Assembly: GCF_003337555.1 (NCBI RefSeq)
Contig: NZ_QPJK01000001.1
Coordinates: 62,001 to 126,000 of the forward strand
Direction of reading: 5' to 3'
Source of the DNA: Pseudorhodoferax soli
GTDB lineage: Bacteria > Pseudomonadota > Gammaproteobacteria > Burkholderiales > Burkholderiaceae_C
DNA length: 64,000 nucleotides
Shown here: one piece after another, positions 1 through 64,000 of the stretch
Numbering within the stretch: the stretch's first letter is position 1
Layout: each line of letters begins with the position of its first letter
Notes under the pieces: model-generated
The model's database searches: none
The model's input: the letters and a program-made list of their open reading frames with translations, nothing else
What the model was told of the DNA's origin: nothing
Made by a program: the position numbers and the translations under genes

Positions 1-979
1 GTGCCGGCGCCAGCGGCAATTCGCCGGCCATGGCACGGCGCGCACGCGCAACGGTCTGCTGCAGCGGCCGCCCCATGCGGCGCGCCCACAGCAGCGCCAT
101 GACGATGGCCGCCAGCAGGCTGGCCGCCACCGCGAGGCCGTTGTAGACCAGCAGCTGGCGCACCTGCGGGTGGTCCAGCCCCGACGGCATGCGGCCGACG
201 ATGCGCCAGCCCAGGGCGGGCACGGCGGCCACGGCCGCCAGCCAGGCGCGGCCGTCCCAGCGCAGCACGGGCGCAGCTGCCGCCGGCGCCGCGGCCGCCG
301 CCTGCAGCCAGGCCTGCAGGTCCGGCCGGTCGGGCGCGCCGGCGACGGTGTGCGCGACGACGTCGCCGCCCGGGCCGACCACCCACATGGGCGCGGCATC
401 GCCGCCCACCACCAGGGCCACCGTCCGCACCAGTGCCTCGGCCGACAGCTCGACCACGATGGCATGGCCCTGCCGATCGCGCACGGCGGCCGCCAGCGTC
501 GGCGCGCCGCTGACCGGCGACAGGTGGCCGCCGTCCCAGGCCATGCCAGCCCCGCCGGGCAGCGATGCGAACAGCCGGCTGCGCGACAGGTCGCGTCCAA
601 GCAGCGCGGCACGCCGGTCGCGCTGCGCACGTGGCAGCCCGAGCTGCTGGATCCGGCCATCGGGTCCGAGCCGGTACATCGCCACCGCCACCTGGGCGTT
701 GTCGATGCTGGTGTCGAGCAGGCTGTCGGCCTGGCCGGCCGGAACCTGGTCGAGCAGCATGCCCACCTGCGCCAGCTGGCCCTCCACGGTCTGCGGCAGC
801 AGCACCAGGCGCGCGGCCATGCCATCGACTTCGCGCTGCAGCAGCGCCTGACCCTGGCGCCCGATCTCGGGGATGCGGTAGAGCAGCAGCGCGCCGCCGG
901 CCAGCGCGGAGCTGACCAGCATCGCCACCAGCAGCAGGGCGGTCAGGTGGTCGGCGAGCCGCCAGGCGTGCGGCTTCAT
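1..979 (-). CDS. Sensor histidine kinase HK1, N-terminal part (cut by window edge)
   Basis: This is the first ~326 codons of a membrane sensor kinase whose catalytic part lies outside the window. It opens with a basic stretch (MKPHAWRLADHL), then a hydrophobic segment at about residues 12-35, a ~240-residue periplasmic region and a second hydrophobic segment just before a HAMP-like stretch (WARRMGRPLQQTVARA). The periplasmic region has the dCache-like landmarks of the seven paralogs upstream: a YRLGPDGRI strand, LLGRDLSRSRLF, and WVVGPGGDVVAHT. The start is an ATG whose first bases overlap the stop of HK2 (ATGA), so it is the last visible gene of the array. No SBP gene lies between it and HK2. 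The assignment as a kinase rests on paralogy with HK2-HK8, because the HisKA and ATPase domains are not visible. Confidence 0.85.
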   Translation of the reverse strand, partial: MKPHAWRLADHLTALLLVAMLVSSALAGGALLLYRIPEIGRQGQALLQREVDGMAARLVLLPQTVEGQLAQVGMLLDQVPAGQADSLLDTSIDNAQVAVAMYRLGPDGRIQQLGLPRAQRDRRAALLGRDLSRSRLFASLPGGAGMAWDGGHLSPVSGAPTLAAAVRDRQGHAIVVELSAEALVRTVALVVGGDAAPMWVVGPGGDVVAHTVAGAPDRPDLQAWLQAAAAAPAAAAPVLRWDGRAWLAAVAAVPALGWRIVGRMPSGLDHPQVRQLLVYNGLAVAASLLAAIVMALLWARRMGRPLQQTVARARRAMAGELPLAPA

Positions 980-3282
980 GGCAGCGGCTCCAGCGCAGCC
1001 GGCGCAGACTGCGGCGCCTCGCTCGGCAGGCGCAGCATGAAGCAGGCGCCCTGCCCCGGCACGCTGTGCACCGTCAGCGCGCCGCCCAGCACGTTGACCA
1101 CCGCGTTGTAGCTGATGTGCAGCCCCAGCCCGCTGCCGCCGCGGCCCATCCGGGTGGTCATGAAGGGCTCGAAGATGCGGTCGATGTGCTCCGGCGCGAT
1201 GCCCTTGCCGTCGTCGGCCACATGCAGCCAGAACTGGCCGTCGTCGGCGCGCCCGGCGGACAGCCGCACCGTGCCGTGGTCGCGCCCGTCGAAGCCGTGC
1301 AGCGCGGCGTTCTGGATCAGGTTGCCGATGGTCTGGCCCAGCGCGCCGGGGTAGCTGTCCAGCAGCAGGCCGGTGGCCGGCACCTCGGTCTCGATGCGGT
1401 AGGGCGTGCGGCTGAAGCTGGGCTGCAGGCTCACCACCATCTCGTGCACTACCTCGCCGAGCTCGAAGCGGCGGCGCCGCGCACTGGTCTGGTCCACCGC
1501 CACCTGCTTGAAGCTCTGCACCAGGTCGGCGGCGCGGCGCAGGTTGCGCTGCGCGATGTCGATGCCCTGCTCCACGCTGTCGGTCAGCTGGCGCAGGTCG
1601 GCACGCCGGATGCCGGACTGCGCCAGCGCGCGGAAGCGGCGCGCCTCGTCGGCCACCGCGCTGACCGCCATCACGCCATTGCCCAACGGCGTGTTCAGCT
1701 CGTGTGCGACGCCGGCCACCAGCGCGCCCAGCGCGGCCATCTTCTCCGAATGCACCAGTTCGTCCTGCGCCAGGCGCAGCTGCTCGGCCGTGCGTGCCAG
1801 CTGCGCGTTGGCATCGGACAGGGCCTGCGTGCGCTGCGCCACGCGCTGCTCCAGCTCCTGGTTCAGCGCCTGCAGTTCGCGCTCGACACAGCGCAGCGCC
1901 GTCACGTCCACGTTGGTCCACACCACCCAGTGCGCGTTCGGCAGGCGCACGCGCTGGCCGAAAGACAGCATCTGCACCGGCTGGCCGTCGCGGCGCCACA
2001 TCGGAATCTCCAGCGCCATGCTGTCGCCCTGCATGGGCGCGATCCGCGCCAGTTGCTCGGCCGAAAACACGCCGACCTCCACGGCGGTGCGTCCCAGCAC
2101 GTCCTCGCGCCGGTGCCCCAGCACGCGGCACCAGGCCTCGTTCACGTCGAGCGCGCGGCCGCCGTTGTCGGCGTCGACCACAGCGGCGGCCACCGGCACG
2201 GCATTGAAGATGGCCTGGAACTTCTGCTGGCGCGCCTGCAGCGCAGCCGCCATGCCCTCGAGATCGCTGGAGACGGCGTTGAACTCGCGCACGCTGCCGC
2301 GCGGCCAGCTGTGGCCCGCGGCAGCGCCGGCGGTCGTGCGCGCCGCGCGCGCCAGGATGTCCTGCAGCGACCGGCTCATGCGGCGGGCCCAGACCGACGC
2401 GATCCACAGGCCGATGGCGACGGAGCCGGCGACGACGACGGCCGCGTAAGGCAGCAACTCGCGCACGGCGGGATGGGCCCAGCCGGCCGGCGTGCGGCCA
2501 ACCACGACCCAGCCCAGCCGCGTGGCCGGCACCGCCACGGCCCAGTAGCTGCGCTGCTCCAGCGAGAAGCCGCCCGGCGGCTCGGTGCCAGCGAGCGCCG
2601 CCTGCAGCAGCGGCCAGCCGTCCAGCTGCAGCTGCCCCACGTAGCGGCCCTGTTCGGTGTCGGCGCGGATGTTGGCAGTGCCATCCACCAGCCAGACATC
2701 GGACGTGCGGTCGTCCGCCGCGGTCTGCATCACCTCCTGCAGGAACGCGGCCGACGCCTCACCGATCAGCACGGCACCGTCGTTGCGGCGGTAGGCCAGG
2801 CCGACGGCCGGCGTGCTGCCGAGCAGCGACGGCTGGCTGCCGCTCCAGGCGGCGTCGCGGCCCGTGCGCACACCGCGGTACAGCGGGTTGTCCGACAGGT
2901 CGCGCCCGACCCACTCGGCCGCCAAGCCCGCGGCAGGCAGCGCCAGCGCACGCACCTGCCCAGCTGGCGACAGCAGGTACAGCGCCTGGAACTCCTGGCC
3001 GGCGCCCACATGGGTCTGCAGCAGCGCGCCGTCGGCCGCCGCGTCGTCGCCGCGCAGCACGGCAGCCAGCAGGATCAGGCGCGCCTGGCGTGCCGCCAGC
3101 AGCAGGTCCATGCGCGCGGCCACGTCGTGGGTCTGCTGGCGCAACAGGCGCCGGCTGTCCAGTTCGAGCTGCGGCAGCCGCCACAGCAGCCCGGAGACGA
3201 CGATCACCGTGAAGCTCAGCCCCATGGTGGCCAGCAACAAGGCCGCCAGGTGGCTGCGCAGACGCCAGGCCCGCTGCTTCAT
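976..3282 (-). CDS. Sensor histidine kinase HK2 (dCache-HAMP-PAS-HisKA-HATPase)
   Basis: A 768-residue inner-membrane hybrid-less sensor kinase. Hydrophobic segments at about 12-34 and 276-298 bracket a periplasmic dCache-like sensor (GRDLSDNPLYRGV near 127; WLVDGTANIRADT near 197). A HAMP-like linker, a PAS domain (about 355-465, DVNEAWCRVLGHRREDVLGRT) and a coiled coil (LNQELEQRVAQRTQAL) lead to HisKA with HELNTP, phosphoacceptor His527. The ATPase domain is complete: N box NLIQNAALHGF (654), DDGKGI (690), FEPFMTT, GRGGSGLGLHI. There is no receiver domain, so phosphate must go to a separate regulator. I chose the ATG at 3282 because it overlaps the HK3 stop (ATGA) and starts the conserved WRLRSHLAALL segment; the longer reading upstream is another frame of HK3. 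No SBP gene sits between HK3 and HK2. The ligand is unknown. Confidence 0.93.
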   Translation of the reverse strand: MKQRAWRLRSHLAALLLATMGLSFTVIVVSGLLWRLPQLELDSRRLLRQQTHDVAARMDLLLAARQARLILLAAVLRGDDAAADGALLQTHVGAGQEFQALYLLSPAGQVRALALPAAGLAAEWVGRDLSDNPLYRGVRTGRDAAWSGSQPSLLGSTPAVGLAYRRNDGAVLIGEASAAFLQEVMQTAADDRTSDVWLVDGTANIRADTEQGRYVGQLQLDGWPLLQAALAGTEPPGGFSLEQRSYWAVAVPATRLGWVVVGRTPAGWAHPAVRELLPYAAVVVAGSVAIGLWIASVWARRMSRSLQDILARAARTTAGAAAGHSWPRGSVREFNAVSSDLEGMAAALQARQQKFQAIFNAVPVAAAVVDADNGGRALDVNEAWCRVLGHRREDVLGRTAVEVGVFSAEQLARIAPMQGDSMALEIPMWRRDGQPVQMLSFGQRVRLPNAHWVVWTNVDVTALRCVERELQALNQELEQRVAQRTQALSDANAQLARTAEQLRLAQDELVHSEKMAALGALVAGVAHELNTPLGNGVMAVSAVADEARRFRALAQSGIRRADLRQLTDSVEQGIDIAQRNLRRAADLVQSFKQVAVDQTSARRRRFELGEVVHEMVVSLQPSFSRTPYRIETEVPATGLLLDSYPGALGQTIGNLIQNAALHGFDGRDHGTVRLSAGRADDGQFWLHVADDGKGIAPEHIDRIFEPFMTTRMGRGGSGLGLHISYNAVVNVLGGALTVHSVPGQGACFMLRLPSEAPQSAPAALEPLP

Positions 3283-5627
3283 GCAGAGCCCATGGCGCCG
3301 AAGTCGCTCGGCCGTTGCGCTGGCGCGCTGGCCGGCAGCCGCAGTTCGAAGCGGCTGCCCTCGCCCTCCACGCTGCGCACCGTCAACGTGCCGCCCAGCA
3401 CATCGACGACCGCGTTGTGGCTGATGTGCAGGCCCAGGCCCGTCCCCGCGCGCCCCATCTTCGTCGTCATGAAGGGCTCGAAGATGTGGTCGACGTGCTC
3501 GGGCGCGATGGGGTGCCCGTCGTCGGCCACGCACAGCCAGATGCGCCGGTCGTCAGCGCAAGTGGCGTCGCGCCCAGCGGTGATCCGCACCGTACCGCGG
3601 TCGCGGCCTTCGAAACCGTGCAGCAGCGCGTTCTGAACCAGGTTGCTCAGCGCCTGGCCCAGCGCGCCGGGGTAGCTGTCCAGCTGCAAGCCGCTCGCAG
3701 GCACGTCCACCTCGATGCGGTAGGGTGTGCGGCTGAAGCTGGGCCGCAGGCTCACCACGGTCTCGTGCACGACCTCGCTGATCTCGAAGCGGCGCCGCTG
3801 CGAACTGGTCTGGTCCACCGCGACCTGCTTGAAACTCTGGACCAACTCTGCCGCGCGGCGCAGATTGCGTTCTGCGATGTCCACGCACTGCGCCACGCTG
3901 TCCACCAGTTGCGCCAGATCGGCCCGTTTCACACCGTCGGCCGCGCCCGCCTTGAAGCGTTGCATGGCATGGGCCAGGGCGCTGACCGCCATGACGCCAT
4001 TGCCCAGCGGCGTGTTCAGTTCGTGCGCCACACCCGCCACCAGATGGCCGAGCGCCGCCATTTTCTCGGAGCGCACCAGTTCGTCCTGGGCCGTGCGCAA
4101 CTGCGCCACCGTTTGGGACAGCGCCTCGTGGGATGCCGCCAGGGCCGCGGTGCGCCGCTCCACGCGCGCTTCGAGTTGCTGGTTGAGATCGCGCAGCTCG
4201 GCTTCGATGCGGCGCATCGGGCTCACGTCCACACACACGCCGATGGTCAGCCTTGCGCTGGGCAGATCCACCAACCTGCCATACAGCTGCATCATCAGCC
4301 TGGAGCCATCGCCGCGCAGGAGCCAGGCGTCTTCGAGTGCCTCGTTGTTCAACACGCGTTGCTGCACGCGCGCGGCCGCTCCGTCATCCGTCCACAGCCC
4401 GATTTCGCGCGACGTGCGTCCGAGAACCTGCGCGCGGTCGCGCCCCAGCTCGCGGCACCAGACACTGTTGACGTCCACAAACCGGTACTCGTTGTCGCGG
4501 TCGCGTACCGTCATCGGCACGGGTGCTGCATTGAAGATGGCCTGGGCTGTCTGCTCGCGCTCCTGCAGCGTCATCGCCATCCGCTCCAGATCACTCGACA
4601 GGCGGTTGAACTCCGCAACCGACCCGTGTGGCCAGGACAGATCCAGCGCGCCGCCGGCCGTGGTCTGCGCCGCCCGGGCCACGATCCTCTGCAACGGCCG
4701 CACCAAGCGGCTGGCCCAGAACGGCGCCATCAGCAAGCCGATCACGGCACAAGCTGCGAACGCCGTGGCCACGTGCAGCACCAGGGTCAACACCTCCGGG
4801 TTGGCCAGCCCCGCCGGGGCCTTCGCAACGAAGTACCAGTCCAGCGCACGGGAATGGGCAGCGGCCACATGGAAGTCGCCGCCCTGAAAGCGCAGGCGCG
4901 TCGCCACCTCGCGGCCTTGCAGCAGATCCTGCATCAGCGGCCAGTTGCGAATGTTGAGCTTGCCCACGTCGTCGCCCTGGCCCGTGTGCGCGATGATCTC
5001 GCCGCTCCGGTCGACGACCCAGATGGACGACGAGCGCCCGCCCGCGGCCAGTTCGACCGTGCCCAGCAAGGTACCGATCGGTACTTCGGCAATCATCACG
5101 TGGCCGTCACCGTCCCGATAGGCCATGCCGGCAGTGAGATCGCCCGTCAAGATGGAGCGGTACCTGCCGCTCCAGACGACGCCGGTCTTCGTGGGAACAG
5201 CGCGGAACAGGCTGTTGGCCGACACGTCGCTGCCCAGCAGATCGGCGCGCCGCGCCTGCAGCGCGGCCGGCAAGCCCACCGCCTCCACGCGGCCTTGCGC
5301 AGAGACCCGGTAGACCACGCGCAGCGTGTTTCCATTGCGCACGCTCTTGTCGAGCAAGCTGTTGTAATGCTGCGGCGCCATGTCGTGCAGCAGAAGCTCC
5401 ACCAGCTCGAGCCGGGTCTGCCGCGTGCGCAACAGCAGTTCCATGCGCTCGGCCATCTCGCCCACCTCATGGCGCAGCGCGACCCGGCTGGCACGCTCCA
5501 GCCGCGGAATGCCATAGGCCAGCACCACGGCGCCCACCACCGCCAGCGTCAGCAGCATCGTCGCCATCAGCAGCGCCGACAGATGGCTGCGCAGCGACCA
5601 AACGCCCCAGGCTGCCGCGTGCCGCAT
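3279..5627 (-). CDS. Sensor histidine kinase HK3, partner of SBP-D
   Basis: A 782-residue paralog of HK2. Membrane segments lie at about 17-40 and 280-303. The periplasmic domain carries YRVSAQGRVEAVG, LLGSDVSANSLFRAV, IAEVPIGTLL and WVVDRSGEIIAHT. PAS spans about 362-470 (FVDVNSVWCRELGRDRAQV), then LNQQLEARVERRTAAL, HELNTP with His535, and an intact ATPase core (NLVQNALLHGF, DDGHPI, FEPFMTT, GRAGTGLGLHI). DDGHPI deviates from the DDGxGI of the other copies: the glycine of the G1 box is Pro here, so activity could be altered. The start can be GTG 5630 or ATG 5627; both overlap the SBP-D stop (GTGATG). I used the ATG. It is translationally coupled to SBP-D, which makes them a likely receptor pair. 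Confidence 0.92.
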   Translation of the reverse strand: MRHAAAWGVWSLRSHLSALLMATMLLTLAVVGAVVLAYGIPRLERASRVALRHEVGEMAERMELLLRTRQTRLELVELLLHDMAPQHYNSLLDKSVRNGNTLRVVYRVSAQGRVEAVGLPAALQARRADLLGSDVSANSLFRAVPTKTGVVWSGRYRSILTGDLTAGMAYRDGDGHVMIAEVPIGTLLGTVELAAGGRSSSIWVVDRSGEIIAHTGQGDDVGKLNIRNWPLMQDLLQGREVATRLRFQGGDFHVAAAHSRALDWYFVAKAPAGLANPEVLTLVLHVATAFAACAVIGLLMAPFWASRLVRPLQRIVARAAQTTAGGALDLSWPHGSVAEFNRLSSDLERMAMTLQEREQTAQAIFNAAPVPMTVRDRDNEYRFVDVNSVWCRELGRDRAQVLGRTSREIGLWTDDGAAARVQQRVLNNEALEDAWLLRGDGSRLMMQLYGRLVDLPSARLTIGVCVDVSPMRRIEAELRDLNQQLEARVERRTAALAASHEALSQTVAQLRTAQDELVRSEKMAALGHLVAGVAHELNTPLGNGVMAVSALAHAMQRFKAGAADGVKRADLAQLVDSVAQCVDIAERNLRRAAELVQSFKQVAVDQTSSQRRRFEISEVVHETVVSLRPSFSRTPYRIEVDVPASGLQLDSYPGALGQALSNLVQNALLHGFEGRDRGTVRITAGRDATCADDRRIWLCVADDGHPIAPEHVDHIFEPFMTTKMGRAGTGLGLHISHNAVVDVLGGTLTVRSVEGEGSRFELRLPASAPAQRPSDFGAMGSA

Positions 5628-6829
5628 CACAGGGGCACGAACTGGCCGTTGCGCACGATGCTGTAGTACGCAGCACGCGCACTGTCACCGAAGCGGTCGA
5701 AGCGGATCGGCTCCTGCACGCCCTGGTAGGGCTGGTTGCGCAGCACGGCATCGCGCAAGGACTCACCCTGCGCGGAGCGCGCCAAGGCCTCGGTGGCCAC
5801 CGTCACAGCGTCGTAGGAAAAGATTGCGCTGTAGGTGGGCTCCCGGCCAAAGCGCGCCATGTAGGCACGGTGGAAGGCCTGGTAGCCCGGCGAGGTGTCC
5901 GCGCGGTCGTGGGCCTGCGCCACCAGCATGCCTTCGACGGCCTGGCCACCCAGTTCGATCAGCGCCTCGCTGCCGTAGACCGCCGTGATCGGGATGCCTC
6001 GCGTCTGCTTGACCGCCTGCTGCGCAATCAGCGCCGCGTCCACGCTGGTGGTGCACGCCACCAGCCCGTCCGGCCGGCCGACCAACATGGTGCGCACCAC
6101 GTTCTCGAACGAGGTGTCCGGGTCGCGGCCGAACTCTGCGTCGGCCACCACCGTGCCCCCGAGTTCGGTGAATGCCAGCCGGAAGTCGTCGCGCAAGGAC
6201 ACGTAGTACGCGGGATTGCGCACGTCGGTGGCCAAAGCCACACGCCGTTGGCCACGTTCATACAGCCGGCGCGCCAGGTCACGCGCGTTGTCGCGGGTCG
6301 TGCGGTTGAGCCGGACCAGGTAGTCGTTCTTGCCCGCCAACGCCACAGCCGACACGACAGGGCTCAGCACCAGCAACCGGGCCTTGTCGATCTGCGGCAG
6401 CATCTGCACGGCGACATCGCTCGAATAGGGGCCGATCACGGTGTCGACCCGCGCATCGATCAGCGCTTGCACCGCCGCGGTGGCCTTCTCCGGGCCCGTG
6501 CCGTAGTCCTGCACGACCAGCTCCAGTTGCCGCCCCGCCACGCCACCTGCCTGGTTGCGCTCCTCGATGGCCAGCATCACCCCGTTGCGTCCGTCCTCGC
6601 TGAACACCGCCGTGCGGTCGGACAGGCCTACCAGCAAGCCGATGCGGATCGGCGGCTTGGGACCGCAGCCTGCGAGGCAGCACGCTGCCACAAGGAGGCA
6701 GGCCAACGACCGCCTCCGCCAGTTCTTGCAACCAGCCTCCTCGGCCCAGGTGCTGCGCAGGCCTGTCGGCGTGCTCGCGTGGACGTCCTCGTCGTCGCCG
6801 AAGAACTCCCTCGATTCTTGTTCATTCAT
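5627..6829 (-). CDS. SBP-D: leucine-binding-type periplasmic binding protein with a response-regulator relic at its N-terminus
   Basis: A 400-residue protein. From about residue 60 it is a type I periplasmic binding protein of the LivJ family: IRIGLLVGLSDRTAVF, SEDGRNGVMLAIEERNQAGG, IGPYSSDVAVQMLP, and the C-terminal YSIVRNGQFVPL. A lipoprotein signal is visible at 36-55 (NWRRRSLACLL then LAGC, lipid Cys55). The first 26 residues are not part of any SBP; they match the N-terminus of the response regulator at 22022-24250 (see the separate relic entry), so the signal has an abnormally long n-region. No better in-frame start lies nearer the lipobox. There are no ABC permease or ATPase neighbours. 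It probably binds a small ligand in the periplasm and presents it to HK3, which starts at its stop codon; transport would need subunits encoded elsewhere. Confidence 0.88.
   Translation of the reverse strand: MNEQESREFFGDDEDVHASTPTGLRSTWAEEAGCKNWRRRSLACLLVAACCLAGCGPKPPIRIGLLVGLSDRTAVFSEDGRNGVMLAIEERNQAGGVAGRQLELVVQDYGTGPEKATAAVQALIDARVDTVIGPYSSDVAVQMLPQIDKARLLVLSPVVSAVALAGKNDYLVRLNRTTRDNARDLARRLYERGQRRVALATDVRNPAYYVSLRDDFRLAFTELGGTVVADAEFGRDPDTSFENVVRTMLVGRPDGLVACTTSVDAALIAQQAVKQTRGIPITAVYGSEALIELGGQAVEGMLVAQAHDRADTSPGYQAFHRAYMARFGREPTYSAIFSYDAVTVATEALARSAQGESLRDAVLRNQPYQGVQEPIRFDRFGDSARAAYYSIVRNGQFVPL
6752..6829 (-). pseudogene. Relic of a response-regulator 5' end, fused in frame to SBP-D
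   Basis: The first 26 codons of SBP-D read MNEQESREFF, then DDEDVHASTPTGLRS. The intact regulator at 24250 begins MNDQELLEFV and, after 20 further residues, has DDDADVHESTAFGLRG around its REC acidic pocket. Both blocks and their order match, so an ancestral REC gene start was joined to an SBP signal peptide by at least two deletions: one between the blocks and one from the REC domain to the SBP start. The relic marks where a second response-regulator gene once headed this half of the array. It keeps the acidic pair but no phosphoacceptor Asp, so it cannot act as a receiver. Confidence 0.75.
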
Positions 6830-6937
6830 ATCGTCACCGAACGATGAGATGGGCTTGGAAACATCGACGCTGCGTGTTCGATTGCAACAGTGGCAACCTG
6901 CACCCGCAACTGGAAAATCTGCCAGTGCACCGCACGC
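6830..6937 (-). promoter_or_regulatory. Only sizeable gap in the kinase array; probable promoter region for SBP-D, HK3, HK2, HK1
   Basis: These 108 bases separate the HK4 stop from the SBP-D/relic start, while all other junctions of the array overlap or lie 2 bases apart. The position upstream of a response-regulator relic suggests that a second transcript begins here. I see no convincing -35/-10 pair. A TGTTGCAA string on the minus strand, ending about 52 bases before the ATG (TTGCAA at 6882-6887), is also present about 36 bases before the intact regulator (TTGCAA at 24286-24291), which fits a duplicated promoter region. Confidence 0.4.
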
Positions 6938-9259
6938 TCACGCCGCGCCCAGCGCGGCCGGCCTGCTGTCGGGTGCCTCGGACGGCAGCTGCAATTCGAA
7001 GCAGCTGCCCTCGCCCGGGACGCTCTGCACCGTCAAGCTGCCGCCCAGCACATTGACCACCGCGTTGTAGCTGATGTGCAGGCCCAGGCCGGTGCCGCCA
7101 CGGCCCATCTTGGTGGTCATGAAGGGCTCGAAGATGCGACCGATGTGTTCGGCCGCGATGCCTCTGCCGTCATCGGCCACGCGCAACACGATGCGGCCAT
7201 CCTCGGCGCGCTGCGCATCGATGCGCACGGTGCCGTGCCCCCGCCCGTCGAAGCCATGCACCACGGCGTTCTGCATCAGGTTGCCGATGGCCTGACCCAG
7301 TGCGCCGGGATAGCTGTCCAGCCGCAGGCCGGTCTGCGGAACATTCACCTCGACCTGGTAGGGCGTGCGGTTGAACGTCGGCCGCAGGCTGACCACCATC
7401 TCGTGCACCACCTCGCTGAGCTCGAAACTGCGACGCTTCGAACTGGTCTGGTCCACCGCCACCTGCTTGAAGCTGCGCACCAGTTCGGCTGCGCGTTGCA
7501 GGTTGCGCCCGGCGATGTCGGTGCCCTGCTCCACGCTGGCCACGAACTGCTGCAGTTCAACCCGCCTCAAGCCGGTTTGCATGGCCGCCCTGAAGCCGTG
7601 CGTGGCATCGGCCATGGCGCTGAGCGCCATCACGCCGTTGCCGATGGGGGTGTTCAGCTCGTGCGCCACGCCAGCGACCAGGTGGCCCAGCGCCGCCATC
7701 TTCTCGGCCCGCACCAGCTCGGCGCGCGCGGCGCGCAGCTGCTCGACAGTCAGCGACAGCTCGCCATTGGCGGCCGCGAGCGCCAGGGTGCGCTGTTCCA
7801 CCCGAAGCTCCAGTTCCTGGTTCAGTTCGCGCAGTTCCTGCTCGATGCGGCGCAAGGGCCCATGGTCGATCGTGGCCCAGATCATCAGCCGCTGGCGCCG
7901 CAGGACCAGCAGCCGGGCGTGCAACTGCACGAGCACCGTGGAACCATCGCTGCGCCGCAGCCAGACATCGTCGATCGACTCGCCTTTCTCTGCATGGTCG
8001 CGCAGCGCCACGCGCGCCGTCGGCTCCAGCCAGAGACCGATGTCCAGCGCGGTGCGCCCGACCACATCCTCGCGACGATGGGCGTACTCGCGGCACCAGG
8101 CCTGGTTCACGTCCAGCAGGCGGTGGTCGTCGTCCGCATCGGCCACCGCCATGGGCACGGGCGAGGCATTGAAGATTTCCTGCGACTTCTGCTCGCGCTC
8201 CTGCAGCGTGCTGGTCATGGCTTCGAGGTCCCCCGCCAGGCGGTTGAACTCGGCCACCGAACCACGCGGCCAGGCCTGGCCCGCGCCCTGGGGGCTGGTG
8301 CTGCGCCCAGCGCGCTCGATGAGCTGGCGCAGCGGGCGCGCCATGCGCGTGGCCCAGAACGGTGCGATCACCAGCCCGATCAGCAGGCCGCAAAACACTG
8401 CACCGGCGACGGCGATGACCAGGTTGCGCACCCCGGGGTTGGCCCATCCCACGGGCGTTTGCCCCACGAAGTACCAACCCAGCGCAGGCGAGTGCGACAC
8501 AGCAGCCTGGAATTCGCTGCCCCGATAGTGGAAGGTTTCTACCGAATCGCGCCCCTGCAGCACGCTCTGCATCAGCGGCCAGTTGCGGATGTTGAGCTTG
8601 CCGGCCTCCTGCCCCTGCTTGGTGTCGGCGACGATTTCGCCACCGCGGTCAACCACCCAGGTCGACGTGGCGCGGCCGCCTGCGGCCACCGAGACGACAG
8701 TGAGCAGCGCGCTCAGCGGAAACTCGGCAATCAGCACATCGCCATGCACGTCGCGGGCTGCAACGCCAACGGTGGCGGTGCCGGTCACCATGGATGGGTA
8801 CTTGCCGTTCCACGCCACGCCCGACCCCGAGGCGACGGTCCGGAACAGGCTGTTGGCCGAGAGGTCGCTGCCCAGCAGATCCTGCCGCTGCGCGCCAAGG
8901 GCCTCCGGAACGCCCGCGGCGACGATCTTTCCCGCGGACGACACACGGTAGACCACGCGCAACATGTCTCCGTCGCGCACGCCGCTGTCCAGCAAACGGT
9001 TGGCCTGGTCGGCCGGCGCATCGTCCAGCACGGTCTCCAGCAGTTCCAGTCGGGTTTGGCGCGCGCCCAGCAGCAGCTCGACCCGCGCCCGCATCTCCCG
9101 CACCTCGTGCTGCGCTGCAAGCCAGTTCGCATGCTCGATCTTCGGGATGCGCCACGCGAGGATCGCGCCGCCCACCAGGGCGAAGGTCAGCAGCATGGTC
9201 ACCACCAGCAGCGCCGACAGATGGCTGCGCAGGCGCCAGACGCGCAATGTCTTTCTCAT
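6938..9259 (-). CDS. Sensor histidine kinase HK4, partner of SBP-C
   Basis: A 773-residue paralog. Membrane segments lie at about 14-37 and 280-303. The periplasmic dCache-like domain has YRVSSAGKIVAAG, LLGSDLSANSLFRTV, IAEFPLSALL, WVVDRGGEIVADT and ALGWYFVGQTPVGWANP, nearly a family consensus. PAS spans about 362-470 (LLDVNQAWCREYAHRREDV), the coiled coil is LNQELELRVEQRTLAL, and the catalytic His is 533 in HELNTP. The ATPase has NLMQNAVVHGF, DDGRGI, FEPFMTT and GRGGTGLGLHI. The ATG at 9259 overlaps the SBP-C stop (ATGA), so the pair is translationally coupled. It is the last gene of the first transcription block, followed by the 108-base gap. Confidence 0.93.
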   Translation of the reverse strand: MRKTLRVWRLRSHLSALLVVTMLLTFALVGGAILAWRIPKIEHANWLAAQHEVREMRARVELLLGARQTRLELLETVLDDAPADQANRLLDSGVRDGDMLRVVYRVSSAGKIVAAGVPEALGAQRQDLLGSDLSANSLFRTVASGSGVAWNGKYPSMVTGTATVGVAARDVHGDVLIAEFPLSALLTVVSVAAGGRATSTWVVDRGGEIVADTKQGQEAGKLNIRNWPLMQSVLQGRDSVETFHYRGSEFQAAVSHSPALGWYFVGQTPVGWANPGVRNLVIAVAGAVFCGLLIGLVIAPFWATRMARPLRQLIERAGRSTSPQGAGQAWPRGSVAEFNRLAGDLEAMTSTLQEREQKSQEIFNASPVPMAVADADDDHRLLDVNQAWCREYAHRREDVVGRTALDIGLWLEPTARVALRDHAEKGESIDDVWLRRSDGSTVLVQLHARLLVLRRQRLMIWATIDHGPLRRIEQELRELNQELELRVEQRTLALAAANGELSLTVEQLRAARAELVRAEKMAALGHLVAGVAHELNTPIGNGVMALSAMADATHGFRAAMQTGLRRVELQQFVASVEQGTDIAGRNLQRAAELVRSFKQVAVDQTSSKRRSFELSEVVHEMVVSLRPTFNRTPYQVEVNVPQTGLRLDSYPGALGQAIGNLMQNAVVHGFDGRGHGTVRIDAQRAEDGRIVLRVADDGRGIAAEHIGRIFEPFMTTKMGRGGTGLGLHISYNAVVNVLGGSLTVQSVPGEGSCFELQLPSEAPDSRPAALGAA

Positions 9260-10392
9260 CGTGGCAGCCTCTCGAAGCGACCGTTGCGCACAACCGTGGG
9301 GTAGGCCGCGCGCACGGTGTCGCCAAAGCGGTCGAAGCGAATCGTTTGCTGCAGGCCTTCGTAGGGACCGTTCTGCAGCACCGCGTCCTTGGGGTCCTCG
9401 TCGGCTTTGCCGCGCACGCTGGCGCGCGCCAGCGCATCGGCCAGCACGCTGGTGGCGTCGTAGGCGGCGATCGCGCTGGCCGTGGGCGTTCTGCCGAAGC
9501 GTGCCTCGTAAGCAGAGACGAAGGCCAGGTAACGCGGCGAGTCGTCATCGCGCTGGTGCGTCTGCATGAACACCATGCCTTCCACTGCGCTGCCGCCCAG
9601 CTCGATCAAGGACGCATTGGCGGCCCAGTCCACAGCGGCCATCGGCAGCGCAGCCGCCAGCTTGGCCGCCTGCTGCGCCAGGCGCGCAACGTCTGTCGCA
9701 GGGCCGATGAACAGCAGGCCATCGGGCTGCGCGGCGAGCATCGTGCGCACTGCGTCTTCGTACGAGACAGCAGGCTCTGCGCCGAAGTCGGCCTGGGCCA
9801 CCACGGCGCCGCCCAGCGCGCTGAACGCCGCATGGAAGTCTTCGCTCCAGGTGGTGGAGAACACCGCGTTGCCCATGTCCCTGGCCAGTGCGATGCGCGT
9901 GTGACCACGCTCGTGCAGCAGTTGCGCATAGCTCTGCGCCGCCTGCCGCACCGTGCGGCCGATGCGGACCATGTAGTCGTCCTGGCTGGCCAGTGCGTTG
10001 GCCGCGACGTTCGGACTGAGCATCAGCAGCCGCGCTGCATTGGCCAGGGGCATGACCTCCAAACCCACTGCGCTGGAGTAGGGGCCGATCACGGCGACCA
10101 CGCGGGCTTCGCGCAAAGCCTGGAAGGCCGCGGGCACCCGGGCCAGCCCGTCGCCGTGGTCCTGCACGATCAGCTCGATCCGCCGCCCTTCGATGCCACC
10201 GGCCTGGTTGCGCTGTTCGACGCCGAGCATCACGCCGTTGCGTGCGTCCTCGCTGAAGCCCGATGCGCGCTCGGTCAGTCCCCCCAAGAAGCCGACCCGG
10301 ACCGGCTCCTTGGGACTGAATGCCGCCAGCCCGAGCAGAACAGCCAGGCCGCAGGCCCACAGCCTGCCGCCTCGGTGCATGTCGCGCGCCAT
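9256..10392 (-). CDS. SBP-C: leucine-binding-type periplasmic binding protein without a lipobox
   Basis: A 378-residue type I periplasmic binding protein: VRVGFLGGLTERASGF, SEDARNGVMLGVEQRNQAGG, IGPYSSAVGLEVMP, and the C-terminal TVVRNGRFERLPR. The signal segment is RLWACGLAVLLGLAAFS. Where SBP-A, B and D have G(A)C or (P/A)GC followed by the mature protein, this copy reads LAAFSPKEP, so the lipid-anchoring cysteine is lost and the protein should be soluble in the periplasm or held by an uncleaved signal. The start ATG lies 2 bases after the HK5 stop; HK4 follows with an ATGA overlap. It is the likely co-receptor of HK4. No transporter genes are linked. Confidence 0.9.
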   Translation of the reverse strand: MARDMHRGGRLWACGLAVLLGLAAFSPKEPVRVGFLGGLTERASGFSEDARNGVMLGVEQRNQAGGIEGRRIELIVQDHGDGLARVPAAFQALREARVVAVIGPYSSAVGLEVMPLANAARLLMLSPNVAANALASQDDYMVRIGRTVRQAAQSYAQLLHERGHTRIALARDMGNAVFSTTWSEDFHAAFSALGGAVVAQADFGAEPAVSYEDAVRTMLAAQPDGLLFIGPATDVARLAQQAAKLAAALPMAAVDWAANASLIELGGSAVEGMVFMQTHQRDDDSPRYLAFVSAYEARFGRTPTASAIAAYDATSVLADALARASVRGKADEDPKDAVLQNGPYEGLQQTIRFDRFGDTVRAAYPTVVRNGRFERLPR

Positions 10393-10394
10393 GT

Positions 10395-12752
10395 TCAGAC
10401 CTCCTCGCCCGCAGGCACGTGTTCGGGCGCCTGCACCGGCAGCCGAAGTTCGAAGCAGGTGCCCTCGCCTTCGGTGCTGGTCACCGTCAAGGTCCCTCCC
10501 AGCAGGCTCGTCACCGCGTTCTGGCTGATGTGCAGGCCCAGGCCGGTGCCGCCACTTCCCATGCGGGTCGTCATGAACGGGTCGAAGATCCGGCCGATGT
10601 GCGCGGCCGCGATGCCGTGCCCGTCGTCGGCCACGCGCAGCCAGATCCGCCCGTCCTCGCCGCGCCCGGCCGTGATGCGCACCGTGCCGTGCGCGCGGCC
10701 AGCGAAGCCGTGCAGCACGGCGTTCTGGATCAGGTTGCCCAGCACCTGGCCCAGCGCGCCCGGATAGCTGTCCAGCTGCAGCCCGCTGGCCGCCACGTCG
10801 GTCTCGATCCGCCAGGGCTGGCCCGCAAAACTGGGTCTGAGCGTCACCACCATCTCGCGCACCACCTCGCCGATCTCGAAGCTGCGCCGCTGTGCGCTGG
10901 TCTGGTCGACCGCCACCTGCTTGAAGCTTTGCACGAGCTCGGAAGCGCGGCGCATGTTGCGTTCGGCCAGGTCCGTGCCCTGCGCGAGGCGGTCCACCAG
11001 CTGCTGCAGATCGCCGCGGCGCACGCCGGCTGGCATCGCGGCCTGGAAACCGCGCACGGCATCGGCCATGGCGTCGACCGCGACCATGCCGTTGCCCAAC
11101 GGCGTCTTGATCTCGTGCGCGACGCCGGCCACCAGGCCGCCGAGCGCGGCCATCTTGTCGGCGCGCACGAGTTCGCCCTGGGCCACGCGCAGCTGCTGCA
11201 CGGGCTGCGACAGCTCGGCGTTGGCCTGCGCGAGGTCCGCCGTGCGCCGCTGCACGCGCTCCTCCAGCTGCTGGTTGAGCTCGCGCAGCTCTTGCTCGCC
11301 GCGCCGCAGCGGCCCCACGTCCACGCAAGCCCAGATGGTGCGCAGCCCACCGGGCAGCTGTGCCCGCTTCGCGTGCAGGTGCACCTGCATGGTCGTGCCA
11401 TCGCTGCGCCGCAGCCAGACTTCGCCGATGCTCTCGCCGCGCTCCGCATGGCGGCGCAGCGCGACGGGGTCGCTGGCATCGACCCACAGCCCGAGCTCCA
11501 GGCTGCTGCGCCCGAGCACGTCCTCGCGCCGGAAGCGGAATTCCTCGCACCAGGCGTGGTTGACGTCGACCAGGCGGTAGCCGTCGGCCACGTCGGCCAC
11601 CGCCATCGGCACCGGCGAGGCATGGAAGATGGCCTGCGACTTGCGTTCGCGGGCATGCACGGCAGCGGTCAGCGAACCGAGCTCGTCGGCCAGGCGGTTG
11701 AACTCGGCCACGGAGCCGCGCGGCCAGGGCAGCGCTGCGTTCTCGCCGCTGGCGCTGCGGTCGGCCCGCGCGATGATGCGGCCGAGCGGCCGCGCAATGC
11801 GGCGCGCCCACAGCGGCGCGACCAACAGCGCCACGGCCAGCGCGCCGGCCGCGCCCACGACGGCAGACAGCACGGTGTCGCGCACCTCGGGGTTGGCCCA
11901 GCCCGAAGGCACGCGGCCGATGAAGAACCAGCCGAGCGCCGGCGAGTACGACACCGTGGCGTGGAACCAGCTGCCTTCCATGCGCATGCGCTCGGCCGGC
12001 ACCTGCCCCTGCAACAGGGCCTGCATCAGCGGCAGGTCATGGATGTTCAGCCTGCCGATGTCTGCGCCGCCGCGGCTGTCGGCCACCAGCACGCCGGCGC
12101 GGTCCACCACCCAGATCGTGGACGAACGCGCCTCCGCCACGACGCGGATGGCATCGAGCAGCGCGGCCAGCGGCAGCTCGGCGACGAGCACGTCGCCGTG
12201 CGCATCGCGCCGGGCCACTGCCGCCGAGGGCTCGCCATTGAGCAAGGAGGGGTAGAGCACGCTCCACGCCGCGTCCACCGGTCCGTCGAAGGCGCGCAGC
12301 AGCGGGTTGCCGGACATGTCGTTGCCCAGCAGGTCCTCGCGCTGCGCCCGCAGCGGCGCCGGCAGGCCCACGGCCGTGATGCGGCCCTGGGCCGAGACGC
12401 GGTAGAGCGCACGCAGCGCGTCGCTGTCACCACCGCTGTCGCCGCCGGTGCCAACGCCGCTGTCCAGCACGGCGTTGGCATCCGCCTGCGGCGCGGCATC
12501 GATGACCTGTTCCAGCAGTGCCAGCCGGCCGCGGTGGCGTTGCAGCAGTGATTCCAGCCGCTTGCGCATCGCCTCGACCGCATGGGCCTGGACGAGACGG
12601 CTTTCGGCCTCGATGCCCGGTATGCGGTAGGCCAGCAGCGCCACCGCGACGAGCGCGAAGCTCAGCAGCGTGGCGGCCACCAGCAGCGCGGCCAGGTGGC
12701 TGCGCAGGCGCAGGACGGGGCGGCGCCATGGCCTGGACGTGCGGCTGCTCAC
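10395..12752 (-). CDS. Sensor histidine kinase HK5, partner of SBP-B
   Basis: A 785-residue paralog starting at a GTG that overlaps the SBP-B stop (GTGA). The reading frame stays open far upstream, but that part is another frame of SBP-B, so the long version is rejected. Membrane segments lie at about 20-42 and 292-315. The sensor domain carries a Gly/Asp/Ser-rich insertion at 101-111 (GTGGDSGGDSD) not seen in the other copies. PAS spans about 372-480 (LVDVNHAWCEEFRFRREDV). The phosphoacceptor motif is HEIKTP (His546) rather than HELNTP. The ATPase has NLIQNAVLHGF, DDGHGI, FDPFMTT and GSGGTGLGLHI. SBP-C starts 2 bases after its stop. Confidence 0.92.
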   Translation of the reverse strand: MSSRTSRPWRRPVLRLRSHLAALLVAATLLSFALVAVALLAYRIPGIEAESRLVQAHAVEAMRKRLESLLQRHRGRLALLEQVIDAAPQADANAVLDSGVGTGGDSGGDSDALRALYRVSAQGRITAVGLPAPLRAQREDLLGNDMSGNPLLRAFDGPVDAAWSVLYPSLLNGEPSAAVARRDAHGDVLVAELPLAALLDAIRVVAEARSSTIWVVDRAGVLVADSRGGADIGRLNIHDLPLMQALLQGQVPAERMRMEGSWFHATVSYSPALGWFFIGRVPSGWANPEVRDTVLSAVVGAAGALAVALLVAPLWARRIARPLGRIIARADRSASGENAALPWPRGSVAEFNRLADELGSLTAAVHARERKSQAIFHASPVPMAVADVADGYRLVDVNHAWCEEFRFRREDVLGRSSLELGLWVDASDPVALRRHAERGESIGEVWLRRSDGTTMQVHLHAKRAQLPGGLRTIWACVDVGPLRRGEQELRELNQQLEERVQRRTADLAQANAELSQPVQQLRVAQGELVRADKMAALGGLVAGVAHEIKTPLGNGMVAVDAMADAVRGFQAAMPAGVRRGDLQQLVDRLAQGTDLAERNMRRASELVQSFKQVAVDQTSAQRRSFEIGEVVREMVVTLRPSFAGQPWRIETDVAASGLQLDSYPGALGQVLGNLIQNAVLHGFAGRAHGTVRITAGRGEDGRIWLRVADDGHGIAAAHIGRIFDPFMTTRMGSGGTGLGLHISQNAVTSLLGGTLTVTSTEGEGTCFELRLPVQAPEHVPAGEEV

Positions 12753-13888
12753 GGTGTCGTCTCGAAGCGCCCGTTGCGCACGATGCGGTGGAAGGCCTGG
12801 CGGTTGGCATTGCCGTAGCGGTCGAAGACGATGCTCTGCTGCACGCCCTGGTAGGGGCCGCAACGCAGGATCGCATCGCGCAGCGGCTCGTCGGGCGCGG
12901 CACGCTGCAGCGCCTGCACGAGCACCGACACGGCGTCGTGCGCAGCGATGCTGCGGTAGCTCGGCAGCGTGCCGAAGCGCTTGCCATAGGCCCGGTGGAA
13001 CGCGAGGTAGCGCTCCGAGGTGTCGCCCACGTCGGAGGCCGAGGCCACCAGCATGCCTTCCACCGCGCGCCCGCCGACCTCGAACAGGGCCGGGGTGTCG
13101 GCCCAGTCGGGTGCCGCCATCGGCAGGCCCGCGCCGAGCTTGAGCGCCTGCTGGGCCAGGCGCGCAGCGTCCACGCCGCTGCAGGCGAACACCAGCCCGT
13201 CGGGCCGCGCCGTGAGCAGCTGGCGCACCAGCGCGTGCACCGTCGGCTGTGCGGACGCGCCGAACTCGGCATCGGCCACCACCTTGCCGCCGAGCTGGGC
13301 GAATGCATCGCGCAGCAGCCCGCGCCAGGCGTTGCCGGCCTGGCTGCGCGTGTCGGTGGCCAGGGCCAGGCGGCGCAGGCCCCGCCCGTGCAGCCACCAG
13401 GCGTAGTCGATGGCGCTGTCCCGGGTGCTGCGGTTCAGCCGCAGCAGGTGGTCGTCGCGCCCGGTGAGCGCCATGTCGGTGGAGATCGGGCACAGCAGCA
13501 CCACCCGCGCCGCATCGAAGAGCGGTGCGATGCGGCCCGCCACCATGCTGGAAAAGGGCCCGATCACCAGGTCCACGCCCTCGGCCAGCAGGGCCGCCGC
13601 GGCCGCGTCGGCCTGCCCGGCGATGCCGCGGGTGTCGCGCACCAGCATGTCCAGCCGGCGCCCCTGCACGCCACCGGCCTGGTTCGCCTGCTCGACGCCC
13701 AGCAGCACGCCGTTGGCGCCGTCCTCGTTCAGCCGGCCGAAGCGCCCGCTCAGGTCGAGCAGCACGCCGACGCGCACGGCACGCTGGCGCCCGCAGCCGG
13801 GCAGCAGCCCGGCCGAGGCAACGGCCGCCGCCAGCCAGGCACGCCGGCTCGCGCCGGTCGCGGTTCCGATGGCCATGCGGTGCCTCAT
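12749..13888 (-). CDS. SBP-B: lipoprotein periplasmic binding protein, leucine-binding type
   Basis: A 379-residue type I periplasmic binding protein with a lipoprotein signal (SRRAWLAAAVASAGLLPGC, lipid Cys32). The mature part begins VRVGVLLDLSGRFGRLN and EDGANGVLLGVEQANQAGG, with IGPFSSMVAGRIAP and the C-terminal RIVRNGRFETTP. The start ATG at 13888 overlaps the HK6 stop (ATGA); an internal ATG at 13876 is possible. HK5 starts at its stop (GTGA). It should be tethered to the inner or outer membrane facing the periplasm, where it could dock on the sensor domain of HK5. Ligand class cannot be read from sequence; the family binds amino acids, amides, aromatic acids and other small molecules. 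Confidence 0.9.
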   Translation of the reverse strand: MRHRMAIGTATGASRRAWLAAAVASAGLLPGCGRQRAVRVGVLLDLSGRFGRLNEDGANGVLLGVEQANQAGGVQGRRLDMLVRDTRGIAGQADAAAAALLAEGVDLVIGPFSSMVAGRIAPLFDAARVVLLCPISTDMALTGRDDHLLRLNRSTRDSAIDYAWWLHGRGLRRLALATDTRSQAGNAWRGLLRDAFAQLGGKVVADAEFGASAQPTVHALVRQLLTARPDGLVFACSGVDAARLAQQALKLGAGLPMAAPDWADTPALFEVGGRAVEGMLVASASDVGDTSERYLAFHRAYGKRFGTLPSYRSIAAHDAVSVLVQALQRAAPDEPLRDAILRCGPYQGVQQSIVFDRYGNANRQAFHRIVRNGRFETTP

Positions 13889-16215
13889 GGGGCGCCCACC
13901 GCAGCAGCACCGGCCGCGCGCGGCGCCTCGGCTGGCAGGCGCATCGCGAAGCAGGCGCCCTGGCCCAGCACGCTGTCCACCGTGAGGGTGCCACCCAGCA
14001 GGTTGACGACGGCGTTGTAGCTGATGTGCAGGCCCAGGCCCGTGCCGCCGCGCCCCATCCTGGTCGTCATGAAGGGGTCGAAGATGCGGTTCAGGTGCTC
14101 GGCCGCAATGCCGCGCCCGTTGTCGACCACGTGCAGCCAGATGCGCCGGTCCGCCAGCGCGCCGGCCGTGATCCGCACCGTGCCGTGGCTGCGGCCGTCG
14201 AAACCGTGCAGCGCCGCGTTCTGGATCAGGTTGCCCAGGGCCTGGCCCAGCGCCCCCGGGTAGCTGTCCATGCGCAAGCCGGTGGCGGGCACGTCGACCT
14301 CGATGCGCCAGGGCTTGCGCGCGAAGCTGGGCTGCAGGCTCACCACCATCTCGTGCACCACCTCGGAGAGTTCGAAGCTGCGCCGCAGCGCGCCGGTCTG
14401 GTCCGCCGCGGCCTGCTGGAAGCTGTGCACGAGTTCCGCGGCCCGGCGCAGGTTGCGCCCGGCGATGTCCGTGCCCTGCGCGATGCTCTCGACCAGCTGG
14501 CGCAGGTCCTCGCGGCGCACGCCGGCCTGCATCGCGGCCTGGAAGCTCCGCGTGGCATCGCCCATGGCGCTGATGGCCATCACGCCGTTGCCCAGCGGCG
14601 TGTTGAGCTCGTGCGCCACACCCGCCACCAGGCTCCCGAGCGCGGCCATCTTCTCCGCGCGGACGAGCTCGCTGCGGGCCGAGCGCAGCTGCTCCACCGT
14701 CTGCGACAGATCGGCATTGGCCTGCGCCAATGCCGTGGTGCGGCGCTGCACGCGTTCCTCCAGCTGCTGGTTCAGCGCGCGCAACTGCAGCGCCACGCGC
14801 TGGATCGGGCCGATGTCGATCAAGGCCCAGATCAGCCAGCGCTCGCCACCCAGCTCGAAGCGCTGGCCGAAGAACTGCGTCTGCATGCGCTCGCCGCTCG
14901 CACGCCGCACCGTGCCTTTGCTCACCGTGCGGTCGCCCTGGCTCTGGCGGCCCAGCGCGTCGCGCTCCGCCGCGGTGAACAACCGCAACCCGACGCCCGA
15001 GCGGCCGATGGCGTCCTCGCGGCGGAACTGCAGGGCCTGGCACCAGGCATCGTTGACGTGCAAGAGGCGGTAGCCCTGGTCGGCATCGGTCACCGCCATC
15101 GGCACCGGCGAGGCGTTGAAGATCGCCAGGAACTCCAGCTCGCGCTCGCGCATGGCCGCCGCCATGCGGACCAGGTGGTGCGCAAGCCGGTTGATCTCCG
15201 CCACCGGCCCCGGCGGCGAGACCGCGGGCTCGGGCTCGCCGCGCAGCGTGCTGGCCGCGCGCGCGGCGATGTCCCGCAGCGGCCTGCCCAGGTAGCTGGC
15301 CCACAACGGCGTCATCAGCAGGCCGATGCCCAGGCAGGCCAGAAAGGCGGCGCCCACGGCCAGCACCAGGCCGCGGATCCGCGGGTCCGCCATCCCGGTG
15401 GGCGCATGGCCGACGAAATACCAGCCCAGCGAGGGCGAATGCGCGAACGCGACGCGCAGCTGGCCGTCCGGAAACGCAAAGCTGCGCCCATCGGCCTGGC
15501 CCTGCACCATTGCCTGCATGAGCGGGCTGTTGCGGATGTTGACCTTGCCGATGTCCCGGCCACCGTCGGTGTCGGCGATCACCTCGCCGGCCTGGTCCAC
15601 GACCCAGATCGCCGACGCACCCGTGCCCGCGGCCGTCTCCACGGTGTCCAGCAGCATGGCGAAGGGCACTTCGGCCACCAGCAGCTCACCGCGGCCCGTG
15701 CGCAGCGCGAGGCCGGCGGTGAGCTGGCCGCTCAGCACGGAGAGGTAGCGCCCGCTCCAGGCCACGCCGGTGCGCCCGGCCAGCGTGCGGTACAGGCTGC
15801 TGGACGACAGATCGCTGCCCAGCAGGTCGGTGCGCCGCGGCCGCAGTGCGGGCGGCAGGCCGACCGCCACCACCCGGCCCTGCGGCGACAGCCGGTAGGC
15901 CACGCTCAGCACATCGCCCGCGCCCACGCCCTGGTCGAGCAGCGCATCCGGCGCCAGCGTGGGGCCCCCTTCCAGCAGCGCGGCCAGCAATTGCAAGCGT
16001 GCTTGCCGATTGCCCAGCAGCACCTCCATGCGCGCCGCCATCTCGCCGACCTCCTGCTGCAGCGCCTGCCGGCTGGCGCTGTCGATGCGCGGAATGCGCC
16101 AGACCAGCACCGCGCTGCCGGCCAGGAGCAGCGTCAGCAGCATGCTCAGCATCAGCAGCACCGACAGATGGCTGCGCAAGGACCACACCCCCCAGCGGCC
16201 ACGCACCAGCATCAT
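13885..16215 (-). CDS. Sensor histidine kinase HK6
   Basis: A 776-residue paralog. Membrane segments lie at about 17-40 and 282-305. The sensor domain has YRLSPQGRVVAVG, LLGSDLSSSSLYRTL, VAEVPFAMLL and WVVDQAGEVIADT. The linker after the second membrane segment is the most divergent of the set (PPGPVAEINRLAHHL in place of WPRGSVAEFNRL). PAS spans about 365-470 (LLHVNDAWCQALQFRRED). The catalytic motif is HELNTP (His535); the ATPase has NLIQNAALHGF, DNGRGI, FDPFMTT and GRGGTGLGLHI. The start is fixed by the SBP vestige upstream: its TGA overlaps the ATG at 16215 as ATGA, whereas the longer GTG at 16221 would lie inside the vestige. Its own SBP has been lost. Confidence 0.92.
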   Translation of the reverse strand: MMLVRGRWGVWSLRSHLSVLLMLSMLLTLLLAGSAVLVWRIPRIDSASRQALQQEVGEMAARMEVLLGNRQARLQLLAALLEGGPTLAPDALLDQGVGAGDVLSVAYRLSPQGRVVAVGLPPALRPRRTDLLGSDLSSSSLYRTLAGRTGVAWSGRYLSVLSGQLTAGLALRTGRGELLVAEVPFAMLLDTVETAAGTGASAIWVVDQAGEVIADTDGGRDIGKVNIRNSPLMQAMVQGQADGRSFAFPDGQLRVAFAHSPSLGWYFVGHAPTGMADPRIRGLVLAVGAAFLACLGIGLLMTPLWASYLGRPLRDIAARAASTLRGEPEPAVSPPGPVAEINRLAHHLVRMAAAMRERELEFLAIFNASPVPMAVTDADQGYRLLHVNDAWCQALQFRREDAIGRSGVGLRLFTAAERDALGRQSQGDRTVSKGTVRRASGERMQTQFFGQRFELGGERWLIWALIDIGPIQRVALQLRALNQQLEERVQRRTTALAQANADLSQTVEQLRSARSELVRAEKMAALGSLVAGVAHELNTPLGNGVMAISAMGDATRSFQAAMQAGVRREDLRQLVESIAQGTDIAGRNLRRAAELVHSFQQAAADQTGALRRSFELSEVVHEMVVSLQPSFARKPWRIEVDVPATGLRMDSYPGALGQALGNLIQNAALHGFDGRSHGTVRITAGALADRRIWLHVVDNGRGIAAEHLNRIFDPFMTTRMGRGGTGLGLHISYNAVVNLLGGTLTVDSVLGQGACFAMRLPAEAPRAAGAAAVGAP

Positions 16216-16268
16216 GGACACCCGCAGCGGCCGTTGCGCACGCAGTCGCCGCGCCCGCCCGTGTTCAT
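16212..16268 (-). pseudogene. 18-codon vestige of an SBP gene between HK7 and HK6
   Basis: A tiny frame with ATG at 16268 overlapping the HK7 stop (ATGA) and a TGA overlapping the HK6 ATG (ATGA) encodes MNTGGRGDCVRNGRCGCP. Its CVRNGRC core matches the invariant C-terminal end of the SBPs in this array (IVRNGRFE, VVRNGRFE, IVRNGQFV), also at DNA level: GTGCGCAACGGCCGCT here, GTGCGCAACGGGCGCT in SBP-B. So a complete SBP gene once stood here and was reduced in frame to its start and last ~10 codons, keeping translational coupling. It may still be translated as a coupling leader but cannot bind ligand. Confidence 0.8.
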
Positions 16269-18598
16269 GCGGCCCATGGCGCCTGCTCCTGTGCGCGCGG
16301 CGCCTGCGCCGGCAGGCGCAACTCGAAGCAGGCGCCCTCGCCCGGCACGCTCTGCACGGTCAGCGTGCCGCCCAGCAGCGTCGTCACGGCGTTGTGGCTG
16401 ATGTGCAGGCCCAACCCGGTGCCGCCGCGGCCCATGCGGGTGGTCATGAAGGGGTCGAACACGCGCGCGATGTGCTCGGGCGCGATGCCCCTGCCGTCGT
16501 CCGCCACGCGCAGCCGGATCGACTGGTCCTCCCCACGCCAGGCCGTGATGCGCACCGTGCCGGCGTCGCGGCCTTCGAAGCCATGCACCACCGCGTTCTG
16601 GATCAGGTTGCCCAGGACCTGGCCCAGCGCGCCGGGGTAGCTGTCCAGGCGCAGTCCCTCGGCCGGCACGTCCACCTCGATGCGCCAGGGCTTGCGCGAG
16701 AAGCTGGGCTTGAGGCTCACCACCATCTCGTGCACCACTTCGCCGACCTCGAAGCTGCGCCGCTGCGCGCTGGTGCGGTCCACCGCGACCTGCTTGAAGC
16801 TGTGCACCAGGTCGGCGGCCCGGTGCAGGTTGCGCTGGGCGATGTCGGTGCCCTGCTCCACGCGGTCCAGCAGCTGCTGCAGCGCGCTGCGCCGGATGCC
16901 CGCGGCCATGTCGGCCTGGAAGCGGCGCACCGCATCGGCCATGGCGCTGACCGCCATGACGGCGTTGCCCAGGGGGGTGTTGAGCTCGTGGGCCACGCCG
17001 GCCACCAGGCCGCCCAGCGCGGCCATCTTCTCGGTGCGCACCAGCTCTTCCTGCGCCGCACGCAACTGCGCCACGGTGGCGGCCAGCTCGGTGTTGGAGG
17101 CCGCCAGCGCCTCGGTGCGCTGTGCCACCCGCGCGCCGAGTTGCTGGTTGAGTTCGCGCAGCTGCTGTTCGACCTGGCGCATCGGGCCGACGTCCACCAC
17201 GGCCCACAGCATCAGGTCCTGCGTTGCCAGCACCACACGCTGCGCGAACACCTGCACCTGGATCGTGCTGCCGTCCCCGCGCTTGAGCACTGCCTCGTTC
17301 TGCAGCCGCGGCTGTTGCAGGCGCGTCTCCAGGGCCTCGCTCTGCGCCGTCGACACCATGCCGATGTCCATGCCCGTGCGGCCCAGCACCTGCTCGCGCC
17401 GCAAGCGGAACTCGCGGCACCAGGCCTCGTTGACATCGAGCAGGATGTAACCGCGGCGCGCATCGGTCACGCTCATGGGCACCGGCGCCGCGTTGAAGAT
17501 CGCGAAGAACTTGTGCTCGCGCTCCATCAAGGCGTTGGCCATCACCTCCAGGTGGCCGGACAGCTGGTTGAACTCCGCCACCTGGCCACGCGGCCAGGTG
17601 GCCTCGCCGATCTCGCCGATCTCGCCGCGGGTCGCGCGCGCCGTGCGGTCGAGGATGCGCTGCAGCGGCCGCGTCAGCCGCTCGGCCCAGAACGGCGCGA
17701 CCAGCAGGCCGACCAGCAGGCAGCCGGCAAAGGACAGCCCCAGGTAGGAGAGCAGGCGCTGCACACGCGGGTTGGCCCAGTCCTGCGGCGCATGGCCCAC
17801 GACATACCAGTCCAGCGCGCTGGAGTGCGCGATGGCCGCGCGGTGCGTCCGGCCGCGGTGCTCGAATGCGACCGTCGCCGTGCCGCCGGTCGGCTGCGCC
17901 TGCGTGGGTGGCCAGCCGCGCATGTCCGGCCGCTCCCGATCGAGCCCATCGCCGGTGTCGGCGAGCACATCGCCGTGGCGGTCGACGATCCAGACCGAGG
18001 CGGCCGTGCGCCCGGCCGCGACCTGCACCGCGCGCACCAGCGCCTGCGGGGACACTTCGGCGATCAGCACCCGGCCCTGTTCGTCGCGCACCGCCAGCCC
18101 CACGGCGCGCAGGCCGGTCAGCACCGAGCGGTAGCGCCCGCTCCAGACCGTGCCGGAGCGTTGCGAGACCTCCTGGAACAGGCTGTTGGTCGACAGGTCA
18201 CGGCCCACCAGGTCGCCCCGGCGGGACTGCCAGTCGCCCGACAGGCCGGCGGCCTGCACCACCCCGTCGGGCGAGAGCTGGTAGACGGCATCGAAGCGCA
18301 GGCCCGCGCGCAGGCCTTCGTCCAGCAGTGCATTGGCGGGGCCGGGTTCCGCGCCGTCCACCAGCGTGCCCAGCAGCTCGAGCCGGCTCTGTGCGGTGCC
18401 GAGCAGCAGCTCCAGCCGCCCGGCGAGCCGCTCCACCCCGGCCTGCAACTGGGCCTGGCTGCCCTGCTCGATCGCCGGCAGCCGCGTGAGCAGGATCGCC
18501 GTGCCCACCACGGTGACCGTCAGCAACATGGTGACGACCAGCAGCGCCGACAGGTGGGTGCGCATGCGCCAGGTGCGCGGGAGGGGCGCGGCCGCCAT
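16265..18598 (-). CDS. Sensor histidine kinase HK7
   Basis: A 777-residue paralog. Membrane segments lie at about 17-39 and 282-304. The sensor domain has YQLSPDGVVQAAG, LVGRDLSTNSLFQEV, IAEVSPQALV and WIVDRHGDVLADT. The HAMP-like linker contains GEIGEIGEA, encoded by three tandem copies of a 9-base unit (CTCGCCGAT on the plus strand from 17603), a possible slippage site. PAS spans about 367-472 (LLDVNEAWCREFRLRREQV). The catalytic His is 537 (HELNTP); the ATPase has NLIQNAVVHGF, DDGRGI, FDPFMTT and GRGGTGLGLHI. The start is ATG 18598 (or GTG 18601), overlapping the HK8 stop as GTGATG. No SBP gene precedes it, so it may share SBP-A with HK8. Confidence 0.92.
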   Translation of the reverse strand: MAAAPLPRTWRMRTHLSALLVVTMLLTVTVVGTAILLTRLPAIEQGSQAQLQAGVERLAGRLELLLGTAQSRLELLGTLVDGAEPGPANALLDEGLRAGLRFDAVYQLSPDGVVQAAGLSGDWQSRRGDLVGRDLSTNSLFQEVSQRSGTVWSGRYRSVLTGLRAVGLAVRDEQGRVLIAEVSPQALVRAVQVAAGRTAASVWIVDRHGDVLADTGDGLDRERPDMRGWPPTQAQPTGGTATVAFEHRGRTHRAAIAHSSALDWYVVGHAPQDWANPRVQRLLSYLGLSFAGCLLVGLLVAPFWAERLTRPLQRILDRTARATRGEIGEIGEATWPRGQVAEFNQLSGHLEVMANALMEREHKFFAIFNAAPVPMSVTDARRGYILLDVNEAWCREFRLRREQVLGRTGMDIGMVSTAQSEALETRLQQPRLQNEAVLKRGDGSTIQVQVFAQRVVLATQDLMLWAVVDVGPMRQVEQQLRELNQQLGARVAQRTEALAASNTELAATVAQLRAAQEELVRTEKMAALGGLVAGVAHELNTPLGNAVMAVSAMADAVRRFQADMAAGIRRSALQQLLDRVEQGTDIAQRNLHRAADLVHSFKQVAVDRTSAQRRSFEVGEVVHEMVVSLKPSFSRKPWRIEVDVPAEGLRLDSYPGALGQVLGNLIQNAVVHGFEGRDAGTVRITAWRGEDQSIRLRVADDGRGIAPEHIARVFDPFMTTRMGRGGTGLGLHISHNAVTTLLGGTLTVQSVPGEGACFELRLPAQAPRAQEQAPWAA

Positions 18599-20919
18599 CA
18601 CAGGACAGCCTCGGTTCCAGCCGCCGGCGCGGCGCGCGGCGCCACGGGCGCCAGCCGCATCTCGAACACGGCGCCCTGGCCCGGCGCGCTGTCCACCGTC
18701 AGCATGCCGCCCAGCAGCTGGACGACGGCGTTGTAGCTGATGTGCAGGCCGAGCCCGGTGCCACCCCGGCCCTTCTTGGTGGTCACGAAGGGATCGAAGA
18801 TGCGGCCAATGAGCGCGGGCGGGATGCCGACGCCGTCGTCGGCCACGCGCAGCCGGATGGTCTGGTCCTCGCCGCGCCCGGCCGTGATGCGCACCGTGCC
18901 GTGGTCGCGGCCGTCGAAGCCGTGGTGCACGGCGTTCTGGATCAGGTTGGCGAGGGCCTGGCCCAGGGGGCCGGGGTAGCTGTCCAGCCGCAGGCCGTGC
19001 TCGGGCACGTCCACGACGATGCGGTAGGGGGTGCGCGCGAAGGTCGGCCGCAGGCTGACCACCAGTTCGTGCACCACCTCGGCGAGTTCGAAACAGCGCC
19101 GCTGCGAACTCGTCTGGTCCACCGCCACCTGCTTGAAGTTGTGCACCAGATCGGCCGCGCGGTGCAGGTTGCGCCCGGCGATGTCGCAACCCTGCTCCAG
19201 GCCGCCGATCCAGTCCTGCAGCTGGGCCCGGCGCAGGCCGGCCTGCGCCGCGGCGCGGAAGCGGCGCGTCTCGTCGGCCACCGCGCTGATGGCCATGACG
19301 CCGTTGCCCAGCGGGGTGTTCAGCTCGTGCGCCACGCCGGCCACCAGCCCCCCCAGCGCGGCCATCTTCTCGGTCTGCACCAGTTCGGTCTGGGCCGAGC
19401 GCAGTTGCGCCAGGGTGTCGGACAGTTCCTCGTTGGCCATGGCCAGCGCATCGGCACGCTGGGCCACGCGCGCCTCCAGGTCGTGGTTGAGCGTGCGCAG
19501 CTCCTGCTCGACCGCGCGCAGCGCCCCGATGTTGATGCTGCCCCACACGACCAGGTTCTGGTCCTTGAAGCGCACCACGCGGCCGAAGGACTTGTAGAGC
19601 TTGGCCTCGCCGTTCTTGCAGATCACCTCGGCCTCGCCGACGAAGCTGCCGTCGTCCAGCGTGTGCAGCAGCGCCTCGTGCCGCTGCGTCGAATCCCACA
19701 TGCCCAGCTCCATCGAGTTCAGCCCGACTGCCTCGGCGCGGCTGTAGCCCATCTCCTCGCACCACACGTCGTTGACGTCCAGGAAGCTGTGGGCGTCGTC
19801 CATGTCGGTCAGCGCCATCGGCACCGGCGCCACGTTGAACAGCGCCTGCAGCTTGCGCTCGCGCTCCTGCACGGCGTGGCCCATGGCCTCCAGGTCGCTG
19901 GACAGCCGGTTGAACTCGGCCACCGGCCCGCGCGGCCAGGGGCTGCCGCCCGCGCGGCCAGCCGTGTTCAACGCGGCGCGCGTCACGATGGCCTGCAGCG
20001 GCCGCACCAGCCGGCCGGCCCAGAACGGCGCCACCAAGAGGCCGATCAGCAGGCAGCCCACGAAGCTGGCGCCGGCATACAGCGCCGTGCTGCGCACCTC
20101 CGGATGGCTCCAGCCACGCGGCATGCTGGCGATCACGTACCAGCCCAGCGTCGGCGCGGCTGCCAGCGCCGCCTGCATGGGGCGCCGCTCGAATTCGAAG
20201 TCGGCAGGCACCGGCTGGCCTCGCACCGCGGCCTGCAGCAGCGGCGAGTCGTGCAGGTTGAGCCGGCCCATCTGGCGGCCCTGGGTGTCGGCGACCACCT
20301 CGCCGCCGCCATCCACCACCCAGACCACCGCGGCGTCCTCGCCAGCGACCGAGCGCAGATCCTCCAGCAGCACCGCCGTGGGCACCTCGCCGATCAGCAC
20401 GTGGCCACCCGCGTCGCGGTGCGCCACGCCGACCACCAGGGCGCCGGACTGCGTCGACAGCAGGCGGCCGCTCCAGGCCGTGGGCTGGGCGGCGCTGACG
20501 GCCTTGAACAAGGCGTTGGACGACAGGTCACTGCCCAGGAAGTCCTGCACGTGCCCGCCCGCCTGCGCTGCCAGGCCCATGGCTTCGACCCGCCCGCGCG
20601 GCGACACCCGGTAGACGGCGCCGAACAGCCGGTCGCCGTGCAGGTTGACCGCCAGCACGGTGCCCGCCTGCTCCGGCGTGCGGCCCCGCAGCCTGCTGGC
20701 CATCAGTTCGAGCCTGGCCTGGCGTTCACCCAGCAGCAGCTCCAGCCGTTCGGCCACGTCGTGCACCTCGTCGGTCAGGGCCTGCAGGCTGGCGCGCTCG
20801 ATCTGCGGCACGCGCCAGACCACCAGCACGGTGCTGACCACAGCGAAGGTCAGCGCCATGGTCGTCAACAGCAGCGCAGAGAGGTGGTAGCGCAACCTCC
20901 AGACCCGCCCGGAGCGCAT
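18598..20919 (-). CDS. Sensor histidine kinase HK8, partner of SBP-A
   Basis: A 773-residue paralog and the first kinase of the transcript. Membrane segments lie at about 13-35 and 278-300. The sensor domain has YRVSPRGRVEAMG, FLGSDLSSNALFKAV, IGEVPTAVLL and WVVDGGGEVVADT. PAS spans about 358-466 (FLDVNDVWCEEMGYSRAEAVG) and contains the only cysteine-bearing strand of this position (VICKNGEAKLYKSFGR). The catalytic His is 531 (HELNTP); the ATPase has NLIQNAVHHGF, DDGVGI, FDPFVTT and GRGGTGLGLHI. The start is ATG 20919 (GTG 20922 also possible), overlapping the SBP-A stop. Proximity to the response regulator makes it the best candidate for the founding kinase of the array. Confidence 0.92.
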   Translation of the reverse strand: MRSGRVWRLRYHLSALLLTTMALTFAVVSTVLVVWRVPQIERASLQALTDEVHDVAERLELLLGERQARLELMASRLRGRTPEQAGTVLAVNLHGDRLFGAVYRVSPRGRVEAMGLAAQAGGHVQDFLGSDLSSNALFKAVSAAQPTAWSGRLLSTQSGALVVGVAHRDAGGHVLIGEVPTAVLLEDLRSVAGEDAAVVWVVDGGGEVVADTQGRQMGRLNLHDSPLLQAAVRGQPVPADFEFERRPMQAALAAAPTLGWYVIASMPRGWSHPEVRSTALYAGASFVGCLLIGLLVAPFWAGRLVRPLQAIVTRAALNTAGRAGGSPWPRGPVAEFNRLSSDLEAMGHAVQERERKLQALFNVAPVPMALTDMDDAHSFLDVNDVWCEEMGYSRAEAVGLNSMELGMWDSTQRHEALLHTLDDGSFVGEAEVICKNGEAKLYKSFGRVVRFKDQNLVVWGSINIGALRAVEQELRTLNHDLEARVAQRADALAMANEELSDTLAQLRSAQTELVQTEKMAALGGLVAGVAHELNTPLGNGVMAISAVADETRRFRAAAQAGLRRAQLQDWIGGLEQGCDIAGRNLHRAADLVHNFKQVAVDQTSSQRRCFELAEVVHELVVSLRPTFARTPYRIVVDVPEHGLRLDSYPGPLGQALANLIQNAVHHGFDGRDHGTVRITAGRGEDQTIRLRVADDGVGIPPALIGRIFDPFVTTKKGRGGTGLGLHISYNAVVQLLGGMLTVDSAPGQGAVFEMRLAPVAPRAAPAAGTEAVL

Positions 20920-22025
20920 CACAGTGGCTCGAAGCGACCGCCGCGCACGACGACGAAGTACGGAAGGCGCACGGTGTCGCCGAAGCGGTCGAGCACGATG
21001 GGCTGCTGCAGCCCGTCGTAGGGTCCATGGCGCAGCACGGCCTGCTTGAGCGGCTCGCCCGCGTCCCGGCGCGCCAGCGCCTGCACCAGCACGGTGACGG
21101 CATCGTGCGAGAGCACGGCGTGGTAGCCCGGCAGGCGGCCGAAGCGGGCCTGGTAGGCATCGACGAAGCCGAGGTAGCGCGGCGCGCGGCTGTTGCGGTC
21201 GTGCAGCTGGCCGACCACGATGCCCTCCACCGCCGTGCCGCCCAGCGCGATGAGGGCCTCGCCTCCGGCACCTTCGGCCACAGTGACCGGCAGCGCAGCG
21301 GCCTGCTTGCGCGCCTGCAGGGCCAGGCGCACGGCGTCCACGCTGCCGCAGGCGAAGACCAGGCCGTCCGGACCGCTGGCCACCAGCGCGCGCACGACGT
21401 CGCCATAGGCGGTGGACGCGTCGGAGGCGAAGCCCTGGTGCGCCGTCAGCACGCCGCCCAGGGCCAGGAAGGCGGAGCTGAACCCGTCGCGCCAGGCCAT
21501 GGCGTAGACGCCGTTGCGTGCATCCGTGGCGGTGGCGACGGCCAGCCGACGCTGGCCGCGCTGCCACAGCAGTTCGGCGTAGGCGCGCGTGAGCTCGCGC
21601 GTGGAGGGGTTGAGCATCACGAAGGCATCGTCCTGGCGCGCCAGCACCGAGGCCGTGGCGGCCGGACTGAGCATCAGCACGCCGGCCTTCTCCGCCAGCG
21701 GCAGCAGTTCCTGCACGACCTTGCTGGAGAACGGCCCGACGGTGGCCTGCACGCCCGCGGCGACCAGCGCCTGCATGGCGCGGCGGGCGGCATCGGCATC
21801 TTCGCCGTTGTCCTGCACCAGCAGTTCCAGGGGCTGGCCGCCGATGCCACCGGCCAGGTTGGCCTGTTCCACGGCCAACATGGTGCCGTTGCGCCCGTCC
21901 TCGCTGGTGACCGCCGTGCGCCCCGACAGGCCGGCCAGGAAACCGAGCTTGAACGGCACCGGGCGGCTGCAGGCGCCGAGCGTGGCCAGTGTGCCCATGC
22001 CCGCCAGCAGGGTGCGGCGTCTCAC
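20919..22025 (-). CDS. SBP-A: lipoprotein periplasmic binding protein, leucine-binding type
   Basis: A 368-residue type I periplasmic binding protein. The GTG start overlaps the response-regulator stop (GTGA), giving MRRRTLLAGMGTLATLGAC with lipid Cys19; the longer open frame upstream is a different frame of the regulator. The mature part has FKLGFLAGLSGRTAV, SEDGRNGTMLAVEQANLAGG, VGPFSSKVVQELLP and the C-terminal VVVRGGRFEPL. It is the shortest and cleanest of the four SBPs and lies between the regulator and HK8, both coupled by overlapping codons. It probably acts as ligand-binding co-receptor of HK8 (and perhaps HK7). No permease or ATPase gene is linked, which argues against a dedicated uptake role. 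Confidence 0.9.
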   Translation of the reverse strand: MRRRTLLAGMGTLATLGACSRPVPFKLGFLAGLSGRTAVTSEDGRNGTMLAVEQANLAGGIGGQPLELLVQDNGEDADAARRAMQALVAAGVQATVGPFSSKVVQELLPLAEKAGVLMLSPAATASVLARQDDAFVMLNPSTRELTRAYAELLWQRGQRRLAVATATDARNGVYAMAWRDGFSSAFLALGGVLTAHQGFASDASTAYGDVVRALVASGPDGLVFACGSVDAVRLALQARKQAAALPVTVAEGAGGEALIALGGTAVEGIVVGQLHDRNSRAPRYLGFVDAYQARFGRLPGYHAVLSHDAVTVLVQALARRDAGEPLKQAVLRHGPYDGLQQPIVLDRFGDTVRLPYFVVVRGGRFEPL

Positions 22026-24250
22026 GCCCCGCCTTGGCGCTGGGCCAGCCAGGCGGTGAAGGCGTCCAGTGGCATCGGCTTGCCGTACAGGTAGCCCTGC
22101 ACCTCGTCGCAGCCGAGCAGGCGCAGGGCCTGCGCTTGCGAAGCGGTTTCCACGCCTTCGGCCAGCACCTGCATGCCGAGCCGGTGGCCCAGCGGCACGA
22201 TCATTTCGGCGATGCGGGCCGTGGCGTCGCCCGCGTCCAGCGCGGTGATGAAGGCGCGGTCGATCTTGAGCCGGTCGGCCGGCAGGCGGTCCAGGTAGGA
22301 GAGCGACGAGAAACCCGTGCCAAAGTCGTCGATCGCCACCGCAATGCCGCGCGCCTTGATCTGCCCCAGCAGGGCCGAGACGCGCTCGATGCCCATCACG
22401 GCGACCGATTCGGTGATCTCCAGCTCCAGGCTGTCGGCGGGCAGTGCGGCCTCGCTCAGCGCCGCCTCGACCTCGGCCAGGAATTGCGGCTGTGCGAACT
22501 GCAGCGGCGAGACATTGACCGCCATGCGCAGGTCGGGCTGGTCCTGGCGCAGGCGGACCAGCGCGCGCAGCGCCGTGCGCAGCACCCAGTGGCCGATCGG
22601 CACGATCAGGCCGGACTGCTCGGCCACCGGAATGAACTCGGCCGGCGAGATGAAGCGCCCGTCTTCGGTGCGCCAGCGCAACAGCGCCTCGGCACCGACC
22701 ACGCGGCCGCTGGCCAGCGCGAGCTGAGGCTGGTAGACGACGAACAGGTTCTCGCGGTCGAAGGCCTGCTGCAGGCCGTGCAGCAGCCGCGTGCGCTCGC
22801 GCGTGGCCACGCCCACCTCGGCCGTGTAGGTCTGGATGTGGCCCTGGCCTGCGCCCTTGGACTGCTTGAGCGCAATCAGGGCGTTCTTGAACAGATCCTG
22901 GCCGCTGCCGGCGTCGGCATCGCTCGCCACGAGGCCGATGGAGAAGGACACCGGCCGCGCCACGCCCTCGACCACATACACCGGTTCGAGCAGCGCAGCC
23001 AGCCGGTCCGGCGCCAGCGCCGCGCGCGCGAACCAGATGCCGAAGGTGTCGCCGGCCACGCGCGCCAGCAGGCACTGCGGCGGCAGGCCCAGCGCGAGCC
23101 GCCGCGCGATGGCCTGCAGCAGCAGGTCGCCGTAGGCGTAGCCGAACATGTCGTTGGTTTCGGCGAAGCGGTCGATGTCCAGCAATGCCAGCATCTGGCC
23201 CGCGCCGCGGCCCGCGCCCAACTCGCGGTCGATGTGCTGCAGCAGCGCCAGCCGGTTGGGCATGTCGAGCAGCCGGTCCTTGAAGGCGTACTCGCGCAGG
23301 CGCGCCAGCAGGTCGATGTTGGAGGCCGACAGCGCGATGTTGGCGCAGAACACCTGCAGCAGCCGCGCATCCACGTCGCGCAGCGGCGCGCCGGCCCGCA
23401 CGAAGGCGGCAAAGTCGTTGCCGTCGCGGCCGGCGAAGAACAGCGTCAGGTGGCCGGGCTCCAGCACGTTGCGGCGCTCGGCCAGCGCACGGGCCAGGCT
23501 GTCGGACACCAGGCTGTCGCCGATGTCGGCGATGTCCCGGTCCATCAGTCCGGCGAAGGCACCTGCGGCGGCGATCACCGTGTACTGCGTCGCCGCCTCG
23601 TCGTCGGTCGTGCGGCGCGATGCACAGACCAGACCCTCAGGCTGCACGCCGATCAGGCTGGCGATCTGCGTGATCACGCCCTCGGCGAAGGTGCGCTGGC
23701 CCTGCTCTGCCAGGAACTGGTTGCTGGCCTCGATGATCTTTTCCAGCCCGCGGCGGCTCGCGTCCAGCCGCAGCAACTGGTCATAGGAGCGGATCGCCGC
23801 CGTCAGCGCCGTGTAGAGCTTGACGCGCGTGAGCTCGCTCTTGGTCTTGTAGTCGTTGATGTCGTAGCGCCGGATGGTGTCGATCTCGGGCGCATGGCCG
23901 GGCTGGCCGGTGCGCAGCACGATGCGCACATGGGCCAGGCCCAGTTCGCCGCGGATGCGGTCCACCGTCGCCAGGCCCGCCTGCTCGCTCTCCATGACCA
24001 CATCGAGCAGGATCACCGCGATGTCCTGCTCACGCGCGAGCAGTGCGACCGACTCCGCGCCGGAATAGGCATGCAGCAGCTGCAGCGGCCGGCCCTCGAT
24101 CTCCATGCCACGCAGGCCGAACGCCGTGCTCTCGTGCACATCGGCATCGTCGTCGACGACGAGGATGCGCCAGGGTGTGGCGCCCTGTGGTGTCTCCAGC
24201 GCGGGTGGGGCGCCGTCCTCCACGAATTCCAGTAGTTCTTGATCGTTCAT
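22022..24250 (-). CDS. Response regulator REC-DUF3369-GGDEF(degenerate)-EAL, predicted cyclic-di-GMP phosphodiesterase
   Basis: A 742-residue soluble regulator and the only response regulator in the window. REC spans about 28-155: acidic VDDDAD (32-37), phosphoacceptor Asp83 (VILLDVVM), Thr114 (LRTGQPG), Lys135 or 137. A DUF3369 segment (about 160-310) follows, as is usual for this regulator class. The GGDEF domain (345-480) has AGDTF at 399-403 in place of GGDEF, so it should not make cyclic-di-GMP. The EAL domain (490-735) has its key motifs: EALLRW (521), NVSPLQF, ELEITES, DDFGTGFSS, LKIDRAFI, EGVET and QGYLYGKP, so hydrolysis to pGpG is expected. I chose the ATG at 24250 (MNDQELLEF) over an in-frame ATG 51 bases upstream because the relic at 6829 starts with the same peptide. 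It heads the array and is the natural phosphate acceptor of HK1-HK8. Confidence 0.93.
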   Translation of the reverse strand: MNDQELLEFVEDGAPPALETPQGATPWRILVVDDDADVHESTAFGLRGMEIEGRPLQLLHAYSGAESVALLAREQDIAVILLDVVMESEQAGLATVDRIRGELGLAHVRIVLRTGQPGHAPEIDTIRRYDINDYKTKSELTRVKLYTALTAAIRSYDQLLRLDASRRGLEKIIEASNQFLAEQGQRTFAEGVITQIASLIGVQPEGLVCASRRTTDDEAATQYTVIAAAGAFAGLMDRDIADIGDSLVSDSLARALAERRNVLEPGHLTLFFAGRDGNDFAAFVRAGAPLRDVDARLLQVFCANIALSASNIDLLARLREYAFKDRLLDMPNRLALLQHIDRELGAGRGAGQMLALLDIDRFAETNDMFGYAYGDLLLQAIARRLALGLPPQCLLARVAGDTFGIWFARAALAPDRLAALLEPVYVVEGVARPVSFSIGLVASDADAGSGQDLFKNALIALKQSKGAGQGHIQTYTAEVGVATRERTRLLHGLQQAFDRENLFVVYQPQLALASGRVVGAEALLRWRTEDGRFISPAEFIPVAEQSGLIVPIGHWVLRTALRALVRLRQDQPDLRMAVNVSPLQFAQPQFLAEVEAALSEAALPADSLELEITESVAVMGIERVSALLGQIKARGIAVAIDDFGTGFSSLSYLDRLPADRLKIDRAFITALDAGDATARIAEMIVPLGHRLGMQVLAEGVETASQAQALRLLGCDEVQGYLYGKPMPLDAFTAWLAQRQGGA

Positions 24251-24444
24251 GTCAGGCCTCGTGCGGGGTACACAGGCGTACTGCTTTGCAACAAAGTGCA
24301 CGATTGCATCAAGACTCTGCGCTACACGTCAGCTGCTAGTTCTGACAGTAAGGATTTGAAACGGCATACAAGCCGTTTAAGTCTGGTCTAAGACCACAGT
24401 CCCATCATTTCAGTCATCCCCAACACACCCGAAGGATGGACACC
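24251..24444. promoter_or_regulatory. Divergent promoter region between the kinase array and degP
   Basis: These 194 bases are the least GC-rich stretch nearby and must drive both the response-regulator transcript (minus) and degP (plus). Two symmetric elements are visible on the degP side: AAACGGC and GCCGTTT separated by 6 bases (24359-24378), and TGGTCTAAGACCA (24384-24396), a 13-base palindrome about 50 bases before degP. On the array side, CTTTGTTGCAAAG (24285-24297, read on the minus strand) is a third short inverted repeat. They are plausible regulator sites. I see no strong sigma-70 -35/-10 pair in either direction. Confidence 0.45.
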
Positions 24445-25947
24445 ATGGACCCGAGATTCAGCCAGTTTTCCGTGAAAAATTCCCGCCTTGTGCTGGCCTT
24501 GTTGGCCGCCGGGGCCATCGGCGGCGCTGGCGTGGGGCTGGCGCGCACAGAAGCCGCCCATGCAGCACCTGCACCAACAGTTACAACTGCAACACCTGTA
24601 TCTGTTGCGCTACCGGACTTTTCGTCGATCACGCGGCAGTACGGGCCCGCAGTGGTCAACATCAGCGTGACCGGCAGCGCCGATCCGGCCGATGCGGACG
24701 AACGCGCCGCGCAGCGCGACGACCCGTTTGGCAACGATCCCTTCTTCGAGTTCTTCCGCCGCTTCCAGCAGCCCGGCCAGGGCCAGCGCCCGGGACGCGC
24801 CCCGCGTGAAGAGGCGCCGCTCGTGCGCGGCCAGGGCTCGGGCTTCATCGTCAGCGCCGACGGCACCATCCTGACCAATGCACACGTGGTGAAGGGCGCC
24901 AAGGAGGTCACCGTCAAGCTGACCGACCGGCGCGAGTACCAGGCCAAGGTGCTGGGTGCCGACCCGCGCACCGACGTGGCAGTGCTCAAGATCGACGCCA
25001 AGAACCTGCCCGTCGTCAAGATCGGCACCCCTGCCGACCTGCAGGCCGGCGAATGGGTGCTGGCCATCGGCTCGCCCTTCGGCTTCGAGAACACCGTGAC
25101 GGCCGGCGTCGTCAGCGCCAAGGGCCGCTCGCTGCCCAGCGACAGCGCGGTCTCCTTCATCCAGACCGACGTGGCCGTGAACCCCGGCAACTCTGGCGGG
25201 CCGCTGTTCAACACGCGCGGCGAGGTGGTGGGCATCAACTCGCAGATCTACAGCCGCACGGGTGGCTACCAGGGTGTGTCGTTCGCCATCCCGATCGACC
25301 TGGCGGGCCGCATCCAGCAGCAGATCGTGCAGCACGGCAAGGTCGAGCATGCGCGGCTGGGCGTGGCCATCCAGGAGGTGAACCAGACCCTGGCCGACTC
25401 CTTCAAGCTGGACAAGCCGGAGGGGGCGCTGGTGGCCAGCGTCGAGAAGGGCGGCCCGGCCGAGAAGGCCGGCCTGCAGCCCGGCGACGTGATCCGCGCC
25501 ATCGACGGCAAGACCATCGTGGCCTCGGGCGACCTGCCGGCGGCCATCGGCCTGTCCGCCCCGGGCGACACCGTCAAGCTGGATGTCTGGCGCAAGGGCA
25601 GTGCCCAGGAGATCCGCGCCAGGCTCGGCGGCGCCAAGGACCAGGCCGTGGCCGCCACCACGCCGGACGCCGCCGCGCAAGGCCGGCTGGGCCTGGCGCT
25701 GCGCGCGCTGCAGCCGCAGGAGCGCCAGGCCGCCGGCCTGGCCGATGGCGGGCTGGTGGTCGAGCAGGTCGGTGGCGCCGCGGCCCGCGCCGGCGTCGAG
25801 GCCGGGGATGTGCTGCTGGCCATCAACGGCACGCCGGTCAGCAGCACCGAGCAGGCCCGCGCCGCCGTCGCCAAGGCCGACAAGTCGGTGGCACTGTTGA
25901 TCCAGCGCGGCGAGGAAAAGATCTTCGTGCCGGTGCGCCTGGGTTGA
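24445..25947 (+). CDS. degP: DegP/HtrA-family periplasmic serine protease with two PDZ domains
   Basis: A 500-residue protease-chaperone of the Do family, acting on misfolded periplasmic or outer-membrane proteins. It has an N-terminal signal or anchor (about 12-38, ending near AHA-AP), a trypsin-like domain with the full triad His147 (TNAHVV), Asp177 (RTDVAVLKID) and Ser250 (GNSGGPLF), then two PDZ domains (about 290-375 and 410-500: ARLGVAIQEV, GRLGLALRAL, AGVEAGDVLLAING). The start is the ATG at 24445, 8 bases after a GAAGGA ribosome site; the ATG at 24436 overlaps that site. It is divergent from the kinase array and ends in a strong hairpin. MucD-like and DegQ-like names would fit equally; the class is certain, the paralog is not. 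Confidence 0.93.
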   Translation: MDPRFSQFSVKNSRLVLALLAAGAIGGAGVGLARTEAAHAAPAPTVTTATPVSVALPDFSSITRQYGPAVVNISVTGSADPADADERAAQRDDPFGNDPFFEFFRRFQQPGQGQRPGRAPREEAPLVRGQGSGFIVSADGTILTNAHVVKGAKEVTVKLTDRREYQAKVLGADPRTDVAVLKIDAKNLPVVKIGTPADLQAGEWVLAIGSPFGFENTVTAGVVSAKGRSLPSDSAVSFIQTDVAVNPGNSGGPLFNTRGEVVGINSQIYSRTGGYQGVSFAIPIDLAGRIQQQIVQHGKVEHARLGVAIQEVNQTLADSFKLDKPEGALVASVEKGGPAEKAGLQPGDVIRAIDGKTIVASGDLPAAIGLSAPGDTVKLDVWRKGSAQEIRARLGGAKDQAVAATTPDAAAQGRLGLALRALQPQERQAAGLADGGLVVEQVGGAAARAGVEAGDVLLAINGTPVSSTEQARAAVAKADKSVALLIQRGEEKIFVPVRLG

Positions 25948-25953
25948 CGGCCG

Positions 25954-25983
25954 GGCCGCTGTAGGCCTGCGACTACAGCGGCC
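25954..25983 (+). terminator. Hairpin terminator after degP
   Basis: Seven bases after the degP stop, GGCCGCTGTAG and CTACAGCGGCC form a perfect 11-base-pair stem with an 8-base loop. There is no clear T-run, so it may act with Rho or mainly stabilise the 3' end. Confidence 0.7.
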
Positions 25984-26079
25984 GGCGCCCCCACGCCGTG
26001 CGCGTGCGGGGCGCTGGCCGGCAGCTGGCCGTGCGGCTCCAGGCGACCATCGGGCCACAGCACCCAACAGGAGAACACC

Positions 26080-26352
26080 ATGGCAACGCCCGACCGCCCT
26101 GCAGAACCCACGCCCGCACGTCCTGCGCACACCGACAGCGCGCTCGAATCGCTGGGCAAGGCCATCACCGATCCGCTGCGCGAATCGGCAGGCGATGTGG
26201 ACGAGGCCACCCGCCAGGCACGCGCGCGTGCCCAGGACAGGGCCGACGCCGAGGCCGCACGCGAGGCCGAAGCCGAGGCCCTGGAGCGCGCCGAAGAAGA
26301 CCGCGCCCGCGTTCGCACCCAGCCACCCCCCTCCCCCGTCACGGGCCGCTGA
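26080..26352 (+). CDS. Small charged hypothetical protein
   Basis: A 90-residue protein I do not recognise. The start has a good AGGAGA ribosome site 5 bases upstream. The N-terminal third is Pro/Ala-rich, and residues from about 35 to 80 are a highly charged Ala/Arg/Glu stretch (AREAEAEALERAEEDRARVR) likely to form one long helix. There is no signal peptide, membrane segment or cysteine. It lies alone between degP and the thioredoxin-like gene. Codon use matches its neighbours, which with the ribosome site supports a real gene. Confidence 0.6.
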   Translation: MATPDRPAEPTPARPAHTDSALESLGKAITDPLRESAGDVDEATRQARARAQDRADAEAAREAEAEALERAEEDRARVRTQPPPSPVTGR

Positions 26353-26376
26353 GCCCTTCGCCTCTACCATCCGGCC

Positions 26377-26706
26377 ATGTCTGCACCCTACTCCTCCGAC
26401 GAACCCGGCCGCGCCGAGGTCGATGCCATGCGCGGCCCGGTGTTGCTGGAATTCGGCGACAACTTCTGCGGCTTTTGCCGCGCCGCCCAGCCCGCCATCG
26501 CGCGCGCGCTGGAGGACCGGCCCGATGTGCGCCACATCAAGATCGCCGACGGCCGGGGCCGGCCGCTGGGCCGCTCGTTCAGCGTCAAGCTGTGGCCCAC
26601 GCTGGTGTTCCTGCAGGATGGCAAGGAAGTCGAGCGGCTGGTGCGCCCTGTCGATCACCATCCGGTGGCCAAGGCCTTGCGGGCCCTGGCAGACAGCCCG
26701 GCTTAA
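26377..26706 (+). CDS. Thioredoxin-fold protein (CGFC)
   Basis: A 109-residue cytoplasmic thioredoxin-like protein. Strand LLEFGDNFCGFC places the redox pair at Cys31 and Cys34 with an unusual CGFC centre in place of CGPC. The cis-proline loop is LWPTLVFLQDGKEV. There is no signal sequence, so it probably acts as a general disulfide reductase or a peroxide-related helper in the cytoplasm. No obvious ribosome site precedes the ATG. It lies 24 bases after the small charged protein and 51 before the TerB-like gene, same strand. Confidence 0.85.
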   Translation: MSAPYSSDEPGRAEVDAMRGPVLLEFGDNFCGFCRAAQPAIARALEDRPDVRHIKIADGRGRPLGRSFSVKLWPTLVFLQDGKEVERLVRPVDHHPVAKALRALADSPA

Positions 26707-26757
26707 GCTTCGGCCCGCCCCGCCGCCGGGGCATTCCAAGCTGCCGAGAACTTTCCC

Positions 26758-27696
26758 ATGACCGCTGAAGAAACCCGGGCCATCCTGTCGCTGGCCCTGA
26801 TGGCCGCCTTCGTCGATGGCGACAAGCACGAGCGCGAACGCGCCGAGATCCGCCGCATCGCCGACAACCTGGCCCAGGCCGATGGCGTGCACCTGCCCAC
26901 GCTGGTGCAGGACGTGCTGATGAAGCGCGTGCAACTGGCCGGCATCGCCGCCGCGCTGCCCGGTGCCGATGCGCGCCAGCTGGCCTACGAGATGGCGGTC
27001 TGCGTCTGCGATGCCGACGGCCTGCACTCGCCGGCCGAGCTGCGCTTCCTCGAAGAGGCCAAGGCTGCGCTTGCCTTGGCGCCCGCCGCTGCCGACGGCT
27101 TCCTGCAACAGGCCGACGCCGTGGCGGCCGCGCCGCTGGTGGCCGCCGACGCAGCCCCTGTGCCGGCCAAGCCCGCCGTGGACGAAGCCGCGCTCGACAA
27201 GTCCATCCTGAATGCCGCCATCCTCAACGGCGCGCTCGAGTTGCTGCCCGAGAGCCTCTCCACCATGGCCATCATCCCCTTGCAGATGCGCCTGGTGTTC
27301 AACGTCGGCAAGGCGCACGGCTACCAGCTGGACAGTGGCCACATCAAGGATTTCCTCGCCACCGTGGGCGTGGGCCTGACTTCGCAGTACCTGGAGCAGG
27401 CCGGCCGCAAGCTGCTGGGGGGCTTGCTCGGCAAGCTCGGCGGCGGATTGCTGGGCGGCGTCGGCCGGCAGGCCGTCAGCTCGGGCATGAGCTTTGCCAC
27501 CACCTACGCGCTGGGCCATGTGGCCAAGCGCTACTACGCCGGTGGCCGCGTGTTGTCCACCCAGTTGCTCAAGGACAGCTATGCCAGCCTGACGCAGCAG
27601 GCCCAGGGCCTGCACCAGCAGTACCTGCCGCAGATGCGCGAGCAGGCGCGCACGCTGGACGCGGCCAAGGTCATGGCCCTGGTGCGCGGAAGGTAG
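26758..27696 (+). CDS. TerB-like protein with C-terminal DUF697-like region
   Basis: A 312-residue protein. The first ~110 residues resemble the TerB fold (LSLALMAAFVDGDKHERERAEI, then CDADGLHSPAELRFLEEA), a helical metal-binding-type domain linked to tellurite and phage stress in other systems. After an Ala/Pro-rich hinge (about 105-140), the rest resembles DUF697/YcjF-type proteins (MRLVFNVGKAHGYQL, a Gly/Leu-rich stretch LLGGLLGKLGGGLLGG, and ATTYALGHVAKRYYAGGR), which often pair with membrane-associated GTPases. No GTPase is next to it here. Function is unknown; membrane contact through the Gly/Leu segment is an inference. Confidence 0.7.
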   Translation: MTAEETRAILSLALMAAFVDGDKHERERAEIRRIADNLAQADGVHLPTLVQDVLMKRVQLAGIAAALPGADARQLAYEMAVCVCDADGLHSPAELRFLEEAKAALALAPAAADGFLQQADAVAAAPLVAADAAPVPAKPAVDEAALDKSILNAAILNGALELLPESLSTMAIIPLQMRLVFNVGKAHGYQLDSGHIKDFLATVGVGLTSQYLEQAGRKLLGGLLGKLGGGLLGGVGRQAVSSGMSFATTYALGHVAKRYYAGGRVLSTQLLKDSYASLTQQAQGLHQQYLPQMREQARTLDAAKVMALVRGR

Positions 27697-27809
27697 GCCG
27701 GCTCAGAACGCAAGACAGAACCGACGCGCGCCACGCGGGGTGAGAGCGGTTCGTTCACGCGTACTCGAGCCAGCGGCCCGCGCGCAGGCCTGTGCTATAC
27801 GTGCCATCC

Positions 27810-28556
27810 ATGCCGCCGAAACCACCGTTCACGCTGAATCTGCGCAGCTACGGCTTGGCCGCGGACGAACACCGCCACGACCACGCCCAGCTCGTGCTGC
27901 CGCTGGCCGGCCGGCTGCTGCTGGACATCGGCGGCCGCGAGCGCTTGCTCGGCCAGGGCCAGGCCGCCTTCGTCGACACCGGCATGCGCCACACCCAGGT
28001 GTCCCACGAGCGCAACCAGGCGCTGGTCCTGGACCTTGATGCACATCACGTGCCGCTGCCTTTGCTGGAGCGGCTGGCCGCCCAGCCCTACCAGGCCGTT
28101 GCGCCAGCGGCCTGGCGGCTCATCGACTACATGGGCCTGGTGCTGCAGGGCGGGCCGGCCACCACCGGCCGGCTGCAGCACTGGGTGCCGCTGTTGCTGG
28201 ACCAGCTGGGCCAGCAGGCGCCGCGCGCGGTGTCACGGCTCGGCCCACTGCTGGCCCGGGTGCAGGCCGAGCCCGGTGCGCCGTGGACCGCGGAGCGCAT
28301 GGCGCAGGAGGTCCACCTGAGCGTGAGCCGGCTGCATGCCCTGTTCCGCAGCGAGCTCGGCAGCACGCCCGCGGCCTGGCTGCAGCAGCTGCGGCTGGAG
28401 CGCGTGCGCGAAGGGCTGGTCGGCAGCAACCGGCCCATCGCCGAACTGGCGCTGGCGGCCGGCTACGCCGACCAGAACGCGCTGACGCGCGCGATGCGGC
28501 GCTCCACCGGCAGCACGCCGGCCGCCATCCGGCGCGCGGCGCGAGACGCGGCCTAA
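27810..28556 (+). CDS. AraC-family transcriptional regulator
   Basis: A 248-residue regulator with an N-terminal cupin-type sensor (about 15-95: DEHRHDHAQLVLPLAG, TGMRHTQVSH) and a C-terminal double helix-turn-helix (about 155-245: ERMAQEVHLSVSRLHALFR, IAELALAAGYADQNALTRAMRR, STGSTPAAIRR). I start at the ATG (MPPKPPFTL); an in-frame GTG at 27792 is embedded in GTGCTATAC, which looks more like an extended -10 element and would make the mRNA nearly leaderless. The DMT exporter starts 53 bases downstream on the same strand and is the obvious target. Confidence 0.88.
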   Translation: MPPKPPFTLNLRSYGLAADEHRHDHAQLVLPLAGRLLLDIGGRERLLGQGQAAFVDTGMRHTQVSHERNQALVLDLDAHHVPLPLLERLAAQPYQAVAPAAWRLIDYMGLVLQGGPATTGRLQHWVPLLLDQLGQQAPRAVSRLGPLLARVQAEPGAPWTAERMAQEVHLSVSRLHALFRSELGSTPAAWLQQLRLERVREGLVGSNRPIAELALAAGYADQNALTRAMRRSTGSTPAAIRRAARDAA

Positions 28557-28609
28557 AACAGAGCAGCCGCGGCCGAGACGGCAGCCACCGGCCGCGCCAC
28601 AGTGGCGGC

Positions 28610-29569
28610 ATGGCTTCCTCGCTTTCCTCCACCCCGGCCCAAGGCATCTGGACCGGCATCCTGTGCGGCATGGCCGCGGGGGCCCTCTGGGGCCTGGTGT
28701 TCCTCGCGCCCGCGCTGGCGCACGGCTTCACGCCGCTGCAGCTGACGGCGGGCCGCTTCCTGGCCTACGGCCTCATCGCCAGCGCGCTGCTGCTGCCGCG
28801 CTGGCGCCGGCTGTCCACGCAGCTGGGCCGGGCCGACTGGCGCCTGCTGGCGCGCCTGGCGCTGCTGGGCAACACGCTGTACTACGTGCTGCTGGCAAGC
28901 GCCGTGCAGCGTGGCGGCATCGCCATGACCTCGCTGGTGATCGGCTTCCTGCCCGTGGCGGTCACCGTGATCGGCAGCCGCGCGCACGGCGCGGTGCCCT
29001 TGCGCCGGCTCGTCCCCTCGCTGCTGTGCGGGCTGGCCGGCATCCTGTGCATCGGCTGGCAATCGCTGGGCGGTGGCGCGGCGGCCTCGCCGGTGGGCCT
29101 GCTCTGCGCGGTGGGCGCCCTGGCGTCATGGACCGCCTATGCCGTCGGCAACGCACGCGCACTGGCGCAGCGCCCGCAGGTCTCGGTGCAGGACTGGAAC
29201 CTCGCCACCGGCGTGGCCACCGGCGCCCAGGCCCTGCTGCTGCTGCCGTTCGCGCTGCTGCTGGATGCAGGCACGCACGCCGGCGCGGACTGGCTGCGCC
29301 TGGCCGGCGTGGTGGTGGGCGTGGCGCTGGCCGCGTCCATGGTCGGCAACGCGCTGTGGAACCGCATGAGCCGGCTGCTGCCGCTGACCATGGTGGGCCA
29401 GATGATCCTGTTCGAAACCCTGTTCGCGCTGCTCTACGGCTTCCTGTGGGAATGGCGCACGCCCAGCGCAGCGGAATGGCTGGCCATGGCCTGCGTGGGC
29501 GCCAGCGTGCTGAGCTGCGTGCAGGCGCACCGCCGGCCCGCGCCCAGCCGCTATGCTGCGGCCGCATGA
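28610..29569 (+). CDS. EamA/DMT-family membrane exporter
   Basis: A 319-residue inner-membrane protein with about ten hydrophobic segments in two EamA-like halves (GILCGMAAGALWGLVFLAPAL at the start; VGLLCAVGALASWTAYAVGN opening the second half). The family exports amino acids, nucleosides or other metabolites, or takes up related solutes. It follows an AraC regulator and overlaps the next gene by ATGA. Substrate cannot be read from sequence. Confidence 0.87.
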   Translation: MASSLSSTPAQGIWTGILCGMAAGALWGLVFLAPALAHGFTPLQLTAGRFLAYGLIASALLLPRWRRLSTQLGRADWRLLARLALLGNTLYYVLLASAVQRGGIAMTSLVIGFLPVAVTVIGSRAHGAVPLRRLVPSLLCGLAGILCIGWQSLGGGAAASPVGLLCAVGALASWTAYAVGNARALAQRPQVSVQDWNLATGVATGAQALLLLPFALLLDAGTHAGADWLRLAGVVVGVALAASMVGNALWNRMSRLLPLTMVGQMILFETLFALLYGFLWEWRTPSAAEWLAMACVGASVLSCVQAHRRPAPSRYAAAA

Positions 29570-30795
29570 CCGCACCGACTGCCGATGCCTTCGCGCAAGC
29601 CAAGACCCTGTTCCTCGATGCCGTGGGCCTGACGGAGGCCGGCCGGCACGCCGAGGCCGAGACCCGGCTCGAAGCCGCGGCGGCCCTGGTGCCGGACCGG
29701 CCCTCCACCTTGCTGAACCTGGGCGTGGTGCGGCTGCGCCTGGGCCGGCCCGGCGATGCACTGCGCGCGCTCGATGCCCTGGCCGCGCTGGAGCCCGCCA
29801 ACCCGGCCGGCCGCTTCCAGCGCGCGCTGGCCCTGAACCAGCTCGGCCGCCATGGCGACGCGCTGGCGCTGCTGGACGCGCTGCTGGCCGACCACCCGGC
29901 TACCGCCGCCGCCCACCAGCTGCGCGGGCAGACCCTGCAGGCGCTGGAGCGCCATGCCGACGCCCTGCCCGCCTACGAACGTGCGCTCGCGCTCGACCCA
30001 GGCCTCGCCGAAGCCAGCCTGTTGCTGGGCCAGCTGCTGCGCGACCTGCAGCGCCCGGACGCCGCGCGCGCCGCCTTCGAGCAGGCCCTGGCGGCGGGCG
30101 CCGACGCCGCGCTGTGCCGCTACTTCCTGGCCGGCCTGGGTGCCGGCGAGGCGCCCGCCGGCGCGCCGCAGGCCTATGTGCGCGGCCTCTTCGACAGCTA
30201 TGCCGACGACTTCGAACCGCATCTTCTGAACGTGCTGCGCTACCGCGCCCACGAGGCCGCGGCGCAGGCGGCCGCGGCCGCCCTGGCCGGCACGCCGGTG
30301 GACGCCGCGCTGGACCTGGGCTGCGGCACCGGCCTGTGCGGCCCGCTGCTGCGCCCGCTGGCGCGCCGCCTGCAAGGCCTGGACCTCTCGCCCACGATGC
30401 TGGAGCAGGCCCGCGCGCGCGGCTGCTACGACCGGCTGGTGCAGGCCGACCTCACGGCCTACCTGCAGCAGACGCCCGAACGCTACGGCCTGGTTGCGGC
30501 CGCCGACGTGTTCATCTATGTCGGCGCGCTCGAGCCGGTGTTCGCGGGCGTGCGGCGCGTGCTGCAGCCCGGCGGCGTGTTCGCGTTCTCGGTGGAGTCG
30601 TCGGACGGACAGGCGCTGCAACTGCGGCCCAGCCTGCGCTACGCGCACGGCGCGGACCACCTGCGCGCGCTGGCCGCACAGCACGGCCTGGAGATCGTGC
30701 AGGCACAGCCCCTCGTGCTGCGCGAAGACCAGCGCCAGCCCATCCAGGGCCAGGTGCTGTGCCTGCGCGCGCCGGGTGGCGCCGCGACGGGCTGA
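29566..30795 (+). CDS. TPR-repeat protein fused to a SAM-dependent methyltransferase
   Basis: A 409-residue two-domain protein. Residues about 5-195 are five TPR-type helical repeats (GRHAEAETRLEAAAALVPDRP, ALPAYERALALDPGLAEAS, ARAAFEQALAAG). A linker containing YVRGLFDSYADDFEPHLL leads to a class I methyltransferase (about 240-400) with motif I ALDLGCGTGLCG, LQGLDLSPTMLEQARARG and LVAAADVFIYVGAL. The linker and fold resemble bacterial TPR-methyltransferases whose substrates are unknown. Its ATG overlaps the stop of the exporter (ATGA), so the two are co-translated. Confidence 0.85.
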   Translation: MTAPTADAFAQAKTLFLDAVGLTEAGRHAEAETRLEAAAALVPDRPSTLLNLGVVRLRLGRPGDALRALDALAALEPANPAGRFQRALALNQLGRHGDALALLDALLADHPATAAAHQLRGQTLQALERHADALPAYERALALDPGLAEASLLLGQLLRDLQRPDAARAAFEQALAAGADAALCRYFLAGLGAGEAPAGAPQAYVRGLFDSYADDFEPHLLNVLRYRAHEAAAQAAAAALAGTPVDAALDLGCGTGLCGPLLRPLARRLQGLDLSPTMLEQARARGCYDRLVQADLTAYLQQTPERYGLVAAADVFIYVGALEPVFAGVRRVLQPGGVFAFSVESSDGQALQLRPSLRYAHGADHLRALAAQHGLEIVQAQPLVLREDQRQPIQGQVLCLRAPGGAATG

Positions 30796-30908
30796 CCGCG
30801 GAACATCCGGACGCGGCCGGACTCCATCGCCAGTCCTGCCGGCGCCGCACCGGCTGCCTGCGGGGGCGTCCGACACCTTCATCCAACCTTTTGCCCAGGA
30901 GAGCTTCG

Positions 30909-31715
30909 ATGAGCATTGCACGCAGATCCTTCCTTGGTGCCGCACTCGGCGCGGCCAGCATCGGCCCGCACGCCTGGGCGCAGCCCGCCAGCGCCCCTTA
31001 CCAGCCGCAGGTCGGCCAGGGCGGCAAGGACGTGGTGTGGGTGCCGACCTCGCAGACCCTGGTCGATCGCATGCTGGACATGGCCGGACTCACGCCGCAG
31101 GATCGGCTGGTCGACCTGGGCTCGGGCGACGGCCGGCTCGTGATCACGGCGGCCAAGCGCGGCGCACGTGCGCGCGGCATCGAATACAACCCCGACATGG
31201 TGGCGCTGTCGCGGCGCGCCGCCGAAGCCGAGGGCGTTGCGGGCCGGGCCAGCTTCGAGCAGGCCGACATCTTCGCGTCCGACTTCTCCGAAGCCACCGT
31301 GGTCACGCTGTTCCTGCTGCCCAACCTGAACATGCGGTTGCGGCCCACACTGCTGGGCATGCCGGCCGGCACGCGCGTGCTGTCCAACTCCTTCACGATG
31401 GAGGACTGGGAGCCCGACGACTCGTTCAACGTCGTCGAGGGCTGCGCAGGCTATTGCAATGCGCTCAAGTGGGTGGTGCCGGCCAAGGTGGGCGGCAACT
31501 GGCAGCTGGGCGGCGAGCGGCTGCAGCTCACGCAGAGCTTCCAGAAGCTGGAAGGCCGCCTGGGGCCGGCTTCACCGCTGGCCGCAGCGCGGCTGGACGG
31601 CGCGAACATCCGCTTCACGGCCGGCGGGCGGACCTATGCGGGGCAGGTGGCCGGCAACACCATGCGCGGCACCGTGGACGGCGCCCCGTGGAGCGCCACC
31701 CGCGTGGCGGGCTGA
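30909..31715 (+). CDS. SAM-dependent methyltransferase with an export signal
   Basis: A 268-residue protein. After a CAGGAGAG ribosome site the N-terminus reads MSIARRSFLGAALGAAS then HAWAQPA, a twin-arginine-like signal peptide with an Ala-x-Ala cleavage site. The next ~150 residues are a class I methyltransferase (DRLVDLGSGDGRLVITAA, ARGIEYNPDMVALSRR, ADIFASDFSEATVVTLFLLP). The last ~80 residues (GNWQLGGERLQLTQSF and later repeats) form a small beta-rich tail. The methyltransferase core needs SAM, which is not expected in the periplasm, so either the signal is a membrane anchor or the enzyme folds and loads SAM before Tat export. Substrate unknown. Confidence 0.8.
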   Translation: MSIARRSFLGAALGAASIGPHAWAQPASAPYQPQVGQGGKDVVWVPTSQTLVDRMLDMAGLTPQDRLVDLGSGDGRLVITAAKRGARARGIEYNPDMVALSRRAAEAEGVAGRASFEQADIFASDFSEATVVTLFLLPNLNMRLRPTLLGMPAGTRVLSNSFTMEDWEPDDSFNVVEGCAGYCNALKWVVPAKVGGNWQLGGERLQLTQSFQKLEGRLGPASPLAAARLDGANIRFTAGGRTYAGQVAGNTMRGTVDGAPWSATRVAG

Positions 31716-31721
31716 AGGCCT

Positions 31722-32876
31722 TCAGGCCGTTGCAGTCTGCCGCGGCCGGCGCGGCGCGGGCGATACCGCCGGCTCCGCCACCGCGTTGCGCGCCGACAGG
31801 TCGATCGGCGCGGCCGTCGGCAGGCCCTCGAAATCCAGCCACTGGTGGCGCTCGAAGTCGTACAGCTTGCAGGTGCGCAGCGTGCGCAGCATCGAGAACA
31901 GCGACAGCGGCTCCACCACCAGCCGGTTGCCCAGCAGCGTGTTCATGCGCTTTTGCGCCGGCAGCAGCAGGTAGCTGGGAATGCCGTGGTGCGCATGGTG
32001 GGCGGCATGGCAGTAGACGTTGTTGACCATCTTGCTGAACCAGTCGGGCGTGGTCAGCACGGTGGAGCACAGCTCGGGCGCGTAATCGCCGGAGCGTGCG
32101 ATGTCGCCCTTGAACCAGGGGATGTTGGGGTGCGTGTGCATCAGGTACAGCGTGGCGCTGCTGATCCAGAAGTGCAGCATCAGCGGACCGAACCAGCCCA
32201 GCAGCACGGCCGTGCCGGCCTCGATGGGGGCGATGCGCGGCGCCACCAGCGCCAGGAAGGCCACCATGCCACCATGGAACAGCACCAGCGGCACGGCATA
32301 GGCCATGGACACGCCGCGCTGCTCCAGGGGTGTGCGCACGTTGGGCCACACGCGCGTGGGAATCCAGCGCACCAGCCAGTACACGAACAGGCCGAACACG
32401 TTGGGCGCGCGGCACAGGCGCTCGGCCAGTTGCTGCAGCGGGCTCAGCGCGTCGTACTCGGCCTTGGAGAACGGGCGGTAGAAGTCGAAGTGGTCGCCGT
32501 TGGTGCGCGGGTGGTGCACGTGGTTGTGGTCATGCGTCCACATCCGGTAGTTCTGCACCGAGGGCACGCCCAGGGCCAGGGCGGCGATCCAGTTCCAGCG
32601 GCGGCTGGCGAAGAGCGTGCGGTGCGAAGCATCGTGCGCCAGCGTGTACATGGAGGTCAGGCGGATGCCCAGCAGCACGCTGGCCAGGATCTTCCAGCCC
32701 AGCGTGGGCGCCAGCAGCACGGCGGCCCACAGGCCCCAGTACAGCGCGCCATCGCGCAGCAGCAGCAACGCGCCGCTCTTGTTGCGCGGCGTGGCAAAGA
32801 CGGACAGCTCGCGGATCAGCTGGCCCCGCGAGATCGCAGGCGGGGTGGCGGACAACGGCGCGGCGGTGGATCGCAT
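31722..32876 (-). CDS. Membrane fatty acid desaturase
   Basis: A 384-residue integral membrane di-iron desaturase. Histidine clusters HDASH, HDHNHVHH and HAAHHAHH bind the iron pair. Hydrophobic segments at about 45-90 and 180-240 form the membrane part. It should introduce a double bond into a fatty acyl chain of membrane lipids. I start at the ATG at 32876, preceded by GGGAG; the open frame continues upstream without a ribosome site. It is convergent with the exported methyltransferase (6 bases between stops) and divergent from the DnaJ-like gene. Confidence 0.9.
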   Translation of the reverse strand: MRSTAAPLSATPPAISRGQLIRELSVFATPRNKSGALLLLRDGALYWGLWAAVLLAPTLGWKILASVLLGIRLTSMYTLAHDASHRTLFASRRWNWIAALALGVPSVQNYRMWTHDHNHVHHPRTNGDHFDFYRPFSKAEYDALSPLQQLAERLCRAPNVFGLFVYWLVRWIPTRVWPNVRTPLEQRGVSMAYAVPLVLFHGGMVAFLALVAPRIAPIEAGTAVLLGWFGPLMLHFWISSATLYLMHTHPNIPWFKGDIARSGDYAPELCSTVLTTPDWFSKMVNNVYCHAAHHAHHGIPSYLLLPAQKRMNTLLGNRLVVEPLSLFSMLRTLRTCKLYDFERHQWLDFEGLPTAAPIDLSARNAVAEPAVSPAPRRPRQTATA

Positions 32877-33031
32877 CGGAACTCCCTGTAACTTGTTGTG
32901 ACACGAGCTGGCGATTTGAGCCTGCCGCACCCGGGCTCGGTGGGCCGAAAAGCAGGGGAAAAACCGGCCGTCTCCAAAAATGCTGCAGCGCAACAACATC
33001 GGCTACCATCGTCGCTGGAGAGAACAAGCAC

Positions 33032-34078
33032 GTGGGCAACGACCAAGCCTTTGCCGAATTGGGCCTGCCCAACGACGCCAGCGAATCAGAGATCAAGGCC
33101 GCCTGGCGCCGGTTGGCGTCGCGCTGGCATCCGGACCGCAATGCCAGTGCCCAGGCCGTGGCGCGGATGCAGCGCATCAACCAGGCCTTCGAATCGATCC
33201 AGCGCGCCCGCCAGGGCCAGGCTGATGCGCCCGAGCCACCGCCGCCGCCACCACCGCCGCCTGCCCCGGCAGCGGGCGCCGAGCCGCCCACCGAGCCCCC
33301 GGCGCAGGCCGCACGCCCCGACCAGCCACCGATTCGCCGCAAGCTCAAGCTCACGCTGGAAGAAGCCGCCGCCGGCTGCATCAAGGCCCTGCGCGGCAAA
33401 TTCACGCCCGTCTGCCACCACTGCGCGGGCCAGGGGCACCGCACGCTCGCCAACGCCTGCAAGCGCTGCCGCGGCAAGGGCACGTTCGTGCGGCCTTCGG
33501 CCTGGTTCGGCTGGCCGGGCCAGCCCGAGGAATGCGGCGACTGCGCCGGCACCGGCATCGCCCGGGAGGACTGCGGCCCCTGCGGCGCCACAGGCAGCCT
33601 GCCCGTGCAGAACTACGAGGTGCAGGCGCGCATCCCGCCTGGTGTGCGCGACGGCGACCTGCTGCACGTGGCGGCGCGGCGCGCGCCGGCCGACCTGGAG
33701 GTGCAGGTCGGCGTGGCACCGCATCCGCTGTTCACGCTGCACGACGACGGCAGCCTGTCCTGCAAGGTACCGGTCGACGCGTTCGCGTGGATGGCCAACC
33801 GACCGGTGTCCATCCCCACGCTGGACGGCGTGCAGCCGCTGGCGCTGCAGCGCGACCGCCGGCACTACGCGCTGCCCGGGCTGGGCTTTCCGGTGCGCCA
33901 CCGGGGGCCGCGTGCCGAGCAGCGGGTGGAGATCGAGCCGGTATTTCCCGACCGCTTCGGCAGCGACCAGGACATCCTGCTCGACCAGTTGATCGCCAGC
34001 AACGCGGGCGCCGACCCGCGCCTGGCCGAGTGGCAGCGCACGCTGCGTGCGCGCGACCGCAAGCGCCCCCCGGGGTGA
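33032..34078 (+). CDS. DnaJ-like co-chaperone with zinc-finger region
   Basis: A 348-residue protein starting at a GTG 11 bases after a GGAG site. The J domain is residues 3-62 with HPD at 33-35 (ASRWHPDRN). A Pro-rich linker (about 67-105, nine consecutive prolines) follows, then a cysteine-rich zinc region with four CxxCxGxG-type repeats (CHHCAGQG, CKRCRGKG, CGDCAGTG, CGPCGATG) and a substrate-binding C-terminal domain (IPPGVRDGDLLHV). The Gly/Phe region of true DnaJ is replaced by the proline linker, so this is a divergent DnaJ, probably a specialised Hsp70 partner and not the housekeeping one. Confidence 0.88.
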   Translation: MGNDQAFAELGLPNDASESEIKAAWRRLASRWHPDRNASAQAVARMQRINQAFESIQRARQGQADAPEPPPPPPPPPAPAAGAEPPTEPPAQAARPDQPPIRRKLKLTLEEAAAGCIKALRGKFTPVCHHCAGQGHRTLANACKRCRGKGTFVRPSAWFGWPGQPEECGDCAGTGIAREDCGPCGATGSLPVQNYEVQARIPPGVRDGDLLHVAARRAPADLEVQVGVAPHPLFTLHDDGSLSCKVPVDAFAWMANRPVSIPTLDGVQPLALQRDRRHYALPGLGFPVRHRGPRAEQRVEIEPVFPDRFGSDQDILLDQLIASNAGADPRLAEWQRTLRARDRKRPPG

Positions 34079-34112
34079 GCTAACCTCGGCGGCCGATTGA
34101 AGGACCGCCAGC

Positions 34113-37100
34113 GTGACGCTCAAACCCCTGCTTCCCACCCTCTTGCTCGCGGCCCTCGCCGCGCCGGCCGCCCTGGCCCTGCAGATCACGTCCGTCACGC
34201 CGCAGGGCGAGGTCGCCCAGGCGCGCCAGGTGGTGGTGCGCTTCGACCAGGACGCCACCCGCTTCGGCGATGCACGCGCCCCCGCGCCGGCCACCGTGCG
34301 CTGTGCCGACGAGGCCGCAGGCCGGGGCACGGGCCGCTGGAACAACGCACGCGAATGGGTTTGGCAACTGGAGAACGACCTGCCCCCGGGCCAGCGCTGC
34401 GAGCTGACGGCGGCGTCGGGCCTCGAGCTGACGGGCCGCACCCGCTTCACGTTCCAGACCGGCGGCCCGGTCGTGCGCAGCACCTGGCCCTATGGCGGCC
34501 AGGTCGACGAGCAGCAGTTCTTCGTGCTGCGGCTCAACGGCCCGGCCACGCTGGACAGCGTGCGCGCCAACGTCTGGTGCGCCGTCGAGGGCGTGGGCGA
34601 ACGCGTGCCCGTGCGCCTGGTCGAGGGCGCCGACCGGGCCGCGCTGCTGAAGGCGCGCCGGCTCGAGGAGGAGGCCGCCAAGTCGCCGCTGGCGGTGCAG
34701 ACGCTGGCCTGCAACCGGCGCCTGCCCGCTTCGGCCGACCTGCAGATCGTGTACGGCCCGGGCGTGGCCACACCCAGCGGGGTGGCCAACCGCGTGGAGC
34801 GGCGCTTCGACTTCACGGTGCGCGCCCCCTTCACGGCCAGCTTCAGCTGCGAACGCGAGAACGCCCAGGCCGACTGCCTGCCGATCCGCCCGCTGCGCCT
34901 GCAGTTCACCGCACCGCTGCCGCGCGAGCAGGCCGCCGCCGCCCGGCTGCAGGGCGGCGGACGCAGCATCGCACCGCAGATCGACGACAGCACCGATGCG
35001 CTGGTCGACGGCCTGCGCTTCGACCCGCCGTTCACGGAAGGCACGGCCTACACCCTGACGCTGCCGGGCAAGCTGCGCGACGCCTCCGACCGCCCGCTGG
35101 ACAACGCCGACACCTTCCCGCTGGCCGTGCGCACGGGCGCCATGCCGCCGCTGGCCAAGTTCGCCTCCCGCCCCTTCGGCATCGTCGAGCGCCTGGCCGA
35201 ACCCGGCGGCCCTGCCCTGCTGCCTGTGACGGTGCGCCGCATCGAGGCCGCGCCCGGCGTGGGCGCGCTGCGCATCGCCGATGGCCAGGTGGCCACGCTG
35301 CGGCCAGAGAGCGATGCCGAGATCCTGGCATGGTGGCGCAAGGTGCAGCGCTACGACCGCTTCCAGGTCGAGCGCAAGCAGGCCGCGGCCGACCTCCGGC
35401 AGCCGCTGCCGCGGGTGGTCGACCCCGACCAGAAGGGCTGGGTGCAGTCGCGCATGCTGTCGCTGCTGGCCGGCCAGAACGGCGTGCAGCAGTTGAAACT
35501 GCCCACGCCGGATGGCAACGACCCGCGACCCTTCGAGGTGGTCGGCATCCCGATGGCGCCAGGCTTCCACGTGGTCGAGATCGCCTCGCGCCAGCTGGGC
35601 GCGGCCCTGCTCGACGAGCGCTACGGCCCGGAGCGGACCATGGTCGTGCGCACCGCCGCGCTGGTCACCAACCTGGGCGTGCACTTCAAGCTCGGCCGCG
35701 AGAACGCGCTGGCCTGGGTCACGGCACTGGACAGCGGCAAGCCCGTGGCCGGTGCGCGCGTCGCCGTCAGCGACTGCCGCGGCCGCGCCGTCGCCAGTGG
35801 CCAGACCGATGCCCAGGGCGTGGTGCAGCTCCAGGGCCTGTCGCCCGAGCCGCCGTCCTGCGCGCAGGACGAAGGTGCCGCCGCCTGGTTCGTCACGGCG
35901 CGCGCGCGGGGTGCCGACGGCGTGGACGACCTGGCCTTCACCTTCAGCGACTGGAACCGCGGCATCGAGCCCTGGCGCTTCGACCTGCCGACCAGCCAGG
36001 AAGTGGCACCCGACCTGCGCGCCCACACCATCCTGGACCGCACGCTGCTGCGCGCCGGCGAGACCGTGGGCATGAAGCACCTGCTGCGCACCGAGACCAG
36101 CGCCGGCCTGGCGCCGGCCGCCTGGCGCCCGGCCACCCTGCGCATCACCCATGTGGGCAGCGGCCAGCAATTCGAGCAGCCGCTGGCCTGGCGCGACACG
36201 GCGACGGGCGGGCGCAGCGCGCAGAGCAGCTTCAAGCTGCCGCCCGCCGCCAAGCTCGGCGAGTACCAGATCGAGCTGGTCGGCACGGAGAACGAGGCCG
36301 AGCGCAGCCTGGCATCCGGCCGGTTCCGCGTGGAGGAGTTCCGCCTGCCCGTCATGGAAGGCCGCATCGCGCCGACCGCCAGCGCGAACACCAGCGGGCC
36401 GCTGGTGCAGCCGGGCGCCCTGGCCGCCAACGTGCAGGTCAACTACGTGGCCGGCGGCGGCGCGGCCAAGCTGCCGGTGGAGGTCTCGGCGCTGCTGCGC
36501 GAGCGCTGGCTGCAGTTCGACGGCTATGACGCCTTCAGCTTCGCGCCGCCGCGCGACCGGCGCCAGGGCAACTCCGACGAAGGCGAGGAGGAATCCGAGG
36601 CCAGCAACGGCCCGCGCGTGATCGCCAACAAGCTGCCCGTGACGCTGGACGCCCAGGGCGCGGGCCGCGTGGCGCTGCCCGAGATCCCGGCCGCGCCGCG
36701 CGCGCAGGAGCTGCTGCTGGAAGCCCGCTATGCCGACCCGAACGGCGAGATCCAGACCCTGCGCGGCACGCACACGGTCTGGCCGGCCGGCGTGGTGGCC
36801 GGCCTCAAGACCGAGGGCTGGGTCTCCGCACGCGGCAAGGTGCAGCTGCAGGCGCTGGCGCTCGACCTCAACGGCAAGCCCAAGGCCGGCGTCGCGCTGG
36901 ATGTGCGTGCCCAGGCCCATGTGGCCACCACCAGCCGCAAGCGCATGGTCGGCGGCTTCTACACCTACGACACGAAGCGCGAGACGAAGGACCTGGGCAG
37001 CGTCTGCAGCGGCAAGAGCGACGCGCGCGGCCTGCTGCTGTGCGAGGCCCAGCTGGGCCAGGGCGGCGAGGTCGAGCTGGTCGTCACGGCCAAGGACGAC

Positions 37101-39962
37101 GCCGGCCGCAGCGTGCAGGCGGCCAGCTCGGTCTGGGTCACGCGCCAGGGCGAGCTGTGGTTCGGCGGCGAGAACCATGACCGCATCGACCTGCTGCCCG
37201 AGCAGCGCGAGGTGCAGCCCGGCGACACCGTGGCGCTGCAGGTGCGCATGCCGTTCCGCCAGGCCACGGCCCTGGTCACCGTGGAGCGTGAGGGTGTGCT
37301 GTGGCACGAGGTGGTGGAACTCAGCGGGCAGGATCCGACGCTGCGTCTGAAGGTGCAGGAAGGCTGGGGTCCCAACGTCTACGTCAGCGCGCTGGTGCTG
37401 CGCGGCCGGCTGCGCGAGGTGCCCTGGTACTCGTTCTTCACCTGGGGCTACAAGGCGCCGCGCAGCTGGTGGAGCGCTTTCTGGACCGGCCGCAACGAGG
37501 TGGTGGCGCCGAGCGCGATGGTCGACCTCTCCAAACCGGCCTTCCGGCTCGGCGTGGCCGAACTGAAGGTCGGCACGCGCGCCCACCGCATCGACGTGCA
37601 GGTGCAGCCCGAGCGCGCCAGCTACCAGGTGCGCGAACGCGTGCAGGTGCGCATCACGGCTAGGCTGCCCGATGGCAAGCCGGCCGCGGGCGCCGAGGTG
37701 GCGCTGGCCGCCGTCGACCAGGCGCTGCTGGAACTGGCCCCCAACGACAGCTGGGACCTGCTCGGCGCCATGCTGCAGCGCCGTGCCTGGGGCGTGCAGA
37801 CCGCCACCGCGCAGATGGAAATCATCGGCCGGCGCCACTACGGCCGCAAGGCGGTGCCGGCCGGCGGCGGCGGTGGCCGCAACCCCACACGCGAGCTGCT
37901 GGACACGCTGCTGCTGTGGAACCCGCGCGTGGTGCTGGATGCGCAGGGCCAGGCCACGGTGGAGGTGCCGCTCAACGACGCGCTGACGACATTCCGCATC
38001 GTCGCCGTGGCCGACAGCGGCCAGGCCCTGTTCGGCACCGGCCAGGCCAGCGTGCGCACCACGCAGGACCTGCAGATCTTGAGCGGCCTGCCGCCACTGG
38101 TGCGCGAGGACGACCGGTTCCGCGCGCAGTTCACGCTGCGCAACACCACGGCCAAGGCCATGCGGGTGGAGTTCAAGCCGCGCGCCACGCTGCTGGAACT
38201 GACGCAGCAAACCATCGAGATCCCGCCGAACGAGGCGCGCGAAGCCACCTGGGACGTGGTGGCACCGACCCAGCTGGCGCACACGCGCGCCGAGTCCATC
38301 CTGTGGGAGGTCGAGGCGCGCGACCTGTCGGGCAACGCGCGCGACGCGCTCAAGGTCAGCCAGCGCATCGTGCCGGCCGTGCCCATCGCCGTGCAACAGG
38401 CCACGCTGGTGCAACTGGACGGGCCGTTCACGCAGCCCGTGCAGCCGCCGGCCCAGGCGCTGGCCACCAACGGCAAGCCACGCGGCGGCCTCTCGCTCGC
38501 GCTGCAGCCGCGCCTGGCCGATGGCCTGCCGGGTGTGCGCGACTGGTTCCAGCGCTACCCCTACAGCTGCCTGGAGCAAAGCGCCAGCCGCGCGCTCGGC
38601 CTGGAGGACGAAGCCATGTGGAAAGGCGTGGTGGCCCAGTTGCCCACCTACCTGGACAGCGACGGCCTGGCCAACTACTTCCCACCGCGCGATGGCGAGG
38701 CCGCGCGCGGCAGCGACACGCTGACGGCCTACCTGCTGGCCGTGAGCCACGAGGCGGCCGCGCTCGACCCGCGCTTCGCGCTGCCCGAGGCGCAGCGCCG
38801 CCAGATGGAGGACGGCCTGCTGGCCTTCGTCGAAGGCCGTTTGCAGCGCAGCTTCTGGAGCCCGCGCGCGGACCTGGACGTGCGCAAGCTCGCTGCCCTC
38901 GAAGCGCTGTCGCGCAGCGGCCGCGCGCCGGCCCGCCTGCTGGCCAGCCTCACCATCGCGCCCGAGCAATGGCCCACGCACGCGCTGCTGGATTGGGTGC
39001 AGATCCTGCAGCGCGTGAGCGACGTGCCGCAGCGCGCCCAGCGGCTGGAACAGGCACAGCAGCTGCTGCGCACGCGGCTGGCGTTCTCGGGCACCCGGGT
39101 GGGCTTCTCCACCGAGCAGGGCGACGCCTGGTGGTGGCTGATGGCCAACACCGACGCCAATGCCGCACGCCTGCTGCTGGTGGCGCAGAACGAAGCCGGC
39201 TGGCAGGCCGACATGGGCCGGCTGGCCAGCGGCTTGATCGCGCGGCAGCAGCGCGGCGCCTGGCAGACCACCACGGCCAACCTGTGGGGCAGCCTGGCGC
39301 TGCGCAAGTTCTCGGCCAAGTACGAGGCCGACCCGGTGAGCGGCAGCACGCGCGCGCAGCTGGGCAGCGAGAGCGTGCGCGCCGACTGGCCGGCCAAGGG
39401 CGCACCACCGGCCCAGTTCCTGCCGTGGCCCGGCACGGCCGCCGCGACGTTGCAGGCCACGCACGAAGGCAGCGGCAAGCCCTGGCTCACGTTGCAGTCG
39501 CTGGCTGCGGTGGAAGTGAAGGCCCCTTTCGATGGCGGTTACCGCATCGTGCGCGAGGTCGTGCCCGTCGAGCAGGCCCAGCCCGGCCGCTGGACGCGCG
39601 GCGACATCCTGCGCATCCAGCTCAGCGTGACGGCCGCGCAGGACATGAGCTGGGTGGTGTTGTCCGATCCCGTGCCGGGCGGCGCCACCATCCTGGGCAC
39701 CGGCCTGGGCCGCGACTCGGCCATTGCCACCCAGGGCGAGCGGCGTGGCGGCAACGCCTGGCCGGCCTTCGAGGAGCGCGGCTTCGAAGCCTTCCGCAGC
39801 TACTACGGCTTCCTGCCCAAGGGCGAGGTCAAGACCAGCTACACGGTGCGGCTCAACAACGTGGGCGAGTTCGCGCTGCCGCCCACGCGCGTGGAGGCCA
39901 TGTACGCGCCCGAGATGTTCGGCGAGCTGCCGAACGCGCGGGTGAAGGTCCAGGCGCCGTGA
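34113..39962 (+). CDS. yfhM: Bacterial alpha-2-macroglobulin with a thioester (YfhM-like)
   Basis: A 1949-residue exported protease-trapping protein. A GTG start 8 bases after GAAGGA gives a cleavable signal (LLPTLLLAALAAPAALAL). There is no lipobox cysteine, unlike the E. coli lipoprotein. The body has the macroglobulin-like order: beta-sandwich repeats, bait-like region near 800-860 (charged, DEGEEESEASNGP), the ANAME/MG segment VALAAVDQALLELAPNDSWD, then the thioester motif CLEQ at Cys1486 (YPYSCLEQSASRALGLEDE) within an alpha-toroid, and a C-terminal receptor-like domain (YYGFLPKGEVKTSYTVRL). It should trap attacking proteases covalently in the periplasm. pbpC, its usual neighbour, lies 730 bases downstream beyond an inserted vapBC. 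Confidence 0.92.
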   Translation: MTLKPLLPTLLLAALAAPAALALQITSVTPQGEVAQARQVVVRFDQDATRFGDARAPAPATVRCADEAAGRGTGRWNNAREWVWQLENDLPPGQRCELTAASGLELTGRTRFTFQTGGPVVRSTWPYGGQVDEQQFFVLRLNGPATLDSVRANVWCAVEGVGERVPVRLVEGADRAALLKARRLEEEAAKSPLAVQTLACNRRLPASADLQIVYGPGVATPSGVANRVERRFDFTVRAPFTASFSCERENAQADCLPIRPLRLQFTAPLPREQAAAARLQGGGRSIAPQIDDSTDALVDGLRFDPPFTEGTAYTLTLPGKLRDASDRPLDNADTFPLAVRTGAMPPLAKFASRPFGIVERLAEPGGPALLPVTVRRIEAAPGVGALRIADGQVATLRPESDAEILAWWRKVQRYDRFQVERKQAAADLRQPLPRVVDPDQKGWVQSRMLSLLAGQNGVQQLKLPTPDGNDPRPFEVVGIPMAPGFHVVEIASRQLGAALLDERYGPERTMVVRTAALVTNLGVHFKLGRENALAWVTALDSGKPVAGARVAVSDCRGRAVASGQTDAQGVVQLQGLSPEPPSCAQDEGAAAWFVTARARGADGVDDLAFTFSDWNRGIEPWRFDLPTSQEVAPDLRAHTILDRTLLRAGETVGMKHLLRTETSAGLAPAAWRPATLRITHVGSGQQFEQPLAWRDTATGGRSAQSSFKLPPAAKLGEYQIELVGTENEAERSLASGRFRVEEFRLPVMEGRIAPTASANTSGPLVQPGALAANVQVNYVAGGGAAKLPVEVSALLRERWLQFDGYDAFSFAPPRDRRQGNSDEGEEESEASNGPRVIANKLPVTLDAQGAGRVALPEIPAAPRAQELLLEARYADPNGEIQTLRGTHTVWPAGVVAGLKTEGWVSARGKVQLQALALDLNGKPKAGVALDVRAQAHVATTSRKRMVGGFYTYDTKRETKDLGSVCSGKSDARGLLLCEAQLGQGGEVELVVTAKDDAGRSVQAASSVWVTRQGELWFGGENHDRIDLLPEQREVQPGDTVALQVRMPFRQATALVTVEREGVLWHEVVELSGQDPTLRLKVQEGWGPNVYVSALVLRGRLREVPWYSFFTWGYKAPRSWWSAFWTGRNEVVAPSAMVDLSKPAFRLGVAELKVGTRAHRIDVQVQPERASYQVRERVQVRITARLPDGKPAAGAEVALAAVDQALLELAPNDSWDLLGAMLQRRAWGVQTATAQMEIIGRRHYGRKAVPAGGGGGRNPTRELLDTLLLWNPRVVLDAQGQATVEVPLNDALTTFRIVAVADSGQALFGTGQASVRTTQDLQILSGLPPLVREDDRFRAQFTLRNTTAKAMRVEFKPRATLLELTQQTIEIPPNEAREATWDVVAPTQLAHTRAESILWEVEARDLSGNARDALKVSQRIVPAVPIAVQQATLVQLDGPFTQPVQPPAQALATNGKPRGGLSLALQPRLADGLPGVRDWFQRYPYSCLEQSASRALGLEDEAMWKGVVAQLPTYLDSDGLANYFPPRDGEAARGSDTLTAYLLAVSHEAAALDPRFALPEAQRRQMEDGLLAFVEGRLQRSFWSPRADLDVRKLAALEALSRSGRAPARLLASLTIAPEQWPTHALLDWVQILQRVSDVPQRAQRLEQAQQLLRTRLAFSGTRVGFSTEQGDAWWWLMANTDANAARLLLVAQNEAGWQADMGRLASGLIARQQRGAWQTTTANLWGSLALRKFSAKYEADPVSGSTRAQLGSESVRADWPAKGAPPAQFLPWPGTAAATLQATHEGSGKPWLTLQSLAAVEVKAPFDGGYRIVREVVPVEQAQPGRWTRGDILRIQLSVTAAQDMSWVVLSDPVPGGATILGTGLGRDSAIATQGERRGGNAWPAFEERGFEAFRSYYGFLPKGEVKTSYTVRLNNVGEFALPPTRVEAMYAPEMFGELPNARVKVQAP

Positions 39963-39970
39963 AGAAGGCC

Positions 39971-40405
39971 CTACCAGACCTCCAGCACCAGACGGTCCGG
40001 CACGTGACCGAAGGCCTGGTCGCGGCTGACGAGGATGCAGTCCATGGCCACTGCATGCGCCGCGATCATCATGTCCAGGTCTGCGAGGCTGACGCCGCGG
40101 GCCTCCCAGGCGGCCCGCACTTCTCCATGGCACCGGGCGACATCGTCATTCCAGACCAGCACATCCACACGCTGCACGAACGCGTCGATGCGCAGGCGCA
40201 GGCCCGGCGGGCGACCTGCGCGCTGCCATCCGTATTCCAGTTCTGCCAGGCTCACGCTGGAGATGGCGATGCGTCCCATGGGCGTCTGCGCGACGCGCGC
40301 CAGCAAGCTGGCGTCCTTCGCCCGGATGACATGGCTGACGATGTTGGTGTCCAGCAGGTAGCGCCTGCCGGTCGGCAAGTTCGGCACGGTGGCCACTGCA
40401 CTCAT
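39971..40405 (-). CDS. vapC: VapC-type PIN-domain toxin
   Basis: A 144-residue PIN-domain ribonuclease. The acidic metal-binding residues are visible: Asp19 (YLLDTNIVS), Glu55 (SLAELEYG), Asp109 ([11 protein letters not shown]) and Asp129 (LVSRDQAF). VapC toxins cleave specific tRNAs or rRNA until neutralised by VapB. The ATG at 40405 overlaps the vapB stop (ATGA), the usual arrangement with antitoxin first. It converges on the macroglobulin gene with only 8 bases between stops. Confidence 0.92.
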
Positions 40406-40653
40406 TTGCCCCAACCCTCGAAAGGGTCGCGCCGCGTGTGCGTCTGCTTGCGCTCGGCCAGGAAATCGTCCACATCCGGCGTCTGCGCCACCACGTCGAG
40501 AAAGCCCTGCCAGTCGGCCGGCTTGCGCGACAGCACCACGTCGCCGGTCAAGGGGTCGCGGCGGATGAAGACCTCCGCTTCGGCAAAGCGGAACTCCCGC
40601 GGCAGGCGCACCGCCTGGCTGCGGCCCGTGACAAATACCTTGGCTGTCTGCAT
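40402..40653 (-). CDS. vapB: VapB-type antitoxin
   Basis: An 83-residue antitoxin. The N-terminal [23 protein letters not shown] is the AbrB/SpoVT swapped-hairpin DNA-binding domain of VapB (GRSQAVRLP signature). The acidic/polar C-terminal half ([19 protein letters not shown]) would wrap around the toxin. It should both neutralise VapC and repress its own promoter at the repeats at 40671-40688. A degenerate AGGGG site lies in front of the ATG. Confidence 0.92.
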
Positions 40654-40670
40654 GTGGAACCCCTTCGGAC

Positions 40671-40709
40671 GATATCTTCCATGATATCTACCATGCCGAT
40701 GGCATTCAA
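40671..40709 (-). promoter_or_regulatory. vapBC promoter and probable VapB operator
   Basis: On the minus strand TTGAAT (40704-40709) and TATCAT (40681-40686) are separated by exactly 17 bases, a good sigma-70 promoter. Two 12-base direct repeats ATGG(T/A)AGATATC, each with the palindrome GATATC (40683-40688 and 40671-40676), overlap and follow the -10 region, as expected for autoregulation by VapB or VapBC. The -35 element lies inside the first codons of pbpC. Confidence 0.7.
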
Positions 40710-42867
40710 GGGGATGGCTGTTGCGCTGCTGGCTGCGCTGGCGTGCAGCGCCACTGCGCACGCCCTTCCCTCCTATGACGAGGTGCGCGCCGCGCACCGC
40801 CCATCCGAAACCCTGGTGCTGGCGCGCGATGGCCAGGTGCTGCAACGCGTCCGCACCGACGCCAGCGTGCGGCGAGGCCCCTGGGTGGCGCTGGCCGAGG
40901 TCTCGCCGGCGCTGCGCACGGCCCTGGTCCTGAGCGAGGACCAGGCCTTCTGGCAGCACAGCGGTGTGGACTGGCGCGCGGTCTCGGCCGCGGCCTGGGC
41001 CAACCTGTGGAACACGCGCACGCGCGGCGCGTCCACGCTGACCATGCAGCTGGCCGGCCTGCTCGACGAGGACTGGCGCGCCGGCCCGGGCGGCCGCAGC
41101 GTCGGCCAGAAGCTGGGCCAGGCCGTGGCTGCGCAGCGGCTGGAGCGCAGCTGGCGCAAGGACCAGATCCTGGAGGCCTACCTCAACCTGGTGCCGCTGC
41201 GCGGCGAGATCGTCGGCATCGACGCGCTCGCACGCAGCCTGTTCGGCAAGGCGCCGCACGGGCTGGATGCGCGCGAAGCCGCCATCGCCGCAGCGCTGGT
41301 GCGCGGGCCCAACGCAGCGCCGGCCGTGGTGGCGCGCCGAGCCTGCACGGTGCTCAAGGACAGCACCGGCGCGGCCGACTGCGCCGGGCTCGAGCTGCTG
41401 ACGCTGGGCGCCTTGCAGCGCCGCAGCTGGCCGGCCAGCGAAGGCATCGCCCCGCACCTCGCCCGCCGGCTGCTGCACGAAGACGGCACCGGCGGCGCCA
41501 GCCTGCGCAGCAGCCTGGACGCCGGCCTGCAGCGCTTCGCCCGGCAGCAGCTGGCCCAGCACCTGCGCGAACTGCGCGGGCGCAACGTGGAAGACGGCGC
41601 CCTTGTGGTGCTGGACAACGCCAGCGGCGAGGTGCTGGCCTGGGTCGGCTCCTCGGGCGCGCTGAGCCGCGCGGCCGAGGTCGATGGCGTGCTCGCGCTG
41701 CGCCAGCCCGGCTCCACGCTCAAGCCCTTCCTGTACGCCCAGGCCATCGCCGAGGGCCGGCTCACAGCCGCCTCGCTGCTGGAGGACGCGCCCACGCACA
41801 TCGCCACACCGGCCGGCCTGTACATCCCGCAGAACTACGACCGCCGCTTCAAGGGCTGGGTCTCGGTGCGCACGGCGCTGGCCTCCTCGCTCAACGTGCC
41901 GGCCGTGCGCACGCTGGTGATGGTGTCGCCCGATGCCTTCGCGCGGCAGCTGCAGGCCCTGGGCCTGGCCCTGGCGCACGGCGGCGACCACTACGGCACC
42001 AGCCTGGCCCTGGGCAGCGCCGAGGTCTCGCTGCTCGCGCTGACCAACGCCTACCGCGCGCTGGCCAACGGCGGCCGCGCCAGCCCCGTGCGCCTGGTGC
42101 CCGGGGCGCGCCCTGCGCCCGGCCCGCCCGTGCTCGACGCGCGCGCGGCCTTCATCGTCGGCGACATCCTGGCCGACCCGCTGGCGCGCGCCATGACCTT
42201 CGGCACCGACAGCGTGCTGGCCACGCGCGGCTGGGCCGCCGTGAAGACCGGCACCAGCAAGGACATGCGCGACAACTGGGCCATCGGCTGGTCCGATCGC
42301 TACACCGTGGGCGTGTGGGTCGGCAACGCCGGCGGTGCGGCGATGTGGGACGTGAGCGGCACCAGCGGCGCGGCGCCGATCTGGGCCGCACTCATGCAGC
42401 AGCTGCACCGGCAGGCGCCCGGCCGCGCGCCGCGCGCGCCGGCCGGTGTCGAGCAGGCGGCCGTGCGCTTCGGCGATGCGCTGGAGGCCCCCCGCCGCGA
42501 GTGGTTCCTGCCCGGTACGGCGCAGCCACTGTTCGCGCTGGCCGGCACCAGGGAAGACCGCGCCGCCACGCCGCGCATCCTGGCGCCCGTGGACGGCAGC
42601 ATCCTTGCGCTGGACCCCGACATCCCGCCCGCCCACCAGCGCCTGTGGCTGCGCGCCCAGGGCCCGGACGCGCGCTGGCGCATGGACGGCAAGCCGCTCG
42701 GCCGCGGCCGCGAACTGGCCTGGCTGCCCTGGCCGGGCCGGCACCAGCTGCAACTGGTGGATGCCGGGGGCACGGTGCTCGACCAGGTGCGGATCGAGGT
42801 GCGCGGGGCTGCCGTCAAGCCGGCGCGCGGCGGCGCGGCGGCGCCTGCCCGGCCAGCTTGGCCGTGA
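40693..42867 (+). CDS. pbpC: Penicillin-binding protein 1C (peptidoglycan glycosyltransferase/transpeptidase)
   Basis: A 724-residue bifunctional enzyme on the periplasmic face. It has an N-terminal signal-anchor ([20 protein letters not shown]), a glycosyltransferase domain with Glu82 ([14 protein letters not shown]) and [13 protein letters not shown], a transpeptidase domain with Ser341 (GSTLK), SSLN and Lys518 ([12 protein letters not shown]), and a C-terminal PBP1C-specific domain ([17 protein letters not shown]). The start is uncertain: ATGs at 40681, 40693 and 40699 are in frame, none with a clear ribosome site, because the vapBC control region occupies the space. Its last 53 bases overlap the convergent IclR-type gene. 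In E. coli it is the direct neighbour of yfhM. Confidence 0.92.
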
Positions 42868-43624
42868 TGGCGGCGGCCTCGGCCGCCATGGCCTGCACCA
42901 CCTCGGGCACGCGGCTGGCCGGCATGCGCGCCGTGATCGTCGCCACGGCGATGCCGGCAACGGTGCGGCCCTCGGGGTCGCGCACCGGCACGGCCACGGC
43001 GCGCGAGCCCGGCACCACACCCACAGCTGCGAAGGCATGGTCCTGCCGGCGCACGCGCTCGGCGCGGCGCAGCAGCTCGTCGGGATCGATCTGCATGGCC
43101 AGCAGGCGCTGGCGGTTGCGTTGCACCACCTCGCGCATCTCGTCCTCGGGCAGCGAGGCCAGCAGCACCAGGCCGCTGACGCCCACGCCCAGTGGCCGGC
43201 GCGCGCCGACCTCGATGGACAGCACCTTGACCGGGTAGCTGCCGACGCAGCGCGCCAGGCACACGGAGTCGTCGCCGTTGCGGATGGTCAGGAAGGTGGT
43301 GTCGCCCAGCGATTCGCCGAGCGCGCGCAGGTGCGGCTCCGCCAGGCCGCGCAGCGGAAAGCGCGCCCGCCGCGCCAGGCCGAGCAGCGCGACCTCGCCG
43401 CCGATCAGGTAGCGCCGCGTGGCGGCGTCCTGCTCGCAGGCGCCTTCCTCGACGAGCACGCGCAGGATGCGGTGCGCCGTCGGCCGGTTCAGGCCGCAGG
43501 CGCGCACCACGTCGACCAGGCGTACCCCCAGTTCCTGGCCCGCCGCCACGATGCGCAGCACGGCCAGCGCGCGGCGGATGCTCTGCGCGCCGTCGGTGCT
43601 GCGGGCGGGCGCATCGACGCTCAC
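42815..43624 (-). CDS. IclR-family transcriptional regulator
   Basis: A 269-residue regulator starting at a GTG that overlaps the stop of the flavin reductase-like gene (GTGA). The N-terminal winged helix spans about 12-75 ([36 protein letters not shown]), the effector domain about 90-260 ([60 protein letters not shown]). IclR regulators commonly control aromatic catabolism. The divergent catabolic operon starting at 44449 is the probable target. The longer open frame upstream is another frame of the reductase gene. Confidence 0.9.
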
Positions 43625-44241
43625 GGCATCTCGGCCTTGGCCGTCTGCGGCACGGCGCGCAAGGTGACGATCTCGCCCAGCGTCGCGTAGTTCGGCCCGC
43701 CGATGCGGCACACCGGGTCGAGTTCCGTGGTCTGCACCTTGCCGTCGCGGTACAGGCCGTCGCGCAGGTGGAATACCGTGATCTCGCCGACGATGAACTC
43801 GGCCCCGGTGCTGCCGAACTCGATCACGCGGTCGAGCCGGCATTCCATGGCCACGGGCGCATCCAGCAGGCGCGGCGTGCGCACCGTGGTGCCGGGCGCC
43901 GTGGCCAAGCCAAGCAGTTCGGCCTCGCTGACATCGGGCGCATGCTCGACGCTGCTCTCGTGGATGGCGTGCAACTGGCCGCTGTGGCCGATGTTGACCA
44001 CGAACTCGCGCATGGCGTGGATGTTGGCGCCCGTGTCCTTGCGCGTGCCGCGCTTGCGGCCGATGTTCACGCCCAGCATGGGCGGCTTGTTCGACACGAA
44101 GGTGAAGCACGAGAACGGCGCGAGGTTGACCACGCCTTCCTCGTTCAGCGTCGTGATCCAGGCGATGGGACGCGGCACGACCACACCGGACAGCAGACGG
44201 TAGGTGGCCTCGGGGCTCAGGGAGTCGGCGGTGATGTGCAT
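43621..44241 (-). CDS. Flavin reductase-like FMN-binding protein
   Basis: A 206-residue protein of the flavin reductase-like (DIM6/NTAB) family. YRLLSGVVVPRPIAWITTLNEEG, NLAPFSCFTFVSNKPPMLGVN and DTGANIHAMREFVVNI are the family's FMN-contact regions. Such proteins reduce FMN for two-component monooxygenases or act as FMN-binding oxidoreductases of unknown substrate. No flavin-dependent oxygenase partner is adjacent. It is co-transcribed with the IclR regulator and divergent from the catabolic operon. Confidence 0.87.
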   Translation of the reverse strand: MHITADSLSPEATYRLLSGVVVPRPIAWITTLNEEGVVNLAPFSCFTFVSNKPPMLGVNIGRKRGTRKDTGANIHAMREFVVNIGHSGQLHAIHESSVEHAPDVSEAELLGLATAPGTTVRTPRLLDAPVAMECRLDRVIEFGSTGAEFIVGEITVFHLRDGLYRDGKVQTTELDPVCRIGGPNYATLGEIVTLRAVPQTAKAEMP

Positions 44242-44448
44242 GCGCTGGCTTGTCTCGGTGAATGGGATGCCCGCATTGTCCGGACGCAGCGCGCCACACG
44301 GCGAGCGCCACATCGTGCAAACGTCCATAGTGTGGAACAAATTCGAGTTATTGCGTTGCAGCAAATCCGGCCCGGTCCGTAGAGTCCAGGCCATGCGGCG
44401 CCACCTCCGGCGCCGCTCCCGCTTCGCACCAACACAAGGAGACATCGG
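44242..44448. promoter_or_regulatory. Divergent control region of the catabolic operon
   Basis: These 207 bases, locally AT-richer, lie between the reductase/IclR genes and the Bug-type gene. An inverted repeat TCCA-TAGTG-TGGA (44324-44336) continues into AACAAATTC and is a candidate IclR operator. On the plus strand TTGCAG (44356-44361) and TAGAGT (44380-44385) with an 18-base spacer form a possible promoter, and AAGGAGA just before the ATG at 44449 is a strong ribosome site. Confidence 0.45.
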
Positions 44449-45420
44449 ATGAAAGCCCTGCCCCTGCTCGCCGCCTCGGCCATCGCCTTCGGCACGTTCG
44501 CCACCCCCGTCCAGGCCCAGGCCTGGCCCGACAAACCGGTGCGCCTGGTGCTGCCCTACCCGCCGGGCGGCAACGTCGACAGCGCCGCGCGCGTGATCAG
44601 CGAGCAGCTGCAGCAGATCTTCAAGCAGCCCTTCATCGTCGACAACAAGCCCGGTGCGGGCGGCCTGATCGCGGGCGAGCACGTGGCCCGCTCGGCACCC
44701 GACGGCTATACCTTCTTCATGGGCGCGAACGGCCCCATCCTGTTCTCGCCCATCATCTTTCGCCGCGCCGCCTACGACTGGAAGAAGGACTTCACGCCCG
44801 TGGGTTCGGTCTCGTTCACGCCGCTGCTGCTGCAGGTCAACCCCAAGCTGCCGTACAAGACCTTCGCCGAGTTCCTGGCCGCTGCCAAGAGCGCGCCAGG
44901 CCGCATCACCATGGCATCGCCCGGCGCGGGCACGACCAACCACCTCGTCAGCGAATACCTGCAGAGCGCCACCGGCGCCAAGTGGACCACCGCCCACTAC
45001 AAGGGCAACGCGCCGGCCACCACCGACCTGCTGGGCGGCCAGGTGGACTTCAACTTCGACCAGCTGTCCGTGGCCCAGCCCTTCATCCAGCAGGGCCGCA
45101 CGCGCGCGCTGGCCGTGACCTCGGCCAAGCGGCTGGCCAGCCTGCCCGATGTGCCCACGCTGGCGGAATCGGGCTTTCCGGGCTTCAGCGCCGAGACCTT
45201 CACGGGCGTGATGGCGCCCGCTGCGACGCCCAAGGACATCGTCGTGAAGTTCTCGGCCGCACTGCAGAAGATCCTGGCCGACAAGGCGGTGCAGGACAAG
45301 TTCGCGACCCTGGGCGCCGAAGCGCGCGCCATGACGCCCGAGCAGTTCGGGCAGTTCCTCGCCAAGGAGGACGCGCAATGGACCAAGGTCATCCAGCAAT
45401 CCAACATCAGTGCAGAGTGA
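44449..45420 (+). CDS. Bug-family (TctC-like) periplasmic binding protein
   Basis: A 323-residue exported binding protein of the tripartite tricarboxylate transporter class, greatly expanded in Comamonadaceae. It has a signal peptide cut after VQAQA, then WPDKPVRLVLPYPPGGNVDSAARV, IVDNKPGAGGLIAGEHVA, PGAGTTNHL and LPDVPTLAESGFPGF, which are family signatures. It should capture a carboxylate (perhaps the aromatic or muconate-like substrate of the following enzymes). The TctA/TctB membrane subunits are not in the window. It is the first gene of the operon and has an AAGGAGA ribosome site. Confidence 0.93.
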   Translation: MKALPLLAASAIAFGTFATPVQAQAWPDKPVRLVLPYPPGGNVDSAARVISEQLQQIFKQPFIVDNKPGAGGLIAGEHVARSAPDGYTFFMGANGPILFSPIIFRRAAYDWKKDFTPVGSVSFTPLLLQVNPKLPYKTFAEFLAAAKSAPGRITMASPGAGTTNHLVSEYLQSATGAKWTTAHYKGNAPATTDLLGGQVDFNFDQLSVAQPFIQQGRTRALAVTSAKRLASLPDVPTLAESGFPGFSAETFTGVMAPAATPKDIVVKFSAALQKILADKAVQDKFATLGAEARAMTPEQFGQFLAKEDAQWTKVIQQSNISAE

Positions 45421-45422
45421 AC

Positions 45423-45836
45423 ATGGACAACACCCGCCTCACGCGCTCCGCCCCGCCGGGCCGCACCAGCATCTACGTCGAGGGCTTCAGCCACAAGAAC
45501 CCCATCCCCGCGGGCTGCCGCATCGGGCCGCTGCTCATGAGCGGCAGCATCCAGGGCAACGACCCGGCCACGGGCAAGCCGGCGGCCGGCATCGAGGCGC
45601 AGTGCCGCTGCATGCTGGAGAACGTGCGCCGCATCGTCGAGGCCGCCGGCGGCCGCACGGACGACATCGTCAAGCTCACGGTCTGGATGCAGGACCGCAC
45701 GCAGCGGCCCGCGCTCAACGCGCCCTGGCTCGAGATGTTCCCCGACGCCGCCACGCGCCCGGCCCGCCACACCATGCAGGCCGAACTCGACATGGGCAAG
45801 CTCATCGAGTGCGACTTCACCGCGTACATCGCCTGA
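45423..45836 (+). CDS. RidA-family (YjgF) enamine/imine deaminase-like protein
   Basis: A 137-residue protein starting 2 bases after the Bug-type gene. FSHKNPIPAGCRIGPLLMSGSI, CRCMLENVRRIVEAAGG, DDIVKLTVWMQDR and the end RHTMQAELDMGKLIECDFTAYIA fit the trimeric RidA fold. RPARHTMQA keeps the position of the substrate-carboxylate-binding arginine. Some operon-linked members are 2-aminomuconate deaminases, which would fit the downstream FAH, hydratase and aldolase genes, but sequence alone does not prove it. Confidence 0.88.
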   Translation: MDNTRLTRSAPPGRTSIYVEGFSHKNPIPAGCRIGPLLMSGSIQGNDPATGKPAAGIEAQCRCMLENVRRIVEAAGGRTDDIVKLTVWMQDRTQRPALNAPWLEMFPDAATRPARHTMQAELDMGKLIECDFTAYIA

Positions 45837-45838
45837 CC

Positions 45839-46726
45839 ATGCCCGACTACCTGCCCTTCGACCCGCAGCCGCGTGCCCCCCATCCGCTGCCGCCGGCCCT
45901 GGCCTGCGACAGCCAGTTCCACGTGTTCGGCCCGCCCGCGCAGTACCCCGTGCGGCCCGGCGCGGCCTACACCATGCCGACCGCGACCTGGCAGGTCGCG
46001 CAGGCCTTGCACCGCACCCTGGGCATCCAGCGCGGCGTGATCGTGCAGGCCACGACCTACGGCGCCGACCACACCGTGGTGCTGGACGCGCTGGCCGGCC
46101 TGAACGGCGAGGGTCCGCGCAACTACGTGGCCTGTGCCAACGCCGTCGTACTCAGCGAGCGCGACGACGCCTACCTGCACCGTCTGCACGACGCCGGCGT
46201 GCGCGGCGCACGCTTCACCCGCGCCGGCCTCGGCATCAGCCTCACGCCGGCCGAACAGCAACGCGCCTTCGACCGCTGCCGCGAGATGGGCTGGTACGTG
46301 AAGGTGCAGCCCGAGGCCAGCGGCATCGCCGAGCAGATCGCGGCCTTCGAGCAGCTGGATATCCCGGTGCTGATCGACCACATGGGCCGGCCCGACCTGG
46401 CCAAGGGCGAGGCCGATGCCGGCCTGGCCAAGCTCGTGGAGCTGCTGGGCCGCGGCAACTTCTGGGTCATGCTGTCGCTGTCGGAGAAGACCTCGAGGAC
46501 GGGCTTTCCGTGGGACGACGTGCTGCCGCTCGCGCGCCGGCTGATCGACGCCGCGCCCGCGCGCTGCGTCTGGGGCAGCGACTGGCCGCACCCGGTCTCG
46601 GTCAAGCAGCCGCCCAACGAGGGCGACCTCATGGAACTGGCCTACCGCTTCGCGCCCGACGCAGCCACGCTGCACAAGCTGCTGGTCAGCAACCCCGCCA
46701 CCTTCTTCGGCTTCGACACCCCATGA
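45839..46726 (+). CDS. Amidohydrolase-superfamily lactonase (2-pyrone-4,6-dicarboxylate hydrolase-like)
   Basis: A 295-residue TIM-barrel hydrolase. ALACDSQFHVFGPPAQYPV resembles the LigI start but has DSQFHVF instead of D-x-H; IPVLIDHMGRPDLAKG and CVWGSDWPHPV carry the later barrel histidine and aspartate. The family hydrolyses lactones of aromatic-ring fission products or related cyclic esters, often without a tightly bound metal. The start ATG lies 2 bases after the RidA stop; the longer upstream frame is a shadow. It lies in an operon with FAH-type and HpaH/HpaI-type genes. Confidence 0.85.
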   Translation: MPDYLPFDPQPRAPHPLPPALACDSQFHVFGPPAQYPVRPGAAYTMPTATWQVAQALHRTLGIQRGVIVQATTYGADHTVVLDALAGLNGEGPRNYVACANAVVLSERDDAYLHRLHDAGVRGARFTRAGLGISLTPAEQQRAFDRCREMGWYVKVQPEASGIAEQIAAFEQLDIPVLIDHMGRPDLAKGEADAGLAKLVELLGRGNFWVMLSLSEKTSRTGFPWDDVLPLARRLIDAAPARCVWGSDWPHPVSVKQPPNEGDLMELAYRFAPDAATLHKLLVSNPATFFGFDTP

Positions 46727-47601
46727 AACTCCTCACCTTCCGTTCCCAGGGCACCGTGCGCTGGGGCGCCGCCGTCGATGGCGGCATCGTCGACCTCGCG
46801 CGCCGGCTGCCCGGCATCGCCTCGGTCAAGGCCTTGCTCGAAGGCGGCGACGCTGCGCTGCAGCAGGCGCGTGCGGCACTGGCCGATGCCCGGCCGGACC
46901 TGCAGCTGGCCGATGTGCAGTTGCTGGTGCCCGTGCAGCAGCCCGAGAAGATCCTGTGCATCGGCGTGAACTACGCGCACCGCAACGCCGAATACAAGGA
47001 CGGCAGCACGCTGCCCCAGCACCCCAGCATCTTCGTGCGCTTTCCGGACTCCTTCGTCGGCCACGGCGAGGCGCTGCTGGCGCCGCCCGAGTCGCAGCAG
47101 CTGGACTACGAGGGCGAGATCGTCATCGCCATCGGCCGCCCCGTGCGCCGCGCTTCGTCGCGCGAGGAAGCGCTGGCCGCCATCGGCGGGCTGACCATCA
47201 TGAACGAGGGCACCATCCGCGACTGGGTGCACCACGCCAAGTTCAACGTCACGCAGGGCAAGAACTGGCAGGGCTCGGGCGCCATCGGCCCCTGGATCGT
47301 CACGGCCGACGAGTTCACCGCGGGCTACGGCCAGCTGCACCTCACGACCCACGTGAACGGCGAGCTGCGCCAGGACGACACCACGGCCAGCCTGATGTTC
47401 GACTTCGCGCACCTGGTCACCTACCTGTCGACCTTCATCACGCTCAAGCCCGGCGACCTGATCGCCACCGGCACGCCGATCGGCGCCGGTGTGCGCTTCG
47501 AGCCACCGCGCTTCCTCAAGGCCGGCGACCGTGTCGAGGTCACGGTGGACGGCATCGGCACGCTGTCCAACCCCGTGCGCGACGAGGAGGTGCTGCGATG
47601 A
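46723..47601 (+). CDS. Fumarylacetoacetate hydrolase-family protein
   Basis: A 292-residue FAH-superfamily enzyme. The N-terminal cap domain (KLLTFRSQGTVRWGAAVDGG) precedes the catalytic region (EKILCIGVNYAHRNAEYKDG, DYEGEIVIAIGRPVR, GTPIGAGVRFEPPRFLKAGD) with the acidic metal ligands. Family members are hydrolases or decarboxylases acting on ring-fission products, such as oxo-dioate decarboxylase HpaG or fumarylpyruvate hydrolase. Placed before hpaH and hpaI, a decarboxylase or isomerase role is plausible. Overlaps its neighbours by ATGA on both sides. Confidence 0.88.
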   Translation: MKLLTFRSQGTVRWGAAVDGGIVDLARRLPGIASVKALLEGGDAALQQARAALADARPDLQLADVQLLVPVQQPEKILCIGVNYAHRNAEYKDGSTLPQHPSIFVRFPDSFVGHGEALLAPPESQQLDYEGEIVIAIGRPVRRASSREEALAAIGGLTIMNEGTIRDWVHHAKFNVTQGKNWQGSGAIGPWIVTADEFTAGYGQLHLTTHVNGELRQDDTTASLMFDFAHLVTYLSTFITLKPGDLIATGTPIGAGVRFEPPRFLKAGDRVEVTVDGIGTLSNPVRDEEVLR

Positions 47602-48410
47602 GCCTCGACACCACCGTCATCGAGGCCATTGCCGCGCAGCTGCAGCAGGCGGAAGCAACCCGCCAGCCCTGCCCCATCGTCTCGCTGCAGCATCCCGGCA
47701 TGCAGATCGAGGACGCCTATGCGGTCCAGGCCGCCTGGATGGCGCTCAAGCAGCGCGCGGGTCGCCGCATCAAGGGCCACAAGATCGGCCTGACCTCCAA
47801 GGCCATGCAGCGCGCGGTCGGCATCGACGAGCCCGACTTCGGCGTGCTGCTGGACGACATGTTCTTCCGTGACGGCGCGGTGATCCCCACCGAGCGCTAC
47901 CTGGCGTTGCGCATCGAGGCGGAACTGGCCTTCGTGCTCGACAAGCCGCTGGCGGGCCCGGACTGCACGCTGTTCGATGTGCTCGACGCCACGGCCTACG
48001 TGACGCCGGCGCTGGAGATCCTCGACGCCCGCATGCACCGCGTGGACCCGGCCACGAAGAAGCCGCGCACCGTGCTTGACACCATCTCCGACAACGCGGC
48101 CAACTGCGCGCTGGTGCTGGGCGGGCGGCCGTTCAAGCCCCAACTGGTTGATGCCGACATGCGCCGCATCGGCGCCATCGTCAGCAAGAACGGCGAGGTC
48201 GAGGAGACCGGCCTGGCCGCCGGCGTGCTGAACCACCCCGGCTACGGCATTGCCTGGCTGGCCAACCGGCTGCACCGCCACGGCGTGACGCTGCAGGCCG
48301 GCGAGGTGGTGCTGGCGGGCTCCTTCATCCGGCCGATCGAGGTGGCCAAGGGCGATACCATCGTTGCGGACTATGGTGAATTCGGCACGGTGTCGTGCCA
48401 CTTCGGATGA
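47598..48410 (+). CDS. hpaH: 2-oxo-hept-4-ene-1,7-dioate hydratase family (HpaH-like)
   Basis: A 270-residue hydratase/decarboxylase-superfamily protein: [68 protein letters not shown], and [16 protein letters not shown] are diagnostic of HpaH. It adds water to an oxo-enoate to make the 4-hydroxy-2-oxo acid that the next enzyme cleaves. It overlaps both neighbours by ATGA. A homolog acting on the related 2-oxopent-4-enoate is possible, but the dioate-type HpaI next door favours a dicarboxylate. Confidence 0.87.
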
Positions 48411-49213
48411 ACGAACACATGCGCAATCCCTTCAAAGAGGCGCTGGCTGCCGGCCAGCCGCAGATCGGCCTGTGGCTCTCGCTGGCCGAGGCCTACACGG
48501 CCGAGATCTGCGCCACGGCCGGCTTCGACTGGCTGCTGGTCGATGGCGAGCACGCACCCAACGACGTGCGCAGCATCCTCGCGCAGCTGCAGGCCGTGGC
48601 GCCCTACCGCGCCCAGCCTGTGGTCCGTGCGGTCGAGGGCAGCACGGCGCTGGTCAAGCAGCTGCTGGACATCGGCGCGTGCAACCTGCTCGTGCCCATG
48701 GTCGACACGGCCGAGCAGGCACGCGCCATGGTGGCCGCCACGCGTTATCCGCCCGAGGGCGTGCGCGGCGTGGGCTCGGCCATCGCACGCGCCTCGCGCT
48801 GGAACACCCGCACCCAGTACCTGGACGAGGCCAACGCCGAGGTCTGCCTGCTGGTGCAGGCCGAGACCGCGACGGCGCTGCGCAACCTGGATGCGATCTG
48901 CGCCGTCGATGGCGTCGATGGCGTGTTCATCGGCCCGGCCGACCTGGCCGCCTCCATGGGCCACCGCGGCAACCCGGGCCATCCCGAGGTGCAGTCCGCC
49001 ATCGAGAGCGGCATCGCCACCATCGTCGCCAGCGGCAAGGCCGCCGGCATCCTGACCGGCGACGCGGCACTGGCACGCCGCTACCTGGCACTGGGCGCGC
49101 GCTTCGTGGCGGTGGGCGTGGAGGTGAGCCTGCTGGCCCAGGCCACGCGCCGGCTGGCGGCCGACTTCGGGCTGGGCCAGGACAGCGCGGCAGACGGCCG
49201 CTCCGGCTACTGA
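48407..49213 (+). CDS. hpaI: 4-hydroxy-2-oxo-heptane-1,7-dioate aldolase family (HpaI-like)
   Basis: A 268-residue class II aldolase: [105 protein letters not shown]. Metal ligands Glu and Asp of the HpaI barrel are present. It splits a 4-hydroxy-2-oxo acid into pyruvate and an aldehyde (succinic semialdehyde for the dioate). It is the last gene of the operon. The hairpin GGCCAGGGCCCGGCC just after the stop (from 49222) is GC-rich but lacks a T-run. Confidence 0.9.
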
Positions 49214-49409
49214 ACCAGCCCGGCCAGGGCCCGGCCGGCACGGCAGGATGCCGCATGTATGCAGTTCAGAAAGTCCGGCCGACTGTGCGAAAGTCATCGT
49301 TTCGGGCGGATTGGTCACTGCATATGTGTGAAATAGGAGCGGTTTGCTTCCTATAGTGGTGCAGCCGCTGCACCACCGCAGCCCCTCCATCCAGCCCAGG
49401 CCCAAGGGG

Positions 49410-51077
49410 ATGCCGACTTCTCCGCTTTCGCTGCCACCCAGCGCCCCTTCCGGCATGGCCATGCTCGAACTGGTGTGCATGGCCCTGGCGTTCCTGCTGG
49501 CGCTGCTGGCGGTGGTCGCATGGCGACAGCGGCGTGCGCTGCGCACCGCGCGCGGCGAATCACTGCAGCTGCACGAGGAGACAGCAGCGCTGCGGCGACG
49601 GCAGGATGCCGATGAGGCCAATGCCCGCACCGTGGAGAGCTTCCGGGCCGCCGCGCTGCAGGCCCAGCAACGCGAGGCGCTATACGCCTCGCTGATCAAC
49701 GGCATGCCGGGCGCCGCCTACCGCTGCAGCGCCGACGAGAACTGGAGCGTGCTGTTCATCAGCGAGGCCGTGCTCGCGCTGTCGGGCTGGTCGCCGGCCG
49801 ACTACCTGGCCGCGCCCGAACTGCTGCGCGAGCTGGTGCATCCGGACGACCATGCGCGCGTGACGGCGGAGGTGCAGGCCGCCCTGGACGCCGGCCGCAG
49901 CTACACCCTCGAATACCGCGCCATGCACCGCGATGGCCACAGCTTCTGGGCCTGGGAGCGCGGCAAGGCCGTGCGCGACGCCACGGGCCGCGTGCTGTGG
50001 CTGGACGGGGTGGTGGTGGACATCAGCGAACGCAAGGGGATGGAGCAGGCGCTGCGCGACGCCAAGGACCGCGCAGAGCAGGCGGTGGCCGCCAAGACCA
50101 CCTTCCTCGCCAACATGGGCCACGAGGTGCGCACACCGCTGAACGCCATCATCGGCTTCTCCGAGATCGTGCTGCGCAACGAGCTCGACATGCGGCAGCG
50201 CCAGTATGTGTTCAAGGTGCGCCAGGCCGCCACCGCGCTGCTGCGGCTCATGAACGACATCCTGGACATGGCCAAGCTGGAGCGCAGCCAGCTGCAGTGC
50301 GAGACGGTCGACTTCTCGCTGCGCGCCCTCGCGCAGGAGGCCCTGGCCAGCCAGCATGCGGCGGCCGAGCAAAAGGGCCTGGCGCTGCGCCTGGACGCCG
50401 AGCCCGGCCTCGGCGACGCCTTCCAGGGCGACGGGCCGCGGCTGCGCCAGGTGCTGGACAAGCTGCTGGACAACGCCGTCAAGTTCACCGAGCAGGGCAC
50501 GGTGCGGCTGCAGCTGGCGCGCCAGCATGGCCAGGTGCTGCTGGCCGTGCACGACACCGGCATCGGCATCGCAGCGCAAGACCAGGCCCGCGTCTTCGAC
50601 GCCTTCTCCCAGGCCGATGGCTCGGCGAGCCGGCGCTTCGGCGGCACGGGCCTGGGCATCACGCTGGCGCGGCAACTGGTCCAACGCATGGGCGGCACGC
50701 TGACGCTGCAGAGCACGCCCGGCCAGGGCAGCGTGTTCCGCGTGCTGGTGCCGCTGCAGGAAGGCGCCGGGCCGGGCGCCGCGCAGGCCGCAGACGGCAC
50801 ACCGTCCGCGCCGTCGCATGAGGCACCCTTGCCCGCCGGCCTGCAGGCGCTGTTCGATGCGCCCGATCCCGACGAGCAGCCCTGGCACGACTCGCTGCGT
50901 GCCACCGCGGCAGCCCTGCGCAACGGCGAGCAGGACGAGGCGGACCTGCCCGTGCTGCTGCAACGCCTGCGCGGCCAGGGCCTCGCGCAGCACGTGGCCC
51001 AGGTGGAACAGGCGCTGGCCCGGTTCGACCTGGACCGCGCGGCCGAGCTGCTGGAAGCGCTGCCGGCGCGGCGTTAG
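49410..51077 (+). CDS. PAS-domain sensor histidine kinase, orphan
   Basis: A 555-residue kinase. It has one hydrophobic N-terminal segment (about 15-37, MLELVCMALAFLLALLAVVAW), a coiled region, a PAS/PAC domain (about 90-215: YRCSADENWSVLFISEAVL, WLDGVVVDISERKGMEQAL), HisKA with HEVRTP (ANMGHEVRTPLNAIIGFSE) and a full ATPase domain (KLLDNAVKFTEQG, DTGIGI, FGGTGLGITLA). The last ~80 residues after the ATPase are helical and Ala/Leu-rich but lack a clear Hpt or receiver motif. It is unrelated in architecture to HK1-HK8. No response regulator is adjacent. Its stop overlaps the convergent mobA stop. Confidence 0.88.
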   Translation: MPTSPLSLPPSAPSGMAMLELVCMALAFLLALLAVVAWRQRRALRTARGESLQLHEETAALRRRQDADEANARTVESFRAAALQAQQREALYASLINGMPGAAYRCSADENWSVLFISEAVLALSGWSPADYLAAPELLRELVHPDDHARVTAEVQAALDAGRSYTLEYRAMHRDGHSFWAWERGKAVRDATGRVLWLDGVVVDISERKGMEQALRDAKDRAEQAVAAKTTFLANMGHEVRTPLNAIIGFSEIVLRNELDMRQRQYVFKVRQAATALLRLMNDILDMAKLERSQLQCETVDFSLRALAQEALASQHAAAEQKGLALRLDAEPGLGDAFQGDGPRLRQVLDKLLDNAVKFTEQGTVRLQLARQHGQVLLAVHDTGIGIAAQDQARVFDAFSQADGSASRRFGGTGLGITLARQLVQRMGGTLTLQSTPGQGSVFRVLVPLQEGAGPGAAQAADGTPSAPSHEAPLPAGLQALFDAPDPDEQPWHDSLRATAAALRNGEQDEADLPVLLQRLRGQGLAQHVAQVEQALARFDLDRAAELLEALPARR

Positions 51078-52975
51078 GCCGCCCGCATGAAGCCGGCGAA
51101 GAAGCCGGCCAGCGCCTGGTGCGCATCCAGCGGCAGCACCTGCGCCACGTACTGGTCCGGCCGCACCACCACCAGCGCCCCGTGCGCGCGGTCGATGCCG
51201 CGCAGCGCATAGATGTCCTGCCCCGGCCTGCCGTCTGCCGCGAAGACCTTCTCGTAGTCGACGAGCCCGTACCGGCCCTTGCGCGGCAGCAGCAGCGCCG
51301 GCATGGTCTCCTGGGCGAGTTCGTCGTGCCGCTGCGGGAACACGGCGCGCAGGTCGAACACGGCGTCCGGATCCTGGCCAGCCGGCGTGTGGCGGCGCAG
51401 CGGCGAGTCCGGCGCTTCGGCAAGGAAGCGGCACAGCGCGCGCAGGCCGGTGCCGGGGTCCCGGTGGTCGTCGGCCGCGGCGAAGGCGTACAGCCGCCAG
51501 CGGCCGTCGGCACGCGCCACATGGCCCAGTTGCAGGGGCCTGGCATCGGCCACGCGCACCACGGGCGCGGAATGGAAACGCGTGCCGACCCCGAAACCGC
51601 TGGCCAGCGCCTGGTGCGTGGCGTCGCCGCACACCACGGAGGGTGGGTACTGCGTGCCCACGCCAGCCGTGAAGCGGCCATGCTGCTCGAAGTAGCGCTG
51701 GAAGGCCTTGGGGTCCACGCCACCTGCGCCGCCCTCGGCGGGCCGGTCGCTGAACATGCGTGCCCAGTCGCGGTCGAAGTCGATGAGCTGCTGGGCCACG
51801 GCCTGGCGCTCGGCGCTGTAGCTGTGCAGTAGCGTCGGTGCGCACTGGCCGCGCAGCACGGCCGCCAGCTTCCAGCCCAGGTTGAAGCTGTCCTGCATGG
51901 AGACGTTCATGCCCTGCCCGGCCTTGGGGCTGTGGGTGTGGCAGGCGTCGCCGGCGATGAACACGCGCGGCAGCTGCCGGTCCGCCCGCTCGGCCGGCAC
52001 GTCGTCGTAGCGCGCGCAGATGCGCTGGCCGATCTCGTAGACCGACCACCAGGGCACGTCCTTCACCTCCAGGGTGTAGGGATGCAGGATGCGCTGCGCG
52101 GCGGCCACCAGCTGCTCCAGCGTGATGCCGCGGTGGGCGGCGCGCTCGTCCTCGCCCAGCTTGTCCATCTCCACATACAGGCGCACGAGGTAGCCGCCCT
52201 CGCGCGGGATCACGAGCAGGTTGCCGTGTTCGGACTGCACGGCCACCTTGCTGCGGATGTCGGGGAAGTCGGTCACGGCGAGCAGGTCCATCACACCCCA
52301 GGCCTGGTTGGCCGAGTCGCCCACGAGTTGCTGGCCGATGGCCTTGCGCACGGCGCTGCGTGCGCCGTCGCAACCGACGACGTAGCGGGCGCGCACGGTC
52401 TCGGACTGCTCAGCCCCGGCGCGCGCCAGCGTCACGGTGACGGGATGGTCTGCCGCTTGCGCGTCCACCGCCACCGCCGACACGCTGCGGCCGTAGTACG
52501 GCTGCATGCGGCCGGGCGCGCGGCGCATCTGCTCGAGATAGAAGTCGTGCACGCGGGCCTGGTTCAGCACCACGTGGGGAAACTCGGAAAGCCCGTCGGG
52601 CGTGTCCTGCACGCGGCCATGGCGCACGATGCCGCCGTCCTGCGCGCCGGGCTTCCAGAAGGTCACTTCGTTGATCCAGCAGGCCTCCTGCAGCACGCGC
52701 TCGCTGAAGCCGAAGGCCTCGAACATCTCCATCGTGCGGCAGGCGATGCCATCGGCCTGGCCCAGCTGCAGCGGTCCATCCTTGGCCTCGACGATGCAGG
52801 TGCGGATGTCGGGGAACGCGGCCAGCTGGGCCGCCAGCGTCAGGCCGGCCGGGCCGCAGCCCACGATCAGCACGTCGACCTCGGCCGGCGGCTGCTCCGT
52901 CGGCAGCTGCGCAGCAGCCGAAGCGGGCAGGACGCGCGGGTCGCCGGGTTGGAATCCGTCCAGATGGAACTGCAT
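51074..52975 (-). CDS. mobA: 3-hydroxybenzoate 4-monooxygenase (MobA)
   Basis: A 633-residue FAD monooxygenase that hydroxylates 3-hydroxybenzoate to protocatechuate with NADPH and O2. FAD motifs: GxGxxG at 39-44 (VLIVGCGPAGLTLAAQL), the DG motif VVGCDGARS, and GDACHTHSPKAGQGMN. The C-terminal thioredoxin-like dimer domain ends in DQYVAQVLPLDAHQALAGFF. Length and sequence closely follow MobA of Comamonas testosteroni (639 residues as recalled). The ATG at 52975 has AGGAG upstream. It is divergent from a MarR regulator, exactly the mobA/mobR layout known for that organism. Confidence 0.93.
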   Translation of the reverse strand: MQFHLDGFQPGDPRVLPASAAAQLPTEQPPAEVDVLIVGCGPAGLTLAAQLAAFPDIRTCIVEAKDGPLQLGQADGIACRTMEMFEAFGFSERVLQEACWINEVTFWKPGAQDGGIVRHGRVQDTPDGLSEFPHVVLNQARVHDFYLEQMRRAPGRMQPYYGRSVSAVAVDAQAADHPVTVTLARAGAEQSETVRARYVVGCDGARSAVRKAIGQQLVGDSANQAWGVMDLLAVTDFPDIRSKVAVQSEHGNLLVIPREGGYLVRLYVEMDKLGEDERAAHRGITLEQLVAAAQRILHPYTLEVKDVPWWSVYEIGQRICARYDDVPAERADRQLPRVFIAGDACHTHSPKAGQGMNVSMQDSFNLGWKLAAVLRGQCAPTLLHSYSAERQAVAQQLIDFDRDWARMFSDRPAEGGAGGVDPKAFQRYFEQHGRFTAGVGTQYPPSVVCGDATHQALASGFGVGTRFHSAPVVRVADARPLQLGHVARADGRWRLYAFAAADDHRDPGTGLRALCRFLAEAPDSPLRRHTPAGQDPDAVFDLRAVFPQRHDELAQETMPALLLPRKGRYGLVDYEKVFAADGRPGQDIYALRGIDRAHGALVVVRPDQYVAQVLPLDAHQALAGFFAGFMRAA

Positions 52976-53016
52976 GGCGTATCTCCTGCGCACGGTCAAT
53001 TTCAGTACGCATCAAT

Positions 53017-53044
53017 ATTATCAGCATACGTATGATTTGTGCAA
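53017..53044 (-). promoter_or_regulatory. mobA promoter with a palindrome in its spacer (probable MobR site)
   Basis: On the minus strand TTGCAC (53039-53044) and GATAAT (53017-53022) with a 16-base spacer make a good sigma-70 promoter for mobA. The spacer contains the perfect palindrome CATACGTATG (53025-53034). The same palindrome overlaps TATGAT (53031-53036), a possible mobR -10 element on the plus strand, so one regulator dimer could control both genes. Confidence 0.6.
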
Positions 53045-53059
53045 TGGGAGAATATGGCG

Positions 53060-53545
53060 ATGAAGAAGACCAGCGCCAGCCAGCCAGCGCCCGACGTCGA
53101 CCTGCGCTCGCAGCCCGGCCACAGCATCCGGCGCCTGCAGCAGATCGCGTTCGCCGTGTTCATGCAGGAAGCGGCCAGCGCGGGCACCACCCCCGTGCAG
53201 TATGCGGTGCTGCAGACGCTGTCCGACCAACCCGGCATCGACCAGCGCACGCTGGCCCGCGCCGTGAGCCTGGACACATCGACCATCGGCGGCGTGGTCG
53301 ACCGGCTGGAAGCGCGCGCCCTGCTCGCGCGCAGCCTGTCGCCGCAGGACAGGCGCGTGCGCCTGCTGCACCTGACGGCCGCGGGCGAGGCGCTGCGCCG
53401 GGAGCTGTTGCCCACCATGCTGCAGGCGCAGCAGCGCATGCTGGACCCGCTGACGGCCGCCGAGCGCACGCTCTTCATGGACATGGTGCAGCGCGTCATC
53501 GCCCACCATGCGGGCGTGGACGACACGGCCGCGCCAGAGGGCTGA
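53060..53545 (+). CDS. mobR: MarR-family regulator (MobR-like)
   Basis: A 161-residue winged-helix regulator: IAFAVFMQEAASAGTTPVQYAVLQTL, DQRTLARAVSLDTSTIGGVVDRLEARALLAR (recognition helix) and SPQDRRVRLLHLTAAG (wing). I use the ATG 9 bases after GGGAG; an ATG 6 bases earlier is too close. In Comamonas testosteroni MobR represses mobA and is released by 3-hydroxybenzoate; the same circuit is inferred here from gene order and the shared palindromic control region. Confidence 0.87.
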   Translation: MKKTSASQPAPDVDLRSQPGHSIRRLQQIAFAVFMQEAASAGTTPVQYAVLQTLSDQPGIDQRTLARAVSLDTSTIGGVVDRLEARALLARSLSPQDRRVRLLHLTAAGEALRRELLPTMLQAQQRMLDPLTAAERTLFMDMVQRVIAHHAGVDDTAAPEG

Positions 53546-53658
53546 CACCGCTCGGCAGCACCGCCGCGCCTTCCGTCAGCGCGAGGCCCTGCGCGCCGTG
53601 ACGGCTGCCGCACGGGCCACCACAATCGCGCGTTTATCCATTCGAAAAGAGAGCGCGC

Positions 53659-54591
53659 ATGCCCACGCCCAAGTACCGCCTCGTCACCCGCAGCGACTTC
53701 GACGGTCTCGTCTGCGCCGTGCTGCTGAACGAGCTGGACATGATCGACGACATCCTGTTCGTCCACCCCAAGGACATGCAGGACGGCAAGATCGCCATCA
53801 GCGGGCGCGACATCACGACCAACCTGCCCTATGTGGCCGGCGCGCACCTGGCGTTCGACCACCATCTGTCGGAGACCATCCGCAACCAGGATGCCGGCAG
53901 CAACCACATCATCGACGCCCACGCCCCCTCGGCCGCGCGCGTGGTGTACGAGCACTTCGGCGGCAGGCAGCGATTCCCGAAGATTTCCGACGAGATGATG
54001 GAGGCCGTGGACAAGGCCGACTCGGCGCAGTACGTGCGCGACGAGATCCTCGCGCCCACCGGCTGGGTGCTGCTGAACTACCTGATGGATGCGCGCACGG
54101 GCCTGGGCCGCTTCCGCGAATTCCGCATCAGCAACTACGCGCTGATGATGGACCTCATCCGCTACTGCCGCGACCACAGCATCGACCAGATCCTCGCGTT
54201 GCCCGACGTCAAGGAGCGGGTGGACGTGTACGACGAGCACGCCGGCAAGGCGCGCGAGCAGATCCTGCGCTGCGGCAAGGTGCACGGCGATGTGGTGGTG
54301 CTGGACCTGCGCAACGAGGAAACCATCTGGGCCGTCAACCGCTTCATGGTCTATGCGCTGTTCCCACGCGCCAAGGTCTCGATCCACGTGATGTGGGGCG
54401 TGCAGAAGCAGAACACCGTGCTGGCCACGGGCAAGTCCATCCTGGACCGCAGCAGCCAGTGCAACATCGGCGAACTCATGCTGCAGTACGGCGGCGGCGG
54501 GCACCAGGCCGCCGGCACCTGCCAGGTGGAGAACGACCAGGCCGACGCCAAGCTGCGCGAGGTCGTCGCCAAGATCAACGCGGCCGGCTGA
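53659..54591 (+). CDS. DHH-family phosphoesterase
   Basis: A 310-residue DHH/DHHA1 protein: VTRSDFDGLVCAVLL (motif I), GAHLAFDHHLSETI (DHH), and the C-terminal YGGGGHQAAGTCQVEND typical of DHHA1 domains. Metal-dependent phosphodiesterases of this group include exopolyphosphatase-related enzymes, nanoRNases and cyclic-dinucleotide phosphodiesterases. There is no membrane or GGDEF part. The neighbour 54610-55557 is a second DHH-type fold protein, convergent. Substrate uncertain. Confidence 0.88.
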   Translation: MPTPKYRLVTRSDFDGLVCAVLLNELDMIDDILFVHPKDMQDGKIAISGRDITTNLPYVAGAHLAFDHHLSETIRNQDAGSNHIIDAHAPSAARVVYEHFGGRQRFPKISDEMMEAVDKADSAQYVRDEILAPTGWVLLNYLMDARTGLGRFREFRISNYALMMDLIRYCRDHSIDQILALPDVKERVDVYDEHAGKAREQILRCGKVHGDVVVLDLRNEETIWAVNRFMVYALFPRAKVSIHVMWGVQKQNTVLATGKSILDRSSQCNIGELMLQYGGGGHQAAGTCQVENDQADAKLREVVAKINAAG

Positions 54592-54609
54592 AGCCGCCGC
54601 GCCGCGGCC

Positions 54610-55557
54610 TCACTTCGGATCGAAGGGGGCCGCCACCGCCAGTTCGGCCAGGCGGAGTGCGCCGTCCAGCGAGCGTGCTCCGGCGATGAAGCGGCCGTTG
54701 TGGCAGAACACCGCATCGGCCACGCCGCTGGCCGCCGCCAGCTCGGCCTCGCGCAGGCCGGCCCAGGCGCGCGGCAGATCCTTGCGCGCCGTGAACGACT
54801 GCGGCTCCACAGTCACCACATGCACCTGGTGCTGCTCGTCGCTGGCGTCGGGGTAGACCACGAACCACAGGTCCGGCATCTCGGCACTGGCCACGTCGCG
54901 CCAAGGCAGGCCGCCGCGCGGCAGCACCAGCACGCGGCCGTCCAGCAGCACCCGTGCCTCGCGCACCTGCTGCGCGCCCTGGTGGCGGGCGCGCTGCTGG
55001 TCGAGCGCGGCCAACAGCAGCTGCGTGACCACGCCCATCGCCTGCTCGAAGCGCGCCAGCGCGGCGGCATCGTCCTGCGCGGCGCTGCCGCGCCGGTCCC
55101 AGGGCAGGTTGAACTGCGCCAGCAGCGCCGACAGGCCGAACAGCCCCGGCGCGGCATTGGCGGCGCCGGTGTCGGCCCGGTCCAGGTGCTGCACCAGTTC
55201 GCGGTCCAGGCTGTCGGCAATCGCCTGGACGAGCGTTGGCTCCGTCACGCCGCACTGCTGCGCAACCAGGGCCGGACCGTGCGCAGCCCACACCAGGCCG
55301 GCACTGGCATAGACCACGCCGCTGGCGCGTGCGCCGTCGAAGCCGCGCTGGTGGTGGTCGAAGCGGCCGCGGGCGGCGTCCCATTCGCCGCCCACGTCGA
55401 CGGCGTAATCGGCGGCGGCGATCAGCGCGGCGTCGCGTGTGCGCAGCAGCGTCGCCTCGGGAAACAGCAGCCGCAGCACGGCCACGCCGAACACGTCGTC
55501 CGCGTGGAAAGAGCCGTTGTGCGTGGCGATGGTGGTGGAGCGGGTCGTGGTATGCAT
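54610..55557 (-). CDS. MYG1-family protein (DHH-like metal-dependent hydrolase)
   Basis: A 315-residue protein of the MYG1/GAMM1 family: TTIATHNGSFHADDVFGVAVLRLLFP, DYAVDVGGEWDAARGRFDHHQRGFDG, and the C-terminal RAWAGLREAELAAASGVADAVFCHNGRFIAGA. The HADD and DHH clusters bind metal. The eukaryotic homolog is an RNA exonuclease; bacterial roles are unknown. It converges on the DHH phosphoesterase with 18 bases between stops and lies downstream of icd but behind a strong terminator. Confidence 0.9.
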   Translation of the reverse strand: MHTTTRSTTIATHNGSFHADDVFGVAVLRLLFPEATLLRTRDAALIAAADYAVDVGGEWDAARGRFDHHQRGFDGARASGVVYASAGLVWAAHGPALVAQQCGVTEPTLVQAIADSLDRELVQHLDRADTGAANAAPGLFGLSALLAQFNLPWDRRGSAAQDDAAALARFEQAMGVVTQLLLAALDQQRARHQGAQQVREARVLLDGRVLVLPRGGLPWRDVASAEMPDLWFVVYPDASDEQHQVHVVTVEPQSFTARKDLPRAWAGLREAELAAASGVADAVFCHNGRFIAGARSLDGALRLAELAVAAPFDPK

Positions 55558-55574
55558 CGTGTCGTGCCTGGGTA

Positions 55575-55610
55575 AGAAAAAAGGGCCGGGAGCATCGGCT
55601 CCCAGCCCTT
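55575..55610 (-). terminator. Rho-independent terminator of icd
   Basis: On the minus strand a 13-base-pair stem with one mismatch (AAGGGCTGGGAGC pairing with GCTCCCGGCCCTT, positions 55581-55610), a 4-base loop and a TTTTTTC run (55575-55580) directly follow the icd stop. Confidence 0.9.
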
Positions 55611-55629
55611 CATGCGCAAGCCCTGGCGC

Positions 55630-57867
<2,238 letters not shown>

Positions 57868-57911
57868 GACGGATTCCTAGGCGGTGGTGAAACGGTGAAA
57901 AAAGGGGGCGG

Positions 57912-59567
57912 TCAGGCCAGTGCCTTCTCGAACAGGCCGCGGGCGATGACCTTGAGCGCCAGAGTCTCCTCGGCGCCCTCGAAGATGGACAGCACGCGGG
58001 CGTCCACGAAGTAGCGGCTCACGGGCGTCTCCTCGGCGTAGCCCATGCCGCCGTGCAGCTGCAGGGCTTCGCGCGTGAGCAGTTCGGCCGAGCGGCAGGC
58101 CAGCAGCTTGATCTGCGCGGCCTCGATGCGGCCGTCGGCGGCCTCGAGCCGGTTGCCGACGGCGTAGGCGGTCTGGCGGCAGGCCGCCAGGCGCGCAGCC
58201 ATGTGGGCCAGCTTGGACTGGGTCAGCGGGAAGCCGATGAGCGGCTGGCCGAAGACCTTGCGGTCCTGTGTGTAGTGCAGCGCCTCGCGCAGCGCGGCGC
58301 GCATCACGCCGGTGGCGCGCGCCGAAGTCTGCATGCGCCCGCCGACCATGCCGGCCATGTTGAAGTAGAAGCCCTTGCCCAGGCCCGCCTCGCCGCCCAG
58401 CACGTGGCTGTCGGGCACGAAGAAGTCCTCGAACGCGAGCTCGTAGGAATGCATGCCGCGGTAGCCGATGGTGGGGATGGCCTTGCCGCGCAGGCGGCCG
58501 CCACCTTGCGGCTGGAAGTCGAAGGCGTGGTTCTCGGTCGAGGGCTTCTCGACCAGCAGGATGGACAGGCCCTTGTAGCCGGCCGCCTTGTCGGGGTTGG
58601 TGCGCGCCACGACCATCAGCAGGCCGGCCTTGCCGGCGAAGGTGCACCAGGTCTTGGCACCGTCCAGGCGCCAGCCCCCGGCGACGCGCGTGGCCTTGAG
58701 CGCCAGGCTGGCCACGTCCGATCCGTGGTCGGGCTCGGTCATCGCGATCGCGCAGAGCGGCTCGCCGGCAGCGATCCTGGGCAGGAAGGCCTGCTTCTGT
58801 TCTTCGGTGCCGCCCGCCAGGAGCGCGCGCGACAGGATCTCGGGCCGCGTGATCAGGCTGCCGGCCGCGCCCAGCGAGGCCTCGGACAGCGCCTCGGTCA
58901 CGGCGATCATCATGGCCGTGTCGTCGTGCTGGCCGGGCGCGCTGCCGCCGTACGCCTGCGGGATGGACAGGCCGAACACGCCCATCTCGCGCAGCGGGCC
59001 GAGGATGGTCTCGGGGATGGTCAGGTCGTGTGCATGGATCTCGGCGGCCAGCGGCGCGACCACCTCCGAGCCGAAGCGGCGGAACGCGTCGCGCGCCATG
59101 GCCACCTCCTCGCTGACCGTGACGGGGCCGATCTCGGTCTCGGCCGCGGCCAGTGCGTGGGTGGCAGCCGTCAGCGCGGCGGGGCCGGCCGCGGCCCGGC
59201 GCAGCGCCGGCCATTGCGGGTCGGCAGCCCAGGCGCGCAGCGGGGCGCCGTCCAGGTCGGCGTCGATGGCGACGGATTCGAGACGCCCCTGCACGGCACG
59301 CATCGCCTCCGTGGCGAACAGCAGCGCCAGCGCGCGGTTTAGGCCGGCGGCGGCCGGCGCCTGCAGCACGGTGCGCGCGGCCAGCAGCTCGGCGCTGGCC
59401 CAGGCCAGTTCGTAGGACACCCCCTGGGCCGCATCCAGCGCAGCCGGGTCGAGCCGGCCAGCGCTGCCACAGCGCCGCGCCACGGCCTGCACGGCGGCGT
59501 CGAACGAGGCCTGCAGGCCATCGAGCAGGCGGCGGGCAGCGTCAACGAGGTCCGGGTCGGACGTCAT
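57912..59567 (-). CDS. Acyl-CoA dehydrogenase, methylsuccinyl-CoA dehydrogenase-like
   Basis: A 551-residue FAD enzyme. The C-terminal ~380 residues are a standard acyl-CoA dehydrogenase (FRRFGSEVVAPLAAEIHAHD, MTEPDHGSDVASL, LDGAKTWCTFAG, LHGGMGYAEETPVSRYFVDARVLSIFEGAEE). About 150 extra residues at the N-terminus are helical (VDAARRLLDGLQASFDAAVQ, LAARTVLQAPAAAGLNRALALL). This extended type fits methylsuccinyl-CoA dehydrogenase of the ethylmalonyl-CoA pathway, but other EMC genes are not in the window. The start ATG at 59567 opens the conserved extension; the frame upstream lacks a ribosome site. Confidence 0.85.
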   Translation of the reverse strand: MTSDPDLVDAARRLLDGLQASFDAAVQAVARRCGSAGRLDPAALDAAQGVSYELAWASAELLAARTVLQAPAAAGLNRALALLFATEAMRAVQGRLESVAIDADLDGAPLRAWAADPQWPALRRAAAGPAALTAATHALAAAETEIGPVTVSEEVAMARDAFRRFGSEVVAPLAAEIHAHDLTIPETILGPLREMGVFGLSIPQAYGGSAPGQHDDTAMMIAVTEALSEASLGAAGSLITRPEILSRALLAGGTEEQKQAFLPRIAAGEPLCAIAMTEPDHGSDVASLALKATRVAGGWRLDGAKTWCTFAGKAGLLMVVARTNPDKAAGYKGLSILLVEKPSTENHAFDFQPQGGGRLRGKAIPTIGYRGMHSYELAFEDFFVPDSHVLGGEAGLGKGFYFNMAGMVGGRMQTSARATGVMRAALREALHYTQDRKVFGQPLIGFPLTQSKLAHMAARLAACRQTAYAVGNRLEAADGRIEAAQIKLLACRSAELLTREALQLHGGMGYAEETPVSRYFVDARVLSIFEGAEETLALKVIARGLFEKALA

Positions 59568-59667
59568 GGAAATAGGCTCCGAGGGGTGGGGTCGGGGGCG
59601 ATGATAGCGACAGGGCCGACGCCCCCTGTGCCAATCGGCCCAAAACCCGCCACTGTATACCGCCGCA

Positions 59668-60888
59668 ATGGCCCCACCGCCAGCACGTATGCTTGCGGGC
59701 TTGACCCCGCCTGCGCCCCTGCCCCGCCGCATCGCCCACCTCGACATGGATGCGTTCTACGCCTCCGTCGAACTGCTGCGCTACCCGCAGCTCAAGGGCC
59801 TGCCCGTCGTGATCGGCGGCGGCCGGCGCCGGGCCGACAGCGTGCTGGCGCAGCAGGAGAACCTGCCCGTGGCGGAGTTTCCGCGGCTGGGCGACTACGT
59901 GGGCCGCGGCGTCATCACCACCGCCACCTACCCTGCGCGCGCCTTCGGCGTGGGTTCTGCCATGGGCATGATGAAGGCCGCCAAGCTGTGCCCGCAGGCC
60001 ATCCTGCTGCCGGTGGACTTCGACGAGTACCGGCGCTTCTCGCGCATCTTCAAGAGCACCATCCTCGAGATCGCGCCGCTCATGGAAGACCGTGGGGTCG
60101 ACGAGGTGTACATCGACTTCACCGAGGTGCCCGGCGGCCAACGCGAAGGCGGCCGCGTGCTGGCCCGGCTGATCCAGCGCACCATCTTCGAGCGCACCGG
60201 CCTGACCTGCTCCATCGGCGTGGCGCCGAACAAGCTCATCGCCAAGATGGCCAGCGAGTTCGACAAGCCCAAGGGCATCTCCATCGTGCACGCGGCCGAC
60301 CTCCAGAGCCGCATCTGGCCGCTGCCGGCGCGCAAGATCAACGGCATCGGCCCCAAGGCCGATGCCAAGCTGCAGGCGCTGGGCATCACGACCATCGGCG
60401 AGATGGCGGCCAAGGAGCGCGCCTGGCTGGTCGAGCACTTCGGCCGGGCCTATGGCGCCTGGATGCACGAGGCCTCCTGGGGCCGCGACGACCGGCCGGT
60501 GGTGACCGAGAGCGAGCCCGTCTCCATGAGCCGCGAGACCACCTTCGACCGCGACCTGCACGCCGTGCGCGACCGCGCCGAACTCTCGGCCATCTTCACG
60601 CAGCTGTGCGAGAAGGTGGCCGAGGATCTGCAGCGCAAGGGCTATGTCGGCAAGACCATCGGCATCAAGCTGCGCTTCGACGACTTCAAGATCGCCACGC
60701 GCGACCAGACCATCGCGGTGCACACCGCCGATGCGCGGCAGATCCGCCAGGCGGCGGGGCAGTGCCTGAAGCGCGTGACGCTGGACCGGCGCCTGCGATT
60801 GCTCGGCGTGCGCGTCGGCACGCTGGCCAGGCCCGGCGAACTGGCCGACAGCGCCGAGATGGTGGACACCACGGGCCAGCTCTTCTGA
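59668..60888 (+). CDS. dinB: DNA polymerase IV (DinB, Y family)
   Basis: A 406-residue translesion polymerase. Catalytic acids are in HLDMDAFYASVE (Asp26, Asp28) and DEVYIDF; GLTCSIGVAPNKLIAKMAS and NGIGPKADAKLQALGI are the palm and thumb signatures; the C-terminus TTGQLF may serve as beta-clamp-binding end. Between the first strands and RGVITTATYPARAFGV it has about 25 extra residues (RRADSVLAQQENLP, AEFPRLGDYVG) compared with E. coli DinB, at the finger domain. Start: ATG 59668 or 59689 (MLAGL). I see no LexA-type box in the 100-base divergent region upstream, only CTGTATAC without a partner. Confidence 0.93.
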   Translation: MAPPPARMLAGLTPPAPLPRRIAHLDMDAFYASVELLRYPQLKGLPVVIGGGRRRADSVLAQQENLPVAEFPRLGDYVGRGVITTATYPARAFGVGSAMGMMKAAKLCPQAILLPVDFDEYRRFSRIFKSTILEIAPLMEDRGVDEVYIDFTEVPGGQREGGRVLARLIQRTIFERTGLTCSIGVAPNKLIAKMASEFDKPKGISIVHAADLQSRIWPLPARKINGIGPKADAKLQALGITTIGEMAAKERAWLVEHFGRAYGAWMHEASWGRDDRPVVTESEPVSMSRETTFDRDLHAVRDRAELSAIFTQLCEKVAEDLQRKGYVGKTIGIKLRFDDFKIATRDQTIAVHTADARQIRQAAGQCLKRVTLDRRLRLLGVRVGTLARPGELADSAEMVDTTGQLF

Positions 60889-60970
60889 GCCCGCGCCCAT
60901 TGCAAAGAATTGCGAAGTCAGGGCATTCGCCCCGGTGACGGCCGACGCCACCTCTAGAATCCACGGCCAA

Positions 60971-60985
60971 TACAAATCATTCTCA
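60971..60985. promoter_or_regulatory. Fur-like box upstream of the YncE-like gene
   Basis: The minus strand reads TGAGAATGATTTGTA, matching 11 of 15 positions of TGATAATGATTATCA. It lies 91 bases before the ATG at 61076 and just after TAGAAT (60955-60960), a plausible -10 element without a good -35. E. coli yncE is Fur-regulated, and the next genes downstream look iron-related. Confidence 0.55.
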
Positions 60986-61075
60986 TCCGCTTCACGAGCT
61001 TGCCCGGCCTGGGGCGATGACCGCGTCGCCGCTGGCGCCCGCACCCCGTTTTTTCTCAACCACAAGGAAGATTGC

Positions 61076-62524
61076 ATGAACAACCGACGTCCTGCCGCCA
61101 ACACCTTCGCCGTCTGGGGTCGTCCTGTGCAGACCGTGCTGGCCGTGTCGATGGCACTGGGCCTGGCGGCCTGCGCCTCGGGCCCGCGGTTCGATGCGCA
61201 AGACGCTGCCGCGTTCAAGGGCCGTGTCAGCCTGGCAGACACGCCCGTGGTGCTGGCCGGCAAGCCCGTGACGCTGGCCGGCAGCGACTTCAAGCCCGGC
61301 CAGAAGGTCAGCCTGAGCTACGGCGGCGCCGAACTCGGCCAGACCGCCACGGCCGACAAGGACGGCAAGTTCCGCACGCAGTTCGTGCTGCCCGCCGCCG
61401 CCGAGCCGGGCCGCTATGCGCTGGTGGCCAGCGCCACCAACCCGCCCGCCTCGTTGCTGGTGCCGCTCAAGATCTCGCCGGACGTGCCGCTGTCGGGGCA
61501 GGAACGCTTCAGCGTGCAGTCGCAGACGCTGGTGCCGGGCCTGTACCAGGCGGGCTACTCGGCCAGGACCGACCGCGTGTTCGTGACCTCGGCCGTCGGC
61601 CGCCCGCCGGTCACGCGCAGCGAACTCGTGAAGGTCAACGCGCAGACGCTGGCCATCGAGCAGCGTGTGACGGCCCCCGCGGCCCCCGCAGCACCGGCCC
61701 GCCCCGGCGCGCCGGCCCCCGCCGCCAACGCCCTGCCCGGCCTGTACGCGGTCTACGGCATCGGCGTGGACGATGCCAACGGCAATGTCTGGGTCACCAA
61801 CACGCGCCAGAACACCGTGGCCGTGTACCGCCAGTCGGACCTGGCCATCGTCAAGCAGTTCGAGCCCGGCGTGGTGCCGCATGCGCGCGACGTGCTGGTC
61901 GACGGCGTGCAGGGCAAGGCCTACGCCACGCCGGTCGGCGAGCCGCAGATCGCCGTGTTCAGCACCAAGACTCCGGCCTTCCTGAAGAACATCCCGGTCC
62001 AGAGCACGCTGCGCGGGCCCAACGCCAAGGACTTCTCGCCCATGAGCCTGGCGCTGGACACCGCCACGAGCCGCCTGTTCGTCGTCAGCGGCGGCGGCGA
62101 GGTGGCCATCATCGACACCAAGGCCGACAAGGTGGAGAAGGTGTTCGCGGTCGAGACCGCCGTGTCGGCCTCGGGCATCGCCTACGACGCCCAGACCGAC
62201 CGCATCTTCGTGGCGGCCCAGGGCTCGGACAACGTGGTCATCGTCGACGCCAAGACCGGCAAGACGCTGCACGACGTGAAGGTCGGCGCTGGCACGTTGA
62301 ACGTGACGTTCGACCCGGTCAAGCGCGTCGCCTACGCGGCCAACCGCGCCAGCGACACCGTGACCATCCTGGACGCGGACGGCAAGATCCTCGGCAACCT
62401 GGACGTGGGGAGCTTCCCCAACCACATCGCGTTGGACGGCAAGGGCACGGCCTTCACGGTCAACAAGGCGCGTGGCTCGGAAGACGGCGAAGGCGACCGC
62501 ATCGGCCGCATCACGGTGCGCTGA
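61076..62524 (+). CDS. YncE-like beta-propeller lipoprotein
   Basis: A 482-residue exported protein with an AAGGAAG ribosome site. The signal ends at a lipobox (LAVSMALGLAACASGPR, LAAC, Cys35). A ~100-residue Ig-like region (KPVTLAGSDFKPGQKVSLSYGG) precedes a seven-bladed NHL/YncE-type beta-propeller with repeating NVWVTNTRQNTVAVY, RIFVAAQGSDNVVIVDA, VAYAANRASDTVTILDA blades. A Pro/Ala linker sits near 200-215. YncE is iron-repressed in E. coli and its role is unclear. It converges on the esterase/ABC pair across a strong terminator. Confidence 0.87.
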   Translation: MNNRRPAANTFAVWGRPVQTVLAVSMALGLAACASGPRFDAQDAAAFKGRVSLADTPVVLAGKPVTLAGSDFKPGQKVSLSYGGAELGQTATADKDGKFRTQFVLPAAAEPGRYALVASATNPPASLLVPLKISPDVPLSGQERFSVQSQTLVPGLYQAGYSARTDRVFVTSAVGRPPVTRSELVKVNAQTLAIEQRVTAPAAPAAPARPGAPAPAANALPGLYAVYGIGVDDANGNVWVTNTRQNTVAVYRQSDLAIVKQFEPGVVPHARDVLVDGVQGKAYATPVGEPQIAVFSTKTPAFLKNIPVQSTLRGPNAKDFSPMSLALDTATSRLFVVSGGGEVAIIDTKADKVEKVFAVETAVSASGIAYDAQTDRIFVAAQGSDNVVIVDAKTGKTLHDVKVGAGTLNVTFDPVKRVAYAANRASDTVTILDADGKILGNLDVGSFPNHIALDGKGTAFTVNKARGSEDGEGDRIGRITVR

Positions 62525-62545
62525 GCGGCATCCTGGCTCCTGAAG

Positions 62546-62571
62546 AACGCCCCGCTCTGCGGGGCGTTTTT
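62546..62571 (+). terminator. Rho-independent terminator of the YncE-like gene
   Basis: A perfect 10-base-pair stem AACGCCCCGC/GCGGGGCGTT with a 3-base loop runs into TTT 22 bases after the stop. It may also terminate the convergent esterase transcript poorly from the other side. Confidence 0.92.
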
Positions 62572-62575
62572 GCTG

Positions 62576-63418
62576 TCAGCCGCCGCAAAAGCGCAGCACG
62601 CGCTGCGCCGCCACCATGACCACCGAGGCATGGTCCTCGTCGGGGAAGACACGGAACGCGAGCCGGTCCGCGCCCAGCCAGGCCTGCAGGTCTTCGGCCA
62701 GCGCCTGGGCGCTGCCGACCATGCGGCGCTGCGCCCGGCGCGCGACCAGTTGTTCGTAGCCAGGGTGCTGGCGCTGCCACGGCGGGACCTCGTCCTCCCA
62801 GGCGCCGGCGGCCATGAACACGCGCAGGTCCGGCTGGCCCGGCAACGCCGCCGCCAGGGCCGCGCGCAGGCCCGCCTCGTCCCACCAGACCGAGGGGCTG
62901 ACAGCCGCCCAGGTGCGAAAGGCCTGGGGCCGCGCAGCCAGCGCCTGCAGGACGAAGTGGCCGGCGAGCGAATGGCCGAACAGCGCCTGGCGGGCGGCGT
63001 CCAGCGGCAGCTCGGCGCGCAGCGCCGGCATCAGTTCGTCGGCGATGAAGGACAAAAACGCCGGTGCGCCGCCCACGCTGCCCGCGGCCGGCGCGGGCTC
63101 GCCGGCCGCCGGGCCGGCCGTGAAGTCGCGCCGGCGCAGCGCCTCGGCGAACAGTTCGTCGCCGTCGTGCGCGATGCCGACCACCGCGGTCGGCACGATG
63201 CCGGTCGCATCGGGGCGCCGGCTGGAGCGGCGCACGAGTTCCACGAAGGTGCCGAACAACGCGTTGGCGTCCAGCACGCAGATGGCTGGAAAGCCACCAG
63301 GCGGCGGCGTGCCGGGCGGCACCCAGACACTGATGCGGTAGGCCTGGCCATTGGCCCGGGCCGGCCAGCGGCGCGTCCGCGCGCCCGGCAGTTCGAATGC
63401 CAGCCAGTCGCCGCTCAC
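62576..63418 (-). CDS. Alpha/beta-hydrolase esterase of the siderophore-hydrolase (IroE/Fes-like) type
   Basis: A 280-residue hydrolase: WVPPGTPPPGGFPAICVLDANALF, nucleophile elbow FGHSLAGHF, AVSPSVWWD and FPDEDHASVV carry Ser, Asp and His of the triad. The closest functional group is the cytoplasmic or periplasmic esterases that open ferric siderophores. There is no signal peptide. A GTG start overlaps the stop of the ABC ATPase (GTGA), which looks like an iron-siderophore importer, supporting a role in releasing iron after uptake. Confidence 0.82.
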   Translation of the reverse strand: MSGDWLAFELPGARTRRWPARANGQAYRISVWVPPGTPPPGGFPAICVLDANALFGTFVELVRRSSRRPDATGIVPTAVVGIAHDGDELFAEALRRRDFTAGPAAGEPAPAAGSVGGAPAFLSFIADELMPALRAELPLDAARQALFGHSLAGHFVLQALAARPQAFRTWAAVSPSVWWDEAGLRAALAAALPGQPDLRVFMAAGAWEDEVPPWQRQHPGYEQLVARRAQRRMVGSAQALAEDLQAWLGADRLAFRVFPDEDHASVVMVAAQRVLRFCGG

Positions 63419-64000
63419 AGCACGTCGTCCACCATGATCTGCAAGCCACCACCCGAGCAGTGCTCCACGCGCGCCTGCACACCGTAGACCTGGGCCAGCG
63501 AGGCCGGCGTGATGGCCTCGGCCGGCGCGCCCGTGGACACCACCGCGCCCTGCGCCAGCATGACGATGCCGTCGGACCAGCGCGCGGCGATCTGCAGGTC
63601 GTGCAGCACCATGATGGCGATCATGCCCCGCTCGCGCGCGAGTTCCTGCACCAGCCGCATCACACGCAGCTGGTGTTGCAGGTCGAGCGCGCTGATGGGC
63701 TCGTCGAGCAGCAGCACGTGCGGCTCGCGCACTAGGGCCTGCGCCAGCGAGACCAGCTGGCGCTGGCCGCCCGACAGGTGGTCCAGCCCCTCCATTGCCA
63801 GCCGCAGGATGCCCACGCGTTCGAGCACGGCCACGGCGCGCCGCTGCGCGGCCGCGTGGCTGTCGCCGCCGGGATGGCCGGTGCTGGATGCCTGCAAGGC
63901 GCCCAGCACGCTTTCGAGCACCGACAGCGCCACGCCCTGCGGCAGGGTCTGCGGCATGTAGGTCACGCGGCGCGCGTGCTCGGCCAGCGGCAGGCCGACG
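63415..64000 (-). CDS. Iron-siderophore-type ABC transporter ATPase, N-terminus cut by window edge
   Basis: The last ~195 residues of an ABC ATPase: Q-loop region TYMPQTLPQG, signature LSGGQRQLVSLAQAL, Walker B LLLDEPISALDL and H-loop VLHDLQIAARWSDGIVML. D-loop and length fit the FecE/FepC class that energises import of ferric siderophores or haem. Walker A lies beyond base 64000. The GTG-started esterase overlaps its stop, so the two are coupled. Confidence 0.88.
   Translation of the reverse strand, partial: VGLPLAEHARRVTYMPQTLPQGVALSVLESVLGALQASSTGHPGGDSHAAAQRRAVAVLERVGILRLAMEGLDHLSGGQRQLVSLAQALVREPHVLLLDEPISALDLQHQLRVMRLVQELARERGMIAIMVLHDLQIAARWSDGIVMLAQGAVVSTGAPAEAITPASLAQVYGVQARVEHCSGGGLQIMVDDVL

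Follow-up and report, generated by a model that had tools for sequence, protein, structure and literature searches.

A tandem array of related dCache kinases and binding proteins with an EAL response regulator in Pseudorhodoferax

The window analysed here, a stretch of 64,000 nucleotides from Pseudorhodoferax soli (C1:62001-126000), carries on its minus strand one response regulator (RR), four binding proteins of the Peripla_BP_6 family (SBPs) and a set of eight kinases, paralogous to one another, of the dCache-PAS-HisKA-HATPase type. We consider this array to be, probably, a tandemly expanded two-component system: an ancestral operon encoding an EAL regulator, a lipoprotein SBP and a dCache kinase would have been amplified, with the SBPs as co-receptors and one cyclic-di-GMP (c-di-GMP) output. 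The sequence-only reading had described eight kinases of one architecture, seven of them complete, four SBPs and a single regulator; Pfam and our family models agree with this description, and the eighth kinase is completed outside the window.

In order of transcription the array begins with the RR (22022..24250), whose stop codon is overlapped by the GTG start of SBP1 (20919..22025), followed by HK1 (18598..20919), HK2 (16265..18598), HK3 (13885..16221), SBP2 (12749..13888), HK4 (10395..12752), SBP3 (9256..10392), HK5 (6938..9259), SBP4 (5627..6829), HK6 (3279..5627), HK7 (976..3282) and the N-terminal part of HK8 (1..979). For HK8, 326 residues were aligned; the remainder lies beyond the window, where the gene is complete (C1:60667-62979) and reaches down to about C1:60634. 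HK2-HK7 are 49-54% identical to HK1, and SBP2-4 are 46-50% identical to SBP1. The overlapping starts and stops noted from the sequence alone are present at 9/12 junctions (ATGA, GTGA or TGATG), and the remaining gaps measure 2, 43 and 108 nt. The array is real and its layout is operon-like. With overlaps or short gaps at all 12 junctions there is no room for a permease or ATPase gene, and neither was found inside the array with Pfam and the family models; the earlier statement that the SBPs are not accompanied by the other genes of an ABC uptake system therefore holds. Past HK8, the family models recovered no further kinase, and their sole SBP match there is weak (58 bits) and about 8 kb away, in L011. 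In an Rfam scan of window positions 1-26000, no RNA matched at E up to 0.1, c-di-GMP riboswitches included.

The array was found only in this genus, where it occupies one fixed locus in 6/6 genomes, flanked by one HtrA gene and one 2CSK_N kinase gene, both constant. Its content varies from four to eight kinases, zero to four SBPs and one to two regulators, with two regulators in 3/6 genomes. Relics of gene loss are present: an SBP tail persists in a sister species, and in P. soli a start codon and the first part of a receiver (6751..6829, minus strand) stand in frame before SBP4. The latter is the start of a deleted second RR, in a comparison that took in 7/9 regulator starts. Judged from these sequences, genes have been both gained and lost inside the genus.

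The sequence-only reading had proposed a search for the RR-SBP-HK block with a count of its copies. Of the 32 places that such a search listed outside the genus, 20 were read, all in other genera of this family, and 11 of these 20 loci carry a single copy in the identical order, for example in Hylemonella (L045). These operons have the same gene families and gene order as the array but only one kinase and one SBP. The RR is next to the kinase in 16/20 of these loci and the SBP in 15/20, one of these 15 being cut by a contig end; the survey scored up to five candidates per genome, and its counts for the genus are lower bounds. Among the best 80 named kinase relatives, most of them matched over the core only, 24 have a regulator with the RR's type of N-terminus no more than 3 kb away, and it covers both REC and DUF3369 in 17. 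This indicates that the link to the RR is tight only for kinases with the array-type sensor (16/20). A single RR-SBP-HK operon is the likely parent of the array.

HK1 has the order dCache-HAMP-like-PAS-HisKA-HATPase, which HK2 and HK3 share. The dCache_1 match is above the Pfam cut-off in HK2 and weak in HK1, where it falls below the cut-off, and in HK3-HK7. In HK8, Pfam recognises HATPase_c and, weakly, PAS and HisKA; dCache goes unmatched there at E up to 0.01, and the sensor was assigned from the alignment. A periplasmic tandem PAS sensor is indicated by Pfam and by the HK5 sensor model (mean pLDDT 83), whose dCache-like fold resembles, in Foldseek, the dCache domains of Tlp3, KinD and DctB; LuxQ is absent among the 50 best structures listed for it. 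Over the eight kinases the core is more alike than the sensor, with mean identities of 0.73 for the DHp helix, 0.70 for CA, 0.40 for dCache and 0.39 for PAS. The DHp likeness is no proof of a common partner, because identity is 0.70 even to a Curvibacter kinase, and we regard the likeness as a trait of the family. The His, N and G boxes of the kinases and the receiver's Asp, Thr and Lys are present, and the phospho-acceptor His is found in 8/8 kinases of this genome (H-box HEIKTP in HK4) and, across the genus, in 28/29 array kinases that are whole. In HK6 the G1 box has Pro in place of Gly (DDGHPI), and HK8 is altered in its F-box and ATP-lid region; some of the eight may thus be inactive as kinases.

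NG86 dN/dS is 0.15-0.57 over whole kinases (HK7 and HK8 included; HK5 and HK6 had no pair) and 0.14-0.33 over SBPs (SBP3 and SBP4 had no pair) in the orthologue pairs compared, which speaks for purifying selection on these genes. Recent gene conversion among the kinases was rejected: two kinases of one genome have at most 54 nt in common as an exact tract, this genome's maximum being 42 nt, and no long converted block is present. The identical tracts listed, at most six pairs per genome, fall within the coiled-coil, DHp and CA part, their first positions ranging over nt 1431-2188 of the kinase stretches. Sensor and core trees, built as were the identity counts from 29/30 kinases (excluding the G004 kinase that is split in two), conflict for several kinases (G003 HK4 with G004 HK5, and G001 HK6). 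This suggests older domain exchange, the core branches being weak.

The HK4 lineage deserves separate consideration. Between G000 and G002 the HK4 core evolves faster than the sensor; in the G002 orthologue Ser replaces the phospho-acceptor His and Ala the Thr of the H-box, and yet this sensor and its SBP are under strong constraint. This hints at sensor-only subunits in mixed dimers. The array could then be a combinatorial one, in which sister kinases, their dimerisation helices being closely alike, form mixed dimers and some, such as the HK4 line, serve only as sensors, the SBP signal acting on the core of the partner. We hold this to be a tentative and rather unlikely reading of the substitutions; if it were true, gene copy number would set the number of receptor mixtures acting on one c-di-GMP output.

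The SBPs of the array differ from others of their family in the same genome. A lipobox Cys is present in 30/31 kinase-linked SBPs versus 2/17 controls, drawn from the 21 further Peripla_BP_6 matches in this genome (Fisher p 1.9e-9, a guide only because the rows are related). In P. soli only SBP3 lacks it; SBP1, SBP2 and SBP4 are predicted lipoproteins. The kinase-linked SBPs thus look like lipoproteins, which favours a co-receptor over a transport function. An alternative explanation gives the SBPs an ordinary uptake role, with a Liv-type transporter whose genes lie elsewhere, and has the kinases detect small molecules directly with their dCache domains. The SBP fold is indeed that of amino-acid uptake proteins, resembling LivJ/LivK-type proteins in Foldseek; the titles of structure entries name direct amino-acid binding by dCache domains such as those of Tlp3 and Mlp24; and in species G005 four kinases remain but no array-type SBP is found at E up to 1e-35. 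However, this explanation is unlikely, as the array holds neither permease nor ATPase gene, the lipobox separates its SBPs from the other family members, and array-type SBPs within the genus are confined to the arrays, beside array kinases (15/15 with E up to 1e-35). Outside this set, the top-scoring protein of the genome reaches 99.6 bits versus at least 621.

The claim that each SBP reports to its adjacent kinase survives in part. Gene position, the restriction to arrays and the predicted lipoprotein anchoring support a dedicated co-receptor role, but strict pairing is not supported: an SBP gene is next to the kinase gene for 4/8 kinases here, HK2, HK3, HK7 and HK8 having none directly in front, and G005 has no array-type SBP at the threshold given above. 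Neighbouring SBP/kinase pairs in the literature also sometimes fail to interact (PMC11113362). Distance matrices of the SBPs and the downstream kinase sensors do agree (r 0.905, 12 pairs; 0/1000 within-genome reassignments reach this r). However, for seven SBPs the sensor matches about equally downstream (r 0.82) and upstream (0.78), and the core of the upstream neighbour matches better (0.88 versus 0.74 downstream). We rejected this match as evidence of contact, because common descent explains it. The SBPs would be dedicated co-receptors and have no part in transport, though there is probably not one per kinase.

The RR combines REC, DUF3369, a degenerate GGDEF and an EAL domain (Pfam and motif table). 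Receiver residues D33, D34, D83, T114 and K135 are present, and the earlier assignment of Asp83 as the receiver Asp is correct when numbering starts at the ATG at 24250. The catalytic motifs of EAL phosphodiesterases (EALL, NVS, EITES, DDFGT, K, EGVE and QGY) are all found, whereas the GG[DE]EF signature of diguanylate cyclases is replaced by AGDTF. The genome encodes two DUF3369 proteins, and only the array RR keeps the receiver Asp; the other has Gly at position 83 and has lost the acidic pair. The common use of the array RR by the kinases in this genome is therefore likely. Alternatively, the array kinases might have further partners among regulators encoded outside the array, in which case the circuit would not be closed. 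The second regulator in half of the genus genomes, formerly present in this one too, fits such a hub; but among the regulators with DUF3369, the kind that was surveyed, the sole other one lacks the receiver Asp, and we think a hub improbable. The notion of one regulator for all kinases is thus well supported for this genome, with its operon-like run, its sole DUF3369 receiver with Asp and the single RR-SBP-HK units elsewhere, but it does not extend to the whole genus.

That the array is a decaying tandem duplication, in which part of the kinases work and the others are leftovers devoid of a role, is unlikely: the RR and SBP relics, the one split kinase frame in G004, the out-of-frame EAL ends of both G001 regulators, the lost His of G002 HK4 and the altered G1 box of HK6 fit it, but 29/30 kinase genes of the genus have one frame over the model (one gene each in G001 and G003 has one stop inside the matched stretch, near its end), and whole-gene dN/dS stays at 0.15-0.57 in the pairs compared, HK7 and HK8 included.

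Under the favoured reading, tandem expansion of a two-component system, one ancestral operon would have been amplified in one genus to give four to eight kinases. The kinases would sit in the inner membrane as dimers, and either a ligand or a tethered SBP with its ligand bound would set each dCache domain; kinases that have no SBP gene might share one SBP or sense directly. The cores would pass phosphate to Asp83 of the single regulator, or take it from there, and its phosphorylation state would change EAL activity, so that several outside chemical cues would be summed as one rate of c-di-GMP breakdown. One c-di-GMP-degrading enzyme thus probably receives the input of as many as eight related sensors in the membrane, a tethered SBP accompanying some of them.

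Several known systems share parts of this arrangement. LuxP-LuxQ of Vibrio also joins a type I binding protein to a periplasmic tandem PAS/dCache kinase, with several kinases feeding one output; LuxQ, however, is of the hybrid type and works through a phosphorelay, and LuxP binds AI-2 as a soluble protein, whereas the array has non-hybrid, tandem paralogous kinases, predicted lipoprotein SBPs and an EAL output. TorT is likewise a type I binding protein acting as kinase co-receptor, but TorS is a single hybrid kinase with a helical sensor and a transcriptional output. In NspS-MbaA an SBP controls a c-di-GMP enzyme, but it acts on the membrane enzyme itself, with no kinase step. KinA-E of Bacillus converge on one receiver, Spo0F, but their genes are scattered in the genome, no SBPs are involved, and the pathway is a phosphorelay. 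REC-DUF3369-HD-GYP regulators (PMC9756655) join REC and DUF3369 to a c-di-GMP phosphodiesterase domain; this domain is HD-GYP, where the array RR has EAL. Among the open-licence PMC papers that literature searches listed, none describes such an array in its title or the opening of its abstract.

The usual account of two-component evolution is duplication followed by insulation of the new pairs. In this array the inputs appear to have been multiplied by duplication at one locus while the output stayed single, and the six species show different stages of this, relics included. This gives a natural series (1, 4, 6 and 8 kinases; 0-4 SBPs) for the evolution of many-to-one signalling, of SBP co-receptors and of kinase heterodimers, and the series also bears on where external chemistry gets summed into c-di-GMP.

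The minus strand of window positions 1-24250 encodes one response regulator (RR), four binding proteins (SBPs) and eight kinases (HKs), which bears out the sequence-only reading of eight kinases and four SBPs under one EAL regulator; HK8 extends past the window edge and is whole in the genome. The genes run in the order RR, SBP1, HK1, HK2, HK3, SBP2, HK4, SBP3, HK5, SBP4, HK6, HK7, HK8, with stop and start codons overlapping at nine of the 12 junctions and gaps of 2, 43 and 108 nt at the other three. The array kinases have a common domain plan of TM1, dCache, TM2 with a HAMP-like linker, PAS, HisKA and HATPase_c. The Pfam dCache_1 match passes the cut-off in HK2; HK1 and HK3-HK7 score under it, and HK8, whose sensor was located by alignment, gives no match. 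In structure comparison the HK5 sensor model (mean pLDDT 83) is similar to the dCache domains of chemoreceptors, KinD and DctB; LuxQ is absent among the 50 structures listed as similar. Averaged over pairs of the eight kinases, identity is 0.73 in the H-box helix and 0.70 in the ATPase domain, against 0.40 in dCache and 0.39 in PAS, a pattern that reads as diverse input and a conserved core; it does not prove one common partner, because an outgroup kinase has the same trend.

The receiver of the array RR holds D33, D34, D83, T114 and K135 (counted from the ATG at 24250), AGDTF stands in place of its GGDEF motif, and every listed EAL motif is there, so that its natural reading is as a putative phosphorylation-controlled phosphodiesterase. 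Exactly one further DUF3369 protein is found in the genome; its residue 83 is Gly, and DG replaces the acidic pair. This protein is a receiver-dead relative of the array RR that lost the phospho-acceptor Asp, which leaves the array RR as the only DUF3369 protein found in the genome predicted to take phosphate at that site. At locus L013, 15068-18506 (G000:C3:437068-440506), a SiaC gene, a GGDEF gene and the gene for this DUF3369-GGDEF-EAL protein lie side by side. At the level of sequence, the array is one operon-like run with one available DUF3369 regulator.

The SBP1 model (mean pLDDT 84) is similar in structure comparison to Leu/Ile/Val-type binding proteins. The closest other relatives of the array SBPs in this genome score at most 99.6 bits, versus at least 621 for the four array SBPs. 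Across the six genus genomes, every one of the 15 SBP matches at E up to 1e-35 sits inside an array. A Cys directly behind a small residue stands where a lipobox is expected in 14 of 15 array SBPs and in 14/14 and 2/2 SBPs adjoining single kinases, compared with 2/17 other Peripla_BP_6 proteins of this genome taken as controls. Both control matches look accidental; control L149, which has a long linker, may be a true lipoprotein missed by the rule. According to one study, Gram-negative SBPs occur as diffusible proteins, the genes lie next to each other in 10 of 11 characterised SBP/kinase couples, and the three nearby SBPs tested in that work did not interact with their kinases (PMC11113362). 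A tethered SBP without transporter genes would fit a receptor role, and its pairing with a kinase is putative. Accumulibacter loci L049 and L054, in which a same-family SBP with lipobox Cys precedes a kinase with a far longer frame (1478 and 1587 aa), are a further SBP-kinase variant. The plus strand of the window also encodes a TctC-type tripartite tricarboxylate receptor SBP (44383-45417) and, at 34101-42864, the usual YfhM-PbpC-type pair: a 1953 aa frame for a bacterial alpha-2-macroglobulin and, after it, a penicillin-binding protein that carries BiPBP_C.

Of 60 genomes near this one, 12 gave a match to the kinase profile at E up to 1e-110: six genus genomes match over the full length, with whole genes above 870 bits, and the other six have only the core or second half of the kinase in the reported stretch. 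A sensor-only search matched 37 of 399 family genomes, namely the six of the genus, each with several copies (at least, as the best five or fewer candidates per genome were scored), and 31 others, of which G356 has two copies on separate contigs and the rest a single copy. Wider draws gave 6/399 for the order and 1/369 for the class, this genome being counted in both. Twenty of the 32 sensor places outside the genus, from 19 genomes, were read. The sequence-only reading had proposed counting the RR-SBP-HK block in relatives, and here 11 of the 20 loci, from eight genera, hold a single unit in that order (L202 is one of them, though its RR has no match over the DUF3369 part), with arrays seen in the genus only. 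Five have RR and HK without an SBP, on opposite strands in L203, and four have SBP and HK without an RR, one of them ended by a contig end. These single units outside the genus suggest that the RR-SBP-HK unit is likely the parent form, and that the array is probably an expansion, seen among the genomes searched in this genus only.

In all six genus genomes the array lies between one and the same pair of genes, for HtrA and for a 2CSK_N kinase, and its content varies: 8 kinases, 4 SBPs and 1 RR here (G000); 6, 2 and 2 in G001; 4, 4 and 1 in G002; 4, 3 and 2 in G003; 3 whole and 1 split kinase, 2 SBPs and 2 RRs in G004; and 4 kinases, 0 SBPs and 1 RR in G005. Sensor trees give orthologue groups for HK1, HK2, HK3, HK4, HK7 and HK8, and the SBP tree groups precede the corresponding kinase groups. 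In G002, G003 and G004 the array ends with an SBP gene that no array kinase follows. The beginning of the SBP4 frame (window 6751-6829, minus strand) matches the start of the regulator gene (best blastn E 1e-6, search set of 22 kb), and its peptide scores 51 against seven regulator starts, the maximum of 2000 shuffles being 45. This match of an RR start, fused in frame, indicates that a second regulator was formerly present ahead of SBP4; translation of SBP4 may begin at the old RR start or at a start further in. Between two G004 kinases a 34-residue SBP tail persists (best tblastn E 1e-10, 11 gaps searched), and the two relics together point to gene loss. One G004 kinase is broken across two frames (L138/L139, G004:C55:21691-23968). 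Both RRs of G001 (L132/L133, G001:C12:92506-94489 and 100542-102969) leave their frame at about residue 625, with the EAL ends in other frames and a repeated stretch in the second; this is either draft error or genuine loss of EAL output.

Between G000 and G002, dN(core)/dN(sensor) is 0.54 for HK1, 0.22 for HK2 and 0.44 for HK3, and 1.83 for HK4 (bootstrap 1.05-3.32). The H-box region of G002 HK4 is VASELNAPLGH versus the usual VAHELNTPLGN, its frame is open, and the SBP preceding it has a dN/dS of 0.156 against its G000 orthologue. The phospho-acceptor His is retained in the G003 and G004 relatives. In this one orthologue pair, drift of the catalytic core beside a retained sensor suggests a sensor-only subunit. 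A precedent for a dead kinase acting through its sister is ChrS, which, catalytically dead, still works via HrrS; native ChrS and HrrS heterodimerise in a two-hybrid test, though the truncated form showed no such pairing (PMC9491836).

Known kinds already include kinases that depend on SBPs, many-to-one kinase circuits and REC-DUF3369 phosphodiesterases; our searches of open-licence papers brought up no tandem array in which up to eight paralogous kinases and lipoprotein SBPs share a single c-di-GMP regulator. In the working that we consider most likely, we infer phosphotransfer, the direction of control, the ligands and SBP contact. Tethered SBPs and dCache domains would bind several ligands and, ligand-bound, would set the kinase or phosphatase state; one EAL regulator would add these states up at its Asp83, and c-di-GMP would fall or rise as the output.
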